Shown: one piece after another, positions 1 through 64,000 of the stretch
How positions within the stretch are numbered: position 1 is the first letter of the stretch
Layout: every line of letters starts with the position of its first letter
Origin: Clostridiales bacterium
GTDB taxonomy: Bacteria; Bacillota; Clostridia; Christensenellales; Aristaeellaceae
Direction of reading: 5' to 3'
Length of the DNA: 64,000 nucleotides
Assembly: GCA_015056085.1 (NCBI GenBank)
Contig: SVHA01000005.1
Span: 1-64,000, forward strand
The notes under the pieces: model-generated
Told to the model about the DNA's origin: nothing
Database searches by the model: none
What the model saw: the letters and a program-made list of their open reading frames with translations, nothing else
Made by a program: the position numbers and the translations under genes

Positions 1-132
1 GATGTACTGATCCTGGCACAGCGGATCGGTCAGGATGATGTTGTAAAGGGGATAGGGGGTGTGGTTGAACATGGAGATATTGAACACGATCGTCTCGCCG
101 GGGACGAAGAACACGCCGTTGGCGGGCGCATT
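1..132 (-). pseudogene. C-terminal-side fragment of a DUF11-like repeat protein, cut by the window edge
   Basis: On the minus strand, bases 132 to 1 read as an open frame with a credible peptide including VPGETIVFNISMFNH and YNIILTDPL. This resembles the conserved repeat domain DUF11 (PGxTxxFxIxxxNxxxxPLxNxxxTDPL) found in large surface proteins of Gram-positive bacteria. Going upstream in the same frame a TAA stop is met about eight codons earlier, with no start codon between, so the fragment is not the natural start of a gene. It directly abuts the opposite-strand sialidase-like gene. The protein match is by eye and the family call is moderate; the coding character of the fragment is clearer than its identity. 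Confidence 0.5.
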
Positions 133-145
133 GCTGAAAGGAAAT

Positions 146-1216
146 GTGGATTACCGCATGCTCACCCGTCCTGCCCATGTGGAGTACCACCGCATCTTTG
201 ATACGGTGAAGGAAACGGGTGCGCACCATTTCCTGCACGGCGTGGCCGTGGAACAGTGGCAAGGACGGTTGGCCGCCTGCTTTGCCTTCAACGGCAAGGA
301 GGAAAACACCGTTACCGAGCAGCTGTATGTTACCTGGAGCGCCGACAACGGCAAGTCGTGGACAAAGGCGGAGCCCATCGCTTCGCCCGCGTTCCACGCC
401 AACAGCCACAGCGTATTCCTTGCTAAAGAGGATGCGCTGTGGTGCTTCGGCCCCCATTTCATGGGGCTGGGCGAACGCACCTATACAAAAAAGGATCGCT
501 GGACGCTTCACTTTGTGGAATTGCAGATGGAAGCCTGGAGCTGGAACGGCGAGGGGTGGCAGTCCCACGGCATTGTGGCGGACGACTTCTGGCCCCTTGG
601 CGAACCCACCCGCATGGACAACGGCTGCTGGCTGATTGCCGGCTGCGACACCCACTGGATGGGTGCTGTGGCCATCAGCCATGGTGATGACCTGATGCAC
701 TGGGACATCGTGAAGCCCGACACCGATGAAGAGGTGCTGACCGAGGCCGGCGCATGGGTGAACGGCAATGAGGTGATGATGGTTCTGCGCAACCAGTCGC
801 TGCTGACGGACGGCAAGTACTATGCCCATGTTGCCCGCAGCACCGATTACGGCAAAACCTTCACGCCTTGTGAAATCACCAATCTGCCCATTTCCACCAC
901 CAAGCCCTTCTGCGGTTATCTGGCGGACGGAAGGCCCTATCTGATCTTCAACGAGTCCATCGACGGCGATCCCACCGGCCGAAGCCGTCTGTTAATGGGC
1001 ATTGGCCAGAAGGGCACCTTCACCATTGACCATATGGTTGTGGTAGATGAAGGCTACCGCGGCATTGAATGCGAACGCATGCGCCTTAGCTATCCCTATG
1101 CCAAACAGATTGGCAGCAATCTCTATGTGGCCTATTCCTACGAAAGCGCTCCCGGAACCGGTCACAATCACAACGATGCCATGCTTGCCATCATCGATGT
1201 AAACTCTCTGGACTGA
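146..1216 (+). CDS. Sialidase-like (BNR-repeat) beta-propeller protein, start uncertain
   Basis: The protein has several Asp-box-like motifs of the sialidase/neuraminidase superfamily (SADNGKSW, STDYGKTF) spread along about 355 residues, and no signal peptide or membrane segment. A cytoplasmic six-bladed propeller acting on sugar is the likely fold; the substrate is unknown. The frame is open from a GTG at 59, but bases 1-132 code for a different protein on the other strand, so that extension is not credible. A GTG at 146 follows an AAAGGA sequence closely, and an ATG at 158 is the alternative. The true N-terminus may have been lost at the junction near 133-145. A hairpin terminator follows at 1230-1260. 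Confidence 0.6.
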   Translation: MDYRMLTRPAHVEYHRIFDTVKETGAHHFLHGVAVEQWQGRLAACFAFNGKEENTVTEQLYVTWSADNGKSWTKAEPIASPAFHANSHSVFLAKEDALWCFGPHFMGLGERTYTKKDRWTLHFVELQMEAWSWNGEGWQSHGIVADDFWPLGEPTRMDNGCWLIAGCDTHWMGAVAISHGDDLMHWDIVKPDTDEEVLTEAGAWVNGNEVMMVLRNQSLLTDGKYYAHVARSTDYGKTFTPCEITNLPISTTKPFCGYLADGRPYLIFNESIDGDPTGRSRLLMGIGQKGTFTIDHMVVVDEGYRGIECERMRLSYPYAKQIGSNLYVAYSYESAPGTGHNHNDAMLAIIDVNSLD

Positions 1217-1229
1217 GACCAGAAACCTT

Positions 1230-1260
1230 GGTCTGCCGTTATGGATCGGCAGGCCTTTTC
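1230..1260 (+). terminator. Intrinsic terminator after the sialidase-like gene
   Basis: GGTCTGCCG pairs with CGGCAGGCC (one G-U) around an 8-base loop and is followed by TTTT. Confidence 0.6.
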
Positions 1261-1287
1261 TAATACCCAAGAAAGGATGTGAATAAT

Positions 1288-1398
1288 ATGCGTAAACCGA
1301 AAATACTGGTTGTCGGCAGACTTGTACTTTCATGCAAAAAACAGTGCGATTTTGCTTTGTTTTGTGCACTGGGTTTCAAGAGAAAGAGGCAGGATTAA
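1288..1398 (+). pseudogene. Truncated start of a PfkB-type sugar kinase (36 codons)
   Basis: An AAAGGATGTG ribosome site precedes ATG 1288 and the first residues read MRKPKILVVGRLVLS, typical of the start of ribokinase/PfkB kinases (KILVVGSxxxD). After about residue 15 the similarity stops, the composition changes and a TAA comes at 1396. I infer that only the first coding bases of a kinase gene that once followed the sialidase-like gene remain. It could instead be a coincidental small ORF, but the good ribosome site and the motif argue against that. Confidence 0.4.
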
Positions 1399-1460
1399 TA
1401 AGATCGCTAGGAAAATATGTACGCACGCCATGTACCTCATACATATTTCCGCCATATCCA

Positions 1461-1509
1461 AGAAAATAAAGAATCCCGCAACCCCTTGATTTGCAAAGGA
1501 TTGCGGGAA
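1461..1509 (-). terminator. Terminator of the tRNA-Arg gene
   Basis: On the minus strand CCCGCAATCC pairs with GGGGTTGCGGG, followed by ATTCTTTATTTT. Confidence 0.75.
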
Positions 1510-1510
1510 G

Positions 1511-1584
1511 TACACCCGGCAGGATTCGAACCTGTGACCTTCAGAGTCGGAGTCTGACACTCTATCCAACTGAGCTACGGGTGC
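1511..1584 (-). tRNA. tRNA-Arg (anticodon CCG)
   Basis: The minus strand folds into a full cloverleaf of 74 nt. The acceptor GCACCCG pairs with CGGGUGU (first pair G-U), the D arm is GCUCAGUUGGAUAGAGU, the anticodon stem UCAGA/UCUGA encloses CUCCGAC with anticodon CCG, and the T arm carries AGGUUCGAAUCCU. The 3' CCA is not encoded. It has its own promoter and terminator. Confidence 0.95.
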
Positions 1585-1598
1585 TTGTCAGCCTATCC

Positions 1599-1627
1599 AT
1601 GATAGCACAGGCAGCAGGGAAAGTCAA
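1599..1627 (-). promoter_or_regulatory. Sigma-A promoter of tRNA-Arg
   Basis: TTGACT, 17-base spacer, TATCAT, about 15 bases before the tRNA 5' end on the minus strand. Confidence 0.85.
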
Positions 1628-1672
1628 GCAAATGATGGCAAATCGACAAAACTTGCCGGGATGGGACAGGGG

Positions 1673-2107
1673 TTACAGTTGCAGCAGATGCAGCCCCTGA
1701 TGCTGGGCCAGGGCGAAGGTGCGGGCGGCGCCACCCCAGCCTCGGCGGATGTAACACAAGGCGTGCCCGGCGTGAAGCACCATGTAACGGTTGCGGGCGG
1801 GGATGGCGGCCTTGCGGGGCAGGGATTCCAGCCCGCCGGGGTAGATGACCTCGTCGAACAGCTCCGGGGAGGGAATGGCGAAATCGGGGTAGGGGATCAC
1901 CAGCTGGCAGGCAATGCCGGGAAAGTCCGCCCGAAGTTGATGGATACAGCGGGCGCACAGATAATCAAAGTTCCCTTGCCCGCCGCAGAGAAAATCCGTT
2001 ACGCCCTGGGCAATCAGTTCCTTCAGGGCGCTGATGACGCATTCTTCCTCCAGCCCGAAACAGTCCCGGTGGCCGATCAGCACGGCGGTGCGTTCTTTCA
2101 TGAACAT
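1673..2107 (-). CDS. SLOG (YpsA/DUF1273-like) nucleotide-binding protein
   Basis: This 144-residue cytoplasmic protein opens with a beta strand and TAVLIGHRD, then an amphipathic helix and TDFLCGGQGNFD, the layout of the SLOG Rossmann-like superfamily to which YpsA belongs. Such proteins are thought to bind a nucleotide or nucleotide-derived ligand; no enzymatic role can be read from the sequence. The start at 2107 is chosen because an AAAGGAGG site lies just upstream; an internal Met two residues on is also possible. The gene stands alone, divergent from the XRE regulator. Confidence 0.6.
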   Translation of the reverse strand: MFMKERTAVLIGHRDCFGLEEECVISALKELIAQGVTDFLCGGQGNFDYLCARCIHQLRADFPGIACQLVIPYPDFAIPSPELFDEVIYPGGLESLPRKAAIPARNRYMVLHAGHALCYIRRGWGGAARTFALAQHQGLHLLQL

Positions 2108-2279
2108 CTGACCTCCTTTCACATCATCGAATAAAGATACGACAATTATAGCATTATTTTTCGAATATGTGAATTCTTGGGGGATGCAGAATCATCTAAA
2201 ATTTCGATAGTGAATCGTATGATGGTTAGATTTGATGCCACCCAGAAATCCTATAGAATACAAGTGGGTGGTGATTGAA

Positions 2280-2609
2280 ATGATGGATGTATGCCAGCGG
2301 CTGGAGCAGCTGATGAACGAGCGGGGACTGAATATGTATTCCCTGGCGAAGCGGTCTCATCTGTCCTGGAACACGATCAAGAATATTTATTCCCGGAAAA
2401 GTACGCCGACGGTGCAGACGCTGTTGATGCTCTGCGAGGGTCTGGGCATCACCATGATGCAGTTTTTTGATGAGGAAGGCAGTGGGGAATCCCTGCGCCT
2501 GACGGCGGAACAGCGGGAAGTGCTGCATCAGTTCAGCACGCTGCGGGATGAGGAAAAGAAGGTCATCCGTGACATGATGACGGCGCTGAATCAGGCCCGA
2601 AACCGATAA
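2280..2609 (+). CDS. XRE-family helix-turn-helix regulator
   Basis: About 109 residues. The N-terminal half is a Cro/C1-type helix-turn-helix (RLEQLMNERGLNMYSLAKRS, then SWNTIKNIYSRKSTPTVQTL), the part that binds an operator. The C-terminal tail (LHQFSTLRDEEKKVIRDMM) is a short helix pair common in small Clostridial XRE proteins. The start is placed at ATG 2280 (or the adjacent ATG 2283) near a GGTGG site; an in-frame upstream extension adds only poorly conserved residues. No linked target gene is obvious; the divergent SLOG gene is the nearest candidate. Confidence 0.75.
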   Translation: MMDVCQRLEQLMNERGLNMYSLAKRSHLSWNTIKNIYSRKSTPTVQTLLMLCEGLGITMMQFFDEEGSGESLRLTAEQREVLHQFSTLRDEEKKVIRDMMTALNQARNR

Positions 2610-2636
2610 GCGGAAAATGCAACGCAAAAATGCAAA

Positions 2637-2668
2637 AAGAAAAAGCGGCAGGCAGCCGCTTTTTTTGT
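2637..2668. terminator. Bidirectional terminator between XRE gene and MATE gene
   Basis: AAAAAGCGGC and GCCGCTTTTTTT flank a 5-base loop, with A and T runs that would serve both converging genes. Confidence 0.85.
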
Positions 2669-2677
2669 TGGGTGGGA

Positions 2678-4057
2678 TTATGCCGTTTTCTCCGCCGGTT
2701 TGTCCATCGACCGCAGCGCCTTTCGGAACTGGAAGAAGAACAGGATGGCCGTGAAGGTGACAGCGATGACGTCCGCCACAGGTTCGGCGGTGTAGACGGC
2801 CAGGGTTTTGTCTTCCATCAGGGCGGGCATGATGTAAATCAGCGGCAGCAGGAGGACAAACTTGCGCACCACTGCCACGATGATGGACGCCTTGGCGTTG
2901 CCGATGGCCACGAAGGTCATCTGGCAGGCGATCTGGATGCCGAAGATGACCAGTGCGCCCAGATAGACGGGCAGCACACTGGCGGAGAAGGTCAGCAGTG
3001 TGGGGTCGGGGGTGAAAATGCTGGCGAAAACGCCGGGAAAAAGCATAATGGCGCCCCAGAGGAGGGCGGAGTAGGTCAGGCTGACGGTCAGCAGCAGGCG
3101 GAAGGACTGCAGCACCCGGGATTTGTTGCCGGCGCCGAAGTTATAGCTGGTGATGGGCTGGGCGCCCTGAGCAAAGCCCTGCAGGGGCAGCATGGCGAAC
3201 TGCATCACGCTGGTGAGGATGGTCATGGCGCCCACGGCCACGTCGCCGCCATAGGTTTGCAGGGAGGAGTTGAAGCACATGGAGATCATGCTCTCGCTGC
3301 TTTGCATGATGAAGGGCGCCAGGCCCAGCGCCAGGCAGGGGAGCACGGTTTTCAGCTGCAGGGGCATATACTGCCGGCGAATGTGCAGCACCGTCTTTTT
3401 GCCCAGGAGGAAGCGCATCACCCACAGGCAGGAAAGAGCCTGGGAGATGACTGTGGCCAGTGCCGCGCCGCTGACGCCCATGTGAAAGGCAAAGATGAAC
3501 AGCGGGTCCAGGGCGATGTTGCAAACGGCGCCGATCAGCACGGAGGTCATGCTGATTTTGGTGAATCCCTGGGCGGTGATGAAGGCGTTCATGCCCAGTG
3601 TCAGCTGCACAAACAGCGTGCCCACGGCGTAGATGCTCATGTAATCCACGGCGTAGGGAATGGTGTTTTCGCTGCCGCCAAAGGCCATGAGGAAATCCTC
3701 GCTCCACAAAAGCAGCACGGCGGTGAGCACCGCAGACATCAGCAGCTGCATGGTGAAGCAGTTGGACAGCACCCTTTCGGCCTGTTCTTTGTCGCCCTTG
3801 CCCAGGAAGATGGAGGCCCGGGGTGCACCGCCCGCGCCCACCAGCGCCGCAAAGGCGGAAACGACCATAATCAGGGGCATACAGATGCCCACGCCCGTCA
3901 GGGCCAGGTTGCCTACGCCCTCAATGTGGCCGATATAGATGCGGTCCACCACGTTGTAGAGCATATTGACCAGTTGGGCCAGCACGGTGGGAATCGCCAG
4001 CCGGAAAAGCAGTTTCCCGACAGGCTCGGTGCCTAAAAACGCCTTGTTGTTCGTCAT
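2678..4057 (-). CDS. MATE-family efflux transporter
   Basis: A 459-residue integral membrane protein with about twelve hydrophobic segments in two similar halves, as in the MATE (DinF/NorM) family, which exports drugs or metabolites in exchange for Na+ or H+. The N-terminal region (EPVGKLLFRLAIPTVLAQ) and GFAQGAQPITSYNFGAG in the second half are characteristic. The start at 4057 follows AAAGGA at a 9-base distance; the frame is open further upstream, but that part overlaps the ileS terminator and end. Substrate not predictable. Confidence 0.9.
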   Translation of the reverse strand: MTNNKAFLGTEPVGKLLFRLAIPTVLAQLVNMLYNVVDRIYIGHIEGVGNLALTGVGICMPLIMVVSAFAALVGAGGAPRASIFLGKGDKEQAERVLSNCFTMQLLMSAVLTAVLLLWSEDFLMAFGGSENTIPYAVDYMSIYAVGTLFVQLTLGMNAFITAQGFTKISMTSVLIGAVCNIALDPLFIFAFHMGVSGAALATVISQALSCLWVMRFLLGKKTVLHIRRQYMPLQLKTVLPCLALGLAPFIMQSSESMISMCFNSSLQTYGGDVAVGAMTILTSVMQFAMLPLQGFAQGAQPITSYNFGAGNKSRVLQSFRLLLTVSLTYSALLWGAIMLFPGVFASIFTPDPTLLTFSASVLPVYLGALVIFGIQIACQMTFVAIGNAKASIIVAVVRKFVLLLPLIYIMPALMEDKTLAVYTAEPVADVIAVTFTAILFFFQFRKALRSMDKPAEKTA

Positions 4058-4087
4058 CAGAGAAGGTCCTTTCATACGTCCGGGAAA

Positions 4088-4148
4088 GATAAAAGGGAAT
4101 AAAGAGCGCCCGGGTGCGCCTGCGTCATGGGGCAGATACACCCGGGCG
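4088..4148 (-). terminator. Terminator of ileS
   Basis: CGCCCGGGTG and CACCCGGGCG form a 10-bp stem on the minus strand, followed by a T-rich run. It lies between ileS and the MATE gene. Confidence 0.7.
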
Positions 4149-4170
4149 GATGGCATATTCGGATCAGAGG

Positions 4171-7100
4171 TTACGCCTTGGCGATAGCGATGACGATCTT
4201 CTGGCCGCCGTCGCCTTCGATCTCCACAGTGGTCTGGGCGTCCACGCTGTCGCACACGCAGGAGAGGGTCTCGCCGCAGATGTAATCGGTCCAGCCGGCG
4301 GGCAGTTCACCCGTCACAGCCAGCAGGATGCGGTCGGAGATCTCGCAGCCCATCTTCTTGCGGGCGTCCTGGATGTTGCGGACGATATCACGGGCCAGAC
4401 CTTCGCAGCGCAGTTCCTCGGTGATGGTCAGATCCAGCGCCACCACGATGCCGTTGCCGCTGGCCACGTGCATGCCGGGCTTGGCGTTGTAGGAGATGAG
4501 GATGATGTCAGCGTCGAAGGCTTCCTCGGCGCCATTCACATCCACATAGGCCTTGTCGCCGTCCAGACGGAACTTGCCGCTCTTGACGCCCTTGATGATA
4601 TCGCCCCGGCGGGTGGGATACTTGGCGCCGATGACGGGGAAGCAGGGCTTGTAGTCCACCGTAGCGATGGCCTGCACGTCGTCCAGAATCTCCAGGTGCT
4701 TGATGTTCAGCTCCTCGGTGATGATGCCGGCGAAGGCACGGATGATGTCCGTCTTGGCGGCGTCATTGAGGGCGATCTGCATGGTGGAGAGGGGCTGGCG
4801 GTTCTTCACGCGCTGCTTTTCACGGATGGAGCGGGCCAGGGTGATGACATCCTGCACCAGTTCCACCTGCTCCAGCAGTTCGGCGTTGGCGTATTCCACG
4901 GGGATTTCAGGCCAGGTGGCCAGATGCACGGATTCCTCGCCGGTGAGGTTGCGGTAGAGCTTCTCGGAGAGAATGGGCGCAACGGGGGCGAAGATTTTCA
5001 GCGTGTTCACCAGCACATAGTACAGGGTGTCGTAGGCATTCTTCTTGTCCTGGCTCATGCCGTTTTCCCAGAAGCGGCGGCGGCTGCGGCGGATGTACCA
5101 GTTGGTCAGGCCGTCGATGAGGGAAATCAGGGGCGTCACATAGCGGTCCACCTGATAGGCGTCCATGCTGGTGCGGATGATTTCCTCGGTCTGCTGGAGT
5201 TTCGCCAGCATCCAGCGGTCCAGCTGATTGTCAGAGGCAGGCGCCGTGAGGCTCTCGGGGTGATAGCCGTCCACATTGGCATAGGACACGAAGAAGTTGC
5301 AGGCGCTCCAGAAGGGGGCGATGAGCTGCTGATAGGCGTCCTTGATGCCGTCGTCGTCGAACTTCAGGTCGCCCAGCAGCATGGCGTTGGACTGATACAG
5401 GTACAGGCGGAAGGCGTCGGTGCCGTTGCCCTTCATCAGCAGCATGGGGTCGGTGTAGTTCTTGGAGGACTTGGAGAACTTCTTGCCGTCCTTGGCCAGG
5501 AGCGTGCCGTGGACGATGCAGTTCTTGAAGGCAGGGCGGTCAAACAGCGCCACAGCCAGGATGTGCATATAGTAGAACCAGCAGCGAATCTGTCCGGTGT
5601 ATTCCACCACGAAGTCGCAGGGGAAGTGGGTCTCGAACCACTCCTTGTTCTCGAAGGGATAGTGCTTCTGGGCGAAGGTGACGGAGCCGGATTCAAACCA
5701 GCAGTCCAGCACTTCCTGCACACGGCGCTTCGTGCCGCCGCACTGACAGGGGAAGGTGACCTGATCCATGTACTGACGGTGGAGGTCCGTCAGGGTCACG
5801 CCGCTGGCAGCCTTGATCTCTTCAATGGAGCCCAGCACCGTGCGCTCGGAGCAGCAGTCGCACTCCCAGATGGGGATGGGGGTGGACCAGTAACGGTTGC
5901 GGGAGATATTCCAGTCACGGGCATTTTCCAGCCAGTTGCCGAAGCGGCCGTGCTTGACGGTGTCCGGCACCCAGTTGATCTGCTCGTTGGCGGCGATGAG
6001 CTTGTCCTTGATCTTTTCCACGTTGAAGTACCAGGCGTTCATGGCCTTGTAGATCAGGGGCTCCTTGCAGCGCCAGCAGTGGGGATAGTTATGCTCGATG
6101 GTGCCATCCGCCACGGCCTTGTTGTTGGCATACAGGAAGCGGATGATGATGGGATTCATCTCGATGACGTTGCGGGTCTTGCTGTCCTCGTAGAAGTCGG
6201 TGACTTCCTCGGTGAAGTGGCCCTTGGCGTCCACGGGGTTGACGATGTCGGTGGGGATCTTCGCATTGCGGCAGGACCAGTAGTCGTCCTCGCCGAAGGC
6301 AGGCGCCGTATGCACGATGCCCACGCCCTCGGAGTCATCCACATAATCAGCGCTGATGATGCGGAAGGCGCCTTCTTCCTTCATCTGGGCGAAGTAGGGC
6401 AGCAGGGGCTCGTAGGTGTTGCCGATGAGCTCCGTGCCGGAGACTTCCCTGACGATGACGGGCTCTTCGCCAAAGACGTTCTTATACTTGCCGATGGTGT
6501 TCTTGCAGGCCACATAGATGGCGTCGCCCACATCCACATAGGCGTAGGTCAGCTTCAGGCCCACCGCCAGGCAGAGGTTGGAGGGCAGCGTCCAGGGCGT
6601 GGTGGTCCAGGCCAGATAATACACGGGCTTGCCGCCGATGTCCGCTTCCGTTTCCGCCCGGAACTTGGCGATGATCCAGCGGTCCTGACGGGGACGGGTG
6701 GAGTCGCTCTCACGGGTGTCGGAAATGGACAGGGAGGTTTCGCAGTGCATACAGTAGGGCGTCACACGGTTGCCGGAATAGATCAGACCCTTGTCGTAGC
6801 AGGTCTTGAAGGCCCACATGACGCTCTCCATGAAGGTGGGATTCATGGTCTTGTAGGCGTTGTCATAATCCACCCAGCGGGCCATTTCGTCCACATACTC
6901 ACGCCATGCCTCGTTGTTGGAGGACACGATGCGCTGGCACTCGTTGTTGAAGGCGGTGATGCCCACGTGCATATCCTTGAAATCAGCGCTTTCGGCAGCC
7001 TGACGGGCAGCGGCTTCCACGGCGTCATGCCAGCGGTCGTTGCGGCTGAGGAAAGTATGGCCTTCCTCCACCTTTTCCGTCATGGCGGCAGCGTCGCCGG

Positions 7101-7464
7101 TCTCCACGCTGGTGGAGCGCTCGATGATGCTCTTGTCCGCAATGCCCAGCAGCTTTTCCGCCTGATTCTCAATGGGCAGACCGTGGCAGTCCCAGCCCCA
7201 GACACGGGGAACAGAGGTGTCCCGCATGGTCCAGTAGCGGGCGATCATGTCCTTGATGAAGGACACCAGCACCGTGCCGTGATGGGGCTTTCCGGTGGGG
7301 AAGGGAGGGCCGTCATAGAAGACGGTCTCGCCCTTTTTGTTTTCCAGGGACTTTTCAAAGATATGGTTTTCCTTCCAGTAGGCCAGGGTTTGTGCCTGGA
7401 TGGACGCAAGATCCGGCTTGCTGTCCAGTTCTTCGTACCGCTTGACTTCGCTGTGCTCAACCAA
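4171..7464 (-). CDS. ileS: Isoleucyl-tRNA synthetase, type 2 (IleRS2)
   Basis: A 1097-residue class I synthetase that charges tRNA-Ile with isoleucine. The catalytic motif near residues 61-64 reads HHGT rather than HIGH/HYGH; the second motif is KFSKS near residue 660. GWDCHGLPIE and the editing region are present, and the length and the C-terminal region fit the eukaryote-like type 2 enzymes, many of which resist mupirocin. The start is read as TTG 7464, because GAGGAGG lies 8 bases upstream and no ATG or GTG fits; the longer upstream frame runs through the leader. A promoter at 7560-7588 gives a leader of about 90 nt, too short for a typical T-box, and I see no T-box sequence. Confidence 0.95.
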   Translation of the reverse strand: MVEHSEVKRYEELDSKPDLASIQAQTLAYWKENHIFEKSLENKKGETVFYDGPPFPTGKPHHGTVLVSFIKDMIARYWTMRDTSVPRVWGWDCHGLPIENQAEKLLGIADKSIIERSTSVETGDAAAMTEKVEEGHTFLSRNDRWHDAVEAAARQAAESADFKDMHVGITAFNNECQRIVSSNNEAWREYVDEMARWVDYDNAYKTMNPTFMESVMWAFKTCYDKGLIYSGNRVTPYCMHCETSLSISDTRESDSTRPRQDRWIIAKFRAETEADIGGKPVYYLAWTTTPWTLPSNLCLAVGLKLTYAYVDVGDAIYVACKNTIGKYKNVFGEEPVIVREVSGTELIGNTYEPLLPYFAQMKEEGAFRIISADYVDDSEGVGIVHTAPAFGEDDYWSCRNAKIPTDIVNPVDAKGHFTEEVTDFYEDSKTRNVIEMNPIIIRFLYANNKAVADGTIEHNYPHCWRCKEPLIYKAMNAWYFNVEKIKDKLIAANEQINWVPDTVKHGRFGNWLENARDWNISRNRYWSTPIPIWECDCCSERTVLGSIEEIKAASGVTLTDLHRQYMDQVTFPCQCGGTKRRVQEVLDCWFESGSVTFAQKHYPFENKEWFETHFPCDFVVEYTGQIRCWFYYMHILAVALFDRPAFKNCIVHGTLLAKDGKKFSKSSKNYTDPMLLMKGNGTDAFRLYLYQSNAMLLGDLKFDDDGIKDAYQQLIAPFWSACNFFVSYANVDGYHPESLTAPASDNQLDRWMLAKLQQTEEIIRTSMDAYQVDRYVTPLISLIDGLTNWYIRRSRRRFWENGMSQDKKNAYDTLYYVLVNTLKIFAPVAPILSEKLYRNLTGEESVHLATWPEIPVEYANAELLEQVELVQDVITLARSIREKQRVKNRQPLSTMQIALNDAAKTDIIRAFAGIITEELNIKHLEILDDVQAIATVDYKPCFPVIGAKYPTRRGDIIKGVKSGKFRLDGDKAYVDVNGAEEAFDADIILISYNAKPGMHVASGNGIVVALDLTITEELRCEGLARDIVRNIQDARKKMGCEISDRILLAVTGELPAGWTDYICGETLSCVCDSVDAQTTVEIEGDGGQKIVIAIAKA

Positions 7465-7559
7465 GGTAGCATCCTCCTCTATCACCGGCGAAAACCGCCG
7501 GGGGCAATCTTTCGGGGGTAAAATGTGCAAAGGAAACAAAGCCACTTACACAATTAACA

Positions 7560-7588
7560 ATTATATCACACCACCTTTGGGTTTGCAA
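7560..7588 (-). promoter_or_regulatory. Promoter of ileS
   Basis: TTGCAA, 17-base spacer, TATAAT on the minus strand. The leader contains a small CCGGCG/CGCCGG hairpin just before the ribosome site. Confidence 0.75.
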
Positions 7589-7668
7589 GCCCGGAGTCGC
7601 CCCCTTTCGCCCCGGAAGGCGTTTCAGCCAGGGATTTTGTACTAAATGTGTTTTGTTTCCCTGTGCCC

Positions 7669-7697
7669 TTGCCCCAAAGCCCGGGAAAAGGTATACT
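7669..7697 (+). promoter_or_regulatory. Promoter of thrC
   Basis: TTGCCC, 17-base spacer, TATACT, about 55 bases before the start codon. Confidence 0.65.
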
Positions 7698-7751
7698 GAT
7701 TGTATCCTGAAAGAGGTCAAAACCCTCTTTCCCTTCACGGAGGAAACGCTC

Positions 7752-9233
7752 ATGGCCTTTGCATCCACAAGAGGCGGCGCCTGCGCCCATGCATCCCAGA
7801 CGATTTTGCAGGGACTGGCCCCCAACGGCGGCCTGTTTGTGCCCGATGAATTCCCCGGCGTGTCCCTTGAGGACATCGGCGCCATGGCACAGATGGATTA
7901 CCCTGCCCGTGCCGCCATGGTCCTTCAGAAGTATCTGGATGATTTCACCCCGGAAGAGATCGCCTGCGCTGTGCAGGCGGCGTATCGCCCGGATAAGTTT
8001 GACGATCCCGCTGTGGCGCCGGTGAAGCCTGTCGCCCCCGGCACTTTCATGCTGGAACTGTTCCACGGGCCCACCCTGGCCTTCAAGGACATGGCGCTGC
8101 AGCTTTTGCCCCACCTGATGACCCTGTCTGCCCGCAAAAACGGCGAGACCCGGGAAGTGAACATTCTCGTGGCTACCAGTGGTGACACCGGCAAGGCAGC
8201 GCTGGAGGGCTTCAAGGATGTGCCCGGCACCAGCTGCACCGTGTTTTATCCCACCGACGGCGTCAGCGATGTGCAGAAGTTGCAGATGACCACCACCGGC
8301 GGCAGCAACACGAAGGTGATTGCCCTCAGGGGCAATTTTGACGACGCCCAGACCGGCGTCAAGGCCCTGTTTGCCAGCGCTGATTTCGCTGCCCAGGCCA
8401 ACCGTCAGGGCAAGGTGCTGTCCAGCGCAAACTCCATCAATTTCGGCCGCCTGGTGCCGCAGATCGTCTATTATTTCAGCGCCTATGCTGATCTGGCCGC
8501 TTCCGGCGCCATTGCCCTGGGCGACAAGGTGAACTTTGTGGTGCCCACGGGCAATTTCGGCAACATTCTGGCGGCGGAATACGCCCGCCGGATGGGTCTG
8601 CCGGTGAACAGACTCATCTGCGCCAGCAATCGCAACCGGGTGCTGACGGATTTCTTCTCAACCGGCGAGTATGTGTCTGACCGTCCCTTCTACAAGACCA
8701 CCTCGCCCAGCATGGATATTCTGATTTCCTCCAACCTGGAGCGGCTGCTGTTTGAGGCCGCAAATCGTCAGGGGGAAACGGTGGCGCAGTGGATGAACCT
8801 CCTGAAGAAGGAAGGCCGCTTCAGCGTCACGGAAGATCAACTCAAACAGATGCTGACGATTTTCTGCGCCGGCAGTGCGGATGACGCACAATGCGCCGAA
8901 GAAATCCGCACCCGCTACACCATGGACGGCTGCGTGATGGATCCCCACACGGCAGTGGCGTCCCGGGTGCTGCGGGAGTATCGGGCGGCCACCGGCGATG
9001 ACACGCCTGCGGTGATTGTGTCCACCGCCAGCCCGTACAAGTTTGCTGCGGACGTGCTGTGCGCCCTCAAAGGGGAAGCGCCTGCCTCCCCGGACGCTTT
9101 TGACTGCGCCGAAGAACTGCAGCGCATGACGGGTCTGGCGATTCCTCCGCAGGTGTCGGAACTGCGCTCGCTGCCTGTGAGCCACACCGCTGTGTGCGAA
9201 AAGGACGGCATGGCTTCCGCTGCCCTGGGTTGA
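7752..9233 (+). CDS. thrC: Threonine synthase
   Basis: This PLP enzyme converts O-phosphohomoserine to threonine and phosphate. The 493-residue protein has the family N-terminus (ASQTILQGLAPNGGLFVPDE), the PLP lysine in AFKDMALQ (Lys about 112) and the phosphate/PLP-binding TSGDTGKAA loop (about 142-148). The start at ATG 7752 follows GGAGG; the frame is open upstream but lacks a site. It is a single-gene unit, with no homoserine genes beside it. The stop codon is the first part of hairpin-array element copy 1 (TGA then CCAGGGG). Confidence 0.95.
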   Translation: MAFASTRGGACAHASQTILQGLAPNGGLFVPDEFPGVSLEDIGAMAQMDYPARAAMVLQKYLDDFTPEEIACAVQAAYRPDKFDDPAVAPVKPVAPGTFMLELFHGPTLAFKDMALQLLPHLMTLSARKNGETREVNILVATSGDTGKAALEGFKDVPGTSCTVFYPTDGVSDVQKLQMTTTGGSNTKVIALRGNFDDAQTGVKALFASADFAAQANRQGKVLSSANSINFGRLVPQIVYYFSAYADLAASGAIALGDKVNFVVPTGNFGNILAAEYARRMGLPVNRLICASNRNRVLTDFFSTGEYVSDRPFYKTTSPSMDILISSNLERLLFEAANRQGETVAQWMNLLKKEGRFSVTEDQLKQMLTIFCAGSADDAQCAEEIRTRYTMDGCVMDPHTAVASRVLREYRAATGDDTPAVIVSTASPYKFAADVLCALKGEAPASPDAFDCAEELQRMTGLAIPPQVSELRSLPVSHTAVCEKDGMASAALG

Positions 9234-9364
9234 CCAGGGGCTTTGCCCCTGGACCCTGTCAGAGGGCTGCGCCCTCTGGACTCCTGCTTGTGGGGCTCCG
9301 CCCCACACCCCGGCAGGGGCTCCGCCCCTGCACCCCGCAAGGGTCTTCGACCCTTGACCCATTA

Positions 9365-9397
9365 CCCCAAGCCCAAGGGCTTGGGGGATTATTTGTT
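9365..9397 (+). terminator. Terminator hairpin of element copy 1, thrC side
   Basis: CCCCAAGCCC and GGGCTTGGGG with a two-base loop, followed by GATTATTTGTT. Confidence 0.75.
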
Positions 9398-9784
9398 AAG
9401 GGGATTATCCTTTGTTTATTGTTGGGACGAGTAACAACGGAGGGGACTCCGAAGGGGTCCAGGGGGCGACCGGAAAGCCCCCTGGTTGCTGTGGGGAAAA
9501 CGTGCAACAGGTATCGGATTAGAAACGGATAATCCTTTATCCAAGGTGAGGATTTCGCCCTCACGGGCGACCAAAGGGCTTTCCGATCGCCCTTTGGAAA
9601 CCTTCGGCGCGACTCCGTACATACAATTCGGAACAAGTTGCAAGCGGAACGGCACATAGGCCGTTCCCTACATTTTTCTCCGGTTATGACTACTTACAAG
9701 GATGCAAACCGAAGGGGTCCAGGGGGCGATCGGAAAGCCCCCTGGTTGTTCCACAACAGACAACAAGCAGAAAACAATTCTACC

Positions 9785-9819
9785 AACAAAAAATCCCCCA
9801 AGCCCTTCAGGGCTTGGGG
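9785..9819 (-). terminator. Terminator hairpin of element copy 1, deaminase side
   Basis: On the minus strand CCCCAAGCCC/GGGCTTGGGG is followed by GATTTTTTGTTGG; it is nearly the mirror image of the thrC-side terminator. Confidence 0.75.
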
Positions 9820-10016
9820 TGATGGGTCAAGGGTCGAAGACCCTTGCGGGGGCGTTGGGGGCAGCGCCCCCAACTGGGGTGCAGGGGCAAAGCCCCTGCT
9901 GGGGGTGTGGGGGCAAAGCCCCCACCCAGGGGTGTCGGGGGCAGGGCCCCCGACTGGGGTGTGGGGCAAAGCCACACAAAAGGGGTCCAGGGGGCGTAGC
10001 CCCTGGCAGCGCCCCG

Positions 10017-11756
10017 TTACCGCACAAACTCCTGCTTCAGGGCGTCAAACACGCCCAGCGTGGTCAGGCGCAGGGAGGGAATCACCGGCAGGGAGAGGAA
10101 ACTCAGGTTCATGAACGCGTCCACGCCTTCGTGTACGCCCCGGTCACAGGCGGCTCGCTTGCAGGCTTCCAGTTCAGCATTGACTTCCTGCAGGGGGCGG
10201 TCAGTGATCAGTCCTGCCACAGGCAGGGGCAGCCGGGCAATGATGACGCCGTTTTCCGCCACGATCATGCCGCCACCCATTTCCCGCAGGCCGTTGATGG
10301 CGGTGAGAAGGTCTTCGTCACTTACGCCGCAGGCGATGATATTGTGGCTGTCGTGGGCCACGCTGGTGGCCACAGCGCCCCGCTTGAGGCCGTAGCCTTT
10401 GACGTAGCAGCAGGCCACATGGCCCGTGTTGTGGTGGCGCTCGCACACCGCCAGCTTCAGGATGTCCGCCTCTGCGTTCACGCCGGCAGCCCTGCCGCCA
10501 TCCTGGGTGACGATCTGGCCGGGGATCATCTGAATGACAGGCGCATCGTGGAGGGCAATCTTGTCAGCGGTGACAGGCGGCAGGTGGCAGGTGTTCAGCA
10601 CGCAGGCGGCCATGTCGGGGTCGATGTCGGGGCGATTCACCAGCGCCTGTGCGCCATTATCGGCATCAAAGACGCACTGGCCCCGCTTGAACACCTGGTG
10701 GACGTTCACATCCTTCAGGTCGTCCAGCACCACGAAATCCGCCAGATAGCCGGGGGCGATGGCGCCCTTGTTGTTCAGCAGGAAATACCGGGCGGCGTAG
10801 TGGCTGGCCACCTTGATGACGGTGATGGGGTCAGCACCCAGAGCAATCGCCTTGCGGACGATGTAATCGATGTGGCCCTTTTCCATCAGGTCGGCGGGAT
10901 GTTTGTCATCGGTGGAGAACATACAGCGGTGGGCGTACTGCTCCGTCAGCAGGGGCATCAAAGCCTCCAGATTTTGGGCGGCGGTGCCTTCCCGGATCAT
11001 GATGAACTGGCCCTTGCGCAATTTTTCCAGGGCGTTTTCCAGCGTGTCGCACTCGTGGTCTGAATACACGCCGGCGGACATATAGGCATTGAGGGCCTTG
11101 CCGGAAAGTCCCGGTGCATGGCCGTCGATCTTCTTGTGATGGGCCTGGGAGACGACGATCTTTTCAATCGTCTGCCGGTTGCCCGAAAGGATGCCGGGGT
11201 AGTTCATCATTTCCGCCAGACCAAGCACCCGGGGGTGATCAAAATAGGCGTTGATGTCCCGCCAGGAGAGGGTGGCGCCGCTTTCCTCAAAGGGCGTGGC
11301 GGGCACGCAGGAGGGCAGCATGAAATGCACATCCACCGGCAGACCTTCAGAAGCGGCCATCATGTAATCAATGCCGCCCATGCCGCAGACATTGGCGATT
11401 TCGTGGGGGTCGGTGATGACGGTGGTGGTGCCGTGGGGAACCACTGCCCGGGCGAATTCCGCCGGGGACACCAGCGAACTTTCCAGATGGATGTGGGCGT
11501 CGATGAATCCCGGCGCAACGATTTTGCCGGAAACGTCCACTTCCGTTTCGCCGGCGTAATTTTCGCCCATGCCCACTACCAGACCATTGGCCACCGCAAT
11601 GTCGCCGTGGCAGATCTCATTGGTGAACACGTTGATGTAATCGGCGTTTTTCAGCACCAGGTCAGCCTTTTCTTCTCCCAGCGCCACACGGACCAGCCGC
11701 TGCTTGCGGCGGACTTTCAGGGCGATGCGTTCAGCACGGGTCTTTGCCTCAGCCAT
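10017..11756 (-). CDS. ade: Adenine deaminase
   Basis: A 579-residue amidohydrolase-superfamily enzyme that converts adenine to hypoxanthine and ammonia for purine salvage. It has the metal-binding HIHLESS motif (about residues 88-94), PHGTTTVITDPHEIAN, the conserved SDHECDT and DDKHPADL segments, and the C-terminal adenine deaminase domain (SVAHDSHNIIACG). The start at ATG 11756 follows GAAAGGAG by about 11 bases; a GTG four codons earlier overlaps that site and is unlikely. It is transcribed alone and ends in TAA at the boundary of element copy 1. Confidence 0.95.
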   Translation of the reverse strand: MAEAKTRAERIALKVRRKQRLVRVALGEEKADLVLKNADYINVFTNEICHGDIAVANGLVVGMGENYAGETEVDVSGKIVAPGFIDAHIHLESSLVSPAEFARAVVPHGTTTVITDPHEIANVCGMGGIDYMMAASEGLPVDVHFMLPSCVPATPFEESGATLSWRDINAYFDHPRVLGLAEMMNYPGILSGNRQTIEKIVVSQAHHKKIDGHAPGLSGKALNAYMSAGVYSDHECDTLENALEKLRKGQFIMIREGTAAQNLEALMPLLTEQYAHRCMFSTDDKHPADLMEKGHIDYIVRKAIALGADPITVIKVASHYAARYFLLNNKGAIAPGYLADFVVLDDLKDVNVHQVFKRGQCVFDADNGAQALVNRPDIDPDMAACVLNTCHLPPVTADKIALHDAPVIQMIPGQIVTQDGGRAAGVNAEADILKLAVCERHHNTGHVACCYVKGYGLKRGAVATSVAHDSHNIIACGVSDEDLLTAINGLREMGGGMIVAENGVIIARLPLPVAGLITDRPLQEVNAELEACKRAACDRGVHEGVDAFMNLSFLSLPVIPSLRLTTLGVFDALKQEFVR

Positions 11757-11821
11757 GGACTGCGCCACTCCTTTCGTATCAGCCGGAATATGAGGATTGT
11801 CTGCTTCAGGTTATTTTGAAT

Positions 11822-11850
11822 ATTGTATCATAAACCGGGAAGAAAAACAA
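11822..11850 (-). promoter_or_regulatory. Promoter of ade
   Basis: TTGTTT, 17-base spacer, TACAAT on the minus strand. Confidence 0.6.
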
Positions 11851-11929
11851 ACCCGCCGGGAGGGATTTTCGGCAGATATTTTCATGAAGAAGGGGAGAAA
11901 CTGGACAAAAACGGGAAGGCGGGGATGAA

Positions 11930-12616
11930 ATGAATCAGTTTGCCTTGCTGACGGCCATGGCTGCGGCGGTGGGGATGACCATGAGACGCATCAGTTCCCT
12001 CAGGAAAACCGGGCGGGAGCAGGCCGCTGGGAGGCTCTACCGGCGGGCGTCGCTGATGCTGGGGCTGGGAGCGTGGGCGGCGCTGGTGGTGCAGGAAGGC
12101 GTGCTGGCCTATTCCGGGCTGATGAACTGGCGCACCGCCCTGCCCTTGCACCTGTGCAGCGTGATGGGCCTGCTGACGCTGCCGATGCTGCTGGCCCGGT
12201 CGCCTTTTTTATGGCACAGCGCGCTGCTGCTGGGGCTTCCCGGCGGGCTGGCGGCGCTGATCTTCCCCGCCATGCTGACCACCTCGGCGCCCTTTGTGAC
12301 GGCACTGGGGTTTCACTGGCTCCACGCCACGCTGGCGGTGGCGCCCCTGATGCCCTTTGCGCTGGGAAGGCGGCCGTCACGGGCGTGTGTATGGCACGCC
12401 TGGACGCTGCTGATAGCCCTGGGCTGTCTGTGCCTCGTGGCGAATCACCTCACCGGCGGGAATTATCTCTTTCTCTCAGTGCCCGTGGCGGGAACGCCCC
12501 TGGAAGCGCTGGCGCAAGGAGGGCTGCGGGCCTATCGGCTGTCGCTGATGGCACTGGCGGGGGTGCTTCTGATAGCACAAGGGTTTGTGTGCCGCAGAAT
12601 TTGGAGATATTCGTAA
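11930..12616 (+). CDS. YwaF/TIGR02206-like integral membrane protein
   Basis: 228 residues with about six or seven hydrophobic segments. The motif ALPLHLCSVMG in the third segment and NHLTGGNYLFL near residue 180 match the YwaF/TMEM164-like family (TIGR02206), whose bacterial role is not established. The start follows GGCGGGG a few bases upstream. It lies between the divergent ade promoter and the phosphate transporter gene; about 130 bases and a weak promoter separate it from the latter, so co-transcription is possible but not certain. Confidence 0.65.
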   Translation: MNQFALLTAMAAAVGMTMRRISSLRKTGREQAAGRLYRRASLMLGLGAWAALVVQEGVLAYSGLMNWRTALPLHLCSVMGLLTLPMLLARSPFLWHSALLLGLPGGLAALIFPAMLTTSAPFVTALGFHWLHATLAVAPLMPFALGRRPSRACVWHAWTLLIALGCLCLVANHLTGGNYLFLSVPVAGTPLEALAQGGLRAYRLSLMALAGVLLIAQGFVCRRIWRYS

Positions 12617-12650
12617 AGTTTTTGCGAAAAAACAAAAAACACGCAAGAAT

Positions 12651-12678
12651 TTGGTTGTTTTTCTCTTCTGATTATGGT
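12651..12678 (+). promoter_or_regulatory. Possible promoter of the Na/Pi transporter gene
   Basis: TTGGTT, 16-base spacer, TATGGT in an AT-rich gap. It is a weak match. Confidence 0.35.
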
Positions 12679-12745
12679 ACAGTGATTGCGTATACGCAAA
12701 AAAGTGAAGAAGCAAGAAAATGCACCCAAGGAGGGAATGCAAACG

Positions 12746-14413
12746 ATGCAAGAACAAATGACGATCATGAATGTACTGCAGCTCTTTGCCGGTCTGGGAT
12801 TGTTCCTCTTCGGCATGAACATTATGAGCGAGGGCCTGGAAAAGGCTGCCGGCAAGCAGCTCAAGGGCCTGCTGGGCGCTGTGACGAAAAACCGCTTTCT
12901 GCAGGTGGTGCTGGGCTTTATCATCACGGTGCTGATGCAGTCCTCGTCTGCCACCACGGTGATGCTGGTGGGCTTTGTCAACGCCGGCATGATGTCTCTG
13001 GCTCAGACGGTGGGCGTCATCATGGGCGCCAACATCGGCACCACGGTCACGGCGCTGATGCTCTCTGTCAACATCGACTTTGAAATCATCTTCTGCTTTG
13101 TGGGCATGATTCTGCTGTTCCTGCCCAGCAAGAAGTTCAAGGGCCTCAAGCAGTTTGTGCCGGTCATTATCGGTCTGGGCATCCTGTTCATCGGCATGGA
13201 TTATATGTCCAAGGCCATGGTGCCTCTCCGCGGCTCCGAGGTGTTCAAAAACGCCATTCAGAACGTGAGCAACCCCATCATCGGCGTGCTGCTGGGCGCC
13301 GGCATCACGGCGCTGCTGCAGTCCTCTGCTGCTTCCATCGGTATCCTGCAGTCTCTGGCGGCTGCTGGGCTGATTCCCTTCCAGACCTGTATTTTCATCC
13401 TCTTCGGCCAGAACATCGGCACCTGCATCACCGCCATTCTGGCCTGCATGGGCACCAATGCCACCGCCAAGCGCACGGCGATGGTGCATCTGCTGTTCAA
13501 CGTCATCGGCACGGTGATCTTCGTGGCCATCGCCTGGATTTTCCCGCTTCACACCTGGATCGAAGCCCTCACCCCTGGCGGAGTGGAAGAGATGATCAAG
13601 CTGCGCATCGCTGTGACGCACATCATCTTCAACCTGGGCACGACGGCGCTGCTGTTGCCCTTTGCCTCCCTGCTGGAGAAGGCCGCCTGCCTGCTGGTGC
13701 GGCCCGACAAGGAGACGGCCAACGCTCAGCCCATGCAGCTGATTCACTTCGACCAGCGTCTGCTCAACACGCCGCCCATTGCCGTTGCCCAGCTGTTCAA
13801 CGAAGTGCAGCGCATGGGCGACATCGCCCTGAGCAGCTATCGTGGGGCCGTGCAGTGCTTTGCTTCCTGGGATGACGCCGCCGCTGAAGAAATCAACCGT
13901 AATGAAGACGTGCTGGACTTCCTCAACAAGGAGATCACTTCCTGTCTGGTGGAAGTCAAGGGCCTTGACCTGAATGAAAAGGACACGAGGCTGGTGGGCT
14001 CCCTGTTCCATGTGGTGAACGATATGGAACGTGTGGGCGACCACAGCCAGAATATTCTGGAAGCCGCTCAGATGCGCCACGACGAGGAGATCAAGTTCTC
14101 CGGCAAGGCCATTGGTGAATTGGAAGACCTCTCCGCCAAGGTGCTGGGCCAGCTGGAGGAAGCCATGCGGATCTTCCGCGGCCAGGTGGGCAGCGATGCT
14201 GAACTGGGCCGGCTGGAAGCCTGCGAGCAGGAGATTGACAACCTGACCGAGGCGCTGCGTGTGCATCATGTGGAGCGCCTGAAGAACCGCAAGTGCTCTG
14301 CCCGCAATGGTATGCTGTATCTGGATATGCTCACCAACCTGGAGCGTATCGGCGACCATGCGGAGAATATTGCCACCTCCGTGGATGTGGTGGTGCCCGC
14401 CTACGTCAAGTAA
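12746..14413 (+). CDS. Na/Pi cotransporter family protein with PhoU-like C-terminus
   Basis: A 555-residue protein. The first about 310 residues are an NptA-type sodium-phosphate symporter with the two inverted QSS repeats (MQSSSATTVMLVGFVNAG and LLQSSAASIGILQSLAAAG) and the paired GANIGTT/GQNIGTC motifs. The last about 210 residues are a helical PhoU-like domain (NDMERVGDHSQNI, LERIGDHAENI), thought to sense or tune phosphate uptake. The start at ATG 12746 is 11 bases after AAGGAGG; ATG 12737 is too close. It stands alone and ends (TAA) at hairpin-array copy 2. Confidence 0.9.
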   Translation: MQEQMTIMNVLQLFAGLGLFLFGMNIMSEGLEKAAGKQLKGLLGAVTKNRFLQVVLGFIITVLMQSSSATTVMLVGFVNAGMMSLAQTVGVIMGANIGTTVTALMLSVNIDFEIIFCFVGMILLFLPSKKFKGLKQFVPVIIGLGILFIGMDYMSKAMVPLRGSEVFKNAIQNVSNPIIGVLLGAGITALLQSSAASIGILQSLAAAGLIPFQTCIFILFGQNIGTCITAILACMGTNATAKRTAMVHLLFNVIGTVIFVAIAWIFPLHTWIEALTPGGVEEMIKLRIAVTHIIFNLGTTALLLPFASLLEKAACLLVRPDKETANAQPMQLIHFDQRLLNTPPIAVAQLFNEVQRMGDIALSSYRGAVQCFASWDDAAAEEINRNEDVLDFLNKEITSCLVEVKGLDLNEKDTRLVGSLFHVVNDMERVGDHSQNILEAAQMRHDEEIKFSGKAIGELEDLSAKVLGQLEEAMRIFRGQVGSDAELGRLEACEQEIDNLTEALRVHHVERLKNRKCSARNGMLYLDMLTNLERIGDHAENIATSVDVVVPAYVK

Positions 14414-14519
14414 GTGGGTCGGGGGCTTTGCCCCGCACCCCTTTGCGGGGCTTTGCCCCACACCCCAGCAGGGGCTCCGCCCCTGCACCCCGCAAGGGCC
14501 ATTGGCCCTTGACCCATCA

Positions 14520-14556
14520 CCCCGAAATCCTGAAGGATTTCGGGGGATTTCTTTTA
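14520..14556 (+). terminator. Terminator hairpin of element copy 2, left side
   Basis: CCCGAAATCC and GGATTTCGGG, followed by GGATTTCTTTT. Confidence 0.75.
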
Positions 14557-14952
14557 TGGAGTAGTCTTGTGCATCGGACTTGTCTTTCCCGGTACAACCA
14601 GGGGGCTTTCCGATCGCCCCCTGGACCCCTTCGGCCTGCATCCTTGTAAGTAGACTTTGCCGAAACAATGAAAACCGTTCCTCCAACAAACAGGTTCATA
14701 TCTCTTCATCCGGAGGGAACCCGAAGGTTTCCAAAGGGCGATCGGAAAGCCCTTTGGCGGGGTGTGGGGCAGAGCCCCACAAAGACCAACTCGGCAAGGA
14801 AAACCGTTCCTCCAACAAACAGGTTAATACCCCTTTATCCGGGGGGGGAACCCGAAGGTTTCCAAAGGGCGATCGGAAAGCCCTTTGGTCGCCCGTGAGG
14901 GCGAAACCCCACCTTGCAGACAGGATCTTGCCGTTGGCAAAAGTTGTGCAAC

Positions 14953-15340
14953 GGCACAAAGAAAAGCCCCCTCCGGGAGGGGGCTCCGCCGTTAGGCGGT
15001 GGGGGAGCCTGCGCTGCTGCGGGTATGACCTCTTGCAAGGGATAGCGCTTGTTGGGTGTTCTTTCTCAGGCCTGAGAAAGAACCAAAGAGGGCCAGAGGG
15101 GGTGTCTCAATTCATCCCACCCGGAGACACCCCCTCTGGACTCCCCCCTTTCCCCCGGTCTTGTGAGAGTTATTGGGTTGACTGACCCACAAACGCCTCG
15201 CGGGGGCGGCCCGTTTCGGGGTCGCTCCGATGGAGTCCGTGTGCGGCGACGGAGCGCCGCACGCCGGAACTGTTGTAGAGGAGCGGGTGCGAGGTGTGCT
15301 TCGGTTTGTTGCCGGAGCAAAGTCAACTCACAAGGATGCA
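14953..15340. repeat. Central block of the hairpin-array element (in copy 2), 388 bp
   Basis: The block holds a CCCCCTCC/GGGAGGGGG hairpin, CCGCC/GGCGG, a perfect 24-bp palindrome (15059-15082, half-site TTCTTTCTCAGG), a 16-bp inverted repeat (CCAGAGGGGGTGTCTC at 15093-15108, its complement at 15124-15139) and a GTGCGGCG/CGCCGCAC hairpin. Matching blocks of 386-390 bp are present in three other elements in the same orientation. Confidence 0.85.
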
Positions 15341-15443
15341 GCCCGAAGGTTTCCAAAGGGCGATCGGAAAGCCCTTTGGTCGCCCGTGAGGGCGAAACCT
15401 CATCCTTCAAAAAAAGAGTAGCCTGAAAGGAAAAACCCACATA

Positions 15444-15478
15444 CAAATAATCCCCCAAGCCCTTCAGGGCTTGGGGTG
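15444..15478 (-). terminator. Terminator hairpin of element copy 2, right side
   Basis: On the minus strand, CCCCAAGCCCT and AGGGCTTGGGG are followed by GATTATTTGT. Confidence 0.75.
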
Positions 15479-15611
15479 ATGGGTCAAGGGCCAATGGCCC
15501 TTGCGGGGGTATCGGGGGCAGCGCCCCCGATTGGGGTGCGGGGCAAAGCCCCGCTGAAGGGTGCAGGGGCAGCGCCCCTGCAGGGGGGTCCAGGGGGGAT
15601 CACCCTCCTGG

Positions 15612-16436
15612 TCAAGGATTGAGTTCCATGCTGGGATAAATGCAGCCCTGCCCCACGGGGGTGGGGTTGAAATGCCGGGCAAGCGCCACCTGCGGCTTGC
15701 TGTTGGACAAAATCGTACTGGTGAACAGGCTCACGCCCTCCCGGGAGAGAATCGTCATGGCGTGGCGCAGCAGGCTGGTGCCCAGGCCCTGCCGGCGGAA
15801 GGCCGGCGCAATATACATGGCCAGCACTTCACTGCTGCCGCCATGACCGGCCAGCAGCGCCTCGCCTGCCAGGGCGGGCGCACCGTTGGCGCCGGTGTAC
15901 ACCAGCGACAGGCACAGGAAATGGGGCATGGTCAGCGCCTGTGCGAGATAATTCTGATTGATATGGTTGATGCCGTTCTGGTTCAGCCGGGCAATCAGCG
16001 CAGACTGCTCCCCGAAGGTGTTCAGCGGCGTCTGCTGATAATCAAAGCCCAGAGGCGCCCGCTCTTCCGCCGGAGGGCATTCCAGGCGCAGCATCTGGTC
16101 GGCAGGCGTCACATCAAAACCATTGTGGAGATAAAACTCCAGCTGCTGGCTGTCAGAGGGCGACAGGGACGTGTACACCCGGGCGCCTTCCGCAGGATTC
16201 TTCTCGTGCCAGATCTGATGGGCACGGGCCAAAAGTGCGCCAAAGAGAAGATACTGGGCGGCGGGCTGGCAGTCCAGCGAAAGGAACATATTGTGGGGCC
16301 TGTCAGGGAAAATATCGGGCTGATAGGTATAAATGATGGTTCCGCAGCCGTAATTGGTGCCCATGTTATCCGTGGCCAGGAACACATTCTCCGGCGGCTG
16401 ATTGTTATAGACGCCCTGAGGATGAATCACATTCAT
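15612..16436 (-). CDS. GNAT-family acetyltransferase, probably two GNAT domains
   Basis: 274 residues. The C-terminal half has the acetyl-CoA loop AMYIAPAFRRQGLGTSLL of GNAT N-acetyltransferases; the N-terminal half (SLSPSDSQQLEFYLHNGFDV) looks like a second, less conserved GNAT fold. The acceptor is unknown. Its ATG overlaps the stop of the upstream Lgt-like gene (ATGA), so the two are translationally coupled and share the consensus promoter at 17579-17607. Its TGA stop is fused to hairpin-array copy 2 (TGACCAGG). Confidence 0.8.
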   Translation of the reverse strand: MNVIHPQGVYNNQPPENVFLATDNMGTNYGCGTIIYTYQPDIFPDRPHNMFLSLDCQPAAQYLLFGALLARAHQIWHEKNPAEGARVYTSLSPSDSQQLEFYLHNGFDVTPADQMLRLECPPAEERAPLGFDYQQTPLNTFGEQSALIARLNQNGINHINQNYLAQALTMPHFLCLSLVYTGANGAPALAGEALLAGHGGSSEVLAMYIAPAFRRQGLGTSLLRHAMTILSREGVSLFTSTILSNSKPQVALARHFNPTPVGQGCIYPSMELNP

Positions 16437-17515
16437 GCGGATTCTCCTTTCCTGTGGCGGGCAGTGAGCGTGCCCTGTTTCAGCGCCGCAATGCCCATGA
16501 CCACCAGAGTCACAGCCATCACGCCGTAGAGGATCAGATTGTTGATTTCGGATTTATCCAGCGCAAACTCCAGCAGGATCACCATGCCGGCGCCCATGAG
16601 CGACAGCAGGATGCGCAATGCCGCCCAGAGAGTCCAGCGGCCGTTTGTTTTCACCTGACGCCGGATGCGGATGAAAAGCAGCACGGCCAGCACGGCGGCG
16701 CTTGCCAGCTGGTTGAAGCGCACAAAGCCGTAGCAGATGAATTCGTCTTCCCGCAGGGATTCCAGGAGAATCTGGGACAGCGCCAGCAGCACGGTGAAAA
16801 TCTCCCAGCCGCTTTGCTTGCGGCAGTGGATCAGGCTCACCGCCAGCAGCACCGCCGCCATCACGCCTTCATAGAAGAACACGGGCACCTGCAGGTCGCC
16901 CCAGGAGCTCGTAACCGTCACCGGGAAGAATGCCAGAGATTCATCAAAGATATAATCGCCCAGACCCTGATCGGTCAGTGCCTCGGCAAACCGCTCCACC
17001 ATCAAAACCAGCGCACCGCCGGGGGCCAAAAGGCTCATCAGGGGCGCAAGGGGTTTTTTCTTTGCGGCGGCGTAAAGGGCCGTGGCGGCGATGGCGCCCA
17101 GCACGGCGCCGTACAGGGTGAATCCCCCCAGCCACATCTTGGGCAGGAAGGCGATGCCGCCGTAATACACCTGCACCAGATCCATCGCAGCCAGACAATA
17201 CAGGATGCGCCCGCCCAGTATGCCGCCCACAGAGGCGCTGAGAATCAGAGACAGGGTGGAAGACAGGTGTTTGCGGCCCAGGAACATGGTCAGCAGTGCC
17301 GCAGCGCCCAAGCCCAGCGCCACGGATACGCCCCAGCCGGTCAGCGTCAGCGGGCCCCACTGGGCAATCACCAGATGGTTGTGCAGGGTGATGTCCGCCC
17401 AGTTCACAGGCGTGAGGTATTCAGGGTCAGGAAGAGGCGTCAGGGAAGGCACCAAAATGGCTGTCAACGCCACAAGAATCAACAGCAGCCCGAACTGCAC
17501 GGCGGTCTTACCCAT
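16433..17515 (-). CDS. Divergent prolipoprotein diacylglyceryl transferase (Lgt)-like membrane protein
   Basis: 360 residues with about nine hydrophobic segments. The order of segments and stretches such as SVGGILGGRILYCLA and WLGGFTLYGAVLGAIAA resemble Lgt, which moves diacylglyceryl to the lipobox cysteine of prolipoproteins. The signature region that normally reads GRxGNxxN is here VERFAEALTDQGLG, keeping Arg but lacking the Asn residues, so I hesitate to call it the housekeeping Lgt. The start follows AAAGGAAG at 17515. It is first gene of a two-gene operon with the GNAT gene. Confidence 0.6.
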   Translation of the reverse strand: MGKTAVQFGLLLILVALTAILVPSLTPLPDPEYLTPVNWADITLHNHLVIAQWGPLTLTGWGVSVALGLGAAALLTMFLGRKHLSSTLSLILSASVGGILGGRILYCLAAMDLVQVYYGGIAFLPKMWLGGFTLYGAVLGAIAATALYAAAKKKPLAPLMSLLAPGGALVLMVERFAEALTDQGLGDYIFDESLAFFPVTVTSSWGDLQVPVFFYEGVMAAVLLAVSLIHCRKQSGWEIFTVLLALSQILLESLREDEFICYGFVRFNQLASAAVLAVLLFIRIRRQVKTNGRWTLWAALRILLSLMGAGMVILLEFALDKSEINNLILYGVMAVTLVVMGIAALKQGTLTARHRKGESA

Positions 17516-17578
17516 TTTCAGCTTCCTTTCTGCCCCTGGCGTGTTTTTAGGAGCTGTGCGCCCACAACTCCAGCATCC

Positions 17579-17607
17579 ATTATACCTGCTTTTTCCTGCC
17601 TTGTCAA
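17579..17607 (-). promoter_or_regulatory. Consensus promoter of the Lgt-like/GNAT operon
   Basis: TTGACA, 17-base spacer, TATAAT: a perfect sigma-A match on the minus strand. Confidence 0.9.
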
Positions 17608-17682
17608 AGCCCAGCGAATATTTGTCATCAATTTGTTGCATCAAAAGGGACCAATTTCCCGGCGGATTCAGGGATGTTCCCG

Positions 17683-17711
17683 TTTCATTCTGTCAAAGGA
17701 TATGGTATAAT
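17683..17711 (+). promoter_or_regulatory. Extended -10 promoter of radA
   Basis: TGG-TATAAT with a weak TTTCAT 17 bases upstream. No LexA-like box is seen here. Confidence 0.6.
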
Positions 17712-17760
17712 GGGGAAAATCCCCCGTGCACCGCTGTTTGCGCTGAAAGGAGACCTCGCC

Positions 17761-19131
17761 GTGGCCAAGGAAAAAACGCTGTTTGCCTGCACTGCCTGCG
17801 GGTATGAAACCTCCCGCTGGGTGGGCAAATGCCCGGGCTGCAACGCCTGGAACACCATGGAAGAAACCGCTCCGGCGGCAAGCGCAACCTTTGCAGCCAA
17901 GCCTGCCAAGCAGCGCCCTGGCACGGGCGCTGAGGCGTGCCTGCTCAGCGATATCCCCGAAGACATCACCCTGCGCACGTCCACCGGCATCAGCGAGCTG
18001 GACCGGGTGCTGGGCGGCGGCATTGTGGAGGGCGGGCTGATGCTCATCGGCGGCGACCCCGGCGTGGGTAAGTCCACGCTGCTGTTGCAGGTGTGCGCCA
18101 ATCTCTGTCGGGATGGCAAGCGGGTGCTGTACATCAGCGGCGAAGAATCCGCCAAGCAGATCAAACTCCGGGCCCGCCGTTTGGGCATTGATGTGCCCAA
18201 CCTCTATGTGCTGGCGGAAAATGCCCTGGACAATGTGGAAGAAAAACTCACCCAGATTCAGCCTGACGTGGCGGTGGTGGACTCGGTGCAGACCATGTAC
18301 CGGCCCGACATGGCCTCCGCCCCCGGCTCGGTGAGCCAGATCAGGGAATGCACCAGCCTGATCATGCGCCTGTGCAAGGAAACGGGCACGGCGGTGTTCC
18401 TGGTTGGCCATGTGACCAAGGACGGCGCCATTGCCGGCCCCCGGATGCTGGAGCACATGGTAGACGTGGTATTGTATTTCGAGGGCGACCGCCAGCAGGA
18501 ATACCGGCTGCTCCGGGCGGTCAAGAACCGCTTTGGCTCGGTGAACGAACTGGGCGTGTTCCAGATGACCCAGGAAGGAATGCAGGTGGTGACCAACCCC
18601 AGCGAGCAGCTCCTCTCCCGCCGGGCCAAGGGCGCCAGCGGATCTGTGGTGTTCTGTGGCATGGAGGGCTCCCGCCCGCTACTGTGCGACGTGCAGGCGC
18701 TGGCCTCCCAGTCCTATTTCGGCACGCCCCGGCGCACCGTCGGCGGTGCGGACGCCAGTCGTGTGGCGCTTTTGCTGGCTGTGCTGGAAAAGCGGGCGAA
18801 TCAGCGCACGTATAATCAGGATGTGTATATCAATGTGGCCGGCGGCCTGGAACTGTCCGAGCCGGCGGCGGATCTGGCGCTGTGCATGGCGGTGGTGTCG
18901 TCCCTGAAGGATGAGCCGCTGGGCGCTGATGTGGCCGTGATGGGCGAAGTGGGTCTGGCCGGCGAAGTGCGGGCCATTCCCCTGTGCGAGCGCCGCATTG
19001 CCGAGTGCGAGCGGCTGGGATTCACCACGGTGGTGCTGCCCCGGGAGAATCTCCGGCGGATTAAACCGCCCGAAGGGATGAAACTCATCGGCGTTGACAC
19101 GGTGATGCAGGCGGCGAGCGTCTTGTTTTGA
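17761..19131 (+). CDS. radA: DNA repair protein RadA
   Basis: A 456-residue RecA-related helicase that promotes branch migration during recombination and repair. Seen in order: an N-terminal zinc finger (Cys10, 13, 24 and 27), Walker A GGDPGVGKST (about 97-106), the RadA-specific KNRFG motif (about 255-259), and a Lon-protease-like C-terminal domain. GTG 17761 is chosen because AAAGGAG lies 8 bases before it; the frame is open upstream without a site. Its TGA stop joins hairpin-array copy 3 (TGACCAGGGG). Confidence 0.97.
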   Translation: MAKEKTLFACTACGYETSRWVGKCPGCNAWNTMEETAPAASATFAAKPAKQRPGTGAEACLLSDIPEDITLRTSTGISELDRVLGGGIVEGGLMLIGGDPGVGKSTLLLQVCANLCRDGKRVLYISGEESAKQIKLRARRLGIDVPNLYVLAENALDNVEEKLTQIQPDVAVVDSVQTMYRPDMASAPGSVSQIRECTSLIMRLCKETGTAVFLVGHVTKDGAIAGPRMLEHMVDVVLYFEGDRQQEYRLLRAVKNRFGSVNELGVFQMTQEGMQVVTNPSEQLLSRRAKGASGSVVFCGMEGSRPLLCDVQALASQSYFGTPRRTVGGADASRVALLLAVLEKRANQRTYNQDVYINVAGGLELSEPAADLALCMAVVSSLKDEPLGADVAVMGEVGLAGEVRAIPLCERRIAECERLGFTTVVLPRENLRRIKPPEGMKLIGVDTVMQAASVLF

Positions 19132-19286
19132 CCAGGGGCTCCGCCCCTGGACCCTTTTGCGGGGCGTTGCCCCACACCCCAGTTGGGGGCGCCGCCCCCA
19201 ACACCCCTATTGTGGGGCTCTGCCCCACACCCCGGCAGGGGCGCCGCCCCTGCACCCTGCAAGGGGCATCGCCCCTTGACCCATCA

Positions 19287-19320
19287 CCCGGGAATCCTAA
19301 CGGATTTCCGGGGTGTTTTG
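19287..19320 (+). terminator. Terminator hairpin of element copy 3, left side
   Basis: CCCGGGAATCC pairs (with one mismatch) with GGATTTCCGGG, followed by GTGTTTTGTTTT. Confidence 0.7.
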
Positions 19321-19421
19321 TTTTGGGGTAGTCTTATGGATTTGGCTTGTCTTTGCCGGATAAACCAGGGGGCTTTCCGATCGCCCCCTGGACCCCTTCG
19401 GATGTGAGTAGTCTTAACAGT

Positions 19422-19809
19422 GGCACAAACAAAAGCTCCCTCCGGGAGGGGGCTCCGCCGTCAGGCGGTGGGGGAGCCTGCGGTGCTGCGGGTATGACCT
19501 CTTGCAAGGGATATTGTTTGTTGGGTGTTCTTTCTCAGGCCTGAGAAAGAACCAAAGAGGGCCAGAGGGGGTGTCTCAATTCATCCCACCCGGAGACACC
19601 CCCTCTGGACTCCCCCCTTTCCCCCGGTCTTGTGAGGGTTATTGAGTTGAGTTACCCTCAAACGCCTCGCGGGGGCGGCCCGTTTCGGGGGCGCTCCGAT
19701 GGAGTCCGTGTGCGGCGACGGAGCGCCGCACGCCGGAACTGTTGTGGAGGAACGGGTACGAAGTGCACTTCGGTTTGTTGCCGAAGCAAAGTCAACTCAC
19801 AAGGATGCA
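19422..19809. repeat. Central block of the hairpin-array element (in copy 3), 388 bp
   Basis: Same architecture and orientation as the block at 14953-15340. The 24-bp palindrome is at 19528-19551 and is identical. Most differences lie near the end of the block. Confidence 0.85.
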
Positions 19810-19890
19810 GACCGAAGGGGTCCAGGGGGCGATCGGAAAGCCCCCTGGTTGCTTCAGAACAGACAATCCAAATTTATAAGTCTACCCAAA

Positions 19891-19927
19891 ACAAGAACAC
19901 CCCGGAAATCCTTCAGGATTTCCGGGT
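19891..19927 (-). terminator. Terminator hairpin of element copy 3, right side
   Basis: On the minus strand CCCGGAAATCCT/AGGATTTCCGGG is followed by GTGTTCTTGTTTTG. Confidence 0.7.
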
Positions 19928-20031
19928 AATGGGTCAAGGGTCGAAGACCCTTGCGGGGTCCAGGGGCGGCGCCCCTGGTGGGATTCCAAAGGGCAAAGCC
20001 CTTTGGCCGGGGGGCAGGGGCGGAGCCCCTG

Positions 20032-20442
20032 TTAAATGATGTACTCCTTCATGAAGGCAGGCAGAGCCTCGGGATCGGCGCTGACGGACAGGACGAAGGT
20101 GACATTGTGCTTTTCGCCGTAGGCCTTCAGGTTGGCAAAGAAGCCTTCCGCCTCGGCGATGTCCATCTTGATCAGCTTGAGGAAAGCATCGATGAAGATG
20201 GTGCCGATGTCATAGTTGCTGGCCAGCATGCCGCCCAGGAAGCCCAGGAACATATCGCCGGTCTGCACATTGTAGTCCTTCACGTTGACGAAACGGACGG
20301 TGCGGTCGATTTCGTACATATAGTCATTATTCTTGTCCAGGAAGACGACGTTGCTGGAGCTGGTCTTGGCGACGTCGTTGGTCATATTGATCAACCGCTT
20401 GGTCTTACCGGAGCCCTTGTTACCTGCGATAATCTGAATCAT
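20032..20442 (-). CDS. Small P-loop ATP-binding protein of unknown role
   Basis: 136 residues. Walker A is at the very start (AGNKGSGKT, about residues 6-14) and a Walker B-like strand (IGTIFIDAF) follows near residue 80. The rest is mostly alpha/beta with no added domain, no membrane segment and no signal. It resembles a minimal nucleotide-binding fold of the kind annotated as twitching-motility or ATP-binding hypothetical proteins in Clostridia; I do not recognise a named family. AAGGAGG precedes the start. It is a single-gene unit with a promoter that contains an inverted repeat. Confidence 0.65.
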   Translation of the reverse strand: MIQIIAGNKGSGKTKRLINMTNDVAKTSSSNVVFLDKNNDYMYEIDRTVRFVNVKDYNVQTGDMFLGFLGGMLASNYDIGTIFIDAFLKLIKMDIAEAEGFFANLKAYGEKHNVTFVLSVSADPEALPAFMKEYII

Positions 20443-20480
20443 TGGAAAAACCTCCTTATGAGTGTTTTCTCGGTACGGTT

Positions 20481-20509
20481 ATTATATACCAATTTAATTG
20501 GATATGCAA
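20481..20509 (-). promoter_or_regulatory. Promoter with internal operator-like inverted repeat
   Basis: TTGCAT, 17-base spacer, TATAAT on the minus strand. The spacer holds the 13-base inverted repeat CCAATT-T-AATTGG at 20489-20501, placed where a repressor would block polymerase. Confidence 0.65.
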
Positions 20510-20565
20510 CCCATTTTTGCCGTCTGTGACCAAAGGAATCACAAAAAATACATTGCAAAAGAGGG

Positions 20566-23500
20566 TTATAGGGATTGATTCGTCAGCCGATCGGCCAATT
20601 CCTGCCGGGAAAGTTCACAAAGCACCCGCTTTTGGGCGCCGGGCAGGGCGGGGTCGAGCTGACAGACACTGCGGTATTCGCACCAGGTGCAGGCGGACCA
20701 CTTCGTGCCGATTTCCGCCGGGGAAACGGCGATCTGTCCGGCGCGGATGGCGTCAGCGAGGTCAGCGGCGGTCTGTTTGGCGTGGCCCAGCAGGGCGTGC
20801 ATTTCTTCCATAGAATAGGCCTGGGCGTGGGCGGCGATGGAGCCATCCCTGTTGAGCACCTTGCCGATGGAGAATTCGGGGATGTCGCTGTCCATGGCCC
20901 TGACCACCTCGCTGTCGGCCAGCACCACGCCGGAGAGGCGCAGCTCCTTGGCGATCAGGTCCTCGGCGGCTTCCTTGATGTCCTCGTCCGACTTGACCAG
21001 CGGGTCCTGCACGGTGAAGTAGAAGGCGCCGGCGGGATGGGTATTGTCCCGCACCTGGCTGGCTGCTTGCAGATAGAGCATCAACTGCAATTGCAGGCCA
21101 TACCACATCCGGGTGGCATTCAGGGAACGGCTGCTGCTCTTGTAGTCCACCACCCGCAGATAAACGCCCTTGTCGCCTTCCCAGCGGTCAATGCGGTCGA
21201 TTTTGCCCCGCAGGGCGACCTTCTGGCCGTCGTGCAGGGTGAGGATGACCGGCGGCAGTCCGCCTTCTTCTCCGAAGGCGACCTCCGTGCCCCAGGTGGT
21301 GAAGTGGCTGTTGGCTGCATGGCGGGTGAACAGCCAGGCCGCCCGGCGGATGGTGCGCAGGTAACTCTTGCCCAATTGCCGGCCCATGGCGTCTTCTTCC
21401 AGCGGGCCGCCCTGCCATTCCTGCTGAAGCGGCGCCAGCACCGTGTCCATCATTTCATCCACCCGCTCCTGGGGGATGCGGGGCCAGCCGGGCTCGGTGG
21501 AAGCGAGGGTGGCATACTGCTGCAGCGCAGCGTGGAAGAAATTGCCCTTTTCGTCTGATTCAAAGGTGAATTCCCGGCGGGGCACAGGCTTGAGGCCGTA
21601 GGACACAAAGTGCTGATACGGGCAGGCTGCGAAACTTTCCAGTCGGGTGATGGACACCTGTTCGCCGCCAAAGAGGCGACGGGTTTCCAGGGGCGGCAGC
21701 AGGGCATGATTCGTATGGGCGCTGAGGCTTTCCACCACCTGCGCCATGCGGGTGTGCCACTGGGGATGGCGCCACAGCCACCGCAGGGAGTCCTGCCAGG
21801 AATCCTCCATGTCGGAGAGCAAGCCGTCCGCCAACTGGCGCAGGCGCAGCGCCAGACCATCCAGCGCCAGCATGGGCGAAAGGGGCCCTGCGGCGCTTTC
21901 GTCCGCCGTTACGCCGCCGGAAACAGTGGCTTTGGGCAGCAGCGCCCGGATTTCTGCGATCAGTCCTGCCGGGCGCAAAGCAGCGCCGTCCTGGCTGCCC
22001 TGGGAATAGGTGAGGGTCAGATGCTTCCGGGGCAGGGCGATGGTGCGATAGAAGTCCGACTGGCGCAAGGCCGCCTGTTCGTAGCGGCTCAGGCCGATGG
22101 CGCGGTGCATGGCGTCGGAGAGGTGCAGGCGCTCCTCGTCGGAAATGAGGCTGTCGGTCTGGGCGCCCAGCACGCCGTCCTGCATACCCATCAGTATGAG
22201 GGCGTCCACGTTGCCGGTCATCAGGTGTCCCGCCTGACCCACCATCACGCAGTCCGCCTGGGGCGGCAGGGCGCTGATGGCGGCGCTGGTCAGTCCGGCT
22301 TCCACATAGCGGGCCATTTCCTTCAGGGTGGCACGCTTGTCTCCCAGCAGGGTGTGGAGCTGATCCATCAGCCCCATGAGAATCTGCCATACCTGCCGGT
22401 TCTGGGAGGCCTCGGCCATCATGCCCCGGCGCAGAAGTTCCTCTTCCCGGAGGATGAGGTTATCGTAAGCATTCACAGCGGTGAGGAAGGCCATCACTGC
22501 TTCCACGGACTGATCCGCACAGGAGGCTGCTACCAGATCATCATGAAGCTGGATGAGGGGCGCCATCAGCCGCTGACGCAGAGGCTCCATGTCGGCGGCC
22601 TTGTCGCCCCGGGTGAAGGGCTTTTGCCACTTGCCCCGGGTGATGCCGTTTTCAATGGCGTAGTTTTCCAGATGATGGGCTTCCCGGACGGTCAGGGGCG
22701 AAAAACCGCTCTTGGCCATGTCCAGCACATCATCCCGGGCATAGCCCTTGGTGGAAGCCCGCAGGGCCCCAAGCAGCAGCCGGCACAGGCCGTGGCGGGC
22801 AGCCACATCCTTGCGGGCGATGTAGTGGGGGATGCCGGCAGCCTGCAGCGTCACGGCCATCATGCCGTCCAGCCCGCCGGAGATACCCAGCGCCACAGCC
22901 ATGCGCTTCCAGGGGATGCCCGCCTCGTGCCAGGATTTCAGCACCGTGGCGGCATAGGCAGCCTCGCTGTAAGGGTTGGCGGCGGCGTGGATATGGACGC
23001 CTTCGCAGGGGCCGGAAAAAGGAGGCGTCTGCCTGGTGAACAGCCACGTTTCCAGATGGGAAAGAGCAGGCGCCCGTCCGGTGTCCAGGTGGGGGAGATA
23101 CCGCATTTCAAAGGGGATACCCGCCTCCGTGAGACAATCGGACAATTCGCCGGCGGAACGCCGCTGCCCCAGGAAAATCCGTCCATCGGGGGCGTCCTTG
23201 GCGTCCATCACCAGAGAGACAGTGATTTGTCTGGCGGTGCGGGCGGCTTCGGTGAGCATCAGGCACATGGGCCGGGGCAGCACATCAAAGCCGTAGACCC
23301 ACAGGGAGACGTCCTCAAACACGGCGCTGCTTTTCAGCCGCCTGATCAAATCCATCTCCACGGCGGTTTCATCGGCAAAGCGGCCGTCGATGACCTGCTC
23401 ATACTTGCCCCAGATGGCGCTGAGATCCGTCAGTTTTTCTTTCTGTGCCCCATTGGGCAACTCGCCGGCATACCGGGCGAGATCCTCCGGGGTGACGCCG

Positions 23501-23898
23501 GCCCGCTGGAAGTCCGACAGCAGGCTGGAAATTTTGTCCGGCAGGCCGGGGGTATCCGCCACGCTGCCGTAATAATGAAGCTGCCCGCTGAGTTGTCCCA
23601 ATGCATGAGACAGAGCCATGCGGCGGCCCTGATCGCTCAGGGGCGGCAGGGCGCTGCGTCCGCCCTTTTCCTGCACCAGTTGGGTCAGTTTCCGGGGGGA
23701 GATGACGTCCATGTCCATCAGACCCGGCAGGTTGAGTCCCCGCAACAGTTCCCGCTCGGCCTGCAGGGTATACTGCTCCGGCACCAGCAGCATGATTTTC
23801 CCGCCGCTTTCCCGGCACTTGCGGATTTGCTCCAGCATCCGGGGCAGAATCTGCCCGGCCCGGGCGCCGTAAATCCGCACGATGGGCTGCACTGTCAT
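20566..23898 (-). CDS. addB: AddB subunit of the ATP-dependent helicase/nuclease
   Basis: 1110 residues, the usual AddB length. AddAB processes double-strand breaks for RecA loading. The C-terminal nuclease domain has the iron-sulfur cysteines (one in AACPYQHF, three in CTWCEYRSVC) and the PD-(D/E)XK-type VVDYKSS motif. The N-terminal Walker A normally reads GxxGxGKS/T; here it is GARAGQILPR, apparently degenerate. ATG 23898 follows GAGG by 8 bases; a GTG three codons earlier overlaps the site. AddA usually follows addB in one operon, but the next gene in this direction is the small P-loop protein, so addA is not linked here. Confidence 0.92.
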   Translation of the reverse strand: MTVQPIVRIYGARAGQILPRMLEQIRKCRESGGKIMLLVPEQYTLQAERELLRGLNLPGLMDMDVISPRKLTQLVQEKGGRSALPPLSDQGRRMALSHALGQLSGQLHYYGSVADTPGLPDKISSLLSDFQRAGVTPEDLARYAGELPNGAQKEKLTDLSAIWGKYEQVIDGRFADETAVEMDLIRRLKSSAVFEDVSLWVYGFDVLPRPMCLMLTEAARTARQITVSLVMDAKDAPDGRIFLGQRRSAGELSDCLTEAGIPFEMRYLPHLDTGRAPALSHLETWLFTRQTPPFSGPCEGVHIHAAANPYSEAAYAATVLKSWHEAGIPWKRMAVALGISGGLDGMMAVTLQAAGIPHYIARKDVAARHGLCRLLLGALRASTKGYARDDVLDMAKSGFSPLTVREAHHLENYAIENGITRGKWQKPFTRGDKAADMEPLRQRLMAPLIQLHDDLVAASCADQSVEAVMAFLTAVNAYDNLILREEELLRRGMMAEASQNRQVWQILMGLMDQLHTLLGDKRATLKEMARYVEAGLTSAAISALPPQADCVMVGQAGHLMTGNVDALILMGMQDGVLGAQTDSLISDEERLHLSDAMHRAIGLSRYEQAALRQSDFYRTIALPRKHLTLTYSQGSQDGAALRPAGLIAEIRALLPKATVSGGVTADESAAGPLSPMLALDGLALRLRQLADGLLSDMEDSWQDSLRWLWRHPQWHTRMAQVVESLSAHTNHALLPPLETRRLFGGEQVSITRLESFAACPYQHFVSYGLKPVPRREFTFESDEKGNFFHAALQQYATLASTEPGWPRIPQERVDEMMDTVLAPLQQEWQGGPLEEDAMGRQLGKSYLRTIRRAAWLFTRHAANSHFTTWGTEVAFGEEGGLPPVILTLHDGQKVALRGKIDRIDRWEGDKGVYLRVVDYKSSSRSLNATRMWYGLQLQLMLYLQAASQVRDNTHPAGAFYFTVQDPLVKSDEDIKEAAEDLIAKELRLSGVVLADSEVVRAMDSDIPEFSIGKVLNRDGSIAAHAQAYSMEEMHALLGHAKQTAADLADAIRAGQIAVSPAEIGTKWSACTWCEYRSVCQLDPALPGAQKRVLCELSRQELADRLTNQSL

Positions 23899-23976
23899 GG
23901 GGGTCACCTCGCATCAGACACTTGATACTATCACTTTACCACGAATTGCGCCGTTTGTCACGCTTTGAATCATTCC

Positions 23977-24006
23977 TTGACAAAAGATGGCCCTTGCTGG
24001 CATAAT
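23977..24006 (+). promoter_or_regulatory. Promoter of the glycosyltransferase gene
   Basis: TTGACA, 18-base spacer, CATAAT. Confidence 0.7.
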
Positions 24007-24043
24007 AAGGGCAGAAATTGTGGAAAAACAGGAGGCGACGGTC

Positions 24044-25000
24044 ATGGCTGGCAGCGGCATCACCGTGGTGATGGCAACCTATGATCCCCCGGCCCATTGG
24101 CTGCGGGAGCAGCTCCAGAGCGTCGCAGCGCAGGCGCTTCCCCCGGAAAAGGTGCTGATTCTGGATGACTGCAGCCCCCATACGGAACTGGAGGACATCA
24201 GGCGCATCCTGACGGAAACGCTGGGCGAATTGCCCTGGGAACTGACCCGGAATGAGGAAAATCAGGGCAGCAATGAAACCTTCGCCGCCCTGATTCAGCA
24301 GGTGGAAACGCCCTATGTGGCCTTCTGCGATCAGGATGACCGCTGGATGCCCCACAAGCTGGAAACCCTCCTTGGTCAGATGCAGGACGACCGTGTGACG
24401 GCGGTGTGCTCCGATCAGCAGATCATCGATGGCGAAGGCAAGGTGCTGTTTGACAGCATCACCCAGGCCATGCCTCATATTCACTTCAGAAGCGGGGAAA
24501 ATCTGGCGCCGGGGCTGCTCAAGGATAACTTCATGTCCGGCTGCACCATGCTCATGCGGACGGAGATTGCCAAGGCCGCCCTCCCCCTTGTGCCGGGAAT
24601 GGTGTACGATCACCATCTGGCGCTGTTTTCAGCCGCCCGGGGCAAGGTGATTTCCCTGCCCGAAGCGCTGATCGCCCACCGCATTCACGGCAACAACCAG
24701 ACCGGCCCCCTGGGGGACATCCGCACCAAGGCGGACTACATCGCAAAGCGCGTGGAGCCCTTTGCCCGGCGCATGGCGGCCTTGAAAGACCGCATCGACC
24801 TGGGCCAGCCCCAGCGCACGCTGGAAGACTGGGCCAGCGCCCGTCTGGATTACAGCCGGCGGGTGAAGGGCGCCGGAAAGCGCCTGCTGCGCCTGCGCCG
24901 GTGTTCTCAAGGCGTGACGCTGTTTGAACTGCTGTTGCCGCTGATGCCGGGATGTATGTTCCGCTTCGTGCTCAAGGCGCTTCAAAGGGGCAAAATCTGA
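24044..25000 (+). CDS. Family 2 glycosyltransferase
   Basis: 318 residues with a GT-A fold N-terminus: ITVVMATYDPP, VLILDDCSPHTE, and the catalytic/metal FCDQDDRWMPHKL region near residue 95. The layout resembles rhamnosyltransferase-type GT2 enzymes that build cell-surface polysaccharide. There is no clear membrane helix, apart from a mildly hydrophobic C-terminus. The start at ATG 24044 follows AGGAGG. It is a lone gene, not part of a polysaccharide cluster, so the acceptor cannot be guessed. Confidence 0.85.
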   Translation: MAGSGITVVMATYDPPAHWLREQLQSVAAQALPPEKVLILDDCSPHTELEDIRRILTETLGELPWELTRNEENQGSNETFAALIQQVETPYVAFCDQDDRWMPHKLETLLGQMQDDRVTAVCSDQQIIDGEGKVLFDSITQAMPHIHFRSGENLAPGLLKDNFMSGCTMLMRTEIAKAALPLVPGMVYDHHLALFSAARGKVISLPEALIAHRIHGNNQTGPLGDIRTKADYIAKRVEPFARRMAALKDRIDLGQPQRTLEDWASARLDYSRRVKGAGKRLLRLRRCSQGVTLFELLLPLMPGCMFRFVLKALQRGKI

Positions 25001-25004
25001 CACA

Positions 25005-25037
25005 AAAACAACCGGCAGGAAATCCTGCCGGTTTTTG
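25005..25037. terminator. Terminator after the glycosyltransferase gene, usable in both directions
   Basis: ACCGGCAGGA and TCCTGCCGGT with a two-base loop, followed by TTTTTG; an A-rich run on the other side. Confidence 0.85.
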
Positions 25038-25044
25038 CGTGGTA

Positions 25045-25647
25045 TTAAAGGCCGGTGGTGTCATAGACGCCGATCTGGGCAAAGTCGAAGGCGGGGGAGA
25101 TGTAGAAGATTTCAATGTACCGGTCATTAAACAGGAATTGCCAGATGATGGTGCCGTCAGCGGCCTTCCATTCCAGACAGCGGGTGCTGGGAAAGTCTTC
25201 GTCCCTGCCGGTGATCCCTTGCATGAAAGCACAGATGGTTTCAGGCGCAATTTCATTTGCTTTGCCGTACAGGCTGGACAGGGCATTGGTCAGATAGGTG
25301 TAATCAGCATCCTGTTCAGCATCAGAGGCAAGAAAATCGAGAGTGATCTCATAATTGGTGAGAAACAGCGCACCCTCAGCGAATAGATAATACAGACTGT
25401 TTGCGGTGTAGCGGCTGACCGGCACATCCCAATAAGCGGAAGCGGTGACATAATCCGTGAAGGGCTCAGTGGTATCTGCCTCCCGGCCTTCCTGGGCCTG
25501 CACCTGTTCCAGCGTCATGCCCCAGGTGACGCCATTGCGGAACACAAACCCGGTTTCTTCCGCAGGCGTTGCAGAGGTATCGTTTTCCGACAGGGCGCAG
25601 GGACACATAAGTAACAGTCCCAGCAGGAGACAAAGCATCTTTCTCAT
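25045..25647 (-). CDS. Exported protein of unknown function
   Basis: 200 residues. A signal peptide (Arg-Lys start, hydrophobic LLLGLLLM, then CPCALS) is followed by a soluble alpha/beta region beginning with FRNGVTWGMTLEQVQAQEG, a pattern seen at the start of small extracellular domains in Clostridia where a sequence such as WGMSxxEV recurs. The cysteines in the signal region do not form a clean lipobox. A strong ribosome site (AAAGGAGG) and a good promoter support expression. I do not recognise a family. Confidence 0.6.
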   Translation of the reverse strand: MRKMLCLLLGLLLMCPCALSENDTSATPAEETGFVFRNGVTWGMTLEQVQAQEGREADTTEPFTDYVTASAYWDVPVSRYTANSLYYLFAEGALFLTNYEITLDFLASDAEQDADYTYLTNALSSLYGKANEIAPETICAFMQGITGRDEDFPSTRCLEWKAADGTIIWQFLFNDRYIEIFYISPAFDFAQIGVYDTTGL

Positions 25648-25676
25648 GGCGATATTCCTCCTTTGTGTTTGGTTTC

Positions 25677-25704
25677 AGTATACCATTGATTGTGCAATTG
25701 TCAA
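25677..25704 (-). promoter_or_regulatory. Promoter of the exported protein gene
   Basis: TTGACA, 16-base spacer, TATACT on the minus strand. Confidence 0.75.
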
Positions 25705-25775
25705 TGAAAAGACAGGGGAAGGACAGAAAGGGTCGCTGATGCGGACAGCCCACCGGGCTGCCGCTCCTCTCCGCG

Positions 25776-25798
25776 CCCCATCGATGTGACGATGTGCT
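25776..25798. repeat. Partial copy of the tRNA-Val anticodon arm
   Basis: These 23 bases match the anticodon-arm segment at 25869-25892 except for one missing base. No other part of the tRNA is repeated. Confidence 0.7.
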
Positions 25799-25805
25799 GC
25801 CGGAT

Positions 25806-25838
25806 AAAGAAAAAATCCCAGCCTTATGACTGAGATTT
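25806..25838 (-). terminator. Terminator of tRNA-Val
   Basis: On the minus strand ATCTCAG and CTGGGAT form a stem, followed by TTTTTTCTTT. Confidence 0.75.
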
Positions 25839-25841
25839 GCG

Positions 25842-25914
25842 TGGTCGCAACAGGACTCGAACCTGTGACCCCATCGATGTGAACGATGTGCTCTACCAAC
25901 TGAGCCATGCGACC
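25842..25914 (-). tRNA. tRNA-Val (anticodon CAC)
   Basis: The minus strand gives a full 73-nt cloverleaf. Acceptor GGUCGCA pairs with UGCGACC, the D arm is GCUCAGUUGGUAGAGC, the anticodon stem CAUCG/CGAUG encloses UUCACAU with anticodon CAC, and the T arm has AGGUUCGAGUCCU. CCA is not encoded. Confidence 0.95.
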
Positions 25915-25949
25915 ATGTGCGGTTTCGCCTTTGTCTGGCGACAAAATGT

Positions 25950-25978
25950 ATGATAGCAGATTTCCCTGCTGTTGTCAA
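25950..25978 (-). promoter_or_regulatory. Promoter of tRNA-Val
   Basis: TTGACA, 17-base spacer, TATCAT on the minus strand; the spacer shares AGCAGGGAAA-like bases with other tRNA promoters only loosely. Confidence 0.85.
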
Positions 25979-26016
25979 GGGTTTTTGAAAAAACTTTTGT
26001 CTTTTCTTCTTCTGAC

Positions 26017-26045
26017 TTGAATGCCCCGCCGGGACATGATACAAT
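26017..26045 (+). promoter_or_regulatory. Promoter of the ABC exporter gene
   Basis: TTGAAT, 17-base spacer, TACAAT. Confidence 0.65.
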
Positions 26046-26132
26046 AAACGGGATTCCACCTGAAACGGGAAAAGGCTTTCCCGGTTTTGACTTTTATCCT
26101 ATTTATACCCATGAGAAACAGGAGAGACCGCC

Positions 26133-27902
26133 ATGCAGCAATCCAATCAGAGAACCATGAAGACGTCCACCCTCATCAGGCGTTTTCTGCCCTATTTTTC
26201 AAGGCACAAGAAGACCATCCTGTTTGACCTGCTCTGCGCCTCCCTGACCACGGTGTGCGAGCTGGTGCTGCCGCTGATTGTCCGCAACATCACAGACCTT
26301 GCCACCACCGACATCGCCGCCCTGACGGTGGAGTTTGCCCTGACCATGGGCGGGGTGTATCTGCTCTTGCGGGTGGTGGACGCCGCCGCCAACTATTATA
26401 TGCAGTCGGTGGGCCACATCATGGGCAGCAAGCTGGAAACGGATATGCGCCGCGACCTGTTCCACCATCTGCAGGAGCATTCCTTCGGATTCTACAGCAA
26501 CACCAAGGTGGGTCAACTGATGGCCCGCATCACCTCTGACTTGTTCGAGGTGACGGAATTCGCCCATCATTGCCCGGAAGAATTCCTCATTGCGGGCGTG
26601 AAGATCATCGTGTCCTTCGTGGTGCTGTGCGGCATGAACATCCCCATGACGCTGCTGATGTTTGCCGTGCTGCCTTTCATGCTGTATTTCGCCGGAAAAT
26701 TCAACCGCCGGATGCGCCGGGTATTCAAGGAGCGCAACGCCCAGGTGGGTGAAATCAACTCCCAGGTGGAGGACAGTTTGCTGGGGATCCGGGTGGTGAA
26801 GTCCTTCGCCAATGAGGGCATCGAGGAAGAGAAGTTCGCTCAGGGCAATGCCCAGTTCCTCAACCTGAAGGCGGAATCCTATCGGGTCATGGCGGCCTTC
26901 GGCACTTCCACCCGCATTTTTGACGGCTTGATGTACATTATCATTGTGGTGGCGGGCTCGCTGTTTATCAAGTCCGGCGATCTGACGGCTGCGGAATTTA
27001 CCGCCTATCTGCTGTATGCCAACGTGCTACTCAACGCCATCCGCCGCATTGTGGAATTCACCGAGCAGTTCCAGCGGGGCATGACGGGCATCGAGCGCTT
27101 CTGCGAAGTGATGGACTCCGTGCCGGAAATCAAGGACGCCCCCGACGCCGTTGAGCTGAAAGATGTCCGGGGCGCTGTCACCTTCGACGATGTGTCCTTC
27201 CATTATGCGGATGACGCCGCCCAGGTGCTCAGCCACCTGTCGCTGGAAGTGAAGCCGGGCCAGTCCATTGCGCTGGTGGGCCCCTCCGGCTCCGGCAAGA
27301 CCACCCTGTGCAACCTCATCCCCCGCTTCTATGACGTGTCCGGCGGCCGCATCCTCATTGACGGTCAGGATGTGCGAAGCCTGACCCAGGCCTCCCTGCG
27401 CAGGGCGGTGGGCGTGGTGCAGCAGGATGTGTACCTGTTCTCCGGCACTGTGGCGGAAAACATCCTCTACGGCAAGCCGGACGCCACCCGGGAAGAGGTG
27501 GAGGAAGCCGCCCGCCTGGCTGGCGCCCATGAGTTTATCTCCGCCCTGCCCGATGGATACGACACCTATGTGGGCGAAAGAGGCGTGCGCCTGTCCGGCG
27601 GACAGAAGCAGCGCATCTCCATTGCCCGTGTGTTCCTGAAGAATCCGCCCATTCTGATTCTGGACGAGGCCACCTCTGCCCTGGACAACGAAAGCGAGCA
27701 TCTGGTGCAGCAGAGCCTGGAAAAACTGGCGCAAGGCCGCACCGTGTTCACCATCGCCCATCGCCTGACCACCATTCAGGGCGCAGACACCATCTGGGTG
27801 CTGACGGACAAGGGCGTGGAGGAAATGGGCGATCACCACACGCTGCTGAAAAAGGGCGGCATTTATGCCGGCCTGTACGCCATGTACACCAAGGAAGTGT
27901 AA
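26133..27902 (+). CDS. ABC exporter (fused permease and ATPase, MsbA/LmrA type)
   Basis: 589 residues. The first about 330 form a six-helix type IV ABC exporter domain; the rest is the ATPase with Walker A GPSGSGKTT (about 383-391), signature LSGGQKQR (about 487) and Walker B ILILDEATSALD, then the H-loop AHRLTT. As a half-transporter it must act as a homodimer or with a partner, but no second ABC half-gene is adjacent, so a homodimer is more likely. Lipid or drug export is usual for the family. ATG 26133 follows AGGAGA. Confidence 0.92.
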   Translation: MQQSNQRTMKTSTLIRRFLPYFSRHKKTILFDLLCASLTTVCELVLPLIVRNITDLATTDIAALTVEFALTMGGVYLLLRVVDAAANYYMQSVGHIMGSKLETDMRRDLFHHLQEHSFGFYSNTKVGQLMARITSDLFEVTEFAHHCPEEFLIAGVKIIVSFVVLCGMNIPMTLLMFAVLPFMLYFAGKFNRRMRRVFKERNAQVGEINSQVEDSLLGIRVVKSFANEGIEEEKFAQGNAQFLNLKAESYRVMAAFGTSTRIFDGLMYIIIVVAGSLFIKSGDLTAAEFTAYLLYANVLLNAIRRIVEFTEQFQRGMTGIERFCEVMDSVPEIKDAPDAVELKDVRGAVTFDDVSFHYADDAAQVLSHLSLEVKPGQSIALVGPSGSGKTTLCNLIPRFYDVSGGRILIDGQDVRSLTQASLRRAVGVVQQDVYLFSGTVAENILYGKPDATREEVEEAARLAGAHEFISALPDGYDTYVGERGVRLSGGQKQRISIARVFLKNPPILILDEATSALDNESEHLVQQSLEKLAQGRTVFTIAHRLTTIQGADTIWVLTDKGVEEMGDHHTLLKKGGIYAGLYAMYTKEV

Positions 27903-27959
27903 GGCAACATTGTTGCATTTTTGTCATCATTGTAAAATGTTGAAAAAGGAGGCATTTGG

Positions 27960-29414
27960 ATGCTTCTGACCCACGCTGCGGGGGATGATTTTCCTCAGCT
28001 GTGCCGTTTATATCAGCAAGTCAGCCAGAAAATGCGGGAGGAAGGCTGCCATCAGTGGCTCTGGGGGAATTATCCCAATGAGGGTCTGGTGCGCCACGAC
28101 CTGGACCGTCAGGTGCTGTATGTGGTGCGCCGGGAGGAAGAAATCCTGTGCGCTGTGGCGGTGGATACGGAGTTTGAAGACGCCTATGCCGGGGTGAACT
28201 GGCTCTATGGCGTCAGGCCCGGAACATTTCACCGGCTGGCGATTTCTCCGGACGCTCAGGGTCAGGGGCTGGGGCGGCGCGTGGTGACGGAAGTGATCGA
28301 CCTGTTGCGGGAGATGGGCTGCGACAGCCTGCGCTGCGACACCTTCATTGATAATCCCCGGGCGCTGCACCTGTATCAGTCCATGGGCATGCGCCGGAGC
28401 GGCGAGGTGTATTATCCCGGCGAAGGCGACGGCAAGGCCTATCCCACGCTGGAAATGCCCCTCACGGCGGATTGCCCCCTGCTGCCCCTGCGGATGCATC
28501 CTGCCTGGCGCTGCGGGGCGCTCACGCCCTGGGGCGGCACGGTGCTGAAGGAAATGTACGGCAAGGATTTCCCGGAGGTTCCCGCCGGGGAAAGCCTGGA
28601 AGTGAGTTGCATTCCCGGCCTTTCATCCACCGATGACACGGGCGTGCCCCTGAATGAACTGGTGGCGTCCTGCGGTGCTGATTTTGCGGGAAAATACGCC
28701 GGAAAGCCCTTTCCGCTGCTGCTCAAGCTGATCGACGCTGCCCAGAGCCTGTCGGTGCAGGTGCATCCTGACGATGGGTATGCTTATCAGCAGGAAGACG
28801 GCAAGCAGGGCAAAACGGAGGCGTGGCTGATTCTCGATGCGCCGGAGGGCGCGGAATTGGTGTACGGCCTTGTGCCCGGCGTGACGAAGCAGCAGCTGGA
28901 AGACGCCTGCCATCAGGGCGCTGCGGTGGAAAAACTGCTGCGCCGGGTGAAAGTGCGGGCGGGGGATGTGTGCTATATCCCCGCCGGGTGCGTCCATGCC
29001 ATTGGCCCGGGCATCACCCTGTATGAGATCCAGCAGTCCTCGGATGTGACCTATCGGTTCTATGATTGGGACCGGGTGGATGTAGCGGGCAACCGCCGGG
29101 AACTGCACCTGGACAAGGCGCTGGATGTATCAGATCTGACCTTTGCGGCACGGCCCATCGCAGCACCGGATGCGCCCTGCGCCCGGGTGCTGGAAACGCC
29201 GTTCTTCACGCTGGATGTATTGGCAGGCCCTGAAAGGGTGCAGTTGCCCCCGGTGAAGGATTTTGCGCTGCTGACGGTGCTCTCCGGGGAGGGCGTGCTT
29301 TCCTGGCAGGGCGGCAGTCTGACGCTGCCCATGGGCGCCACGGTGTATCTCCCGGCGAAGTGCCCGGAGGTGTGGCTGTCTGGGCATGGACAAGCGGCGG
29401 TGGCGAGGCCATGA
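27960..29414 (+). CDS. Fusion of GNAT acetyltransferase and class I mannose-6-phosphate isomerase
   Basis: 484 residues with two domains. Residues about 1-165 are a GNAT acetyltransferase with the acetyl-CoA loop ISPDAQGQGLGRRVV and CDTFIDNPRALHLYQSMG. Residues about 178-484 are a type I phosphomannose isomerase (mannose-6-P to fructose-6-P) with zinc-site motifs SVQVHPDD (about 266), KTEAW (about 285) and GCVHAIG (about 345). The frame is continuous across the junction with no stop and no internal ribosome site that I can see, so it is one polypeptide. AAGGAGG precedes ATG 27960. It ends with TGA at hairpin-array copy 4. Confidence 0.85.
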   Translation: MLLTHAAGDDFPQLCRLYQQVSQKMREEGCHQWLWGNYPNEGLVRHDLDRQVLYVVRREEEILCAVAVDTEFEDAYAGVNWLYGVRPGTFHRLAISPDAQGQGLGRRVVTEVIDLLREMGCDSLRCDTFIDNPRALHLYQSMGMRRSGEVYYPGEGDGKAYPTLEMPLTADCPLLPLRMHPAWRCGALTPWGGTVLKEMYGKDFPEVPAGESLEVSCIPGLSSTDDTGVPLNELVASCGADFAGKYAGKPFPLLLKLIDAAQSLSVQVHPDDGYAYQQEDGKQGKTEAWLILDAPEGAELVYGLVPGVTKQQLEDACHQGAAVEKLLRRVKVRAGDVCYIPAGCVHAIGPGITLYEIQQSSDVTYRFYDWDRVDVAGNRRELHLDKALDVSDLTFAARPIAAPDAPCARVLETPFFTLDVLAGPERVQLPPVKDFALLTVLSGEGVLSWQGGSLTLPMGATVYLPAKCPEVWLSGHGQAAVARP

Positions 29415-29703
29415 CCAGAGGGACATACCCTTTGGAATCCCACCAGGGGCGCTGTCCCTGGACCCCTTGTGCGGGGCGTTGCCCCGCACCCTGATCGGGA
29501 GCGCTGCCCCCGATACCCCCGCAAGGGCCAAATAAAACTACTTGCATCCGAAGGTTTCCAAAGGAAACGAACTGCCCAGTGGGCAGTCGCCGAAGGCGAG
29601 TTTCCGGAGCGAAGCGGAGGCGGACGATCGGAAAGCCCTTTGGTCGCCCGTGAGGGCGAAACCTTACCTTGCACAAAAGACTTCTTTGTAGAGAAGAATG
29701 CAA

Positions 29704-30093
29704 TGGTACAAAGAAAAGCCCCCTCCGGGAGGGGGCTCCGCCGTAAGGTGGTGGGGGAGCCTGCGCTGCAGCGGGCATGATTTCTTGCAAGGGGTAGTGC
29801 TTGATAGGCGTTCTTTCTCAGGCCTGAGAAAGAACCAAAGAGGGCCAGAGGGGGTGTCTCAATTCATCCCACCCGGAGACACCCCCCTCTGGACTCCCCC
29901 CTTTCCCCCGGTCTTGTGTGGGTTATTGGGTTGACTGCCCCACAAACGCCTCGCGGGGGCGGCCCGTTTCGGAGTTGCTCCGATGGAGTCCGTGTGCGGC
30001 GACGGAGCGCCGCACGCCGGAACTGTTGTGCCGGAGCGGGTGCGAAGCGTGTTTCGGTTTGCTGCCGGAGCAAAGTCAACTCACAAGGATGCA
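29704..30093. repeat. Central block of the hairpin-array element (in copy 4), 390 bp
   Basis: Same architecture and orientation as the other blocks. The 24-bp palindrome at 29811-29834 is identical; the long inverted repeat has one extra C compared with the other copies. Confidence 0.85.
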
Positions 30094-30199
30094 GCCCGAA
30101 GGTTTCCAAAGGGCGATCGGAAAGCCCTTTGGTCGCCCGTGAGGGCGAAACCTCACCTCGCATAAAAGAATAGTCTGAAAGGAAAAACCCACATACAAA

Positions 30200-30230
30200 C
30201 AATCCCCCAAGCCCGTCAGGGCTTGGGGTG
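30200..30230 (-). terminator. Terminator hairpin of element copy 4, right side
   Basis: On the minus strand CCCCAAGCCCTGACGGGCTTGG region forms the stem and is followed by GATTGTTTGT. No minus-strand gene precedes it. Confidence 0.6.
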
Positions 30231-30380
30231 AAGGGTCAAGGGTCGAAGACCCTTGCGGGGTGCAGGGGCGGCGCCCCTGCCGGGGTGTGGGGCAGAGCCC
30301 CACAAGCAGGAGTCCAGAGGGCGCAGCCCTCTGGCGGGGTGCAGGGACGGAGTCCCTGCAAACAGAAAGAAGGTGAGAAC

Positions 30381-31577
30381 GTGCGTAAGAGGTTGCCTCA
30401 TCTGTCGTATGTGGTGGCGCCGCTGACAGTGCTGCTGGCGCTTCTGGCGGTGGCAGCCTTCACCGGCGAGTGGCCCACAGCAACCCATGGCTACAATTCC
30501 TATGTGCTGCAGGCACAGGCGTGGCTGGATGGGCGGCTGGATCTGGGGCTGGACTATCCCTGGCTGGAACTGGCGATTTATGAAGGCAAGTACTTTGTCA
30601 GCTTTCCGCCCTTTCCTTCCTATGTAATGCTGCCCTTTGTGGCCTTGAATGGCATTTTCATCTCCGATGGCTTCATCGCCTGGGCGGTGACGCTGCTGGG
30701 CGCCGTCTATGCCACGGCGCTGTATCGCCACTATCGCCGGGATGACAAGGGCGTGTTCTGGGTGACATTCCTGTATCTGGGCACGGGCGCCATCTTCATC
30801 AGCCTGAACGCCTGGGTGTGGTTCATCGCCCAGTCGATGTGCTTCACCCTGTCGCTGATGGCCATCACCCATGCAGCAAAGGGCCATGGCGGCATGGCGC
30901 TGACCTGCTGGGCGTGTGCGGTGGGCTGCAGACCCATGGCGGCTGTGTATCTGCCGGTACTGGTGATGCTGCTGTACCAGGCGCACCGCCCGACATCTGT
31001 GCTGAAGTGGGTGAAAAGGCGCTGGTACTGGGCGATTGGCCCCTGCCTGCTGGCGGCGTCCTATATGTGGCTGAACTGGGCCAGGTTCGGCAACGTCCTG
31101 GAGTTCGGGCACAACTACCTGCCGGAGTTCGTTCAGGCGGAAAACGGCCAGTTTTCCCTGGCATACCTGACGAAAAACCTGAATCTGCTGCTGCGGATGC
31201 CTGTCTTCACCAACGGTGAAAGCCCGCTTATCTTTGAAAAGTTCGATACCATGGCCTTCTGGCTGATCAACCCCATGTTCATCAGCATCTTCATCGCCTG
31301 GGTGATGGCGCTGACGAAGAAGGGCAAGCGGGGCGAAGCCATCCTGCTGATGGCGCTGGCCCTTTGCCATGTGTTCATCATCTGCTGCCACAAAACGCTG
31401 GGCGCGTGGCAGTTCGGCAACCGGTATCTGGTGGATCTGATGCCCTGGCTGTTCCTGGGGCTGATGAAATGGATGCCGGAGAAGTCCCGCCTGACGCTGA
31501 TCAGTCAGCCGCTGATGATCTGGGGCGTGCTGATCAACCTGATGGGCACGGTAGCGGTCTATAATCGATGGATCTAA
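30381..31577 (+). CDS. Polytopic membrane protein, GT-C glycosyltransferase-like
   Basis: 398 residues with about ten hydrophobic segments. The first extracytoplasmic loop contains a long region after helix 1 (TATHGYNSYVLQAQAWLDG, then GKYFVSFPPFPSYVMLP), similar in layout to GT-C or mannosyltransferase-type proteins with an acidic catalytic loop, but I see no clear family signature. A GTG start at 30381 follows AAGGTGAG; upstream in-frame sequence lies inside the hairpin array and is not credible as protein. It ends before a strong terminator. Function unknown. Confidence 0.65.
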   Translation: MRKRLPHLSYVVAPLTVLLALLAVAAFTGEWPTATHGYNSYVLQAQAWLDGRLDLGLDYPWLELAIYEGKYFVSFPPFPSYVMLPFVALNGIFISDGFIAWAVTLLGAVYATALYRHYRRDDKGVFWVTFLYLGTGAIFISLNAWVWFIAQSMCFTLSLMAITHAAKGHGGMALTCWACAVGCRPMAAVYLPVLVMLLYQAHRPTSVLKWVKRRWYWAIGPCLLAASYMWLNWARFGNVLEFGHNYLPEFVQAENGQFSLAYLTKNLNLLLRMPVFTNGESPLIFEKFDTMAFWLINPMFISIFIAWVMALTKKGKRGEAILLMALALCHVFIICCHKTLGAWQFGNRYLVDLMPWLFLGLMKWMPEKSRLTLISQPLMIWGVLINLMGTVAVYNRWI

Positions 31578-31584
31578 CGAATTT

Positions 31585-31619
31585 CGGCAAAGTGCGATTG
31601 GCACTTTGCCGCTTTTTTC
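31585..31619 (+). terminator. Terminator before recA
   Basis: CGGCAAAGTGC and GCACTTTGCCG with a short loop, then CTTTTTTC. Confidence 0.9.
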
Positions 31620-31644
31620 TTGCCGGTTTTTTTGCGTGTTCCCC

Positions 31645-31673
31645 TTGCAAACTTGTGTTCGCTGTGATACGAT
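31645..31673 (+). promoter_or_regulatory. recA promoter overlapping a LexA box
   Basis: TTGCAA, 17-base spacer, TACGAT. The 14-base CAAACTTGTGTTCG at 31648-31661 differs at one base from the Bacillus-type LexA box CGAACnnnnGTTCG and spans the -35 region. Confidence 0.75.
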
Positions 31674-31723
31674 GATACCAAGCACACAAAGGGTATTTTG
31701 TGATAAGGAAAGGATGTGTTCAC

Positions 31724-32860
31724 ATGGCGGCAAAGAAGGCTGCGAAGGCCGAAAAGAGCGTCCCTGCCGGCAATGTGCAGCAGGAAGAAAAACTTAAGGC
31801 GTTGGAGCACGCCCTGGCTGATCTGGACAAGCAGTTCGGCAAAGGCTCCGTGATGAAACTGGGTGAAACGGTCACCGGCCAGGCCATTCCCGTGATTCAG
31901 ACGGGCTGCCTGACGCTGGATGCAGCGCTGGGCGTGGGCGGCATTCCCCGTGGCCGCATTGTGGAGATTTATGGCCCTGAATCCTCCGGTAAGACCACCG
32001 TGGCGCTGCACATCGTCGCCGAGGCCCAGAAGGCCGGCGGCATTGCGGCTTTTGTGGACGCCGAGCACGCGCTGGACCCCGCCTACGCCAAGAAGCTGGG
32101 CGTGAACATCGAGGAACTCTACGTCGCCCAGCCGGACACCGGCGAGCAGGCGCTGGAGATCACCGAGGCACTGGTGCGTTCCGGCGCGCTGGACGTGGTG
32201 GTCATCGACTCCGTGGCGGCACTGGTGCCCAAGGCGGAAATCGACGGCGAAATGGGCGATTCCTTCGTGGGTCTGCAGGCCCGACTGATGAGCCAGGCGC
32301 TGCGCAAACTGGCGGGCATCATCAACAAGACCGGCTGCGTGGCGGTGTTCATCAACCAGCTGCGTGAAAAGGTGGGCGTCATGTACGGCAACCCCGAAAC
32401 CACCCCCGGCGGCCGTGCGCTGAAGTTCTATGCCTCCGTGCGCCTGGATGTGCGCCGCGGCGAGCAGCTCAAGAACGGTAGCGAAGTGGTGGGCAACCAC
32501 ACCAAGGTCAAGGTGGTCAAGAACAAGGTGGCTCCGCCCTTCCGTGTGGCTGAGTTTGACATCGTCTACGGCGAAGGCATCAGCAAGGAAGGCACTCTGC
32601 TGGACATGGCCGTGGAGCGCGGCATCATCCACAAGAGCGGCGCCTGGTTCTCCTATCAGGATCAGCGCATCGGCCAGGGCAGGGAGAATACCCGCCTGTA
32701 CCTGCGGGAGCATCCTGAGGTGACCGACGAGATCGACGCCATCCTCCGCAAGGAGATCTTTGCTGCGCCGGCGGCATTGGGCGGAGAAAATCCCGCTGAA
32801 ATGCCCGAGGAAGAGGACGATCTGGCCCTGCTGGAAGAAGAACTGGGCCTGGACGAATAA
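31724..32860 (+). CDS. recA: Recombinase RecA
   Basis: 378 residues. RecA forms filaments on single-stranded DNA, catalyses strand exchange and triggers LexA self-cleavage. Walker A is GPESSGKTT (from about residue 84), with [12 protein letters not shown] near the start, the L1/L2 loops ([14 protein letters not shown] and [15 protein letters not shown]) and an acidic C-terminal tail ([17 protein letters not shown]). Residues 1-25 are Lys/Ala-rich, longer than in E. coli. ATG 31724 follows AAAGGATG. The promoter carries a LexA site, so SOS control is expected. Confidence 0.98.
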
Positions 32861-32880
32861 ACCAAAATCCGCATAAAAAC

Positions 32881-32923
32881 AGCGCTGCTGCATGGGATTG
32901 CACCTGTGCAGCAGCGCTTTTTG
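32881..32923. terminator. Terminator shared by recA and the converging exported-protein operon
   Basis: AGCGCTGCTGCA and TGCAGCAGCGCT form a 12-bp stem, with TTTTTG on one side and GTTTTTATG on the other strand. Confidence 0.85.
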
Positions 32924-32930
32924 TGATTGA

Positions 32931-34055
32931 TTATTCTGCCGGCTCTTCCGGGGCGGCGTCTGCGCTCTCCTCGGTGATGGGCTCAAAGGGGATGTAGGTG
33001 TAACTGTTGAAACTTTCGTAGATATTGAAGTACCGGGGGTGTTCCCGCCAGCCGCCTTCGGTGCAGTCCTCTGCGTCGGTGATGATCTCGCAGTTGGGCA
33101 GCACGGCCTGCAGCTTGTCCACCTCTTCCTGGGTCAGGTTGGGGTTGAAGGAAATCTGCAGCCGCTCCAGATTGGGGCAGGAGTACAGGGGGGACAGGTC
33201 GGTGACGTCGTTGCAGCACAGATTCAGGTCCAGCAGCTTTTCGTGGTTGGCCAGCGGGGAAATATCGGTGATGTCCTGCATGAACAGCTCGATGTATTCC
33301 AGATCCGGCAATTGCGCCAGCGGGGACAGATCGGTGATGGGCCTGAGGGAGTCGATGACGATCAGGCGGCGCAGGTTGGGCCAGTTGAGCAGGAAGGACA
33401 GGTCGCTGACGTTGTTGTGGCCCACGTCGATGGCCAGCAGGTCAGGGCAGTGCTTCAGGCGCCGCATCAGCTTGTCAGCGGTGTAGCGGGGCTCCTGACG
33501 ACCCTTGGCGGTGGTGAAGGCAGTGGCGTCGGTGCGCAGGTCGATCACCCGGCCGTCGCAGACGTACCAGTGGTTCGTCCAGCTGAAGTCAATGTCCGGG
33601 AACTGCTCCAGCAAGCCTTCCATGGCCCCCAGGCTGAAGCGGAAGTTGAACATGATGACCTTTTCTACCTTGGGCAGGCAGTTCAGGCCGTTGCGGATGT
33701 CGCTGAGTTTGGTAGAGGACTTCACCAGCGAGTCCAGATCCAGCACGGTGGCGTCGCTGTCGATTTCCACGCCGCCGATTTTCACCATCCAGTGGAAATC
33801 CACTTCGGGGCACTTTTCCATCAGGCGCAGGCGCTGATCCTGGGTCAGGGATACACCCACCAATTCTACCCGGGTCACTTCCGGCTGGGCCTGCAGGTCT
33901 TTCACCATCTGATTGACCTGCTTGTCCTTGAGGCTCCTGAAGGAGGTCAGGTCCACCGTGCCGTCCTTGACGGGCTTGTCCAGCACATCCGCCATGGCGG
34001 GCAGGGCCAGGAGCACCATCAGCAGAGTGATCAGCAGAAAAACACATTTTTTCAT
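32931..34055 (-). CDS. Exported leucine-rich repeat protein
   Basis: 374 residues. A signal peptide (MKKCVFLLITLLMVLLALPAMA) precedes a region with repeats of the type L-x-x-L-x-x-C-P-x-L-x-x-L and DLSPL-L-x-x-L, as in internalin-like leucine-rich repeats (IDVGHNNVSDLSFLLNWPNL, PITDLSPLAQLPDLEYI). The C-terminal tail is acidic and has no anchor motif. A binding role at the cell surface is likely. AAAGGAG precedes the start. It is the last gene of the operon that starts at 36906. Confidence 0.75.
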   Translation of the reverse strand: MKKCVFLLITLLMVLLALPAMADVLDKPVKDGTVDLTSFRSLKDKQVNQMVKDLQAQPEVTRVELVGVSLTQDQRLRLMEKCPEVDFHWMVKIGGVEIDSDATVLDLDSLVKSSTKLSDIRNGLNCLPKVEKVIMFNFRFSLGAMEGLLEQFPDIDFSWTNHWYVCDGRVIDLRTDATAFTTAKGRQEPRYTADKLMRRLKHCPDLLAIDVGHNNVSDLSFLLNWPNLRRLIVIDSLRPITDLSPLAQLPDLEYIELFMQDITDISPLANHEKLLDLNLCCNDVTDLSPLYSCPNLERLQISFNPNLTQEEVDKLQAVLPNCEIITDAEDCTEGGWREHPRYFNIYESFNSYTYIPFEPITEESADAAPEEPAE

Positions 34056-34078
34056 GGGAAATGTGACTCCTTTCCGGG

Positions 34079-35980
34079 TCAGTTCTTCGGCTTGCCGTTG
34101 ACCCAGTCGGTGTGCACCAGTTCGGAGGTGCCGATGCCGAAGAGTTCGTGCATATCACGGGGATTGCCCACGTAGGAATCCTTGCCGGTGCGGTTGAGTT
34201 TTTCGCCCATGAAGATCAGCACGGAGGTGCTGCCACCGTCCAGGTTGAAGGCGGTGTTCACGCCGTGGGCGTACATCAGCATGGCGATGTCATGGGTGGA
34301 AAGGCCCAGGGGGCCCTTGGGCACACGGCCTTCGCAGGTGAGGAACACATAGTGTCCGGGCTCCACCATGCCCACGGCGGAGCGGGGCTCGTTCATGCTG
34401 GCGCTCTTGCCTTTGTAGATGCGCAGTTCGCCGTCCCTGACCAGATAGGGGCCAAAGGCCAGCGCATCCTGCACATCGCCCAGAGCCAGCAGTTCCTTGG
34501 CGGACATTTCCTCGCCGCTCCACACCTTCAGGCTGCCGTCCGTGTGGATGGTGAGGGTGTCCAGGCAGGGGAAGGACATCTTCTTGTTGCCGTTGTAGCT
34601 GTGGAGTACCTCGCCGTCACGGATGACGTTGCCCACGTTGTGGGTGCCGGTGACACGGTAGGTGTAGTAGTCGCCGTTGACGGCGAAGACCAGCTTCGAC
34701 GTCTGGGCCAGCTGCTGGGGAGGCACGGATTCGTTGCGGGTCTTGGCGTTGACATAGGAGTGGGATTCAAGGGCCTCGGCTTCGGGGTTGAAGCGCACGT
34801 CGGAAATAAACCAGCGCTGGGCCTTTTTCGTTTCCGTGATGTCATACTGGACGATCTGCACCTGCAGGGTGGGGGACAGATATGCCCACAGGCCCAACTC
34901 GGGGGATTCAAAGAGGAATTCGCCCTCGGTGAGGAAGCCGTTTTCGTCCCGGTTTTCAGGATAGGGAATCAGGGACACATCGCTGCACACGCCCTCGGAG
35001 AACTTGTCGGCGCAGGCCTGACGCAGGGCGTCGTTGTTTCGTGCTTCCAGCGTGGGCAGGGCGTCGGTGACTTCCTGGGCAGTGTACAGCACATGGGGCA
35101 CAACCCAGACGCCGTAGATGGAAGCGTTGTCGTATTCGTAGTCCTTGTCAAAGGTGTTGGAAAGGGCCAGTTCCGTCTGCAGGGCGGTAACTTCTCCCAA
35201 AGAAGCCAGCATCATGGGGTGATACAGCCGCAGCCAGGAGACCATCTGCAGCTGCACCTTCTTCTCCGTCCAGGATTTGAGGGTGGCAGCGGCGTCCTTG
35301 CCGGTGGCGGCGAAGGCGCCGTAGGCGGGGGTCATGCGCACGCCGGCGTCCCACAGGGAGTCGGCAAAGGCGGCGGGGTTTTCAGGAGCAATCAGGGTGC
35401 AGATCTGCAGGCTGCGGCCGCTTTGCGTCCACTGGGCGATCTGGTCCAGGTCCAGCAGGGCGGCGTCATCCGCCATCACCAGCACGTCGGGCTTGCCGGA
35501 TTCCCACTGGTGCAGGTTAGCAGGCAGGGAACCGGCGGTGAAGGCCCGCAGCTCCATCACGGTCAGGGCGGTGCTGGCGGTGAATTCCACCACGATGCGC
35601 ACCTTGCGGATCATGGGCTCGGCGGAGGTGAGGATACATTCCGTGCCGGGGTTTTCGAGGGTATCCATCAGCGCCCACTTGCCCTTTTCGTTGAGGGTGT
35701 ACAGGCTGACCACGGAGGGCAGGCTGTTCATGCGCAGGTACACGCTGGATACTTCGATGCCGTCCACCGGTTCTGCCACGATTTCCACTTTCTTGGAGCG
35801 GGAGGCGGCAAAAGCGGTGGCGTCATCGCCGTCCTGCATAGCGGCAGCGTCCAGAGACTTGTTGCCCACCTTCCAGGGCATGGTCACTTCCTGGGCGGCG
35901 GTTTCTTCCTGGGCCAGACCCGCAAGGGGCAGCAGGCACAGGCACAGCACAAGGCAAATCAGGCGGAGAAAAATCTTCAT
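34079..35980 (-). CDS. Exported NAGPA-type phosphodiester glycosidase with two extra N-terminal domains
   Basis: 633 residues. After a signal peptide (about 1-22) a beta region to about 150 looks like an F5/8 (discoidin) carbohydrate-binding domain. Residues about 155-360 align by eye with PIG-L-type deacetylases (KPDVLVMADDAALLDLDQI, then SLWDAGVRMTPAYGAF), but the HPDDE metal residues are not intact. Residues about 400-633 are a NAGPA-type phosphodiester glycosidase domain (VFAVNGDYYTY, NTAFNLDGGSTSVLIFMG). The glycosidase part cleaves sugar phosphodiesters in this family, perhaps in cell-wall or exopolysaccharide. AAAAGGAG precedes ATG 35980. Confidence 0.75.
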   Translation of the reverse strand: MKIFLRLICLVLCLCLLPLAGLAQEETAAQEVTMPWKVGNKSLDAAAMQDGDDATAFAASRSKKVEIVAEPVDGIEVSSVYLRMNSLPSVVSLYTLNEKGKWALMDTLENPGTECILTSAEPMIRKVRIVVEFTASTALTVMELRAFTAGSLPANLHQWESGKPDVLVMADDAALLDLDQIAQWTQSGRSLQICTLIAPENPAAFADSLWDAGVRMTPAYGAFAATGKDAAATLKSWTEKKVQLQMVSWLRLYHPMMLASLGEVTALQTELALSNTFDKDYEYDNASIYGVWVVPHVLYTAQEVTDALPTLEARNNDALRQACADKFSEGVCSDVSLIPYPENRDENGFLTEGEFLFESPELGLWAYLSPTLQVQIVQYDITETKKAQRWFISDVRFNPEAEALESHSYVNAKTRNESVPPQQLAQTSKLVFAVNGDYYTYRVTGTHNVGNVIRDGEVLHSYNGNKKMSFPCLDTLTIHTDGSLKVWSGEEMSAKELLALGDVQDALAFGPYLVRDGELRIYKGKSASMNEPRSAVGMVEPGHYVFLTCEGRVPKGPLGLSTHDIAMLMYAHGVNTAFNLDGGSTSVLIFMGEKLNRTGKDSYVGNPRDMHELFGIGTSELVHTDWVNGKPKN

Positions 35981-35997
35981 GGGAATGCTCCTTTTGG

Positions 35998-36906
35998 TCA
36001 CTGGGCCCTGAGGGTGGAGAAATAAATGATATCGCTGACGCTGCGGTCCTTGGATTCGGGGGCGTTGATGCGCTGACCGCCCAGAATGATGGTGACAGAG
36101 CTGCCGCCGTCCAGGTTATAGGCCTGCTTGGCGCCCTTTGCCAGGCACAGTTCCGTCAGCTGAGGGATGGACAGGCCGGCGGCCTTGTCCTGTTCGGGGC
36201 CTTCGGTGGCCACGATCAGATAGCTCAGGGTGTCCAACTGGCAGAAGGCCAGGCGCTGGGCGGGGGTGGGATAGCCGCAGGAGGTCTTTTCCTTGTAGTT
36301 GAATTCCGCCTTTTCGCCGTCGATGATCAGCGCCGGGCCAAAGGCGAAAGCCTCCCGGACTTCGCCTTCGAAGGAATCAAAGGCGGTCTTCATGGTGTTG
36401 TAACTGGCATACATGGGGAAGGTGAGGAAGTTGAAATCACCATTTTCGTCGATGATCAGGGTGTCCCGCATCCAGTGGGGGTTGAAGCGCAGCTGCTCGC
36501 CGCCGCGGACGATCATGCCCTCGGTGTGATAGCCGAAATAATCGCCGTTGATGGCCAGCACGGCGTTATTGGCTTCCGCCATGGCCAGCACGGGCTTCTT
36601 GGCCTTCGACTTGGGGCTGCCGGCGATGGCGGTGCGCATCTGGGAGGCGTCCGTCAGGGTGACATAGACATAATAGATATTGGTGCCATGGGCCACATCC
36701 GTCTCAATGCGGATGGACAGGGTGCCGTCATCATAGCTCATGCCGTCGGCGCCAAAGGCGTCGGCAATGGGTGCATAGGGCGCCGGGCCGGACAGGGGCA
36801 GGGGCTCATAGGCCACCTCGGTGGGGGTGGCGGCGTCTTGCGCCAGAGCGGAGCAGACGGAAAGCACCATCAGCAGGGACAGAATCAGGGAGAGGAATCG
36901 CTTCAT
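35998..36906 (-). CDS. Exported NAGPA-type phosphodiester glycosidase
   Basis: 302 residues. Signal peptide MKRFLSLILSLLMVLSVCSALA, then a single NAGPA domain with NNAVLAINGDYFGYHTEG, EGPEQDKAAGLS and AYNLDGGSSVTIILGG. It is the stand-alone version of the C-terminal domain of the next gene, and the pair probably arose by duplication. AGGAGCG precedes ATG 36906; the frame is open to 36942 without a site. It is the first gene of a three-gene operon with promoter 36942-36970. Confidence 0.85.
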   Translation of the reverse strand: MKRFLSLILSLLMVLSVCSALAQDAATPTEVAYEPLPLSGPAPYAPIADAFGADGMSYDDGTLSIRIETDVAHGTNIYYVYVTLTDASQMRTAIAGSPKSKAKKPVLAMAEANNAVLAINGDYFGYHTEGMIVRGGEQLRFNPHWMRDTLIIDENGDFNFLTFPMYASYNTMKTAFDSFEGEVREAFAFGPALIIDGEKAEFNYKEKTSCGYPTPAQRLAFCQLDTLSYLIVATEGPEQDKAAGLSIPQLTELCLAKGAKQAYNLDGGSSVTIILGGQRINAPESKDRSVSDIIYFSTLRAQ

Positions 36907-36941
36907 CGGGGCATCGCTCCTAATATAAATGATCTCTTCCA

Positions 36942-36970
36942 ATTATACCCGCCTTTGTGTCGCTTGTCCA
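36942..36970 (-). promoter_or_regulatory. Promoter of the NAGPA-LRR operon
   Basis: TGGACA, 17-base spacer, TATAAT on the minus strand. Confidence 0.75.
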
Positions 36971-37105
36971 GTCAAAAAAGGGGAGGGAGGCAGGGCAAGT
37001 TGTAAACATTCATGGCGGAAAAGGAAAAAACCGAACATTTCCCGCTGTAAATACCACCGGAAGGGGCAAGTTCCTGCGTTTTTTTGCCGGATTGCCCGAT
37101 TTGAC

Positions 37106-37134
37106 TTGACAGATGGGGAAAATAACGCTACAAT
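37106..37134 (+). promoter_or_regulatory. Strong promoter of the 37.1-37.5 kb intergenic transcript
   Basis: TTGACA, 17-base spacer, TACAAT; about 480 bases upstream of the RNase Y start codon. Confidence 0.75.
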
Positions 37135-37140
37135 AATTGA

Positions 37141-37446
37141 GACCGGCTGAGGGAATCATCCCCGCATATCGGCGGATGCGCTTTCCATGCTGTTTTTCGA
37201 TAGACCATCCCTGCTCCAGACCATCGTGTCCGGCCTGATTTTGTCCGGCGCGTGATTTTTCGGCGGCCCGATGCCCCTGTATTGCGGCAAAGGCCGGCGC
37301 ATAGGAATTGCACATTTTTATCAGGGGACGTATGTTTCCTGATGGCAGACTGCCCATGGCGGTTTTGCCTGTGATTTTTGTGAGTCGCGGAGGGCGTATT
37401 GTATGCCTGTCCGCCGAAAGGCCCGGTGCGTTTCCGGCCTTTTTGA
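37141..37446 (+). ncRNA. Candidate structured RNA upstream of RNase Y (family not recognised)
   Basis: A consensus promoter (37106-37134) and an intrinsic terminator (37417-37444) bound about 300 bases without a convincing ORF. The sequence has several GC-rich pairings such as CCGGCC/GGCCGG. I looked for tmRNA, RNase P, SRP and T-box signatures and found none; 6S-like RNA cannot be ruled out. It could be a free RNA or a leader with an attenuator for rny. Confidence is for a transcript existing, not for any family. Confidence 0.4.
37417..37444 (+). terminator. Terminator of the candidate RNA
   Basis: AAAGGCC and GGCCTTT around a 12-base loop, followed by a run of T. Confidence 0.65.
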
Positions 37447-37509
37447 GGCATCATTGTGTCCTCATAAGGCGGGAAAGGTGCGTCACCATCCATCGAAATA
37501 GCAGATCAG

Positions 37510-37546
37510 CCGCAGGAAAATAAGCGTTTTCTGCGGTTTTTTGTAT
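37510..37546 (+). terminator. Second terminator upstream of rny
   Basis: CCGCAG-G-AAAA pairs with TTTTCTGCGG, followed by TTTTTTG. Confidence 0.65.
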
Positions 37547-37619
37547 GGCTGGCTGGTCGTTTCCGAGAATAATCAAGCAAGAAAATGCAATTCTGAACAG
37601 GAAAAGGAGGGAATCAGGC

Positions 37620-39203
37620 ATGGAACTCTGGCTGAGCATTGTGCTGATCGCCGTGGCTGCGGTGGTGGGTTGCTTCATTGGCTACATCTATCGCAAAGAT
37701 GGCGTGGAAAAGAAGATCAACCGCACCGAAGAGTATGCCCGCCGTCTGTATGACGACGCGGTGAAAAAGGCGGATGAGTACAAGAAGGAAAAAGTGCTGG
37801 AAGCCAAGGAAGAAATTCTCAAGGCGAAGGCCGAAAATGACCGGGAAAAAGCCGAAAACGAGCGCGAAATGCGTGAAAATGACCGGGAAATCCGTGAACG
37901 CCGCGCTGAACTGAAGCAGGCTGAGCGTCGCATCACCCAGCGTGAGGAAACCCTGGACAAAAAGGCTGATAACCTGGAAGCCCGGGAAGAAAGCCTCAAC
38001 CACAAGCAGGCTGACATCCAGAAACTGCAGGAAGAAACCCAGGCGCTGCATGACCGCCAGACGGTGGAACTGGAACGCATTGCCGGCATGACCCAGGACG
38101 AGGCCAAGCAGGTCATCGTCGAGCGGGTGCAGAAGGAAGCCTTCCACGACGCCGCCTCCATGGTGAGGGACATCGAGACCCGCGCCAAGGAAGAAGGCGA
38201 AAAGAAAGCCCGCAATATCATCGCCCTGGCCATCCAGAAGTGCGCTGCCGACCATGTGGCGGAATCCACCGTGTCGGTCATCGCCCTGCCCAATGACGAC
38301 ATGAAGGGCCGCATTATCGGCCGTGAAGGCCGCAACATCCGGGCTCTGGAAACCGCCACCGGTGTGGACCTGATCATCGACGACACCCCCGAAGCGGTCA
38401 TCGTGTCCGCCTTCGACCCCGTGCGCCGTGAGATCGCCCGCATCACCGTGGAGAAACTCATCATGGACGGCCGCATCCATCCCGCCCGCATCGAGGAAAC
38501 CGTCGAGAAGGCGAAGAAGGAAGTGGAAAACCAGATCCGTGAGGCTGGCGAAAACGCCGTGTACGAGACCAATCAGCATGGCATCCACCACGAACTGGTC
38601 AAGCTCCTGGGCCGTCTGCGGTATCGTACCAGCTACGGTCAGAATGTGCTCAAGCACGCCATCGAAGTCAGCCACCTGGCCGGCCTGATGGCCGCTGAAC
38701 TGGGCGCTGACGTCCAGCTGGCCAAGCGTGCGGGTCTGCTGCACGATATCGGCAAGGCTGTGGACCACGAAGCCGAGGGCACTCACGTGACCCTGGGCGG
38801 CGAACTGGCCCGCAAGTACAACGAATCCCCCGACGTGATTCACGCCATTCTGGCCCACCACAACGATGTGGAGCCCCAGACGGTGGAAGCCGTGCTGGTG
38901 CAGGCCGCTGACGCCATCTCCGCTGCCCGTCCCGGCGCCCGCCGTGAGAGCCTGGAGAACTACATCAAGCGCCTGCAGAAACTGGAAGAGATCGCCACTT
39001 CCTTCGACGGCGTCGAGAAGTGCTACGCCATCCAGTCTGGCCGTGAAGTGCGTATCATGGTCAAGCCCGACGACGTCACTGACGAGGGCACGAAGGTGCT
39101 GGCGAAGGAGATCGCCAAGCGCATCGAAAAGGAAATGGAGTATCCCGGACAGATTCGTGTCAACGTCATCCGCGAGACCCGTTCCACGGAATACGCAAAG
39201 TAA
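37620..39203 (+). CDS. rny: Ribonuclease Y
   Basis: 527 residues. RNase Y is the membrane-bound endonuclease that starts mRNA decay in Firmicutes. It has a single N-terminal transmembrane helix ([20 protein letters not shown]), a long charged coiled coil (about 30-200), a KH domain ([15 protein letters not shown], about 232) and an HD domain ([13 protein letters not shown], about 375). ATG 37620 follows AAAAGGAGG; the frame is open from 37545 but overlaps a terminator hairpin. No clear promoter is seen between the upstream terminators and the gene, so read-through or attenuation of the candidate RNA may drive it. Confidence 0.97.
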
Positions 39204-39209
39204 ACACTC

Positions 39210-39240
39210 AAAAAAGTGGCTTCGGCCACTTTTTTGATTT
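39210..39240 (+). terminator. Terminator of rny
   Basis: AAAAAAGTGGC-TTCG-GCCACTTTTTT, perfect stem with a UUCG loop. Confidence 0.95.
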
Positions 39241-39484
39241 TTGCACTCCGTCACTGTCGGGGCTGCAGGCAGCCATGACGGCCGTGACTCCGTGTAAGGA
39301 AGCGATTTTGCAAGCAAAATCGCACGAAAATCGCCGTACAGGGGCTTCGCCCCGCTTAATCGCCCCGAAGGGGCTCGCCGACTTTCGATTTACAGTCGCT
39401 TGGCGGCGAGCGACTGCGCTAAAGGACGCCTTTTCAGGCGAAATGAAACTCCCCACCCTTTTGGGCGGTGTCCGTAAAACTGTT
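39241..39484. repeat. Hairpin-dense intergenic segment unlike the five main elements
   Basis: It holds a near-perfect 10-bp stem with two-base loop (GCGATTTTGC and GCAAAATCGC, 39302-39323), GGGGC-TTC-GCCCC, GCCCC-GAA-GGGGC, GCCT-TTTC-AGGC and CCACCC-TTTT-GGGCGG. No gene was found. It differs in sequence from the modules of the large elements but shares their three-base-loop GC hairpins. Confidence 0.6.
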
Positions 39485-39522
39485 AAAGGTCGTGTATCGT
39501 ATTTGATACACGACCTTTTTTA
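39485..39522. terminator. Strong bidirectional terminator
   Basis: AAAGGTCGTGTATC and GATACACGACCTTT form a 14-bp stem with a 6-base loop, followed by TTTTT. Confidence 0.85.
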
Positions 39523-39616
39523 TATATGCAGGGTTTGGGGCAGGCACGCCCCAACAAGATCATGGTGACAAATTTGGCACCATGGTAGAATCTTGCTTCT
39601 AAAAAACGTTTTTCCT

Positions 39617-40846
39617 TTACAGCACATAGTCTGCGGCGTTGATCACCTTCGTGTCCAACGCACCCTTAATGCCACCAAGAGCTGTCTTGATGATATCACC
39701 GACACCCATATCGTTTTCTTCATCGCTGATGCTTCCGATTTGCCCGACATCTGAGCAGATCATCGTGACGGCATCTTCCTGTTCTTCACTGCATTTGACA
39801 ACGGCGCAATCTTCGATATGCAGGCGTTCGACGATCAGATCCTTGGGGATATCGTCAGCAATTTTAACCACAGCGCAGTCGCTGACATCAATGCCCAAAG
39901 GCTCCTTCTCAAGCATCCACTTCGTGATCTTTATATAGGGTTTATCTCCCAGGGTCGCTCCCTTAGGCTTGATCACTTTGATTTCACCTTCCACCTGGGT
40001 CAGCACTTCCGTTAGCTTTTCCCTCAATTCCTGCGCTACCATAACATCTCCCCGGACATTGAGATATTCCATGACATCCAGCCGTGCAGCGACATCCGCA
40101 GGAACGGTCAGGTCACCGATCACATAGAGCTTGCTGCTGCATTTCAAGTCTGCGCTCAGTTCCACATCATCGCAGACAATTTCCGTACCGTCAGGCACAA
40201 TGATGATCTCCGCCTTCTCATCGATCAGGTCGATTATGGATTCTACCTTGGACTCAGCAATGATGACTTCCTTGGTGCTAAAGGTCACACCCTTATCCCT
40301 AAGCTTCTGGGCATCCAGCTCCGGGTCCACCATGATCATCCGGCGGCCGGACCAGTACAGGCTGTTCTTAGCCCGGAGAACAAACAGCTTGTCAATGACG
40401 GCGCTGCGCTTCAGAACGATTGCGCCATCGGGATAGCAGGTGGTAGAGCCGTTGACAGTAACACCGGTCAGAATGGAGTAGATACTTTCGGGGCAGGTCA
40501 GGCTGCCGTTGATGGTCATGCCAACGCACTGCTCCAGCTGTTTCTGGGTGTCGGGGCCAATGGTAAGGGCACCGTTGACCAGCATATAATACTTGGTTGC
40601 GGGGATAACATCACCACTTTTGATCTCGTCGCTGCCGTTGACGGTGCGGAAATCCACATCCCCCTCTACCTCCATAACATTGGCACAGTTCATGGTAAAG
40701 GGTAGCTTGTTCATAACAGACTTGGCATTGGGGCTTGTCAGCACCGTTGCGCAGTTGATAGTGATCTGCTCATAGTGAGCGTAATTTTCTTCCTGGATCT
40801 TTCTTGCATCGCAGTTTGCGCAGTTGATCAGCAGTTTCTTAGCCAT
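39617..40846 (-). CDS. Repetitive beta-rich protein of unknown function paired with an ECF sigma factor
   Basis: 409 residues, no signal peptide and no membrane helix. The first about 130 residues contain short recurring pieces such as TINCATVLT, TMNCANVME, MLVNGALTIG, MTINGSLTC and VTVNGSTTC, and later YVIGDLTVPA and LNVRGDVMV. The spacing suggests a right-handed beta-helix or bactofilin-like scaffold, but I cannot assign a family. Cysteines recur (INCANCDA, NCATVL, NCANVM). It is 14 bases downstream of the sigma factor gene and has a good ribosome site (GGAGG). The DNA is AT-richer than its neighbours, suggesting transfer. Confidence 0.55.
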   Translation of the reverse strand: MAKKLLINCANCDARKIQEENYAHYEQITINCATVLTSPNAKSVMNKLPFTMNCANVMEVEGDVDFRTVNGSDEIKSGDVIPATKYYMLVNGALTIGPDTQKQLEQCVGMTINGSLTCPESIYSILTGVTVNGSTTCYPDGAIVLKRSAVIDKLFVLRAKNSLYWSGRRMIMVDPELDAQKLRDKGVTFSTKEVIIAESKVESIIDLIDEKAEIIIVPDGTEIVCDDVELSADLKCSSKLYVIGDLTVPADVAARLDVMEYLNVRGDVMVAQELREKLTEVLTQVEGEIKVIKPKGATLGDKPYIKITKWMLEKEPLGIDVSDCAVVKIADDIPKDLIVERLHIEDCAVVKCSEEQEDAVTMICSDVGQIGSISDEENDMGVGDIIKTALGGIKGALDTKVINAADYVL

Positions 40847-40860
40847 AAGATAATCCTCCG

Positions 40861-41322
40861 TTATCGTTCAAGATTTTGTTTGAGTAGTTTTCTGCTGCGG
40901 GATAGCTTGGAGCGGACTGTACCCGGCGGGAGATTCATCATTTGGGATATTTCTTCAGCTGTGTAGCCATCGAAATATCGAAGCTGAAAAATCGCCCGGT
41001 CCTGAGGTTCTATGCTCTGCAGCAACATGGCATTTTCAATCTCCTGGATCCCATGATCTTCTAAGTATTCAGGCTGTAGGCTCTGCTTATATTCATTTTC
41101 CAGAACTGCCCGTCGATACCGATCAAAGAACAGGTTTTTGAAGGTTCGGTATAGCCATGCCCGCCGTTTACTGTGGGACAGATCCTCCACGGTTTCTGTA
41201 TTCATCAGGGCCTTTACAAAGGTTTCCTGTACCAGGTCCTCGGCAAGCTCTTTACTTCCGCTCATACGGGTGCCATAAGATACAAGCTCTTTATAATGGT
41301 CCTCATAGAGTTCTTCCCACAA
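40861..41322 (-). CDS. ECF-type RNA polymerase sigma factor
   Basis: About 153 residues with sigma region 2 (EDHYKELVSYGTRM, AEDLVQETFVKAL, AWLYRTFKNLFFDRYRR) and region 4 (LQSIEPQDRAIFQLRYFDGYTAEEISQMM, PPGTVRSKLSRSRKLL). No anti-sigma factor is adjacent; instead the gene is followed by the repetitive protein. I prefer TTG 41322 as the start because AAGGGGG lies 7 bases upstream; a GTG at 41376 would add 18 residues without a ribosome site. Confidence 0.85.
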   Translation of the reverse strand: MWEELYEDHYKELVSYGTRMSGSKELAEDLVQETFVKALMNTETVEDLSHSKRRAWLYRTFKNLFFDRYRRAVLENEYKQSLQPEYLEDHGIQEIENAMLLQSIEPQDRAIFQLRYFDGYTAEEISQMMNLPPGTVRSKLSRSRKLLKQNLER

Positions 41323-41402
41323 AGGTTTCGCCCCCTTCCTGCTTGGATAACGAATGACAAGGGGAAAGTGTTGCACGATAATGCTTGGATTTCATATAAA
41401 AA

Positions 41403-41436
41403 TACTGCGGGAGCATTGGTTTCCCGCAGTCATAAT
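41403..41436 (-). terminator. Terminator between degV and the sigma factor gene
   Basis: On the minus strand CTGCGGGA and TCCCGCAG are followed by TATTTTTAT. Confidence 0.65.
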
Positions 41437-41473
41437 AAGGTTCGGTAACAATTGCATTGGTTAACTGTTTTAC

Positions 41474-41508
41474 GCCCCCCGCCCATTTCGGCGGGGAGTT
41501 TTTTTGCT
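41474..41508 (+). terminator. Terminator-like hairpin on the plus strand
   Basis: CCCCGCC and GGCGGGG followed by AGTTTTTTTG. The T run is on the plus strand though all nearby genes are on the minus strand, so its use is unclear. Confidence 0.4.
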
Positions 41509-41512
41509 CGAT

Positions 41513-42349
41513 TCAGTTATCCTCAAAGGCCAGCATGATGCCGCCAGCTTCGGCGTAGTAACTGCACAGGCCACGGGCGGGGTGCAGGGTGATATCGGCA
41601 GCGGGGAAATCCGCCAGCAGGGCGTCCCTGAGGGCGGCGGCGAAGGGCTCGTTGTCGCAGTGGTCGATGCGGACCTTGCCGCCCTTCCAGCCTTCGGCGT
41701 GGAGGGAGGAAACGACTTCCTTGAGGGCCTTGCGGTCGCCCCGGCACTTGGCGGTGGTCTGCAGATCGCCCCGGTCGCTGGCTTTGCCCACAATGCGGAT
41801 GCCCAGCAGCCCCACCAGGGCGCCGATGGCCACGCCCACCCGGCCATTTTGAACCAGATTGTGCACGGACTGCAGGATGAAATACAGGTGGGTGCGGCGC
41901 AGGTACCGGGTGATTTCTTCCACGATGGCGTCAAAGGGCATCTCTTTGGCGAAAAGCTCCGCCAGTTTTTCGATGACCAGGCGCATTTCCGGGCCGGTGG
42001 ACAGGGTGTCGATGACATGGACGCGGCGGCCGGGGTGGGTTTCTTCATAATCCCGTGCCGCCAGCCGGGCGGCGTTGCAGGAGCCGGACAGCGTGCTGGT
42101 GATGGCGATGCAGAACACGTTTTCCGCATCCCCGAAGGCGCTTTCCCAGTCATGGGGGCCGGGGCAGGCGGTGGAGGACCGCTCGTGCAGATGGGACAAA
42201 TCCCGCACCATGGAGGCCACGTCCAGATGGGCGTCATCCACATAATGCTTGCCGCCCGCCAGGATGGTCAGGGGAACAGAGGCGAAGGGCGCCCCCGCAA
42301 AATCGGTCACATTAGAGGAAGAATCAGCCACGATACGATAGGAAGACAT
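41513..42349 (-). CDS. DegV-family fatty-acid-binding protein
   Basis: 278 residues of the DegV/FakB family, which bind a fatty acid and present it to a kinase. It has the N-terminal IVADSSSNVT, the TSTLSGSCNAAR lipid-binding motif and the late HCDNEPFAAALRDALL. ATG 42349 follows AGGGG. The leader holds a perfect 17-base palindrome (CGGTTTTT-G-AAAAACCG, 42386-42402) and the promoter spacer has an inverted repeat, both possible control sites. No fakA is nearby. Confidence 0.9.
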   Translation of the reverse strand: MSSYRIVADSSSNVTDFAGAPFASVPLTILAGGKHYVDDAHLDVASMVRDLSHLHERSSTACPGPHDWESAFGDAENVFCIAITSTLSGSCNAARLAARDYEETHPGRRVHVIDTLSTGPEMRLVIEKLAELFAKEMPFDAIVEEITRYLRRTHLYFILQSVHNLVQNGRVGVAIGALVGLLGIRIVGKASDRGDLQTTAKCRGDRKALKEVVSSLHAEGWKGGKVRIDHCDNEPFAAALRDALLADFPAADITLHPARGLCSYYAEAGGIMLAFEDN

Positions 42350-42410
42350 AACATATACCCCTCTGAATTCGTAATAACCTGTTATCGGTTTTTGAAAAAC
42401 CGCTGACAAC

Positions 42411-42439
42411 ATCATATCAGTTTCCCGGAAACTTGTCAA
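42411..42439 (-). promoter_or_regulatory. Promoter of degV with operator-like inverted repeat
   Basis: TTGACA, 17-base spacer, TATGAT on the minus strand; the spacer is AGTTTCC-C-GGAAACT (about 42419-42433), a perfect 7-bp inverted repeat. Confidence 0.75.
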
Positions 42440-42483
42440 GAGGAGACAAAAACCGCAACAGAAAGTTTACATATGGTTTTCGG

Positions 42484-42512
42484 TTGACGCAGGCGGGGGA
42501 AAGCCGTATAAT
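42484..42512 (+). promoter_or_regulatory. Promoter of the DUF1836 gene
   Basis: TTGACG, 17-base spacer, TATAAT. Confidence 0.8.
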
Positions 42513-42539
42513 AAGGGGGAAACAAGGAGGAATGAACTC

Positions 42540-43079
42540 GTGAAGGTGGACATTGCTTCGTTCCGGCTGCCCCGGTACAGGGAAATCCCCGACGTGGGGC
42601 TGTATCTGGATCAGACGGTCAAATACATCAACCGCTTCCTGCAGCCCCTGGGATGCGTCGAAATCACCGCATCCATGGTGAGCAACTACGTCAAGAAGGG
42701 ATACATCCGCAACCCTGATCATAAGCAGTATGACGCCGAGCAGATCGCCCGGCTGATGATTATCGCCATTGCCAAAATGGTGCTGCCCATGGAGAACATC
42801 GCCCGGCTGTTCAGAATGCAGGGGGAATACTCCAACCAGCGGGCGTATGATTATTTCTGCGATGAACTGGAAAAACTGCTGGGGTATATCTTCGGCCTGG
42901 AGACGCCGGAAGGCGAGGCGCCTGCTGCTGAAAGCGGCGCCAATGACGGCAAGGCCATGCTGACCGCCACCATCATCGCCGTGGCGTACATCATTTTCCT
43001 CAACAGCCAGTTTGAATCCCATCAGGAAGCGGCCACTGGGGCGCCGGAGAAAGCCTCTGCGCCTGTTCAGGCACAGTAA
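42540..43079 (+). CDS. DUF1836 family protein
   Basis: 179 residues. Residues about 10-120 match the DUF1836 pattern (PDVGLYLDQTVKYINRFL, ITASMVSNYVKKGYI, YDAEQIARLMIIAIAKMVLPMENI), a MerR-like winged helix-turn-helix thought to bind DNA. The C-terminal third is unusual: a hydrophobic stretch (AMLTATIIAVAYIIFLN) and a charged tail, so the protein may be membrane-attached. GTG 42540 follows AAGGAGG by 9 bases. Targets unknown; it lies between divergent degV and the Fe-S/GGGtGRT pair. Confidence 0.8.
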   Translation: MKVDIASFRLPRYREIPDVGLYLDQTVKYINRFLQPLGCVEITASMVSNYVKKGYIRNPDHKQYDAEQIARLMIIAIAKMVLPMENIARLFRMQGEYSNQRAYDYFCDELEKLLGYIFGLETPEGEAPAAESGANDGKAMLTATIIAVAYIIFLNSQFESHQEAATGAPEKASAPVQAQ

Positions 43080-43157
43080 AATGCTCAGGGACGCCTGTTC
43101 CGAAAGAAAAATGTCAGCCTTTCCGCCAGGATTGGCTGATTTTTCACAAATACCCCC

Positions 43158-43186
43158 TACCCAAGCGCAAAAAAATATGGTATACT
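43158..43186 (+). promoter_or_regulatory. Extended -10 promoter of the Fe-S/GGGtGRT operon
   Basis: TGG-TATACT with a weak TACCCA 17 bases upstream. The inverted repeat TGACA-CTAT-TGTCA at 43201-43214 lies just after the expected start site and could be an operator. Confidence 0.6.
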
Positions 43187-43245
43187 TAATTGGATTTGCC
43201 TGACACTATTGTCACGATCATCATCAGATAGGAGGAATCCATTCG

Positions 43246-43947
43246 ATGCTTTACACCAAGGAAGTTGAAGAAATGGTCTGCGTCGCGAAGGGCCCGAATC
43301 ACGGCCCCGCGCCCATCCCCGAAGAGGGCAAGTGGGTGCAGGCCAAGGAGATCAAAGACATCTCCGGTCTGACCCACGGCATTGGCTGGTGTGCCCCTCA
43401 GCAGGGCACCTGCAAGCTGACCCTGAACGTCAAGGAAGGCGTCATTCAGGAAGCGCTGGTGGAGACCATCGGCTGCTCCGGCATGACTCACTCCGCCGCC
43501 ATGGCCAGCGAAATCCTGCCCGGCAAGACCATCCTGGAGGCGCTGAACACCGACCTGGTGTGCGACGCCATCAACACCGCCATGCGCGAGCTGTTCCTGC
43601 AGATCGTCTATGGCCGCACCCAGTCCGCTTTCTCCGATGACGGCCTGCGCATCGGCGCCGGTCTGGAAGACCTGGGCAAGGGCCTGCGCTCTCAGGTCGG
43701 CACCATGTACGGCACCCTGGAAAAGGGCCCCCGTTACCTGGAAATGGCTGAAGGCTACGTCCTCAAGATTGCCCTGGACAAGGACAATCAGATCTGCGGC
43801 TATCAGTTCCTGTCTCTGGGCAAGATGATGGACGCCATCAAGAAGGGCATGGAGCCCAACGAAGCCTATGCCAAGAACATCGGCACCTACGGTCGCTTCA
43901 AGGCCGAAGACGGCGCGGTCACCTGGATTGACCCCCGTCATCAGTAA
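43246..43947 (+). CDS. Iron-sulfur cluster assembly scaffold-like (NifU/IscU-related) protein
   Basis: 233 residues. Cys residues in HGIGWCAPQQGTCKL and TIGCSGMTHSAAMASEIL, followed by KTILEAL, resemble the NifU/IscU N-terminal scaffold, on which Fe-S clusters are built. The C-terminal third (YGRFKAEDGAVTWIDP) is extra. ATG 43246 follows AGGAGG. It is co-transcribed with the GGGtGRT gene 18 bases downstream; this gene pair is conserved in anaerobes but, as far as I know, its role has not been shown. There is no iscS/sufS cysteine desulfurase gene nearby. Confidence 0.8.
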   Translation: MLYTKEVEEMVCVAKGPNHGPAPIPEEGKWVQAKEIKDISGLTHGIGWCAPQQGTCKLTLNVKEGVIQEALVETIGCSGMTHSAAMASEILPGKTILEALNTDLVCDAINTAMRELFLQIVYGRTQSAFSDDGLRIGAGLEDLGKGLRSQVGTMYGTLEKGPRYLEMAEGYVLKIALDKDNQICGYQFLSLGKMMDAIKKGMEPNEAYAKNIGTYGRFKAEDGAVTWIDPRHQ

Positions 43948-43965
43948 TAGAGGAGGTATGTGAAT

Positions 43966-44985
43966 ATGGCTCTGTTTGAGAATTACGAAGGCCGCATGCC
44001 TCAGCTTAAGCCCGTTCTGGAAAAGTACGGCTTCAAGGACTTTGAAGAGCTGAAGGCTTACAACAACTCCAAGGGCATCGACGCCTACGCCATCGTGGAA
44101 GGCATCCAGCCCATCTGCTTCGAGAACGCCAAGTGGGCCTATGAACTGGGCGCCGCCATCGCGCTGAAGAAGGGCGTGACCACCGCTGTGGAAGCCGCCA
44201 AGTGCATCGGCGAAGCCCTGCAGGCTTTCTGCATCCCCGGCTCCGTTGCCGACCAGCGTCAGGTTGGTCTGGGCCACGGCAACCTGGGCGCCATGCTGCT
44301 GGACGAGAAGACCGAGTGCTTCGCCTTCCTGGCCGGCCACGAGTCCTTCGCCGCCGCTGAAGGCGCCATCGGCATCGCCCGCAACGCCAACAAGGTCCGC
44401 AAGAATCCCCTGCGCGTGATTCTGAACGGCCTGGGCAAGGACGCTGCTCAGATCATCTCCCGCATCAACGGCTTCACCTATGTGGAGACCAAGTATGACT
44501 ACCTGTCCGCCGACGTCAAGGAAGACCATGCTCTGACCGTTGTCAAGACCGTGGCTTATTCCGACGGCGAGCGCTCCAAGGTCAACTGCTACGGCGCTGA
44601 CGACGTGCGTGAAGGCGTGGCCATCATGTGGCACGAGGGCGTGGGTGTTTCCATTACCGGTAACTCCACCAACCCCACCCGTTTCCAGCATCCCGTGGCC
44701 GGCACCTACAAGAAGGAAATGATCGAAGCCGGCAACGTGTACTTCTCCGTTGCTTCCGGCGGCGGCACCGGCCGTACCCTGCATCCCGACAACATGGCTG
44801 CCGGCCCTGCCTCCTACGGCATGACCGACACCCTGGGCCGTATGCACTCTGACGCTCAGTTCGCTGGCTCCTCTTCCGTGCCCGCTCACGTGGAGATGAT
44901 GGGCCTGATCGGCGCTGGCAACAACCCCATGGTTGGCATGACCGTGGCTGTGGCCGTGGCTGTGCAGGAAGCGCAGAGCAAGTAA
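43966..44985 (+). CDS. GGGtGRT protein
   Basis: 339 residues carrying the family's name motif SGGGTGRTLHPDN near residue 262, with many glycines and conserved acidic residues (DQRQVGLGHGNLGAMLLDE). The family is common in anaerobic bacteria and has no established function. ATG 43966 follows AGGAGG by 9 bases; an in-frame GTG two codons earlier is too close. It follows the NifU-like gene, so a partnership in Fe-S protein maturation is a reasonable but unproven guess. Confidence 0.9.
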   Translation: MALFENYEGRMPQLKPVLEKYGFKDFEELKAYNNSKGIDAYAIVEGIQPICFENAKWAYELGAAIALKKGVTTAVEAAKCIGEALQAFCIPGSVADQRQVGLGHGNLGAMLLDEKTECFAFLAGHESFAAAEGAIGIARNANKVRKNPLRVILNGLGKDAAQIISRINGFTYVETKYDYLSADVKEDHALTVVKTVAYSDGERSKVNCYGADDVREGVAIMWHEGVGVSITGNSTNPTRFQHPVAGTYKKEMIEAGNVYFSVASGGGTGRTLHPDNMAAGPASYGMTDTLGRMHSDAQFAGSSSVPAHVEMMGLIGAGNNPMVGMTVAVAVAVQEAQSK

Positions 44986-45009
44986 GGCGCTCTCTTCCCC
45001 TGAAGAAAT

Positions 45010-45060
45010 GGTCGCTGCACCTTTCCGGGCTTTCCGGGAGGGTGCGGCGGCCTCTTTTTT
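45010..45060 (+). terminator. Terminator of the GGGtGRT operon
   Basis: GTCGCTGCACCTTTCCGGG pairs imperfectly with CCGGGAGGGTGCGGCGGC, followed by CTCTTTTTT. Confidence 0.7.
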
Positions 45061-45103
45061 CTCTCTTTTTTCTGGAGAAATGAGGGGCGATTCCCGGCGG
45101 AAC

Positions 45104-45133
45104 TTGACAAAATCCGCCGTCTCCTGCTATGAT
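45104..45133 (+). promoter_or_regulatory. Promoter of leuA
   Basis: TTGACA, 18-base spacer, TATGAT, about 30 bases before the start codon, leaving no room for a leucine T-box or leader peptide. Confidence 0.75.
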
Positions 45134-45164
45134 GAAAAAAGCGTATAACAAGGAGGCTGGCGAT

Positions 45165-46703
45165 ATGGCCGAGCGGGTCCTGATTTTTGATACGACCCTC
45201 AGGGATGGCGAGCAGACGCCCGGCGTGTCTTTCCATCTGCGGGAGAAAATCGAAATTGCCAAAACCCTCGAAACCATGGGCGTGGACGTCATCGAGGCGG
45301 GCTTTGCTGCGTCTTCCAAGGGGGATTACAGGGCCATCAGCGCCGTGAGCGAAGCGGTGCGCAACCCGGTGATCTGCTCTTTGGCAAGGTGCGTGCCTTC
45401 CGACATCGAAACGGCAGCCCAGGCGCTGGAAAAGGCCGCCCGCAAGCGCATCCATGTCTTTATCGCCACCAGCCCCATTCACATGGAAAAGAAACTGCAC
45501 ATGACGCCGGAAGAAGTGCTGGAAGCCACGGTGAAGTCCGTGAAGCTGGCACGGAATTTCTGCGACGATGTGGAGTTCTCGCTGGAAGACGCCACCCGCA
45601 CCGACCGGGAATTCCTCCTGCGGGTGACGGAAGCGGCCATCGCTGCGGGGGCAGGGACGATCAACCTGCCTGACACCGTGGGCTATGCCGCTGTGAGCGA
45701 ATACGGTCAGATGTTCCGTGAAGTGCTGGAAAAGGTGCCCGGCGCCGACAAGGTGATTCTCTCTGCCCATTGCCACAACGACCTGGGCCTGGCCACGGCG
45801 ACCTCCCTGGAGGCCATCCGTTGCGGCGCACGGCAGGTGGAATGCACCATCAACGGCCTGGGCGAAAGGGCAGGCAATGCCGCCATGGAAGAAATCGTCA
45901 TGGGTCTGCGCACCCGGAAGAACTATTATGGCTGCGATACGGGCGTGAATTCCCGGCAGATTTATCATGCCAGCCGGATGCTGGCGAACCTCACCGGCGT
46001 GGAGCCCTCTCCCAACAAGCCGGTGGTGGGCGCCAATGCCTTCCAGCATCAGAGCGGCATCCACCAACACGGCGTGCTGAACAACCGGGAAACCTATGAG
46101 ATCATGAAGCCGGAAGAACTGGGCATTCCCCAGCAGGCGCTGGCGCTGGGCAAACTCAGCGGCAAGCACGCCCTGGCGGACCGGGCCTCCCAGCTGGGAT
46201 ACACCCTCGCCGGCGAGGAACTCAACACCGCCTTCACCCGCTTCAAGGAACTGGCGGACCGCAAAAAGGAGATCACCGATCGGGACGTGCTGGCCATCCT
46301 GCGGGAAGCCAGAGTCATGCAGGGTACGGCCTACAAGCTGTTTGCCTTCCAGATTTTCACCGGCAACAAGATGACCTCCACGGCTACCGTCACCCTGGAA
46401 AAGGACGGCGCCACTTTCACCCGTGCTGCCTGCGGCGACGGCCCTGTTGAAGCCTGCTTCAATGCGGTGGATGATATTTCCGGGCTGCACTGCTCTCTGG
46501 CGTCTTATAACATCAAGGCCGTGACGGAAGGTCAGGACGCCCTGGGCGAAGTCACCGTGCGGGTGACCTGCGGCGAGGAAACCATGCTGGGCAGAGGCGT
46601 TTCCACCGACATTCTGGAGGCCTCCTGTCTGGCGTACCTGAACGCTGTGAACAGGATTCTGGCCCATCAGGCGGCGGAAAGGATGCAGGAGGTGCAGGCA
46701 TGA
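45165..46703 (+). CDS. leuA: 2-isopropylmalate synthase
   Basis: 512 residues, the long form. It condenses acetyl-CoA with 2-ketoisovalerate as the first step to leucine. The TIM-barrel part has FDTTLRDGEQTPGVSF, metal-binding HCHNDLGLATA and GLGERAGNAAMEE, and HQSGIHQHG; the C-terminal about 120 residues form the regulatory domain that binds leucine. ATG 45165 follows AAGGAGG; the frame is open earlier without a site. No other leu genes are linked. Its stop overlaps the start of the next small gene (ATGA). Confidence 0.95.
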   Translation: MAERVLIFDTTLRDGEQTPGVSFHLREKIEIAKTLETMGVDVIEAGFAASSKGDYRAISAVSEAVRNPVICSLARCVPSDIETAAQALEKAARKRIHVFIATSPIHMEKKLHMTPEEVLEATVKSVKLARNFCDDVEFSLEDATRTDREFLLRVTEAAIAAGAGTINLPDTVGYAAVSEYGQMFREVLEKVPGADKVILSAHCHNDLGLATATSLEAIRCGARQVECTINGLGERAGNAAMEEIVMGLRTRKNYYGCDTGVNSRQIYHASRMLANLTGVEPSPNKPVVGANAFQHQSGIHQHGVLNNRETYEIMKPEELGIPQQALALGKLSGKHALADRASQLGYTLAGEELNTAFTRFKELADRKKEITDRDVLAILREARVMQGTAYKLFAFQIFTGNKMTSTATVTLEKDGATFTRAACGDGPVEACFNAVDDISGLHCSLASYNIKAVTEGQDALGEVTVRVTCGEETMLGRGVSTDILEASCLAYLNAVNRILAHQAAERMQEVQA

Positions 46704-47173
46704 AGGACTGGCTCCCTCTTGTGATCATTGCTGTGGCGGTGCTGCTGGCGGGGGCGCTGGGCCTCATCCGGCTGAGCAGGAAAGCGAAACGGCAGGAAGT
46801 CATCATGGAAAGGATGCGCACCTCGGAGACCTTCAGGCAGGTGAAAAAACTGCTGGACAAGTGCCGCCGCCTGCACATCGAGCGGGTGGACATCACCTCC
46901 GAAGGCGTGAAGGTGACGCTGTATCATCCGCCGGGGGCAACGCTGCAATGTGACTTTGAATCCTGCGGCATCGACCCGGTGCGCCCGGAGCCTCTCTCGG
47001 CACTGGCCCGTCTGGTGGGCACGGAAGTGCCGGAACTGTCCGATTCCAGGCGGTACTTCTTCAAAGTCAAGAAAAACGAAAAAGGCGCTCAGGCGCCCTA
47101 TCGGTATACGTATCACATTCAGGCCGAATACAAGGACAAGGTGCTGCGCGCCTCCTATGACCGGCAGGGATGA
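46700..47173 (+). CDS. Small membrane-anchored protein of unknown function
   Basis: 157 residues. One N-terminal hydrophobic helix (WLPLVIIAVAVLLAGALGLI) is followed by a basic stretch and a soluble alpha/beta domain (QVKKLLDKCRRLHIERVDI, PPGATLQCDFESCGID). It overlaps leuA by four bases and is therefore translationally coupled, but nothing in it points to leucine synthesis. No known family recognised. Confidence 0.6.
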   Translation: MKDWLPLVIIAVAVLLAGALGLIRLSRKAKRQEVIMERMRTSETFRQVKKLLDKCRRLHIERVDITSEGVKVTLYHPPGATLQCDFESCGIDPVRPEPLSALARLVGTEVPELSDSRRYFFKVKKNEKGAQAPYRYTYHIQAEYKDKVLRASYDRQG

Positions 47174-47180
47174 CCATTTC

Positions 47181-47216
47181 GGCGCTTTCTGCCTCTGCGG
47201 AAGGCGCTTTTTTTCA
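47181..47216 (+). terminator. Terminator of the leuA operon
   Basis: GCGCTTTC and GGAAGGCGC form an imperfect stem, then TTTTTTT. Confidence 0.65.
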
Positions 47217-47234
47217 TGGGAAAGGGCGCTTCCC

Positions 47235-47263
47235 TTGCAATTTCTGCGGATTTGAGATACAAT
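47235..47263 (+). promoter_or_regulatory. Promoter of the rplI-dnaB run
   Basis: TTGCAA, 17-base spacer, TACAAT, about 90 bases before rplI. Confidence 0.65.
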
Positions 47264-47351
47264 AAGATGTACTCGTGTATCAAATCGCGCAAAAAGGGCG
47301 CATGAAGAAATCAGGGGGCTGTTTTGCGCCCCCTTCAGGAGGTACTGCATT

Positions 47352-47804
47352 ATGAAAGTGATTCTGCTCATGGACGTCAAGGGCAGCGGCAAGAAAGACG
47401 AAATCATCTCCGTCTCCGACGGTTATGCCCGCAATTTCCTCTTCCCCAAGAAGATGGCGGTGGAGGCCACTCCCGGCGCCATGAAGGAAATCCAGAAGAA
47501 GCGTGCGGCGGAAGACGCCCGGGAAGCCGAGCGTGTGGCGGCTGCGGAAGAAAAGGCCCGCCAGCTCAAGGACAAGGTGATCAACATCGCCGTCAAGTGC
47601 GGCTCTCAGGGCCGCCTGTACGGCTCCATCACCAATGCGGAAGTGGCCGATCAGCTCAAGAAGCAGCACGGCGTGGAAGTGGACAAGCGCAAGGTGGAAC
47701 TCTCCGAGCCCATCCGCACGGTGGGTGATGTGAAGGCAACCGTGCGCCTGTACACGGGCATCAGCACCACCATGACCGTCCACGTGGAGCCCCTGGCCAA
47801 GTAA
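47352..47804 (+). CDS. rplI: Ribosomal protein L9 (bL9)
   Basis: 150 residues with the L9 N-terminal domain ([32 protein letters not shown]), a long connecting helix and the C-terminal rRNA-binding domain ([16 protein letters not shown]). ATG 47352 follows CAGGAGG. It is the first gene of a co-directional run with dnaB, an order common in Clostridia (the phosphodiesterase gene often upstream is absent). Confidence 0.97.
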
Positions 47805-47867
47805 GGCCCTGAATAACAAGAACACCAACGCGGCTGAAATAGCCGCCTGTGAGAAAGCGGAGTGAGG

Positions 47868-49229
47868 ATGATGGAAAACCGGCAGGAATACCGGGGCACA
47901 ACGCCGCCCAGCAGCATGGAAGCGGAGCGGTCTGTGCTGGGTGCCATGCTGCAGGACGCCAATGCGGTGATGCAGGCGGCAGAAGTGCTGGCGCCGGATG
48001 ATTTCTATCAGCCGTCCCATCGGGAAATCTACGATTGTATGCTGCAGCTGTTCCGCCAGCAGAGTCCTGTGGATCTGATCACTGTGGACAGCGAACTGAG
48101 CCGCAGGGGCTCTCTGGACGGCGTGGGCGGCACGGCTTATCTGATTGAACTGAGCCAGTTTGTGCCCACCACCGCCAACGTGAAGGCGTATATCTCTCTG
48201 GTGGCGGAAAAGAGCACCCTCCGCAAACTCATCAAGGCCAGCCAGGAGATTTCTCAGGAGTGCTACACCCAGGCCAATCCCCTGCAGGAAACCCTCAACC
48301 ATGCGGAAAAAGCCATCTTTGACATCGTGATGAACCGCGCCTCCGGCGACAGCCTCGTTCACGTGCGGCAGGTGCTGTATAACACCTACGCCCAGATCGA
48401 GGAGCTCAGCCGCCTCAAGGGCAAGATTTCCGGCGTGCCCACGGGCTTCACGGCGCTGGACAATATGCTCACTGGCCTGCACCCGGGTGAACTGATTATC
48501 CTGGGCGCCCGCCCCTCTATGGGTAAAACCTCTCTGGCCATGAACATTGCCAGCCATGCCTGCCTCTACGGCGGCAAGCGGGTGGCGGTGTTCTCCCTGG
48601 AAATGCCCCGGGAGCAGATCGCCCTGCGTATGCTTTGCTCCGACGCCCGGGTGGATATGCAGAAGGTGCGTCAGGGCCGCCTGGACAGCGACGACTGGAT
48701 GCGCCTGGCCAAGTCTCTGGGGCCCATGTCCAACGCTCCCATGTATATTGACGACACCGCCGGCATCACGCCCTCCCAGCTGCGGTCCCGCTGCCGCCGC
48801 CTGATGATGGACAAGGGCCTCGACCTGATCGTGGTGGACTATCTGGGCCTGATGCACTGCGACGGCCGGGTGGAAAACCGCCAGCTGGAAGTGAGCGAAA
48901 TCAGCCGCAGCCTCAAGGCCATTGCGCTGGAACTGAAGGTGCCGCTGCTGGCGTGCGCCCAGCTGTCCCGTGCCAATGCCCAGCGTGATAACAAGCGCCC
49001 CGCCCTAAGCGATCTGCGTGACTCCGGCTCCATCGAGCAGGACGCCGACGTGGTCATGTTCATCCACCGTGAGGGCTACTACAATCCCGAATCGGAAGAC
49101 AAGAACGTGGGCGAAATCATCGTGCAGAAACAACGTAACGGCCCTCTGGGCACCGTCAAGGTGGCCTGGCTGAGCGAATATACCACCTACACGAACCTGG
49201 CGCCGGAAGCCGGCGACGCCCCCTTCTGA
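47868..49229 (+). CDS. dnaB: Replicative DNA helicase DnaB
   Basis: About 453 residues. The N-terminal helical domain (PPSSMEAERSVLGAMLQD) precedes the RecA-like motor with Walker A GARPSMGKTSLA, Walker B LDLIVVDYLGLM, and the DSGSIEQDADVVMF and HREGYYNP segments. It unwinds DNA ahead of the fork. The start is ATG 47868 or the adjacent ATG 47871, next to AGCGGAG. It is 63 bases after rplI and probably co-transcribed. In Bacillus this gene is named dnaC. Confidence 0.96.
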   Translation: MMENRQEYRGTTPPSSMEAERSVLGAMLQDANAVMQAAEVLAPDDFYQPSHREIYDCMLQLFRQQSPVDLITVDSELSRRGSLDGVGGTAYLIELSQFVPTTANVKAYISLVAEKSTLRKLIKASQEISQECYTQANPLQETLNHAEKAIFDIVMNRASGDSLVHVRQVLYNTYAQIEELSRLKGKISGVPTGFTALDNMLTGLHPGELIILGARPSMGKTSLAMNIASHACLYGGKRVAVFSLEMPREQIALRMLCSDARVDMQKVRQGRLDSDDWMRLAKSLGPMSNAPMYIDDTAGITPSQLRSRCRRLMMDKGLDLIVVDYLGLMHCDGRVENRQLEVSEISRSLKAIALELKVPLLACAQLSRANAQRDNKRPALSDLRDSGSIEQDADVVMFIHREGYYNPESEDKNVGEIIVQKQRNGPLGTVKVAWLSEYTTYTNLAPEAGDAPF

Positions 49230-49274
49230 TCAGGGGCCCACAAGAAATACTGAATCAACCGGGAGGAATAACCG

Positions 49275-50225
49275 ATGGAGCAGCTGACCGTCAGTCAACT
49301 GACAAAGGACCTGCGCTTTGAGGGCTTTCTGCTGGTGCGCTCGGCGGATCAACGCACGGGCAGCAACGGCAGCAAGTATCTGGATATGAATCTGACCGAC
49401 CGCACGGGCGAGATCAACTGCAAGGTGTGGGACGGCACAGTACAGCCCCCTGCCGCCGGCACGGTGATCAAGGTGCGGGGCCTGGTGCAGGAGTACAACG
49501 GCCGTCTGCAGCTGCGGGTGGAGCGCCTGCGCTACACCAACGAAGCAGACGGCGTGGACCTGAGCCTGCTGGTGCCCTGTGCGCCGGAAAGCCCGGAGGT
49601 CATGATGGCTGAGGTGGATGAGACCATCGACCGCTTTGCCTCGGAGGATCTGAAGAAACTGGTGCGGGAAATGCTCCGCCTGGCGGGGGACAAGCTGCCC
49701 TGGTTCCCGGCGGCCCAGCGTCTGCACCATGCTGAGCGCAGCGGACTGCTGCATCACATGACCGGGATGCTGCGCACCGCCGAGCACATCATCGCCGCCT
49801 ATCCCTTTTTGAAGGGCGATCTGCTTCGGGCGGGCGTGATTCTCCACGACCTGTCCAAGATCACCGAGATGAAGTCCGACGAGCTGGGCAACGTCACCGA
49901 TTACACCCGTGACGGCTTGCTGATCGGCCATCTGGTGCGCGGTGTGGCCCGTCTGGCGGAAGCGGCAAAGAATGTGGGCGTGGAAGGCGAGATGGTGGTG
50001 CTGCTGGAGCACATGATCATCAGCCACCACGGCGAGGCACAGTTTGGTTCGCCCCGGATGCCCATGTTCCCCGAAGCCGAGGTGCTGCACTGGCTGGACA
50101 TTCTGGACGCCCGCATGAACGAGATGCAGGGCATCATGGACAGGGTGCCGGAAGGTGCTTTCTCCGAGAAAATCTGGAGCCTGGACAGGCGGATGTATCA
50201 TCCTACCTACGAAGGCCTGGAATAA
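49275..50225 (+). CDS. YhaM-type 3'-5' exoribonuclease (OB-fold plus HD domain)
   Basis: 316 residues. An N-terminal OB-fold (about 1-95, MNLTDRTGEINCKVWD) is followed by an HD phosphohydrolase domain with H-HH at RSGLLHHMTGM, GVILHDLSKITEM (about 191) and MIISHHGEAQFGSP. This is the YhaM/CbfA architecture, a 3'-5' exoribonuclease in Bacillus and Streptococcus. ATG 49275 follows CGGGAGGA. It follows dnaB by 45 bases. Confidence 0.9.
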   Translation: MEQLTVSQLTKDLRFEGFLLVRSADQRTGSNGSKYLDMNLTDRTGEINCKVWDGTVQPPAAGTVIKVRGLVQEYNGRLQLRVERLRYTNEADGVDLSLLVPCAPESPEVMMAEVDETIDRFASEDLKKLVREMLRLAGDKLPWFPAAQRLHHAERSGLLHHMTGMLRTAEHIIAAYPFLKGDLLRAGVILHDLSKITEMKSDELGNVTDYTRDGLLIGHLVRGVARLAEAAKNVGVEGEMVVLLEHMIISHHGEAQFGSPRMPMFPEAEVLHWLDILDARMNEMQGIMDRVPEGAFSEKIWSLDRRMYHPTYEGLE

Positions 50226-50300
50226 TGGGCGGAAGATTCCGCCTGCATCAATCGTTGACTGTGTGGAAGAACTTTCCGCATGAAAAATGGAGGGAAAACC

Positions 50301-51125
50301 ATGAAAAAGATGCTGTTTGTGCTGGCCGTGCTGGCGTGTGCCCTGGTGATGACTGCCTGCCAGAGCGGTGGTCAGAAGTTTGAAGTGATCAACAACCAGC
50401 CGCAGTCTCAGTCCACCCAGAACCTGAACATCACTCCCAGCACCGATGTGCCCGATCTGGACTATGACTTCAACACCGGCGATTACGATCCCACCAGCGA
50501 GGAAGGCATCGGCGATGAAGACCCCACGCTGGGCTTTGCCGAAGCGCCTGCTGTGGTGACGCAGGCTCCCACTGTCCGCAGCGACTATGCCGGCGCTACG
50601 CCCGTGGTGGTCAATCCCATCGATATGCCCACCCCCACTGTTGTGCCGCCGCTGACCTTTGCCTATCAGGCCTATGACGCCGCGGCCCTGCAGCTGTCCT
50701 TTGAAGGCCCTGTGGGCTGGGTGGTGGACGAGAGCGTGGCAAACACCTACACCATCTATAACCCCAACCCCGCCATGGATTACGCTGCGGCGCTGACCAT
50801 CCAGCGTGTGCCCGTGACGTCTGACTACAACAAGTCTGACCTGAAGAAGGAAGTCCAGGCCATGCTGTCTTCCATCGGCAACACTGGCTTTGCGGAGTTT
50901 GACAAGTCCAACACCGCCGAGCGCACGCTGATCGGCCACGACGGCATCTATGCCAACTACACCGGCACGCTGCACGACGGCACCAAGGTGGCCGGCCGCG
51001 TGCACATCACCTGCATTGACCGGGTGCTGTACAAGGTGCACATCACCTATCCCCGCGCCTACACCGAGACCTACAAGGAACTGGTGTATGACAAGCTGCG
51101 GGATACCATCACCCTGACCAAGTAA
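50301..51125 (+). CDS. Putative lipoprotein of unknown function
   Basis: 274 residues. The signal has a lipobox (ALVMTACQSG), so it should be membrane-anchored after processing by Lgt and Lsp. A proline/threonine-rich, acidic linker (about 30-120) precedes a compact domain with YDAAALQLSFEGPVGWVVDES, of unknown family. ATG 50301 follows GGAGGG. Part of the co-directional run starting at rplI. Confidence 0.75.
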   Translation: MKKMLFVLAVLACALVMTACQSGGQKFEVINNQPQSQSTQNLNITPSTDVPDLDYDFNTGDYDPTSEEGIGDEDPTLGFAEAPAVVTQAPTVRSDYAGATPVVVNPIDMPTPTVVPPLTFAYQAYDAAALQLSFEGPVGWVVDESVANTYTIYNPNPAMDYAAALTIQRVPVTSDYNKSDLKKEVQAMLSSIGNTGFAEFDKSNTAERTLIGHDGIYANYTGTLHDGTKVAGRVHITCIDRVLYKVHITYPRAYTETYKELVYDKLRDTITLTK

Positions 51126-51150
51126 GCATCTGCAAAGGAAGGCGAGCGCC

Positions 51151-51615
51151 ATGGAGATGACCCGGCGGGAACAAAAAGCCGTGGAGTTCTTTACCAGCGG
51201 CGACAACTGCGCTCAAGCGGTTTTCAAGGCCTATGCCGATGTGGCGGGCCTGACGGAAGACCAGGCGGCTATGGTGGCTGTGGGCTTTGGCGGCGGCATC
51301 GGACGGATGCGGCAGAACTGCGGCGCTTTTTCCGCTGCGGTGATGCTCTGCGGTGCGCTGGAAGGCCCGCAAGGCGCCGATGCAGACGTCCGCACCGATG
51401 TATACCGCCGGGTACAGCTGACCCATGCCCGTTTCCTGGAAAAGACGGGGTCGATCTCCTGCGCTGAACTGCTTAACCGCAAGGCGGGCACCGAAGGCGT
51501 TGCTCCTGACGAGCGCACGGCGGAATACTATGCCAAGCGGCCCTGCGTAGGCATCGTCCGCGCGGCGTGTCAGGTGATTGACGAGCAACTGGCTGAAAAA
51601 GACGGCCAGCGCTGA
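51151..51615 (+). CDS. C_GCAxxG_C_C family protein
   Basis: 154 residues. Cysteines in FTSGDNCAQAVFKAYA, IGRMRQNCGAFSAAVMLCGAL, SISCAEL and PCVGIVRAAC follow the C_GCAxxG_C_C pattern of small redox-active or cofactor-binding proteins, though the GCAxxG element reads GAFSAAVM here. The start follows AGGAAGG. It is 25 bases after the lipoprotein gene; a redox role is inferred from the cysteines only. Confidence 0.7.
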   Translation: MEMTRREQKAVEFFTSGDNCAQAVFKAYADVAGLTEDQAAMVAVGFGGGIGRMRQNCGAFSAAVMLCGALEGPQGADADVRTDVYRRVQLTHARFLEKTGSISCAELLNRKAGTEGVAPDERTAEYYAKRPCVGIVRAACQVIDEQLAEKDGQR

Positions 51616-51684
51616 CGCCTGAATCATCAGCCAAATCAACAAAATCAGTACCGAAGCAACTGCCCGGCACGGAAAGGATGCGCC

Positions 51685-52839
51685 ATGAAGGCATTGATTC
51701 TCTCTGCCAACCTGGGAGGCGGACATAATGCGGCTGCAAACGCCCTGTCGGAAGCCCTCCAGGAAATGGGCGTGGAAACCCGGGTGATGGACAGCGTTGC
51801 CTTTGGCGGCGCATGGCTGAGCAAGACGTCCACCAAGGTGTATGAAGGCATGGTGCGCCATGTTCCTTCCGCCTTTGGCATGATGTATCGCTCCAGCCGC
51901 AGCATCAGCCATCACCGGGTCAAATCCCCGGTGTATGTGATGAATTCCACCTACGCCTTCCGGATGAAAAAAGTGCTCAAAAGCATGAAGCCGGACTTGA
52001 TCATCTGCACGCATATTTTTGCTTCCCAGAGCGTGACGCACCTGATTCATAACGGCGATTATCGGGGCATTCATGCAATGATTATGACGGACTACACCGT
52101 GCATCCCTTCACGGAAGATGCAGAGGTGGACGTGCTGTATATGCCCCACGAGGCGCTGTTGGATGACTGCCGCCGACGGCATCTCCCGGAAGCGACGGTG
52201 CGCTTTGCCGGCATTCCGGTGAGCCTGGCCTGCCAGCCCTGCGAGGACAAGAAAGCCGCCAAGCGGGCAGTCGGCCTTGACGAAAACGGCCAGGAAGTGC
52301 TGCTGGTGGGCGGCGCCATGGGCGCTGGCAACATCCCCGAAACGGTGGCTGCCCTTGTGCCCATTCTGGGAGAGAAGGGCCATCTCACAGTAGTGTGCGG
52401 AAACAATGAAAAACTGCGGGCAGCCGTGGCTGAAAAGGTGGCCGGAAACAAGCGTGTGACGGTCAGAGGCCGTGTGGTGCCCCTGACGGCGGCCATGGCG
52501 GCTGCTGATGTGCTGGTGACCAAGCCAGGCGGGCTGACGTCCACTGAGGCCATGACCATCGGCACGCCCATGGTGATCGTCAACCCCATTGCGGGCTGCG
52601 AGACGGACAATGCGGCCTTCTTTGAAAAGCGGGGCATGGCGCTGTGCGCCCATTCAAAGGAGGAACTGGCCACCAAGGTGGAACTGCTCCTGCAGGATGA
52701 GGACGCCCGCCAGAAAATGGTGGAAAATCAGCACAGGGAGATTCCCGCTGACAGCGCCCGGCAGATCGCCCGGGAACTGGTGGAAATGGTCTGGGAACAC
52801 AAGGGGCATCGGCCCATGGAAAAGGAACTGACGATATGA
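51685..52839 (+). CDS. Diacylglycerol glucosyltransferase-like (UgtP/MGDG synthase) GT28 enzyme
   Basis: 384 residues. The N-terminal ILSANLGGGHNAAANALSEAL is the lipid-binding loop of MGDG synthase/UgtP-type enzymes; the C-terminal half has the GT28 sugar-nucleotide site (VLLVGGAMGAG, VRGRVVPLTAAMAAADVLVTKPGGLTSTEAM). It probably adds glucose or galactose to diacylglycerol at the inner membrane face for glycolipid or lipoteichoic acid anchors. The start follows GGAAAGGATG. Its end overlaps the next gene by four bases. Confidence 0.9.
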   Translation: MKALILSANLGGGHNAAANALSEALQEMGVETRVMDSVAFGGAWLSKTSTKVYEGMVRHVPSAFGMMYRSSRSISHHRVKSPVYVMNSTYAFRMKKVLKSMKPDLIICTHIFASQSVTHLIHNGDYRGIHAMIMTDYTVHPFTEDAEVDVLYMPHEALLDDCRRRHLPEATVRFAGIPVSLACQPCEDKKAAKRAVGLDENGQEVLLVGGAMGAGNIPETVAALVPILGEKGHLTVVCGNNEKLRAAVAEKVAGNKRVTVRGRVVPLTAAMAAADVLVTKPGGLTSTEAMTIGTPMVIVNPIAGCETDNAAFFEKRGMALCAHSKEELATKVELLLQDEDARQKMVENQHREIPADSARQIARELVEMVWEHKGHRPMEKELTI

Positions 52840-53351
52840 AAGAAAAGATGGTTGTCTCCTCCGACAAACTGGTGGTGGGCCTGGCACTGGCGCTGCCGCT
52901 GCTGGCGCTGGGATTGGTGGTCTCCGGCGGCTTGCTGATTTTCGGCGGGCCCAACGGTCCGGTGACGTCGCTGATGGTGCTGATGGTGCTGGCAGGGGCG
53001 TATCTGGTGAGCATCCGCAGTTATTTCGGCACCTACACCTTTCTGCCGGCGGATGAATACCACGGCGCCCGGATTATCGTGGAAATCGGCAACAAGCGCT
53101 ATGAGGTCGCCGGTGTACCCGCTTCTGATTTCACCGTCGGGCAGACGGCGCTGGAAAAGTGGCGCCATGTGGGCCATGTGAAGGTGAAGGACAGTATGCT
53201 GCGCTTGCGCGGCGTTCCTCGCCTGGACGACGTACAGGCTTTCATCACGGCGAACTTCCCCGAAAGGAAGGAAGTCCGGGAGCAGCAGGCTGCCCGCAAA
53301 GCCGCCCAGGAGAAGGCCCTGAGCAACGCAAAGAAGAACAAAGCCCGGTGA
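52836..53351 (+). CDS. Membrane protein with PH-like domain, unknown function
   Basis: 171 residues. Two hydrophobic helices (LVVGLALALPLLALGLVVSG and TSLMVLMVLAGAYLVSI) are followed by a soluble region (GTYTFLPADEYHGARIIVEIG) that resembles bacterial PH-type membrane domains, then a basic tail. The start overlaps the glucosyltransferase stop (ATGA). TGA stop and element copy 5 are contiguous (TGACCAGGGG). Confidence 0.55.
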   Translation: MKEKMVVSSDKLVVGLALALPLLALGLVVSGGLLIFGGPNGPVTSLMVLMVLAGAYLVSIRSYFGTYTFLPADEYHGARIIVEIGNKRYEVAGVPASDFTVGQTALEKWRHVGHVKVKDSMLRLRGVPRLDDVQAFITANFPERKEVREQQAARKAAQEKALSNAKKNKAR

Positions 53352-53511
53352 CCAGGGGGTTATGCCCCCTGGACCCCCCTGTGGGGCTCCGCCCCACACC
53401 CCGGCCAAAGGGCTTTGCCCCGCACCCCACCAGAGGGCTTTGCCCTCTGGACTCCCAATCGGGGGCGCTGCCCCCGATACCCCCGCAAGGGCCATTGGCC
53501 CTTGACCCATC

Positions 53512-53550
53512 ACCCGGAAATCCCGAAGGATTTCCGGGGTGTTTTGTTTT
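53512..53550 (+). terminator. Terminator hairpin of element copy 5, left side
   Basis: CCCGGAAATCC and GGATTTCCGGG, then GTGTTTTGTTTT. Confidence 0.75.
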
Positions 53551-53819
53551 GGGGTAGTCTTATGGATTTGGCTTGTCTTTACCGAGACAACCAGGGGGCT
53601 TTCCGGTCGCCCCCTGGACCCCTTCGGCTTGCTCCCTACCGACAATCTTGAGCAAGCAACAAAGAAAAACCGTTCTTCCGACAAACAGGCTCATACTCCC
53701 TTCATCCGGAGGGAGCCCGAAGGTTTCCAAAGGGCGATCGGAAAGCCCTTTGGTCGCCCGTGAGGGCGAAACCCTCGCCTCGCAGACAAAACCTTGTCTT
53801 TACGGAAAAGTTGTGAACC

Positions 53820-54205
53820 GGCATAAAGAAAAGCCCCCTCCGGGAGGGGCTCCGCTGTCAGGCGGTGGGGGAGCCTGCGCTGCTGCGGGTATGACCTCTT
53901 GCAAGGGATAGCGCTTATTGTGTGTTCTTTCTCAGGCCTGAGAAAGAACCAAAGAGGGCCAGAGGGGGTGTCTCAATTCATCCCACCCGGAGACACCCCC
54001 TCTGGGCTCCCCCCTTTCCCCCTGTCTTGTGAGTGTTATTGAGTAGACTTACCCTCAAACGCCTCGCGGGGGAGGCCCGTTTCGGGGCTGCTCCGATGGA
54101 GTCCGTGTGCGGCGACGGAGCGCCGCACGCCGGAACTGTTGAGGAGGAACGGGTACGAAGTGTACTTCGGTTTGTTGCCGAAGCAAAGTCAATTCACAAG
54201 GGGCA
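53820..54205. repeat. Central block of the hairpin-array element (in copy 5), 386 bp
   Basis: Same architecture and orientation. The 24-bp palindrome is identical at 53925-53948. A TGTTGA change puts a stop into one reading frame that is open in the other copies, against a coding role for that frame. Confidence 0.85.
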
Positions 54206-54283
54206 GCCCGAAGGGGTCCAGGGGGCGATCGGAAAGCCCCCTGGTTGTACCGGGAAAGACAAGACCGATGCACAAGACATCTC

Positions 54284-54323
54284 CAAAAAAGAACACCCCG
54301 GAAATCCTTCAGGATTTCCGGGT
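54284..54323 (-). terminator. Terminator hairpin of element copy 5, right side
   Basis: On the minus strand CCCGGAAATCCT/AGGATTTCCGGG then GTGTTCTTTTTTG. Confidence 0.75.
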
Positions 54324-54496
54324 AATGGGTCAAGGGTCGAAGACCCTTGCGGGGTGCAGGGGCGGAGCCCCTGCCGGGGTGTGGGGCAGAGCCCCGCAAG
54401 CAGGAGTCCAGAGGGCAACGCCCTCTGGCGGGGCCCAGGGGCGGAGCCCCTGCTGGGGTGCGGGGCAACGCCCCGCCAAAGGGCAAAGCCCTTTGG

Positions 54497-55990
54497 TCAC
54501 GGCAGGGTCACAGCGGTGAGGCTGTCCTTCACCATGTAGAACACAGCCACGCCGTCAATCACCACGGCATCGTGGAAGGCATCCCAGGGGACCAGCGCCA
54601 GGGTGCGCTTGTCGCCGGAAATGTCTTCAAAAGTGAAAGTTGTGTGCGCTTCGCTGGTGATGGCGGCGTCAGCGGGCAGCTGGCCGGATACCCGCTGCAC
54701 AATCAGTTGATTGTACGCTGCCTCAAAGGCGGAAAGTTCCACTGCTTCACCGTTCCGGGTCACGCTGACGTCGTAGACCGTGCGCCCGGCGGCGTCCGTC
54801 ACCAGATCGTTGTTGGAGGCCACCTGCTCAGTGCGGGTGAACACATACTCCCGCACACCGGAAATGTCTTCCACCGTCAGGCGGGCCAGATTGCCCATGG
54901 CGGTGGTGACTGGATAGGGCGAAAGGGTGGCGGCGGGGTTGATGTTCATCAGCGACGCCAGCGCATAATGGCTGGTGGTGTAAATGCCGCCATTCCACAG
55001 GACATAATCGATGTCCTCGGTCATGGCGCTGCCCACCGTCAGAGTGAAGGTTTCTTCGGGGAAATGCTGCACGTCGTATACGCCGCTTGAGCTGACAACG
55101 CCGATGTCGCCGGCGGCCTGATGCACCGTCACCGTCAGGCGGGGAGCGGTCAGACCATACTGCGACAAGGCTTCCGGGTCGGCGGGGGCCACGTATGCCC
55201 CCAGATACAGGGAGGCAATGTGCTGGCGCAGGGTGGACAGGGCGTCGCCGTCGGCGGGGTATACATAGGGCTGTGTCAGCTGCCATTGTTCGGCGGCGTC
55301 ATCTTCAAGGATAGCGCCCTGCAATGACCATTCCCCGATGAGGGCGCCGTTTTCGCCTTCCAGGCGGATTATGTCAAACCGGGCGCTGTGCAGCACGGGC
55401 TGGGTGATTTGCATAAGCAGGGACTTGTCCAGCAGGAACAGCTCAGCCGTGCCTTTTTCCATGGCGTGCAGGCGCTGATCGCCGTCCACGGTCATGTACA
55501 GCCACGGCTCGTCGGCATAGGGCATTGCGCCGCCGATGCGCAGGGTGAGGCTGCCGCCGTCCGCATAGGAGACGGTTACGATGCTGCGGGGGGTGTCCAG
55601 CCCGAAATCAGAAAGGGGCTGATAATCAGCGGGATTGTCCGTCAGTACGGCCTGAGAGGACAGGGCGGACGTCACCTGCAAAAGCAGGGCTGCCGTGGCG
55701 TCATCCACGGGGGTGTTGGGCTGATCTTCCAGCGTCAGCACGCCGGGGGTCAGTTGTTCCACGCACCAGCCAGTACCGGCGGGGTGGGTGACACGGATGG
55801 ACAGCACATCGGAGGCGGGACGGGCGGACAGCACCGCCTTTTCATACTGGAAAACGGCGACGATCTCTTCTTTTTTGAGGCTGGTGATGACCAGCGCTGC
55901 CAGCACGCAGGCCAGCAGGACAAGGGCGATCACCGGAAGCAGCCACCGGGGGCGGTGGGAAGGGGTCTTGCGGCGCACATCCTGCATCAT
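54497..55990 (-). CDS. DUF4340 domain protein of the Gld-type ABC operon
   Basis: 497 residues. One N-terminal membrane helix (WLLPVIALVLLACVLAALVI) is followed by repeated extracytoplasmic DUF4340-like units (LSDFGLDTPRSIVTVSYADG, LSQYGLTAPRLTVTVHQA). The family usually accompanies GldG-type proteins. The start ATGATG overlaps the end of the GldG-like gene at 55990, so it is coupled to it. Last gene of a four-gene operon; its TGA stop is at the boundary of element copy 5. Confidence 0.75.
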   Translation of the reverse strand: MMQDVRRKTPSHRPRWLLPVIALVLLACVLAALVITSLKKEEIVAVFQYEKAVLSARPASDVLSIRVTHPAGTGWCVEQLTPGVLTLEDQPNTPVDDATAALLLQVTSALSSQAVLTDNPADYQPLSDFGLDTPRSIVTVSYADGGSLTLRIGGAMPYADEPWLYMTVDGDQRLHAMEKGTAELFLLDKSLLMQITQPVLHSARFDIIRLEGENGALIGEWSLQGAILEDDAAEQWQLTQPYVYPADGDALSTLRQHIASLYLGAYVAPADPEALSQYGLTAPRLTVTVHQAAGDIGVVSSSGVYDVQHFPEETFTLTVGSAMTEDIDYVLWNGGIYTTSHYALASLMNINPAATLSPYPVTTAMGNLARLTVEDISGVREYVFTRTEQVASNNDLVTDAAGRTVYDVSVTRNGEAVELSAFEAAYNQLIVQRVSGQLPADAAITSEAHTTFTFEDISGDKRTLALVPWDAFHDAVVIDGVAVFYMVKDSLTAVTLP

Positions 55991-57453
55991 CAGCGGTGCC
56001 TCCTGGGAAGGAGAACGATCAGCGCCGCAGCCAGTACCGTCAGGGGCAGGAACACCAGCAGCAGGCTGCCGGGAACGGCAGATTCCACGGAAAGCTGGGG
56101 CCGGAAGGCGGGTTTGGCGACGATGTTCAGGTCAGTGGGGGCAAGGCCCAGCAGGAATTCCATACTTCGCAGGATGAAGGCGTGGGCGTCTGTCATGCTG
56201 TGAACCTGGGAGGAGGTCATCAGCGGCGAGGAGCCCACCACCATCGCCCGGGACAGTTCACCGGCAGAGGTGATGCGCCGGGCTTCCAGCGCCAGGGCAA
56301 AGGGCCCGGCGGGGGAGTCTTCCTGGCGGGCCAGGGACAGGCTGGCGCCGCTGGGCTGATAGAGATAGGAAGCGTTGCCGGAGGACAGGATGGGCGTGAC
56401 AATCAGCCCGCCATCGGTGTCCTGGGGGACGAGGAAGGCCCGGGGGGCCGTCATGAGCAGCACGTCAGCGCCGCGGGTGATCAGGTCCTGGGTCACTTCG
56501 CCCATGAGCATGGTGGGGATGATCTGCTGGCGGTTGTTGTTGAAATAGGTGTCGGGCTCTTCCTGCCCGGCAATGACCATGCCCTTAACGGGCTCAAAGC
56601 CGTAGGAGCGCATCAGGGACAGGTAGTTGGGCATATCTTCGAAGGGGTCGGAGTAATCGCAGACCATCAGCAGGCTGCCGCCGGCGGAAACGAAGGCCTG
56701 CACCTGCTTAAGTTCCGCATCGGACAAATCCAGCACCGGGGCGAGGAACACCAGCAGGTCGCCGGGGGTCAGTTCCATGGAGGAAAGCCGGGCGAAGGTC
56801 ACATCGTAGTGATTGGCCGTAAGCAGTTCCGTCAGGGGAGCAGCGGTTTCTTCATCCAGTTCGCCGTGGCCCTGAGTGAAAAGCACCCGGGGGATGGATT
56901 CCTTGGTGACAAAGGTCAGCGCCGAGGTGATTTCCTGCTCGTAGGTGTATCCGGCGATCTCGTACACGCCCTGCTCGTAATTCAGGGAGATGCCGATGAA
57001 ATCCGCCGGGGAGAGCACCTTCCAGCGGTCGGTGGTGGGGCAGTGGACGATGAGGCTGTCGTTGGCGACAGTTTGGGTGTCATCGGAAAAGCGGGTCAGC
57101 AGGCCGGGATTGAGGGCCACGTCCGTCTGCTCCCAGGTGATCAGGTCAGACGCAGCGGCGTAGCGGTCCAGCAGTTCCATCAGGGGCAGGTCCTCATTGC
57201 CCTGAGTGAACAGGGCATAGATGTGCACCGGGTAGGGGAGGGTTTCCAGCACGTCGAGGGTGGCCTGGCTCTGGGTGGTCAGGCCGTTGAAGGAATAATC
57301 CACCCGCCAGCCGTTTTCCTTCTCCAGATGGGTGAACAAAAGGTTGAAGCCCACCATCAGCGCCAGCAGGACAATCAGCAAAAGGGCGGACAGGCTGCCG
57401 TAGCGGAAGCGGGGGCGGCGCCAGAGGGGCGTCTTGCGAGGCTTGTCTGTCAT
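55990..57453 (-). CDS. GldG-like ABC transport auxiliary protein
   Basis: 487 residues. N-terminal helix (LSALLLIVLLALMVGFNLLF), a long extracytoplasmic domain (YSFNGLTTQSQATLDVLETL, RVLFTQGHGELDEETAAPL, PGDLLVFLAPVLDLSDAEL) and a C-terminal helix (GSLLLVFLPLTVLAAALIVL). This is the GldG/ABC_transp_aux layout. ATG 57453 follows GGGGAGG. It sits between the GldF-like permease and the DUF4340 gene. Confidence 0.85.
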   Translation of the reverse strand: MTDKPRKTPLWRRPRFRYGSLSALLLIVLLALMVGFNLLFTHLEKENGWRVDYSFNGLTTQSQATLDVLETLPYPVHIYALFTQGNEDLPLMELLDRYAAASDLITWEQTDVALNPGLLTRFSDDTQTVANDSLIVHCPTTDRWKVLSPADFIGISLNYEQGVYEIAGYTYEQEITSALTFVTKESIPRVLFTQGHGELDEETAAPLTELLTANHYDVTFARLSSMELTPGDLLVFLAPVLDLSDAELKQVQAFVSAGGSLLMVCDYSDPFEDMPNYLSLMRSYGFEPVKGMVIAGQEEPDTYFNNNRQQIIPTMLMGEVTQDLITRGADVLLMTAPRAFLVPQDTDGGLIVTPILSSGNASYLYQPSGASLSLARQEDSPAGPFALALEARRITSAGELSRAMVVGSSPLMTSSQVHSMTDAHAFILRSMEFLLGLAPTDLNIVAKPAFRPQLSVESAVPGSLLLVFLPLTVLAAALIVLLPRRHR

Positions 57454-57457
57454 GGCG

Positions 57458-58168
57458 TCAACCTCCCCGGTAGCGCCGGGCGTCCAGCGCATGAATGGTC
57501 AGCAGCAGGCAGGCGATGACGAAGGTCACGTCAAAGCCGATGCTGGCAAAGGACAACTGGCCCATCAGGAAGGGCTCCTGGCGGGTGTAGAGGCTCAAAA
57601 ACGACATGACGCCGGAAAGCCAGGGCAACTGCACCGCCGTGGCGAGGATGTCCAGCATCCACAGGGCGAAATTGACGCCGAAGGCCAGCACCACCGCGGT
57701 GACCTGATTGCCCGCATAGCCGGACACGCACAAATCGAGGGCGATGAAAGCGCAGCCCTGCAGGATAAAGCCCAGATAGCCCACCAGCATTTCGCCGGGA
57801 TACACAGCGCCGTACAGGGCGATGACGCCCACAAACAGCATCGTCAAAAGAGTAGTGAGGAGCATCACGGCGACGGCGGCGAAATACTTGCCCAGAACCA
57901 CGCCCGTCAGGGAGACGGGGCTGGTCAGCAGCAACTGATCGGTGCGCTTTTGCTTTTCTTCCGCCAGCAGTCGCATGGTGAGGATGGGGCACAGAAGCAT
58001 CCACAGATAGCCCATCTGCCCCAGGAAAGTGAGATAATCAGAGGAGCGCTGCTGGAGAATCTGCAGATAGAACATCACAGACGCCAGTGTCAGATACACC
58101 CCCATGAAGGCATAGCCCACAGGGGTGTAAAAATAGCTTTGCAGTTCACGTTTCCAGATGGAAAACAA
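57458..58168 (-). CDS. GldF-like ABC-2 permease
   Basis: 236 residues with six hydrophobic segments and the ABC-2 motif MRLLAEEKQKRTDQLLLTSPV characteristic of GldF/NosY-type permeases. A TTG start at 58168 is chosen: AGGTGA lies a few bases upstream and the peptide begins MFSIWKRELQSYF. It follows the ATPase gene with a gap of only 15 bases. The exported molecule is unknown in non-gliding Firmicutes. Confidence 0.85.
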   Translation of the reverse strand: MFSIWKRELQSYFYTPVGYAFMGVYLTLASVMFYLQILQQRSSDYLTFLGQMGYLWMLLCPILTMRLLAEEKQKRTDQLLLTSPVSLTGVVLGKYFAAVAVMLLTTLLTMLFVGVIALYGAVYPGEMLVGYLGFILQGCAFIALDLCVSGYAGNQVTAVVLAFGVNFALWMLDILATAVQLPWLSGVMSFLSLYTRQEPFLMGQLSFASIGFDVTFVIACLLLTIHALDARRYRGG

Positions 58169-58183
58169 GAGATCACCTGCCTG

Positions 58184-59137
58184 TCAGTTATCAGAAACGG
58201 CGTCTTCCGCCGTGGCCCGCAGGAATGCGGCCTCCAGGGAATCCTGCCGGGATTGGAGGGAGAGAAGGGGAGCGTCCAGCCCGCAGAGCAGCCGGAACAG
58301 TTCCTGCTGGGGCGCCTTGCCGCCGGAAGCATCACATTCCAGCAAGACGTCCGTGGCGCCATCCTTGAGGGCGCCCATGGTTTTGACCCGGCGCACACAG
58401 GGCAGGGAGCGCAGGGCGGGCAGCAGCTTCCCGGCGGGCAGGGCAATCACGGCACGCAGATGCACAGTTTCCCGCTCGCCGGTCATTTCTTCCAGGCTGC
58501 ACTGGCGGATGACCTTGCCCTGATGCAGCAGCACCACCCGGTGGCACAATTGCTGGATTTCCGGCAGCAGGTGGGAGGAGAAAATCACGGCGTGCTTTTC
58601 TCCCAGCGTGCGGATGAGTTCCCGGATTTCCACCACCTGCCGGGGGTCGAGGCCCACGGTGGGCTCGTCCAGCACAATCACCGGCGGATTGCCGCATAAT
58701 GCTTGGGCAATACCCACCCGCTGGCGGTAGCCCTTCGACAGATGCCCGATGACCCGCTGGCGTACTTCTTTGAGGCCGCACAGGGCAATCAGTTCGTCCA
58801 GATGGGCGGCGGTATCCGCCCGCCGGACGCCCTTGAGGCCGCAGACAAACCGCAGATAGCCATCCACCGTCATTTCATCATAGAGAGGCGGCTTTTCCGG
58901 CAGATAGCCGATGAGCTGCTTGCATGGACGGGGCTTTTCCAGCATGTCCATGCCGTCCACCAGCACCTTGCCGGAGGTGGGGGGCATATACCCGGTGAGG
59001 ATATTCAGCGCGGTGGTTTTGCCTGCGCCGTTCTGGCCCAGCAGTCCCACAATCTGCCCCCGGGATGCGGTGAAGGACAGATCCTGCAAAGCCTGCGTCT
59101 GGCCGTATTTCTTCGTCACTTGACATAGTTCAATCAT
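58184..59137 (-). CDS. GldA-like ABC ATPase
   Basis: 317 residues with Walker A GQNGAGKTT (about 38-46), signature HLSKGYRQRVGIAQAL, Walker B PPVIVLDEPTVGLDP and the H-loop IFSSHLL. The C-terminal about 90 residues are extra to the ATPase core. ATG 59137 follows AGGAGG by 6 bases; the in-frame extension upstream overlaps the promoter region. First gene of the operon. Confidence 0.9.
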   Translation of the reverse strand: MIELCQVTKKYGQTQALQDLSFTASRGQIVGLLGQNGAGKTTALNILTGYMPPTSGKVLVDGMDMLEKPRPCKQLIGYLPEKPPLYDEMTVDGYLRFVCGLKGVRRADTAAHLDELIALCGLKEVRQRVIGHLSKGYRQRVGIAQALCGNPPVIVLDEPTVGLDPRQVVEIRELIRTLGEKHAVIFSSHLLPEIQQLCHRVVLLHQGKVIRQCSLEEMTGERETVHLRAVIALPAGKLLPALRSLPCVRRVKTMGALKDGATDVLLECDASGGKAPQQELFRLLCGLDAPLLSLQSRQDSLEAAFLRATAEDAVSDN

Positions 59138-59170
59138 TGAATGCCTCCTGGGCAAAAAACTACCGCTTCT

Positions 59171-59198
59171 ATTATAGCAGACAATTCCCGTTTGTGCA
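59171..59198 (-). promoter_or_regulatory. Promoter of the Gld-type operon
   Basis: TGCACA, 16-base spacer, TATAAT on the minus strand. Confidence 0.6.
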
Positions 59199-59246
59199 TG
59201 AACAAAGTGTAAATCTGCGAAATTTTCAGGAGGGTAGTGGATGGAT

Positions 59247-59279
59247 GTATACAGAAACTTCAGGAAAAACAGTATACAG
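59247..59279. promoter_or_regulatory. Direct repeat of GTATACAG upstream of the importer promoter
   Basis: GTATACAG occurs at 59247-59254 and 59272-59279, 25 bases apart, ending 22 bases before the -35 box of the importer. Each contains the palindrome GTATAC. This is a plausible activator or repressor site. Confidence 0.4.
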
Positions 59280-59301
59280 GAAAAATTCCGACAGGTAGAT
59301 A

Positions 59302-59330
59302 TTGACAAATGGCAGCAAAGGGCATATAAT
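59302..59330 (+). promoter_or_regulatory. Consensus promoter of the sugar importer operon
   Basis: TTGACA, 17-base spacer, TATAAT; leader of about 100 bases. Confidence 0.9.
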
Positions 59331-59439
59331 TCAAGTTGAAAAGGTTGAAGTTGTACCAGATATACCATCCATTCTGGAAACATCAACCTCATCAGATCCG
59401 TTTCAATATGTTCCCCGCAAAGAAAGGAAGGTTGCCTGC

Positions 59440-60744
59440 ATGAAAAAGTTCGTTGCGTTGCTCCTGGCCGTTCTCATGATGGTGCCCATGGTGTCTGCCC
59501 TGGCCGCTTCTGAGTACGATGTGACCGAGCCCATCACCATCACCTGGTGGCATGCTCACGAAGATCAGCTCACCGAGTACCTGAACTACATGGTGGACAA
59601 GTTCAACACCGAGAATGAATTTGGCATCACCGTCAATCCCGTGTACATCGGCTCCTACGCCGAAATCAACACCCAGTTCATCGCTGCTGCGTCCACCGAC
59701 ACGGGCGTGGTGCCTGCGCTGGTCACCTGCAACACCTCCTATCCCGCTTCCTACGGCGCTGACGGCCTGTGCGAAGTGCTGGATCCCTACATTGATGCGT
59801 ATGACTACGACATCGAAGACTTCGGCGAAGGCCTGATCGCCTCCACCAGCTTCGACGACGAGCAGATCGCTCTGCCCTACCTGATCTCCACCCAGGTGAT
59901 GTACTACAACAAGACCGCTGCTGAGACGGAAGACATCACCATGCCCAAGACCTTCGACGAAATCGAAGCGTTCCTGGAGAAGGCCACCATCAAGGACGAA
60001 AAGGGCAATACCATCCGTTACGGCACCGTGTTCGGCGGCTGGGACTACTGGTATCATGAAATGCTGTACAAGAACAACGGCTGCCAGATCGTTCTGGAAG
60101 ACGGCACCACTGACGTCAACAACGAAGCCGCCATTTACATCACCACCAAGGTGAAGGAATGGATCGACAAGGGCTACGCTTACTACGCCTACGGCACTGG
60201 CGCTTCTTCCAACATGCGTCAGCTGTTCTGGGACGGCGGCGCCTTCAGCGTGTTCCACACCTCTTCCCTGTATGATACCTACGTGACCAACGTGGCTGCT
60301 TCCGCCAACCCCTTCGAAGTGGGTATGTGCTGGCTGCCCGGCGGCAACGACGGCGAGACCTTCAAGTCCGAGGTCGGCGGCTCCGCCATCCTGATCCCCG
60401 CCAAGGCTTCTCAGGCTGAAAAGAATGCGGCCTGGCAGTTCCTGATGTTCATGACCAGCCCCGAGATCAACCTCTACTGGGCTGACAAGACCGGCTACTT
60501 CCCCACCCGCGCCAGCGTGCAGGATACTCCCGAATATGCGGATTACCTGTCCCGCAAGCCCGCGATGGCTGACATCGTGGCCATGGCCAAGTGGATCAAT
60601 CCTCGCAACCAGAATCCTGCTTACGACGCCTGCGGCACCCTGTGGCGTCATGCCCTGGCCGAGATCTTCAACGAAGGCGCTCCTGTTGAGGAAACTCTGA
60701 ACGACCTGGCTGTTGAAATCCAGGAAACCCTCGACGATCAGTAA
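59440..60744 (+). CDS. Extracellular sugar-binding protein of an ABC importer (family 1)
   Basis: 434 residues. A signal peptide (MKKFVALLLAVLMMVPMVSA) is followed by a family 1 solute-binding domain (ITITWWHAHEDQLTEYLNYMV, FKSEVGGSAILIPAKASQAE, AAWQFLMFMTSPE), similar to UgpB/MalE-type proteins that deliver oligosaccharides or glycerol-phosphate sugars. There is no lipobox cysteine (SALAASEYD), which is odd for a Gram-positive binding protein. ATG 59440 follows AGAAAGGAAGG. A hairpin after the gene may raise its mRNA level relative to the permeases. Confidence 0.93.
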   Translation: MKKFVALLLAVLMMVPMVSALAASEYDVTEPITITWWHAHEDQLTEYLNYMVDKFNTENEFGITVNPVYIGSYAEINTQFIAAASTDTGVVPALVTCNTSYPASYGADGLCEVLDPYIDAYDYDIEDFGEGLIASTSFDDEQIALPYLISTQVMYYNKTAAETEDITMPKTFDEIEAFLEKATIKDEKGNTIRYGTVFGGWDYWYHEMLYKNNGCQIVLEDGTTDVNNEAAIYITTKVKEWIDKGYAYYAYGTGASSNMRQLFWDGGAFSVFHTSSLYDTYVTNVAASANPFEVGMCWLPGGNDGETFKSEVGGSAILIPAKASQAEKNAAWQFLMFMTSPEINLYWADKTGYFPTRASVQDTPEYADYLSRKPAMADIVAMAKWINPRNQNPAYDACGTLWRHALAEIFNEGAPVEETLNDLAVEIQETLDDQ

Positions 60745-60758
60745 CAGATATCGTTTCA

Positions 60759-60790
60759 TCAGGGGGGGAGAATTCTTTCTCCTCCCCTGA
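60759..60790 (+). promoter_or_regulatory. Intercistronic hairpin after the binding-protein gene
   Basis: TCAGGGG-GGAGAA and TTCTCC-CCCCTGA pair around a 4-base loop without a T run, typical of an mRNA-stabilising hairpin that favours the binding-protein transcript. Confidence 0.65.
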
Positions 60791-60817
60791 ACTTGTAAAT
60801 GGGGTTGAAGAAAAGTG

Positions 60818-62551
60818 ATGCAGAATACACAGTTGACCATGGATAAAAAAGATTGGGTCAGGCAACTGAAACTGCAGGAAAAGCGCATGATCACCAAAAA
60901 GCAACGAGTGGTGGGTTGTGTGCTGACTGTGGTGGGCGTTCTTGTGCTGCTGGTGGGCCTTTTTGGTTATCTGGCCGGCGACCTGCAGATGGAAGCCCTT
61001 CAGCCGTATGCCGACCAGGTGTATATGGCCCGTGAAGTTGCCTCCAGCACCGGCAAGGGTGTGGACAGCTATTTTGACCTGCATGGCGATGAAAGCGGCG
61101 TTCATGTTTTTTATGCTTCCTTTGAAGCCGGCGGGGAAACCGGCATGATCAGCGCCATGGACTTCGAGGCCGAAGAGACCAAGAAGGCCCTCAAGGGCGA
61201 GAATATGCAGTTCCCCGGCACGAAGGACAACATGAATCTGGTGGTGACGGAAGAAACGCCTGTCACCCTGGATAACGGCGAAGTGTTCACCCAGGGCGTC
61301 AAACTCAGGGGTTGGGGCACCAGCAAGTATCGCAGCCTGAAACTGACCGTGGAAGGCCCCGGTGAAATGCAGGTGTATGCCGTGTCCTCCCTGCCCAACG
61401 AAGACCGCACGATGGTGCTGTACAACTCCCTCACCGGTGAGGAAGTGGCTGTTGCCTCGGCGCCTGTGCTGGGCGATGCGCCCGTGGAGGCCATCACCTT
61501 TGCCATTCCCGCTGCCGGCACTTACTATCTGTCCACCAGAGGCGATATTCCCATTGCGCCTCTGCACTGGCTGATGAACATGGCCATCATGATCCTGCTG
61601 GCCGGCATCGTGCTGATTTTCAACGGCATCATGTTGACCAGGCAGTGCTGGGAACGCATGGTGGACCTGTTCTGCGTGGAACCGGCCTTGATCTTCTTCC
61701 TGCTGTTTGTGTACTACCCCGTGATCGACCAGATCCGCATCTCCTTTACGGACATGGGCATCCTCACGGTGGGCAAGCAGGAATTCGTGAACTGGGATAA
61801 CTACGACTGGCTGTTCAACAAGAGCGGTGCGAAGTACTTCTGGGAGTCCCTGGGCATCACCGCCACCTACACCTTCTGGGAAGTGGCGATCACCCTGGTG
61901 GGCGGCATGTTGCTGGCACTTCTGTTCAACCGCATGACCCGCAGCTTCAACGCCATGCGTGCCATCGTGTTCATGCCCAAGTACATCGCCGTGTCCACAA
62001 GCGCCGTGGTGTTCATGTGGATTCTCTATTCTCCCGTGGCTGCCGGCGCCAACCAGTCTGAAGGCATTCTGAACTATGCTTTGTCGCTGTTTGGCATTCA
62101 GGGCCCCCACTGGCTGGTGGATGCATCCACCGCTCTGGCAGGCGTGCTGATTCTCACCGCCTGGCGTGTGGTGGGTTACGCCATGATGATTTACCTCTCC
62201 GCCATGAAGGGCATCCCGGCGGATTACTACGACGCCGCCTCCATTGACGGCGCAGACGGTGTGCAGCAGTTCCGCTTCATCACCGTGCCGCTGCTGGCGC
62301 CCACCACCCTGTTCCTGTTCGTGACGACCTTCATCGCCAGTATGAAGGTGTTCCAGTCCGTGGACGTCATGACGGGCGGTGGCCCCGGTACCGCCACCAA
62401 CGTGATGGTGCAGTGGATTTACAACCTCACCTTCACCGATTTCCGCACGGCAAGAGGTGCTGCGGTGTCTGTGGTGTTCTTCGTGATTCTGCTGGTGTGT
62501 ACCGCCGCAACCATGAAGTTCTCCAACCGCAACGTCAACTACGATTCTTAA
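60818..62551 (+). CDS. ABC sugar permease 1 with large N-terminal extracytoplasmic domain
   Basis: 577 residues. After the first helix (VVGCVLTVVGVLVLLVGLFG) an extracytoplasmic domain of about 200 residues (about 55-255) precedes the typical six-helix MalF/UgpA-type permease region, with the EAA loop YYDAASIDGADGVQQFRF near residue 470. Standard permeases of this type are about 290-300 residues, so this one is nearly doubled. The start is ATG 60818 (or GTG 60815), with only a weak ribosome site, possibly relying on coupling to upstream translation. Confidence 0.88.
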   Translation: MQNTQLTMDKKDWVRQLKLQEKRMITKKQRVVGCVLTVVGVLVLLVGLFGYLAGDLQMEALQPYADQVYMAREVASSTGKGVDSYFDLHGDESGVHVFYASFEAGGETGMISAMDFEAEETKKALKGENMQFPGTKDNMNLVVTEETPVTLDNGEVFTQGVKLRGWGTSKYRSLKLTVEGPGEMQVYAVSSLPNEDRTMVLYNSLTGEEVAVASAPVLGDAPVEAITFAIPAAGTYYLSTRGDIPIAPLHWLMNMAIMILLAGIVLIFNGIMLTRQCWERMVDLFCVEPALIFFLLFVYYPVIDQIRISFTDMGILTVGKQEFVNWDNYDWLFNKSGAKYFWESLGITATYTFWEVAITLVGGMLLALLFNRMTRSFNAMRAIVFMPKYIAVSTSAVVFMWILYSPVAAGANQSEGILNYALSLFGIQGPHWLVDASTALAGVLILTAWRVVGYAMMIYLSAMKGIPADYYDAASIDGADGVQQFRFITVPLLAPTTLFLFVTTFIASMKVFQSVDVMTGGGPGTATNVMVQWIYNLTFTDFRTARGAAVSVVFFVILLVCTAATMKFSNRNVNYDS

Positions 62552-62567
62552 GGAAAGGAGTGATCGT

Positions 62568-63959
62568 ATGCTGAGCAAGAATAAGAAAATCGGTATTGCG
62601 CTGGTGCTCACAGGTGCGGCGCTCCTCCTTGCGGCGTTTGTGACCATTCCTTTCCAGGTGGCAGCAACTGTGACCTGGGCACTGGTGGGCGTTGCCGCAG
62701 TGATGTTTGTGACCGCCATGCCGCTGATGTGGCGCAAGGGCATTGAAAACATCCGCAAGAATTCCTACTTCAAGGGCAGCTTCCTCAAGATGCGCCGCAG
62801 CGGCTTCTTTGATCTGTTGGTGCTCTTCACCGCCGTGGCGCTGATTCTGGCGGTGCTGTGCGCCGTGGGTGCGGTCAGCTATCAGCAGACCTTCGCCCAC
62901 CATGCCAAGCTGGCTGCCGGCGATGGCGAAGTGCCCGCCACGATTGAAGAAGCCCGGCTGCTTCCCACCTTCGTGGAATACAACTTCAAGCAGGATCTGA
63001 ATCTGCTCTCCTCCAGCTACAGCACCTTTGGTGCAGTGGCGGCGGTGCTGGCTGTGGTGATTCTGGTGTGCGCACTGTATCTGCGGTTTATCTCCCCCAT
63101 TGTGCGGGCGGATGACGAGCTGCGCATCGCTCACGGCGTGTATCGCAAGGTAGCTCAGTACGCAGCTGCCGTTCTGGTGACGCTGATCTCCCTGTTCCCC
63201 ATCTACTGGATGGTCATCTCCTCCTTCAAGACCTCCACGGAGCTGCTGGCCACCGTGCCGACACTCTGGCCCCAGCAGTTTGTGTGGGAGAACTACCCCA
63301 ACGTTCTCAACCGTGCGCCCTTCATCCAGTATCTGATCAACACGCTGGTGACCACGGTGGCCATCATGGCTACGGAACTGACCATGGGCGTGCTGGCAGC
63401 GTACGGCTTCTCCAAGGGCTCCTTCAAGGGCAGGAACGGCCTGTTCATGCTGGTGCTGGGCGCTCTGATGGTGCCCATCCAGGTGACCTTTGTGCCCATC
63501 TATGTGCAGATCGCCCGCCTCAGCGCCATTGATACCTACCTGGGCATTGTGCTGCCCAACCTGGTCAGCGCCTACTTCATCTTCATGCTCAGGCAGAACT
63601 TCATGGCGGTGGACGACAGTTACATCGAGGCCGGCAAGGTGGACGGCATGGGCCGTATCGGCACCATCTTCCACGTCCTGTGCCCGATGTGTAAGCCCAC
63701 GCTGATCACCGTCAGCATCATCTCCTTCATCAACGGCTGGAACAGCTACTTCTGGCCCAAGATGGTCACCAAGACCGAAGCCAGCCGCACCATCGCAGTG
63801 GGCGTGCAGCAGCTCAAAAATACCTTCGCCGGACAGGAAGTTTCCAACTACAATGAAATCATGGCCGGCGCTGTGATGGCCATTATCCCCATCGTGCTGC
63901 TGTTCCTCTTCCTGCAGAAGTACATCATGACCGGCATGAGCAAGGCGGCCATGAAGTAA
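62568..63959 (+). CDS. ABC sugar permease 2 with extra N-terminal membrane region
   Basis: 463 residues. The C-terminal about 275 are a MalG/UgpE-type permease (FPIYWMVISSFKTSTELL, EAA loop YIEAGKVDGMGRIGTIFHVL). The first about 185 residues are extra, with four or so hydrophobic helices and a short loop. ATG 62568 follows AAAGGAG. No ATPase gene is seen before the window edge 40 bases later; as in many Gram-positive sugar importers it may be supplied by a shared MsmK-type ATPase. Confidence 0.88.
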   Translation: MLSKNKKIGIALVLTGAALLLAAFVTIPFQVAATVTWALVGVAAVMFVTAMPLMWRKGIENIRKNSYFKGSFLKMRRSGFFDLLVLFTAVALILAVLCAVGAVSYQQTFAHHAKLAAGDGEVPATIEEARLLPTFVEYNFKQDLNLLSSSYSTFGAVAAVLAVVILVCALYLRFISPIVRADDELRIAHGVYRKVAQYAAAVLVTLISLFPIYWMVISSFKTSTELLATVPTLWPQQFVWENYPNVLNRAPFIQYLINTLVTTVAIMATELTMGVLAAYGFSKGSFKGRNGLFMLVLGALMVPIQVTFVPIYVQIARLSAIDTYLGIVLPNLVSAYFIFMLRQNFMAVDDSYIEAGKVDGMGRIGTIFHVLCPMCKPTLITVSIISFINGWNSYFWPKMVTKTEASRTIAVGVQQLKNTFAGQEVSNYNEIMAGAVMAIIPIVLLFLFLQKYIMTGMSKAAMK

Positions 63960-64000
63960 TCCGCAATCATATCATCTGTCCAATTGGGGGAACTGCCGCA

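Follow-up and report, generated by a model that had tools for sequence, protein, structure and literature searches.

Candidate bidirectional transcript-end cassettes built of REP-like hairpins in a Clostridiales draft genome

The elements that we describe here are most readily compared with REP/BIME repeats, with bidirectional intrinsic terminators at convergent genes and with MITEs of ISL3-like insertion sequences (IS). According to PMC3733652, REP/BIME sequences are short extragenic palindromes tagged with GTAG or CGTC, which occur in high copy and in opposed pairs, are likely transcribed, and lie downstream of genes, between convergent as well as unidirectional ones. With regard to transcript ends, PMC4824070 describes how ribosomes in E. 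coli repress a terminator that lies close behind the stop codon.

We analyzed a 64,000-nt window (positions 1-64,000, forward strand, of contig SVHA01000005.1) of the Clostridiales bacterium draft genome GCA_015056085.1, which is 94.8% complete and, at 2.08 Mb, smaller than those of 17 congeners (2.2-3.3 Mb). Five of its intergenic gaps hold large hairpin arrays, and a search of the genome, with contexts mapped, places them in a family of about 70 element gaps, mostly convergent. Our preferred reading, to which we give a probability of roughly 0.6, is that the elements are lineage-amplified bidirectional transcript-end (terminator) cassettes built of REP-like hairpins. If so, the genome spends an estimated 4-5% of its length on modular two-way transcript ends, and it would offer a natural test both of transcription separation at convergent genes and of repeats turning into gene ends.

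Anatomy of the elements

Genes were called with a caller seeded with 13 genes taken from Pfam results. The gene calls, stop codons and gap limits bear out the coordinates given to the five elements by a first-pass annotation, as well as its placing of four of them between convergent genes; the fifth lies in a tandem gap (Table 1). Each convergent element takes up all of the space between the two stop codons. Element 29415-30360 begins at a stop codon, and 32 nt separate its end from the following forward gene. Each half runs from the stop codon through a hairpin chain and an oriented intrinsic terminator to a hairpin module, M. The annotation had seen the same parts in the same order throughout; the full order is present in three elements (14414, 19132, 53352), element 9234 has no central block, and in element 29415 the left CAAGGG hairpin (K) is broken, the left terminator is missing and the first module contains an extra hairpin. 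It had also called each element a loose giant inverted repeat. Inverted arms are present, the longest measuring 171 nt (85%) in element 19132, 172 nt (82%) in 53352, 64 nt (86%) in 14414, 59 nt (85%) in 9234 and only 33 nt (73%) in 29415, but the elements are better described as two facing 3' tails of two kinds, each of which starts from the stop codon if it points at the end of a gene.

Table 1. Parts of the five elements in the window (M> and <M, orientation of module M; K, CAAGGG hairpin; A and B, terminator types)
Feature	Position	Strand	Details
Element 1 left tail	9234..9356	+	Four hairpins starting at ThrC stop codon, then K 9338-9356
Element 1 left terminator hairpin	9365..9386	+	A type
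Element 1 three M modules	9449..9748		M> 9449-9488, <M 9570-9607, M> 9709-9748; central block absent
Element 1 right half	9796..10016	-	Terminator 9796-9819 (A), K 9828-9846, chain to adenine deaminase gene stop codon
Element 2 left half	14414..14545	+	Chain (hairpin 1 imperfect), K 14493-14511, terminator 14520-14545 (B)
Element 2 modules	14598..14909		<M 14598-14634, M> 14720-14757, M> 14851-14909; triloop hairpin 14763-14781 in between
Element 2 central block	14962..15341	+	95% to element 3 copy
Element 2 right half	15342..15611	-	M> 15342-15400 (plus-strand orientation), terminator 15453-15476 (A), K 15485-15503, chain to stop codon
Element 3 left half	19132..19312	+	Chain from RadA stop codon, K 19260-19278, terminator 19287-19312 (B)
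Element 3 module <M	19365..19401	-	
Element 3 central block	19430..19810	+	Reference copy
Element 3 right half	19812..20031	-	M> 19812-19848 (plus-strand orientation), terminator 19901-19926 (B), K 19935-19953, chain to stop codon of gene 20032-20442
Element 4 (tandem gap) left half	29415..29526	+	Chain with imperfect first hairpin, broken K, no terminator
Element 4 M> module	29548..29663	+	Split by ~57-nt insert carrying another hairpin (29571-29587)
Element 4 central block	29714..30094	+	91% to element 3 copy
Element 4 right half	30096..30360	-	M> (plus-strand orientation), terminator 30205-30228 (A), K 30237-30255, chain; faces 5' side of gene 30393-31577 (+)
Element 5 left half	53352..53538	+	Chain from stop codon, K 53486-53504, terminator 53513-53538 (B)
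Element 5 modules	53590..53775		<M 53590-53627, M> 53717-53775
Element 5 central block	53829..54201	+	95% to element 3 copy
Element 5 right half	54206..54496	-	M> (plus-strand orientation), terminator 54297-54322 (B), K 54331-54349, chain to DUF4340 gene stop codon

The five element gaps contain 60 of the window's 69 strict GC-rich hairpins. Genome-wide we count 231 GATCGGAAA modules and 666 GGGGCNNNGCCCC hairpins, versus 4 for the reversed pattern, and a survey of 944 kb yields 70 element-bearing gaps with about 1 kb per element. A chain mostly comprises 3-7 hairpins per half, the first of which lies a median of 3 nt from the stop codon (at most 5 nt in 55 of 99 halves); by the same distance measure, none of the 14 halves facing a gene start begins within 5 nt. 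The terminators are GC-rich hairpins followed by a U-rich stretch in the gene sense: the next 15 nt hold 8.4 T in that direction versus 3.0 in the other (132 hairpins, Wilcoxon p = 9e-24), and a T run of at least 4 follows 88 of the 132. They stand a median of 159 nt behind the stop codon (93 tails), versus 18 nt for terminator-like hairpins at 35 other gene ends.

Of the 113 halves that point at a 3' end, 93 have a detected terminator, compared with 13 of the 23 that point at a 5' end (p = 0.012); those 13 would be superfluous for pure gene tails and speak against our preferred reading. So does chain length, which does not differ between the two classes (4.5 versus 3.9 hairpins, p = 0.14), and so does the pairing of half types A and B in the window, which is one AB, one AA and two BB. 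Over the genome sample, A pairs with B in 30 of 42 elements. Terminator types agree between the two halves in 14 of 44 elements versus 21 by chance, so the halves tend to differ; with innermost hairpin types agreeing in 19 of 47 versus 14.5 by chance (p = 0.09), we rejected the idea that both halves are copies of each other.

Module M consists of a stem, the loop UUUCCGRUC, the second strand of the stem and then CCUUCGG, and it shows covariation. In a possible CCGA-TCGG pseudoknot, three of the four pairs are invariant, and the last one does not form in 9 of 52 modules when these are read as M> (it would be G-U in the opposite sense), which leaves the pseudoknot unproven. MAGs of Clostridia and viral contigs carry the module as well, and there it often adjoins stop codons in the gene sense. 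We offer tentatively, and as a rather unlikely proposition, that M represents a previously undescribed type of RNA hairpin tied to stop codons, perhaps folded as an H-type pseudoknot, and common to Clostridia and their phages; it would sit directly behind stop codons in the gene sense, act at translation end or when mRNA 3' ends form, and have been acquired by this lineage and amplified into its giant cassettes. With no Rfam gathering match in the tested loci, M is a concrete target for RNA work.

The four central blocks in the window are 91-95% alike, and copies overall 88-98%. Because the flanking genes are distinct and near-full central blocks diverge by 2-12%, the elements are not an artefact of a single misassembled locus, the outcome that would have undone the annotation. 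Assembly nevertheless calls for caution, as six of 17 contig-end stretches inspected fall inside elements (for one of the 17, the stretch breaks off 155 nt from the contig end).

Gene context and comparison with congeners

In stretches chosen around elements, a choice that inflates the fractions, 45 of 79 convergent and 23 of 175 tandem gaps are occupied, and none of the 84 divergent ones. In 14 control stretches picked away from listed elements (280 kb in total), 2 of 94 tandem gaps have one, and none of the 21 convergent or 22 divergent gaps does, so an element is not required at every convergent junction. A chimeric assembly as the reason for this uneven density was rejected, as coding composition is broadly similar between stretches (with a somewhat lower GC3 in C10).

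Each of the 17 congeners carries 0-17 modules, versus 231 here. In four of them, 11 of 15 hairpin places inspected by eye, chosen from search matches, are one-sided tails of 2-4 hairpins at most 1 nt from a stop codon. No chain was found on either strand behind RadA in 15 congeners (in one of them the contig runs out 102 nt past the gene, and one has a single hairpin at the stop) or behind ThrC in 14, which shows a gain of the chain at both genes relative to the congeners. Among 85 ortholog pairs, 79 have no tail on either side, five have one here alone and one in the relative alone, too few tails for testing; the classifier used calls L053 "far" despite hairpins at its stop codon. The gene next to RadA in most congeners had no match in this incomplete draft, in a search run without a positive control.

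Weighing the explanations

On the cassette reading, each half facing a gene end would be that gene's 3' untranslated tail, with hairpins from the stop codon and then a terminator along the gene. M modules, in some cases along with a structured central block, would separate two such tails placed back to back, genome-wide more often one A and one B. The chain would place the terminator about 160 nt past the stop codon, beyond reach of the last ribosome, and furnish the mRNA with a folded 3' end, and the paired terminators would halt read-through from either side of a convergent junction. The hairpin units would have spread in the lineage as REP-like repeats, displacing native 3' ends. We observe how the elements are built, that their terminators have a direction, that chains adjoin stop codons, that A tends to pair with B across the sample, that M covaries and that two genes gained a chain relative to the congeners. 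What we infer is that the elements act in termination and protection in living cells and that they spread by copying. Evidence for the role of the ribosome is from E. coli and may not carry over to Clostridia. Two suggestions of the first-pass annotation fit well: a transcription-insulating device would agree with oriented terminators on both sides, and structured RNA with the strong predicted folding of the chain (element 3 left chain, -123 kcal/mol, z -6.8) and central block.

Possible, though on balance doubtful, is that the elements are selfish mobile repeats alone, whose hairpin units and A/B cores transpose and accumulate behind stop codons where harm is least, with the terminator as a passenger trait. 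The excess of modules over congeners, the likeness of central blocks and the empty divergent gaps agree with this, as does RGIG2676, where 23 of 23 inward-facing M pairs combine two different stem types. There, by eye, most of the 14 M pairs read with flanks belong to units of ~300 nt whose ends resemble GGTTCTTCACG / CGTGAAGAACC and correspond to the end of a repeat in congener G001 coding the C-terminal part of an ISL3 transposase. ISL3-type elements make 8-bp target-site duplications, and near-repeats flank two or three of the 14 units, by eye. The MITE-like character suggested by the annotation would fit M in RGIG2676. The whole element in this genome gains no such support for mobility, as the genome's own sample gave one chance-like match to such ends versus 27 in RGIG2676 loci. 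Profile searches for mobility families (PF01797, PF00078, PF01610) matched Y1 transposases in four of eight other module-bearing genomes and reverse transcriptases in G061, G012 and G008; the heavy carriers G060 and G061 gave no Y1 match, and this draft genome gave none for Y1/RAYT (control positive in 5 of 14), reverse transcriptase or ISL3 transposase, so that we rejected a RAYT or reverse transcriptase for it. Moreover, random insertion alone fails to account for the short stop-codon distances and the sense orientation of stop-adjoining M.

A role at the DNA level, in which cruciforms, or binding of gyrase or a nucleoid protein, ease positive supercoils between convergent genes, is highly improbable. 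Similar relief has been proposed for some BIMEs, and the convergent-gap preference and long inverted repeats would suit it; however, triloops are strand-asymmetric (TTT, GCT, ATT and TCT are the most frequent in the gene sense), which together with terminator polarity and sense chains at stop codons points to RNA. Hardly credible is a large noncoding RNA gene made of central block and modules with the tails as its ends, since the block, although predicted to fold well as RNA (-187 kcal/mol, z -4.5), is missing from element 1 and others, occurs in either orientation with recurrent cut points near positions 72, 97/98 and 320, and has no Rfam gathering match.

Relation to described families

At gathering score, Rfam matched two tRNAs and nothing else in the window, and nothing in 12 other module-bearing loci, on which grounds a known Rfam RNA was rejected; sub-threshold matches occur in one element (e.g., Clostridiales-2 at 21.3 bits versus 58.6). 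A literature search found no description of such an element plan. Among 623 hairpins, GTAG occurs 2 times and CGTC 0 times (control tetramers 1 and 23), and neither occurs in 173 modules. With no REP tags or RAYT in this genome, no ISL3-like ends in its sample and no Rfam gathering matches, membership of named families fails, in line with the annotation, which knew of none.

The cassettes share with bidirectional intrinsic terminators at convergent genes two oriented terminators that face each other. Unlike plain ones, their terminators stand about 160 nt back behind a chain, and each pair encloses extra modules and recurs as a dispersed repeat. The likeness to MITEs of ISL3-like IS lies in the RGIG2676 units, whereas the elements here lack such ends in their own sample. 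The elements also resemble the REP/BIME repeats as described in PMC3733652: here too, high-copy extragenic palindromes of 20-40 nt, likely transcribed, lie behind genes, in convergent and unidirectional gaps and in opposed pairs. Unlike REP/BIME sequences, the elements carry no GTAG or CGTC tag, go with no Y1/RAYT match in the draft genome, and are ordered 1-kb cassettes with U-tract terminators and chains that run from stop codons.

Anatomy of the window elements and their halves

The first-pass annotation had described five large hairpin arrays in the window, and all five are present in the sequence at the coordinates claimed (table). The common plan ascribed to them is whole in three of the five, the other two being incomplete, and four do lie between convergent genes, with the right end adjoining the opposing gene's stop codon as the left end does. 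In all five, the left stop codon is followed at once or a few bases on by hairpin-like sequence.

Coordinates of the window elements and of features observed within elements or elsewhere in the genome
Feature	Contig	Coordinates	Remark
Element 1	SVHA01000005.1	9234-10016	Convergent gap; ThrC gene ends here
Element 2	SVHA01000005.1	14414-15611	Convergent gap; first hairpin imperfect
Element 3	SVHA01000005.1	19132-20031	Convergent gap; RadA gene ends here
Element 4	SVHA01000005.1	29415-30360	Tandem gap; first hairpin imperfect
Element 4, first M	SVHA01000005.1	29548-29663	Interrupted by ~57-nt insert with ACTGCCC-AGT-GGGCAGT hairpin
Element 5	SVHA01000005.1	53352-54496	Convergent gap
Tandem units (L190)	C11	~8581-9692	Module-terminator units repeated within element
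Tandem units (L193)	C12	~24053-24960	Module-terminator units repeated within element
Element-poor stretch	C10 (548 kb)	about 1-339,000	No module or chain hairpin in place-sorted pattern lists; many on other contigs

The source genome is a 2.08-Mb draft in 26 contigs (94.8% complete). It holds 231 copies of the strict module RRGGGCGATCGGAAAGCCCYY versus 0 of the reversed pattern, and 666 of the hairpin pattern GGGGCNNNGCCCC versus 4. Each half of an element reads, from outermost to innermost, as a hairpin chain, a CAAGGG hairpin, a terminator hairpin (T) and a hairpin module (M), with three to seven hairpins per half, the CAAGGG hairpin counted, in 102 of 115. A gene 3' end is faced by 101 halves; the remaining 14 face a gene start, 26-208 nt away. 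From stop codon to first stem the median is 3 nt, with at most 5 nt in 55 of the 99 measurable 3'-facing halves (e.g., TGA followed by CCAGGGG, TAA by GCAGGGG); at some junctions a native terminator precedes the chain instead. The triloops are pyrimidine-rich in gene sense. As judged from their sequence, the T hairpins are oriented intrinsic terminators, standing a median of 159 nt from the stop codon (n = 93 tails); where terminator-like hairpins occur at other gene ends (n = 35), the distance is 18 nt.

The insert in the first M of element 4 is apparently another small repeat. The tandem units in L190 and L193 are spaced near 167 and 279 nt, and in several the join seems, by eye, to lie within the CAAGGG hairpin loop.

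Genomic placement

Genes were called with a purpose-built codon model seeded with 13 genes chosen from Pfam results; the called stop codons are firm and the start codons less certain. We compared gaps of at least 40 nt in two sets: the window with 40 stretches that surround elements (664 kb), and 14 stretches chosen at a distance from listed matches (280 kb). Together they cover 176 of the 231 strict modules and 483 of the 666 hairpins. In the first set, elements occupy 45 of the 79 gaps between convergent genes, 23 of the 175 between tandem genes and none of the 84 between divergent genes; the corresponding counts in the second are 0 of 21, 2 of 94 and 0 of 22. Because both sets were selected knowing where elements are, neither yields a true fraction, and the result is the contrast between gap classes. 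Convergent gaps of the first set have a median length of 1,136 nt with an element and 90 nt without (n = 34, longest 456 nt). The 68 element gaps of that set total 73.9 kb; scaling by module count, we estimate a genome-wide total of about 95-100 kb, equal to 4-5% of its length. The element-poor stretch of C10 has a coding composition broadly like that of other stretches, with GC3 partly lower.

Terminator types and the spread of the module

T hairpins are of type A (CCCCAAGCCC) or type B (CCCGGAAATCC and near variants). In 35 cases type A precedes an inverted M whose stem is AAAGGG, and in 37 type B precedes one whose stem is GG; the exceptions are 18 type A followed by a forward and nine by an inverted M with a GG stem, and three others, and 23 T hairpins have no module found next. 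Where both types are readable, terminator pairs comprise 30 AB, 8 AA and 4 BB, an excess of AB over chance pairing (p 0.003); among the window elements, AB and AA pairs occur once each and BB twice, and the fifth element has a single terminator. In RGIG2676, another genome carrying M, two different stem types, not preset in the comparison, are joined in 23 of 23 inward-facing M pairs (22 being AGAGGG with AGGG). Given this and the AB excess, A and B appear to be the opposite termini of an older unit; the AB excess could instead arise if near-identical inverted halves are unstable.

Of the 106 named stretches with M, the 80 listed all come from MAGs of Clostridia, Clostridiales, Ruminococcus or Lachnospiraceae, and ruminant guts are the source of many. 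The M pattern is also present in 45 viral-contig stretches, and a 59-nt query from the window matched, partly or fully, nine unannotated human-gut phage records, in two of which the match spans >80% of the query; it matched no plasmid. CCGAAGG, absent from the search pattern, precedes the hairpin in 161 of 171 cases at named loci, in 60 of 62 in viral contigs and in 200 of 204 in stretches of the source genome. Across 52 distinct copies the M stem covaries, with 94.7% of cells paired versus 84.6% in shuffles, a score of 0.274 versus 0.100 and five pairs in which both sides vary; of the five measures, two (pairs varying on both sides and pair types) show no excess over shuffles. For ORFs of at least 300 nt, 21 of 55 viral copies of M and 16 of 168 MAG copies adjoin the stop codon in gene sense, as against 2 of 55 and 0 of 168 in antisense; with called genes, the counts are 13 of 87 in sense and 0 of 87 in antisense.

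The mobile-looking units that contain M differ by species: those of RGIG2676 have ISL3-like ends, and those of BRZ_BV bin18 have ends near CAGACTGTTGAAAAAGG and CTTTGTCAACAGTCTG. Stretches L039, L076, L082, L087, L098 and L107 of the latter hold a single M within a unit of ~230 nt whose ends approximate CAGACTGTTGAAAAAGG, flanked on both sides by similar hairpins in L039 and L076. Viral contigs L221 and L229 (~5 kb) carry four M-like hairpins each, in surroundings partly common to both. The commonest M loop is GATCGGAAA and the second GACCGGAAA; its start, GATCGGAA, is identical to the opening bases of a widely used sequencing adapter, an identity that may upset adapter trimming in assemblies of M-bearing genomes.

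Origin, proposed function and known systems

A triloop hairpin followed by CCCC occurs in 17 of 17 congeners, with 2-52 matches each versus 182 in the source genome; the reversed control gives 0 or 1, which a few congeners barely exceed. By eye, 11 of 15 such places from four congeners are one-sided chains of two to four hairpins 0-1 nt behind a stop codon; among five further places in four other genera, both from one genome (G030) have hairpins 11-17 nt behind the stop. The chain is absent at RadA in 15 of 15 congeners and at ThrC in 14 of 14, so both tails are gains of the source lineage. RadA is followed in 11 of 15 congeners by a forward gene of 308-369 aa starting 16-62 nt downstream, and in the source genome by the element and an opposing gene; that 308-369-aa gene has no match in the 94.8% complete draft. 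The RadA tail was thus, on this comparison of gene order, gained at a gene-order break. For the three families tested (Y1 transposase, reverse transcriptase and ISL3 transposase), no mobilising gene was found in the source draft. Nine contigs of one congener (G001; L343-L351) have in common a repeat of 133-146 nt that encodes the C-terminus of an ISL3 transposase; its edge in L346, the only copy read, is GGTTCTTCACGGAAAGTTAGGGA and resembles the ends of the RGIG2676 M units.

Transcripts from either side would enter their own tail, traverse the hairpin chain and likely each end at the T hairpin, short of the opposing gene. In E. coli, ribosomes repress a terminator that lies close behind a stop codon (PMC4824070); by analogy, the ~160-nt setback provided by the chain would suit escape from such repression, and the several hairpins left on the transcript may guard against 3' exonucleases.

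No Rfam family matched at gathering score in the loci searched, and no published description of such elements was found in the literature searched. Both the tag test and the transposase test came out negative, so the elements are not REP members. In their presumed working they would be like a bidirectional terminator, one built of REP-like repeats.
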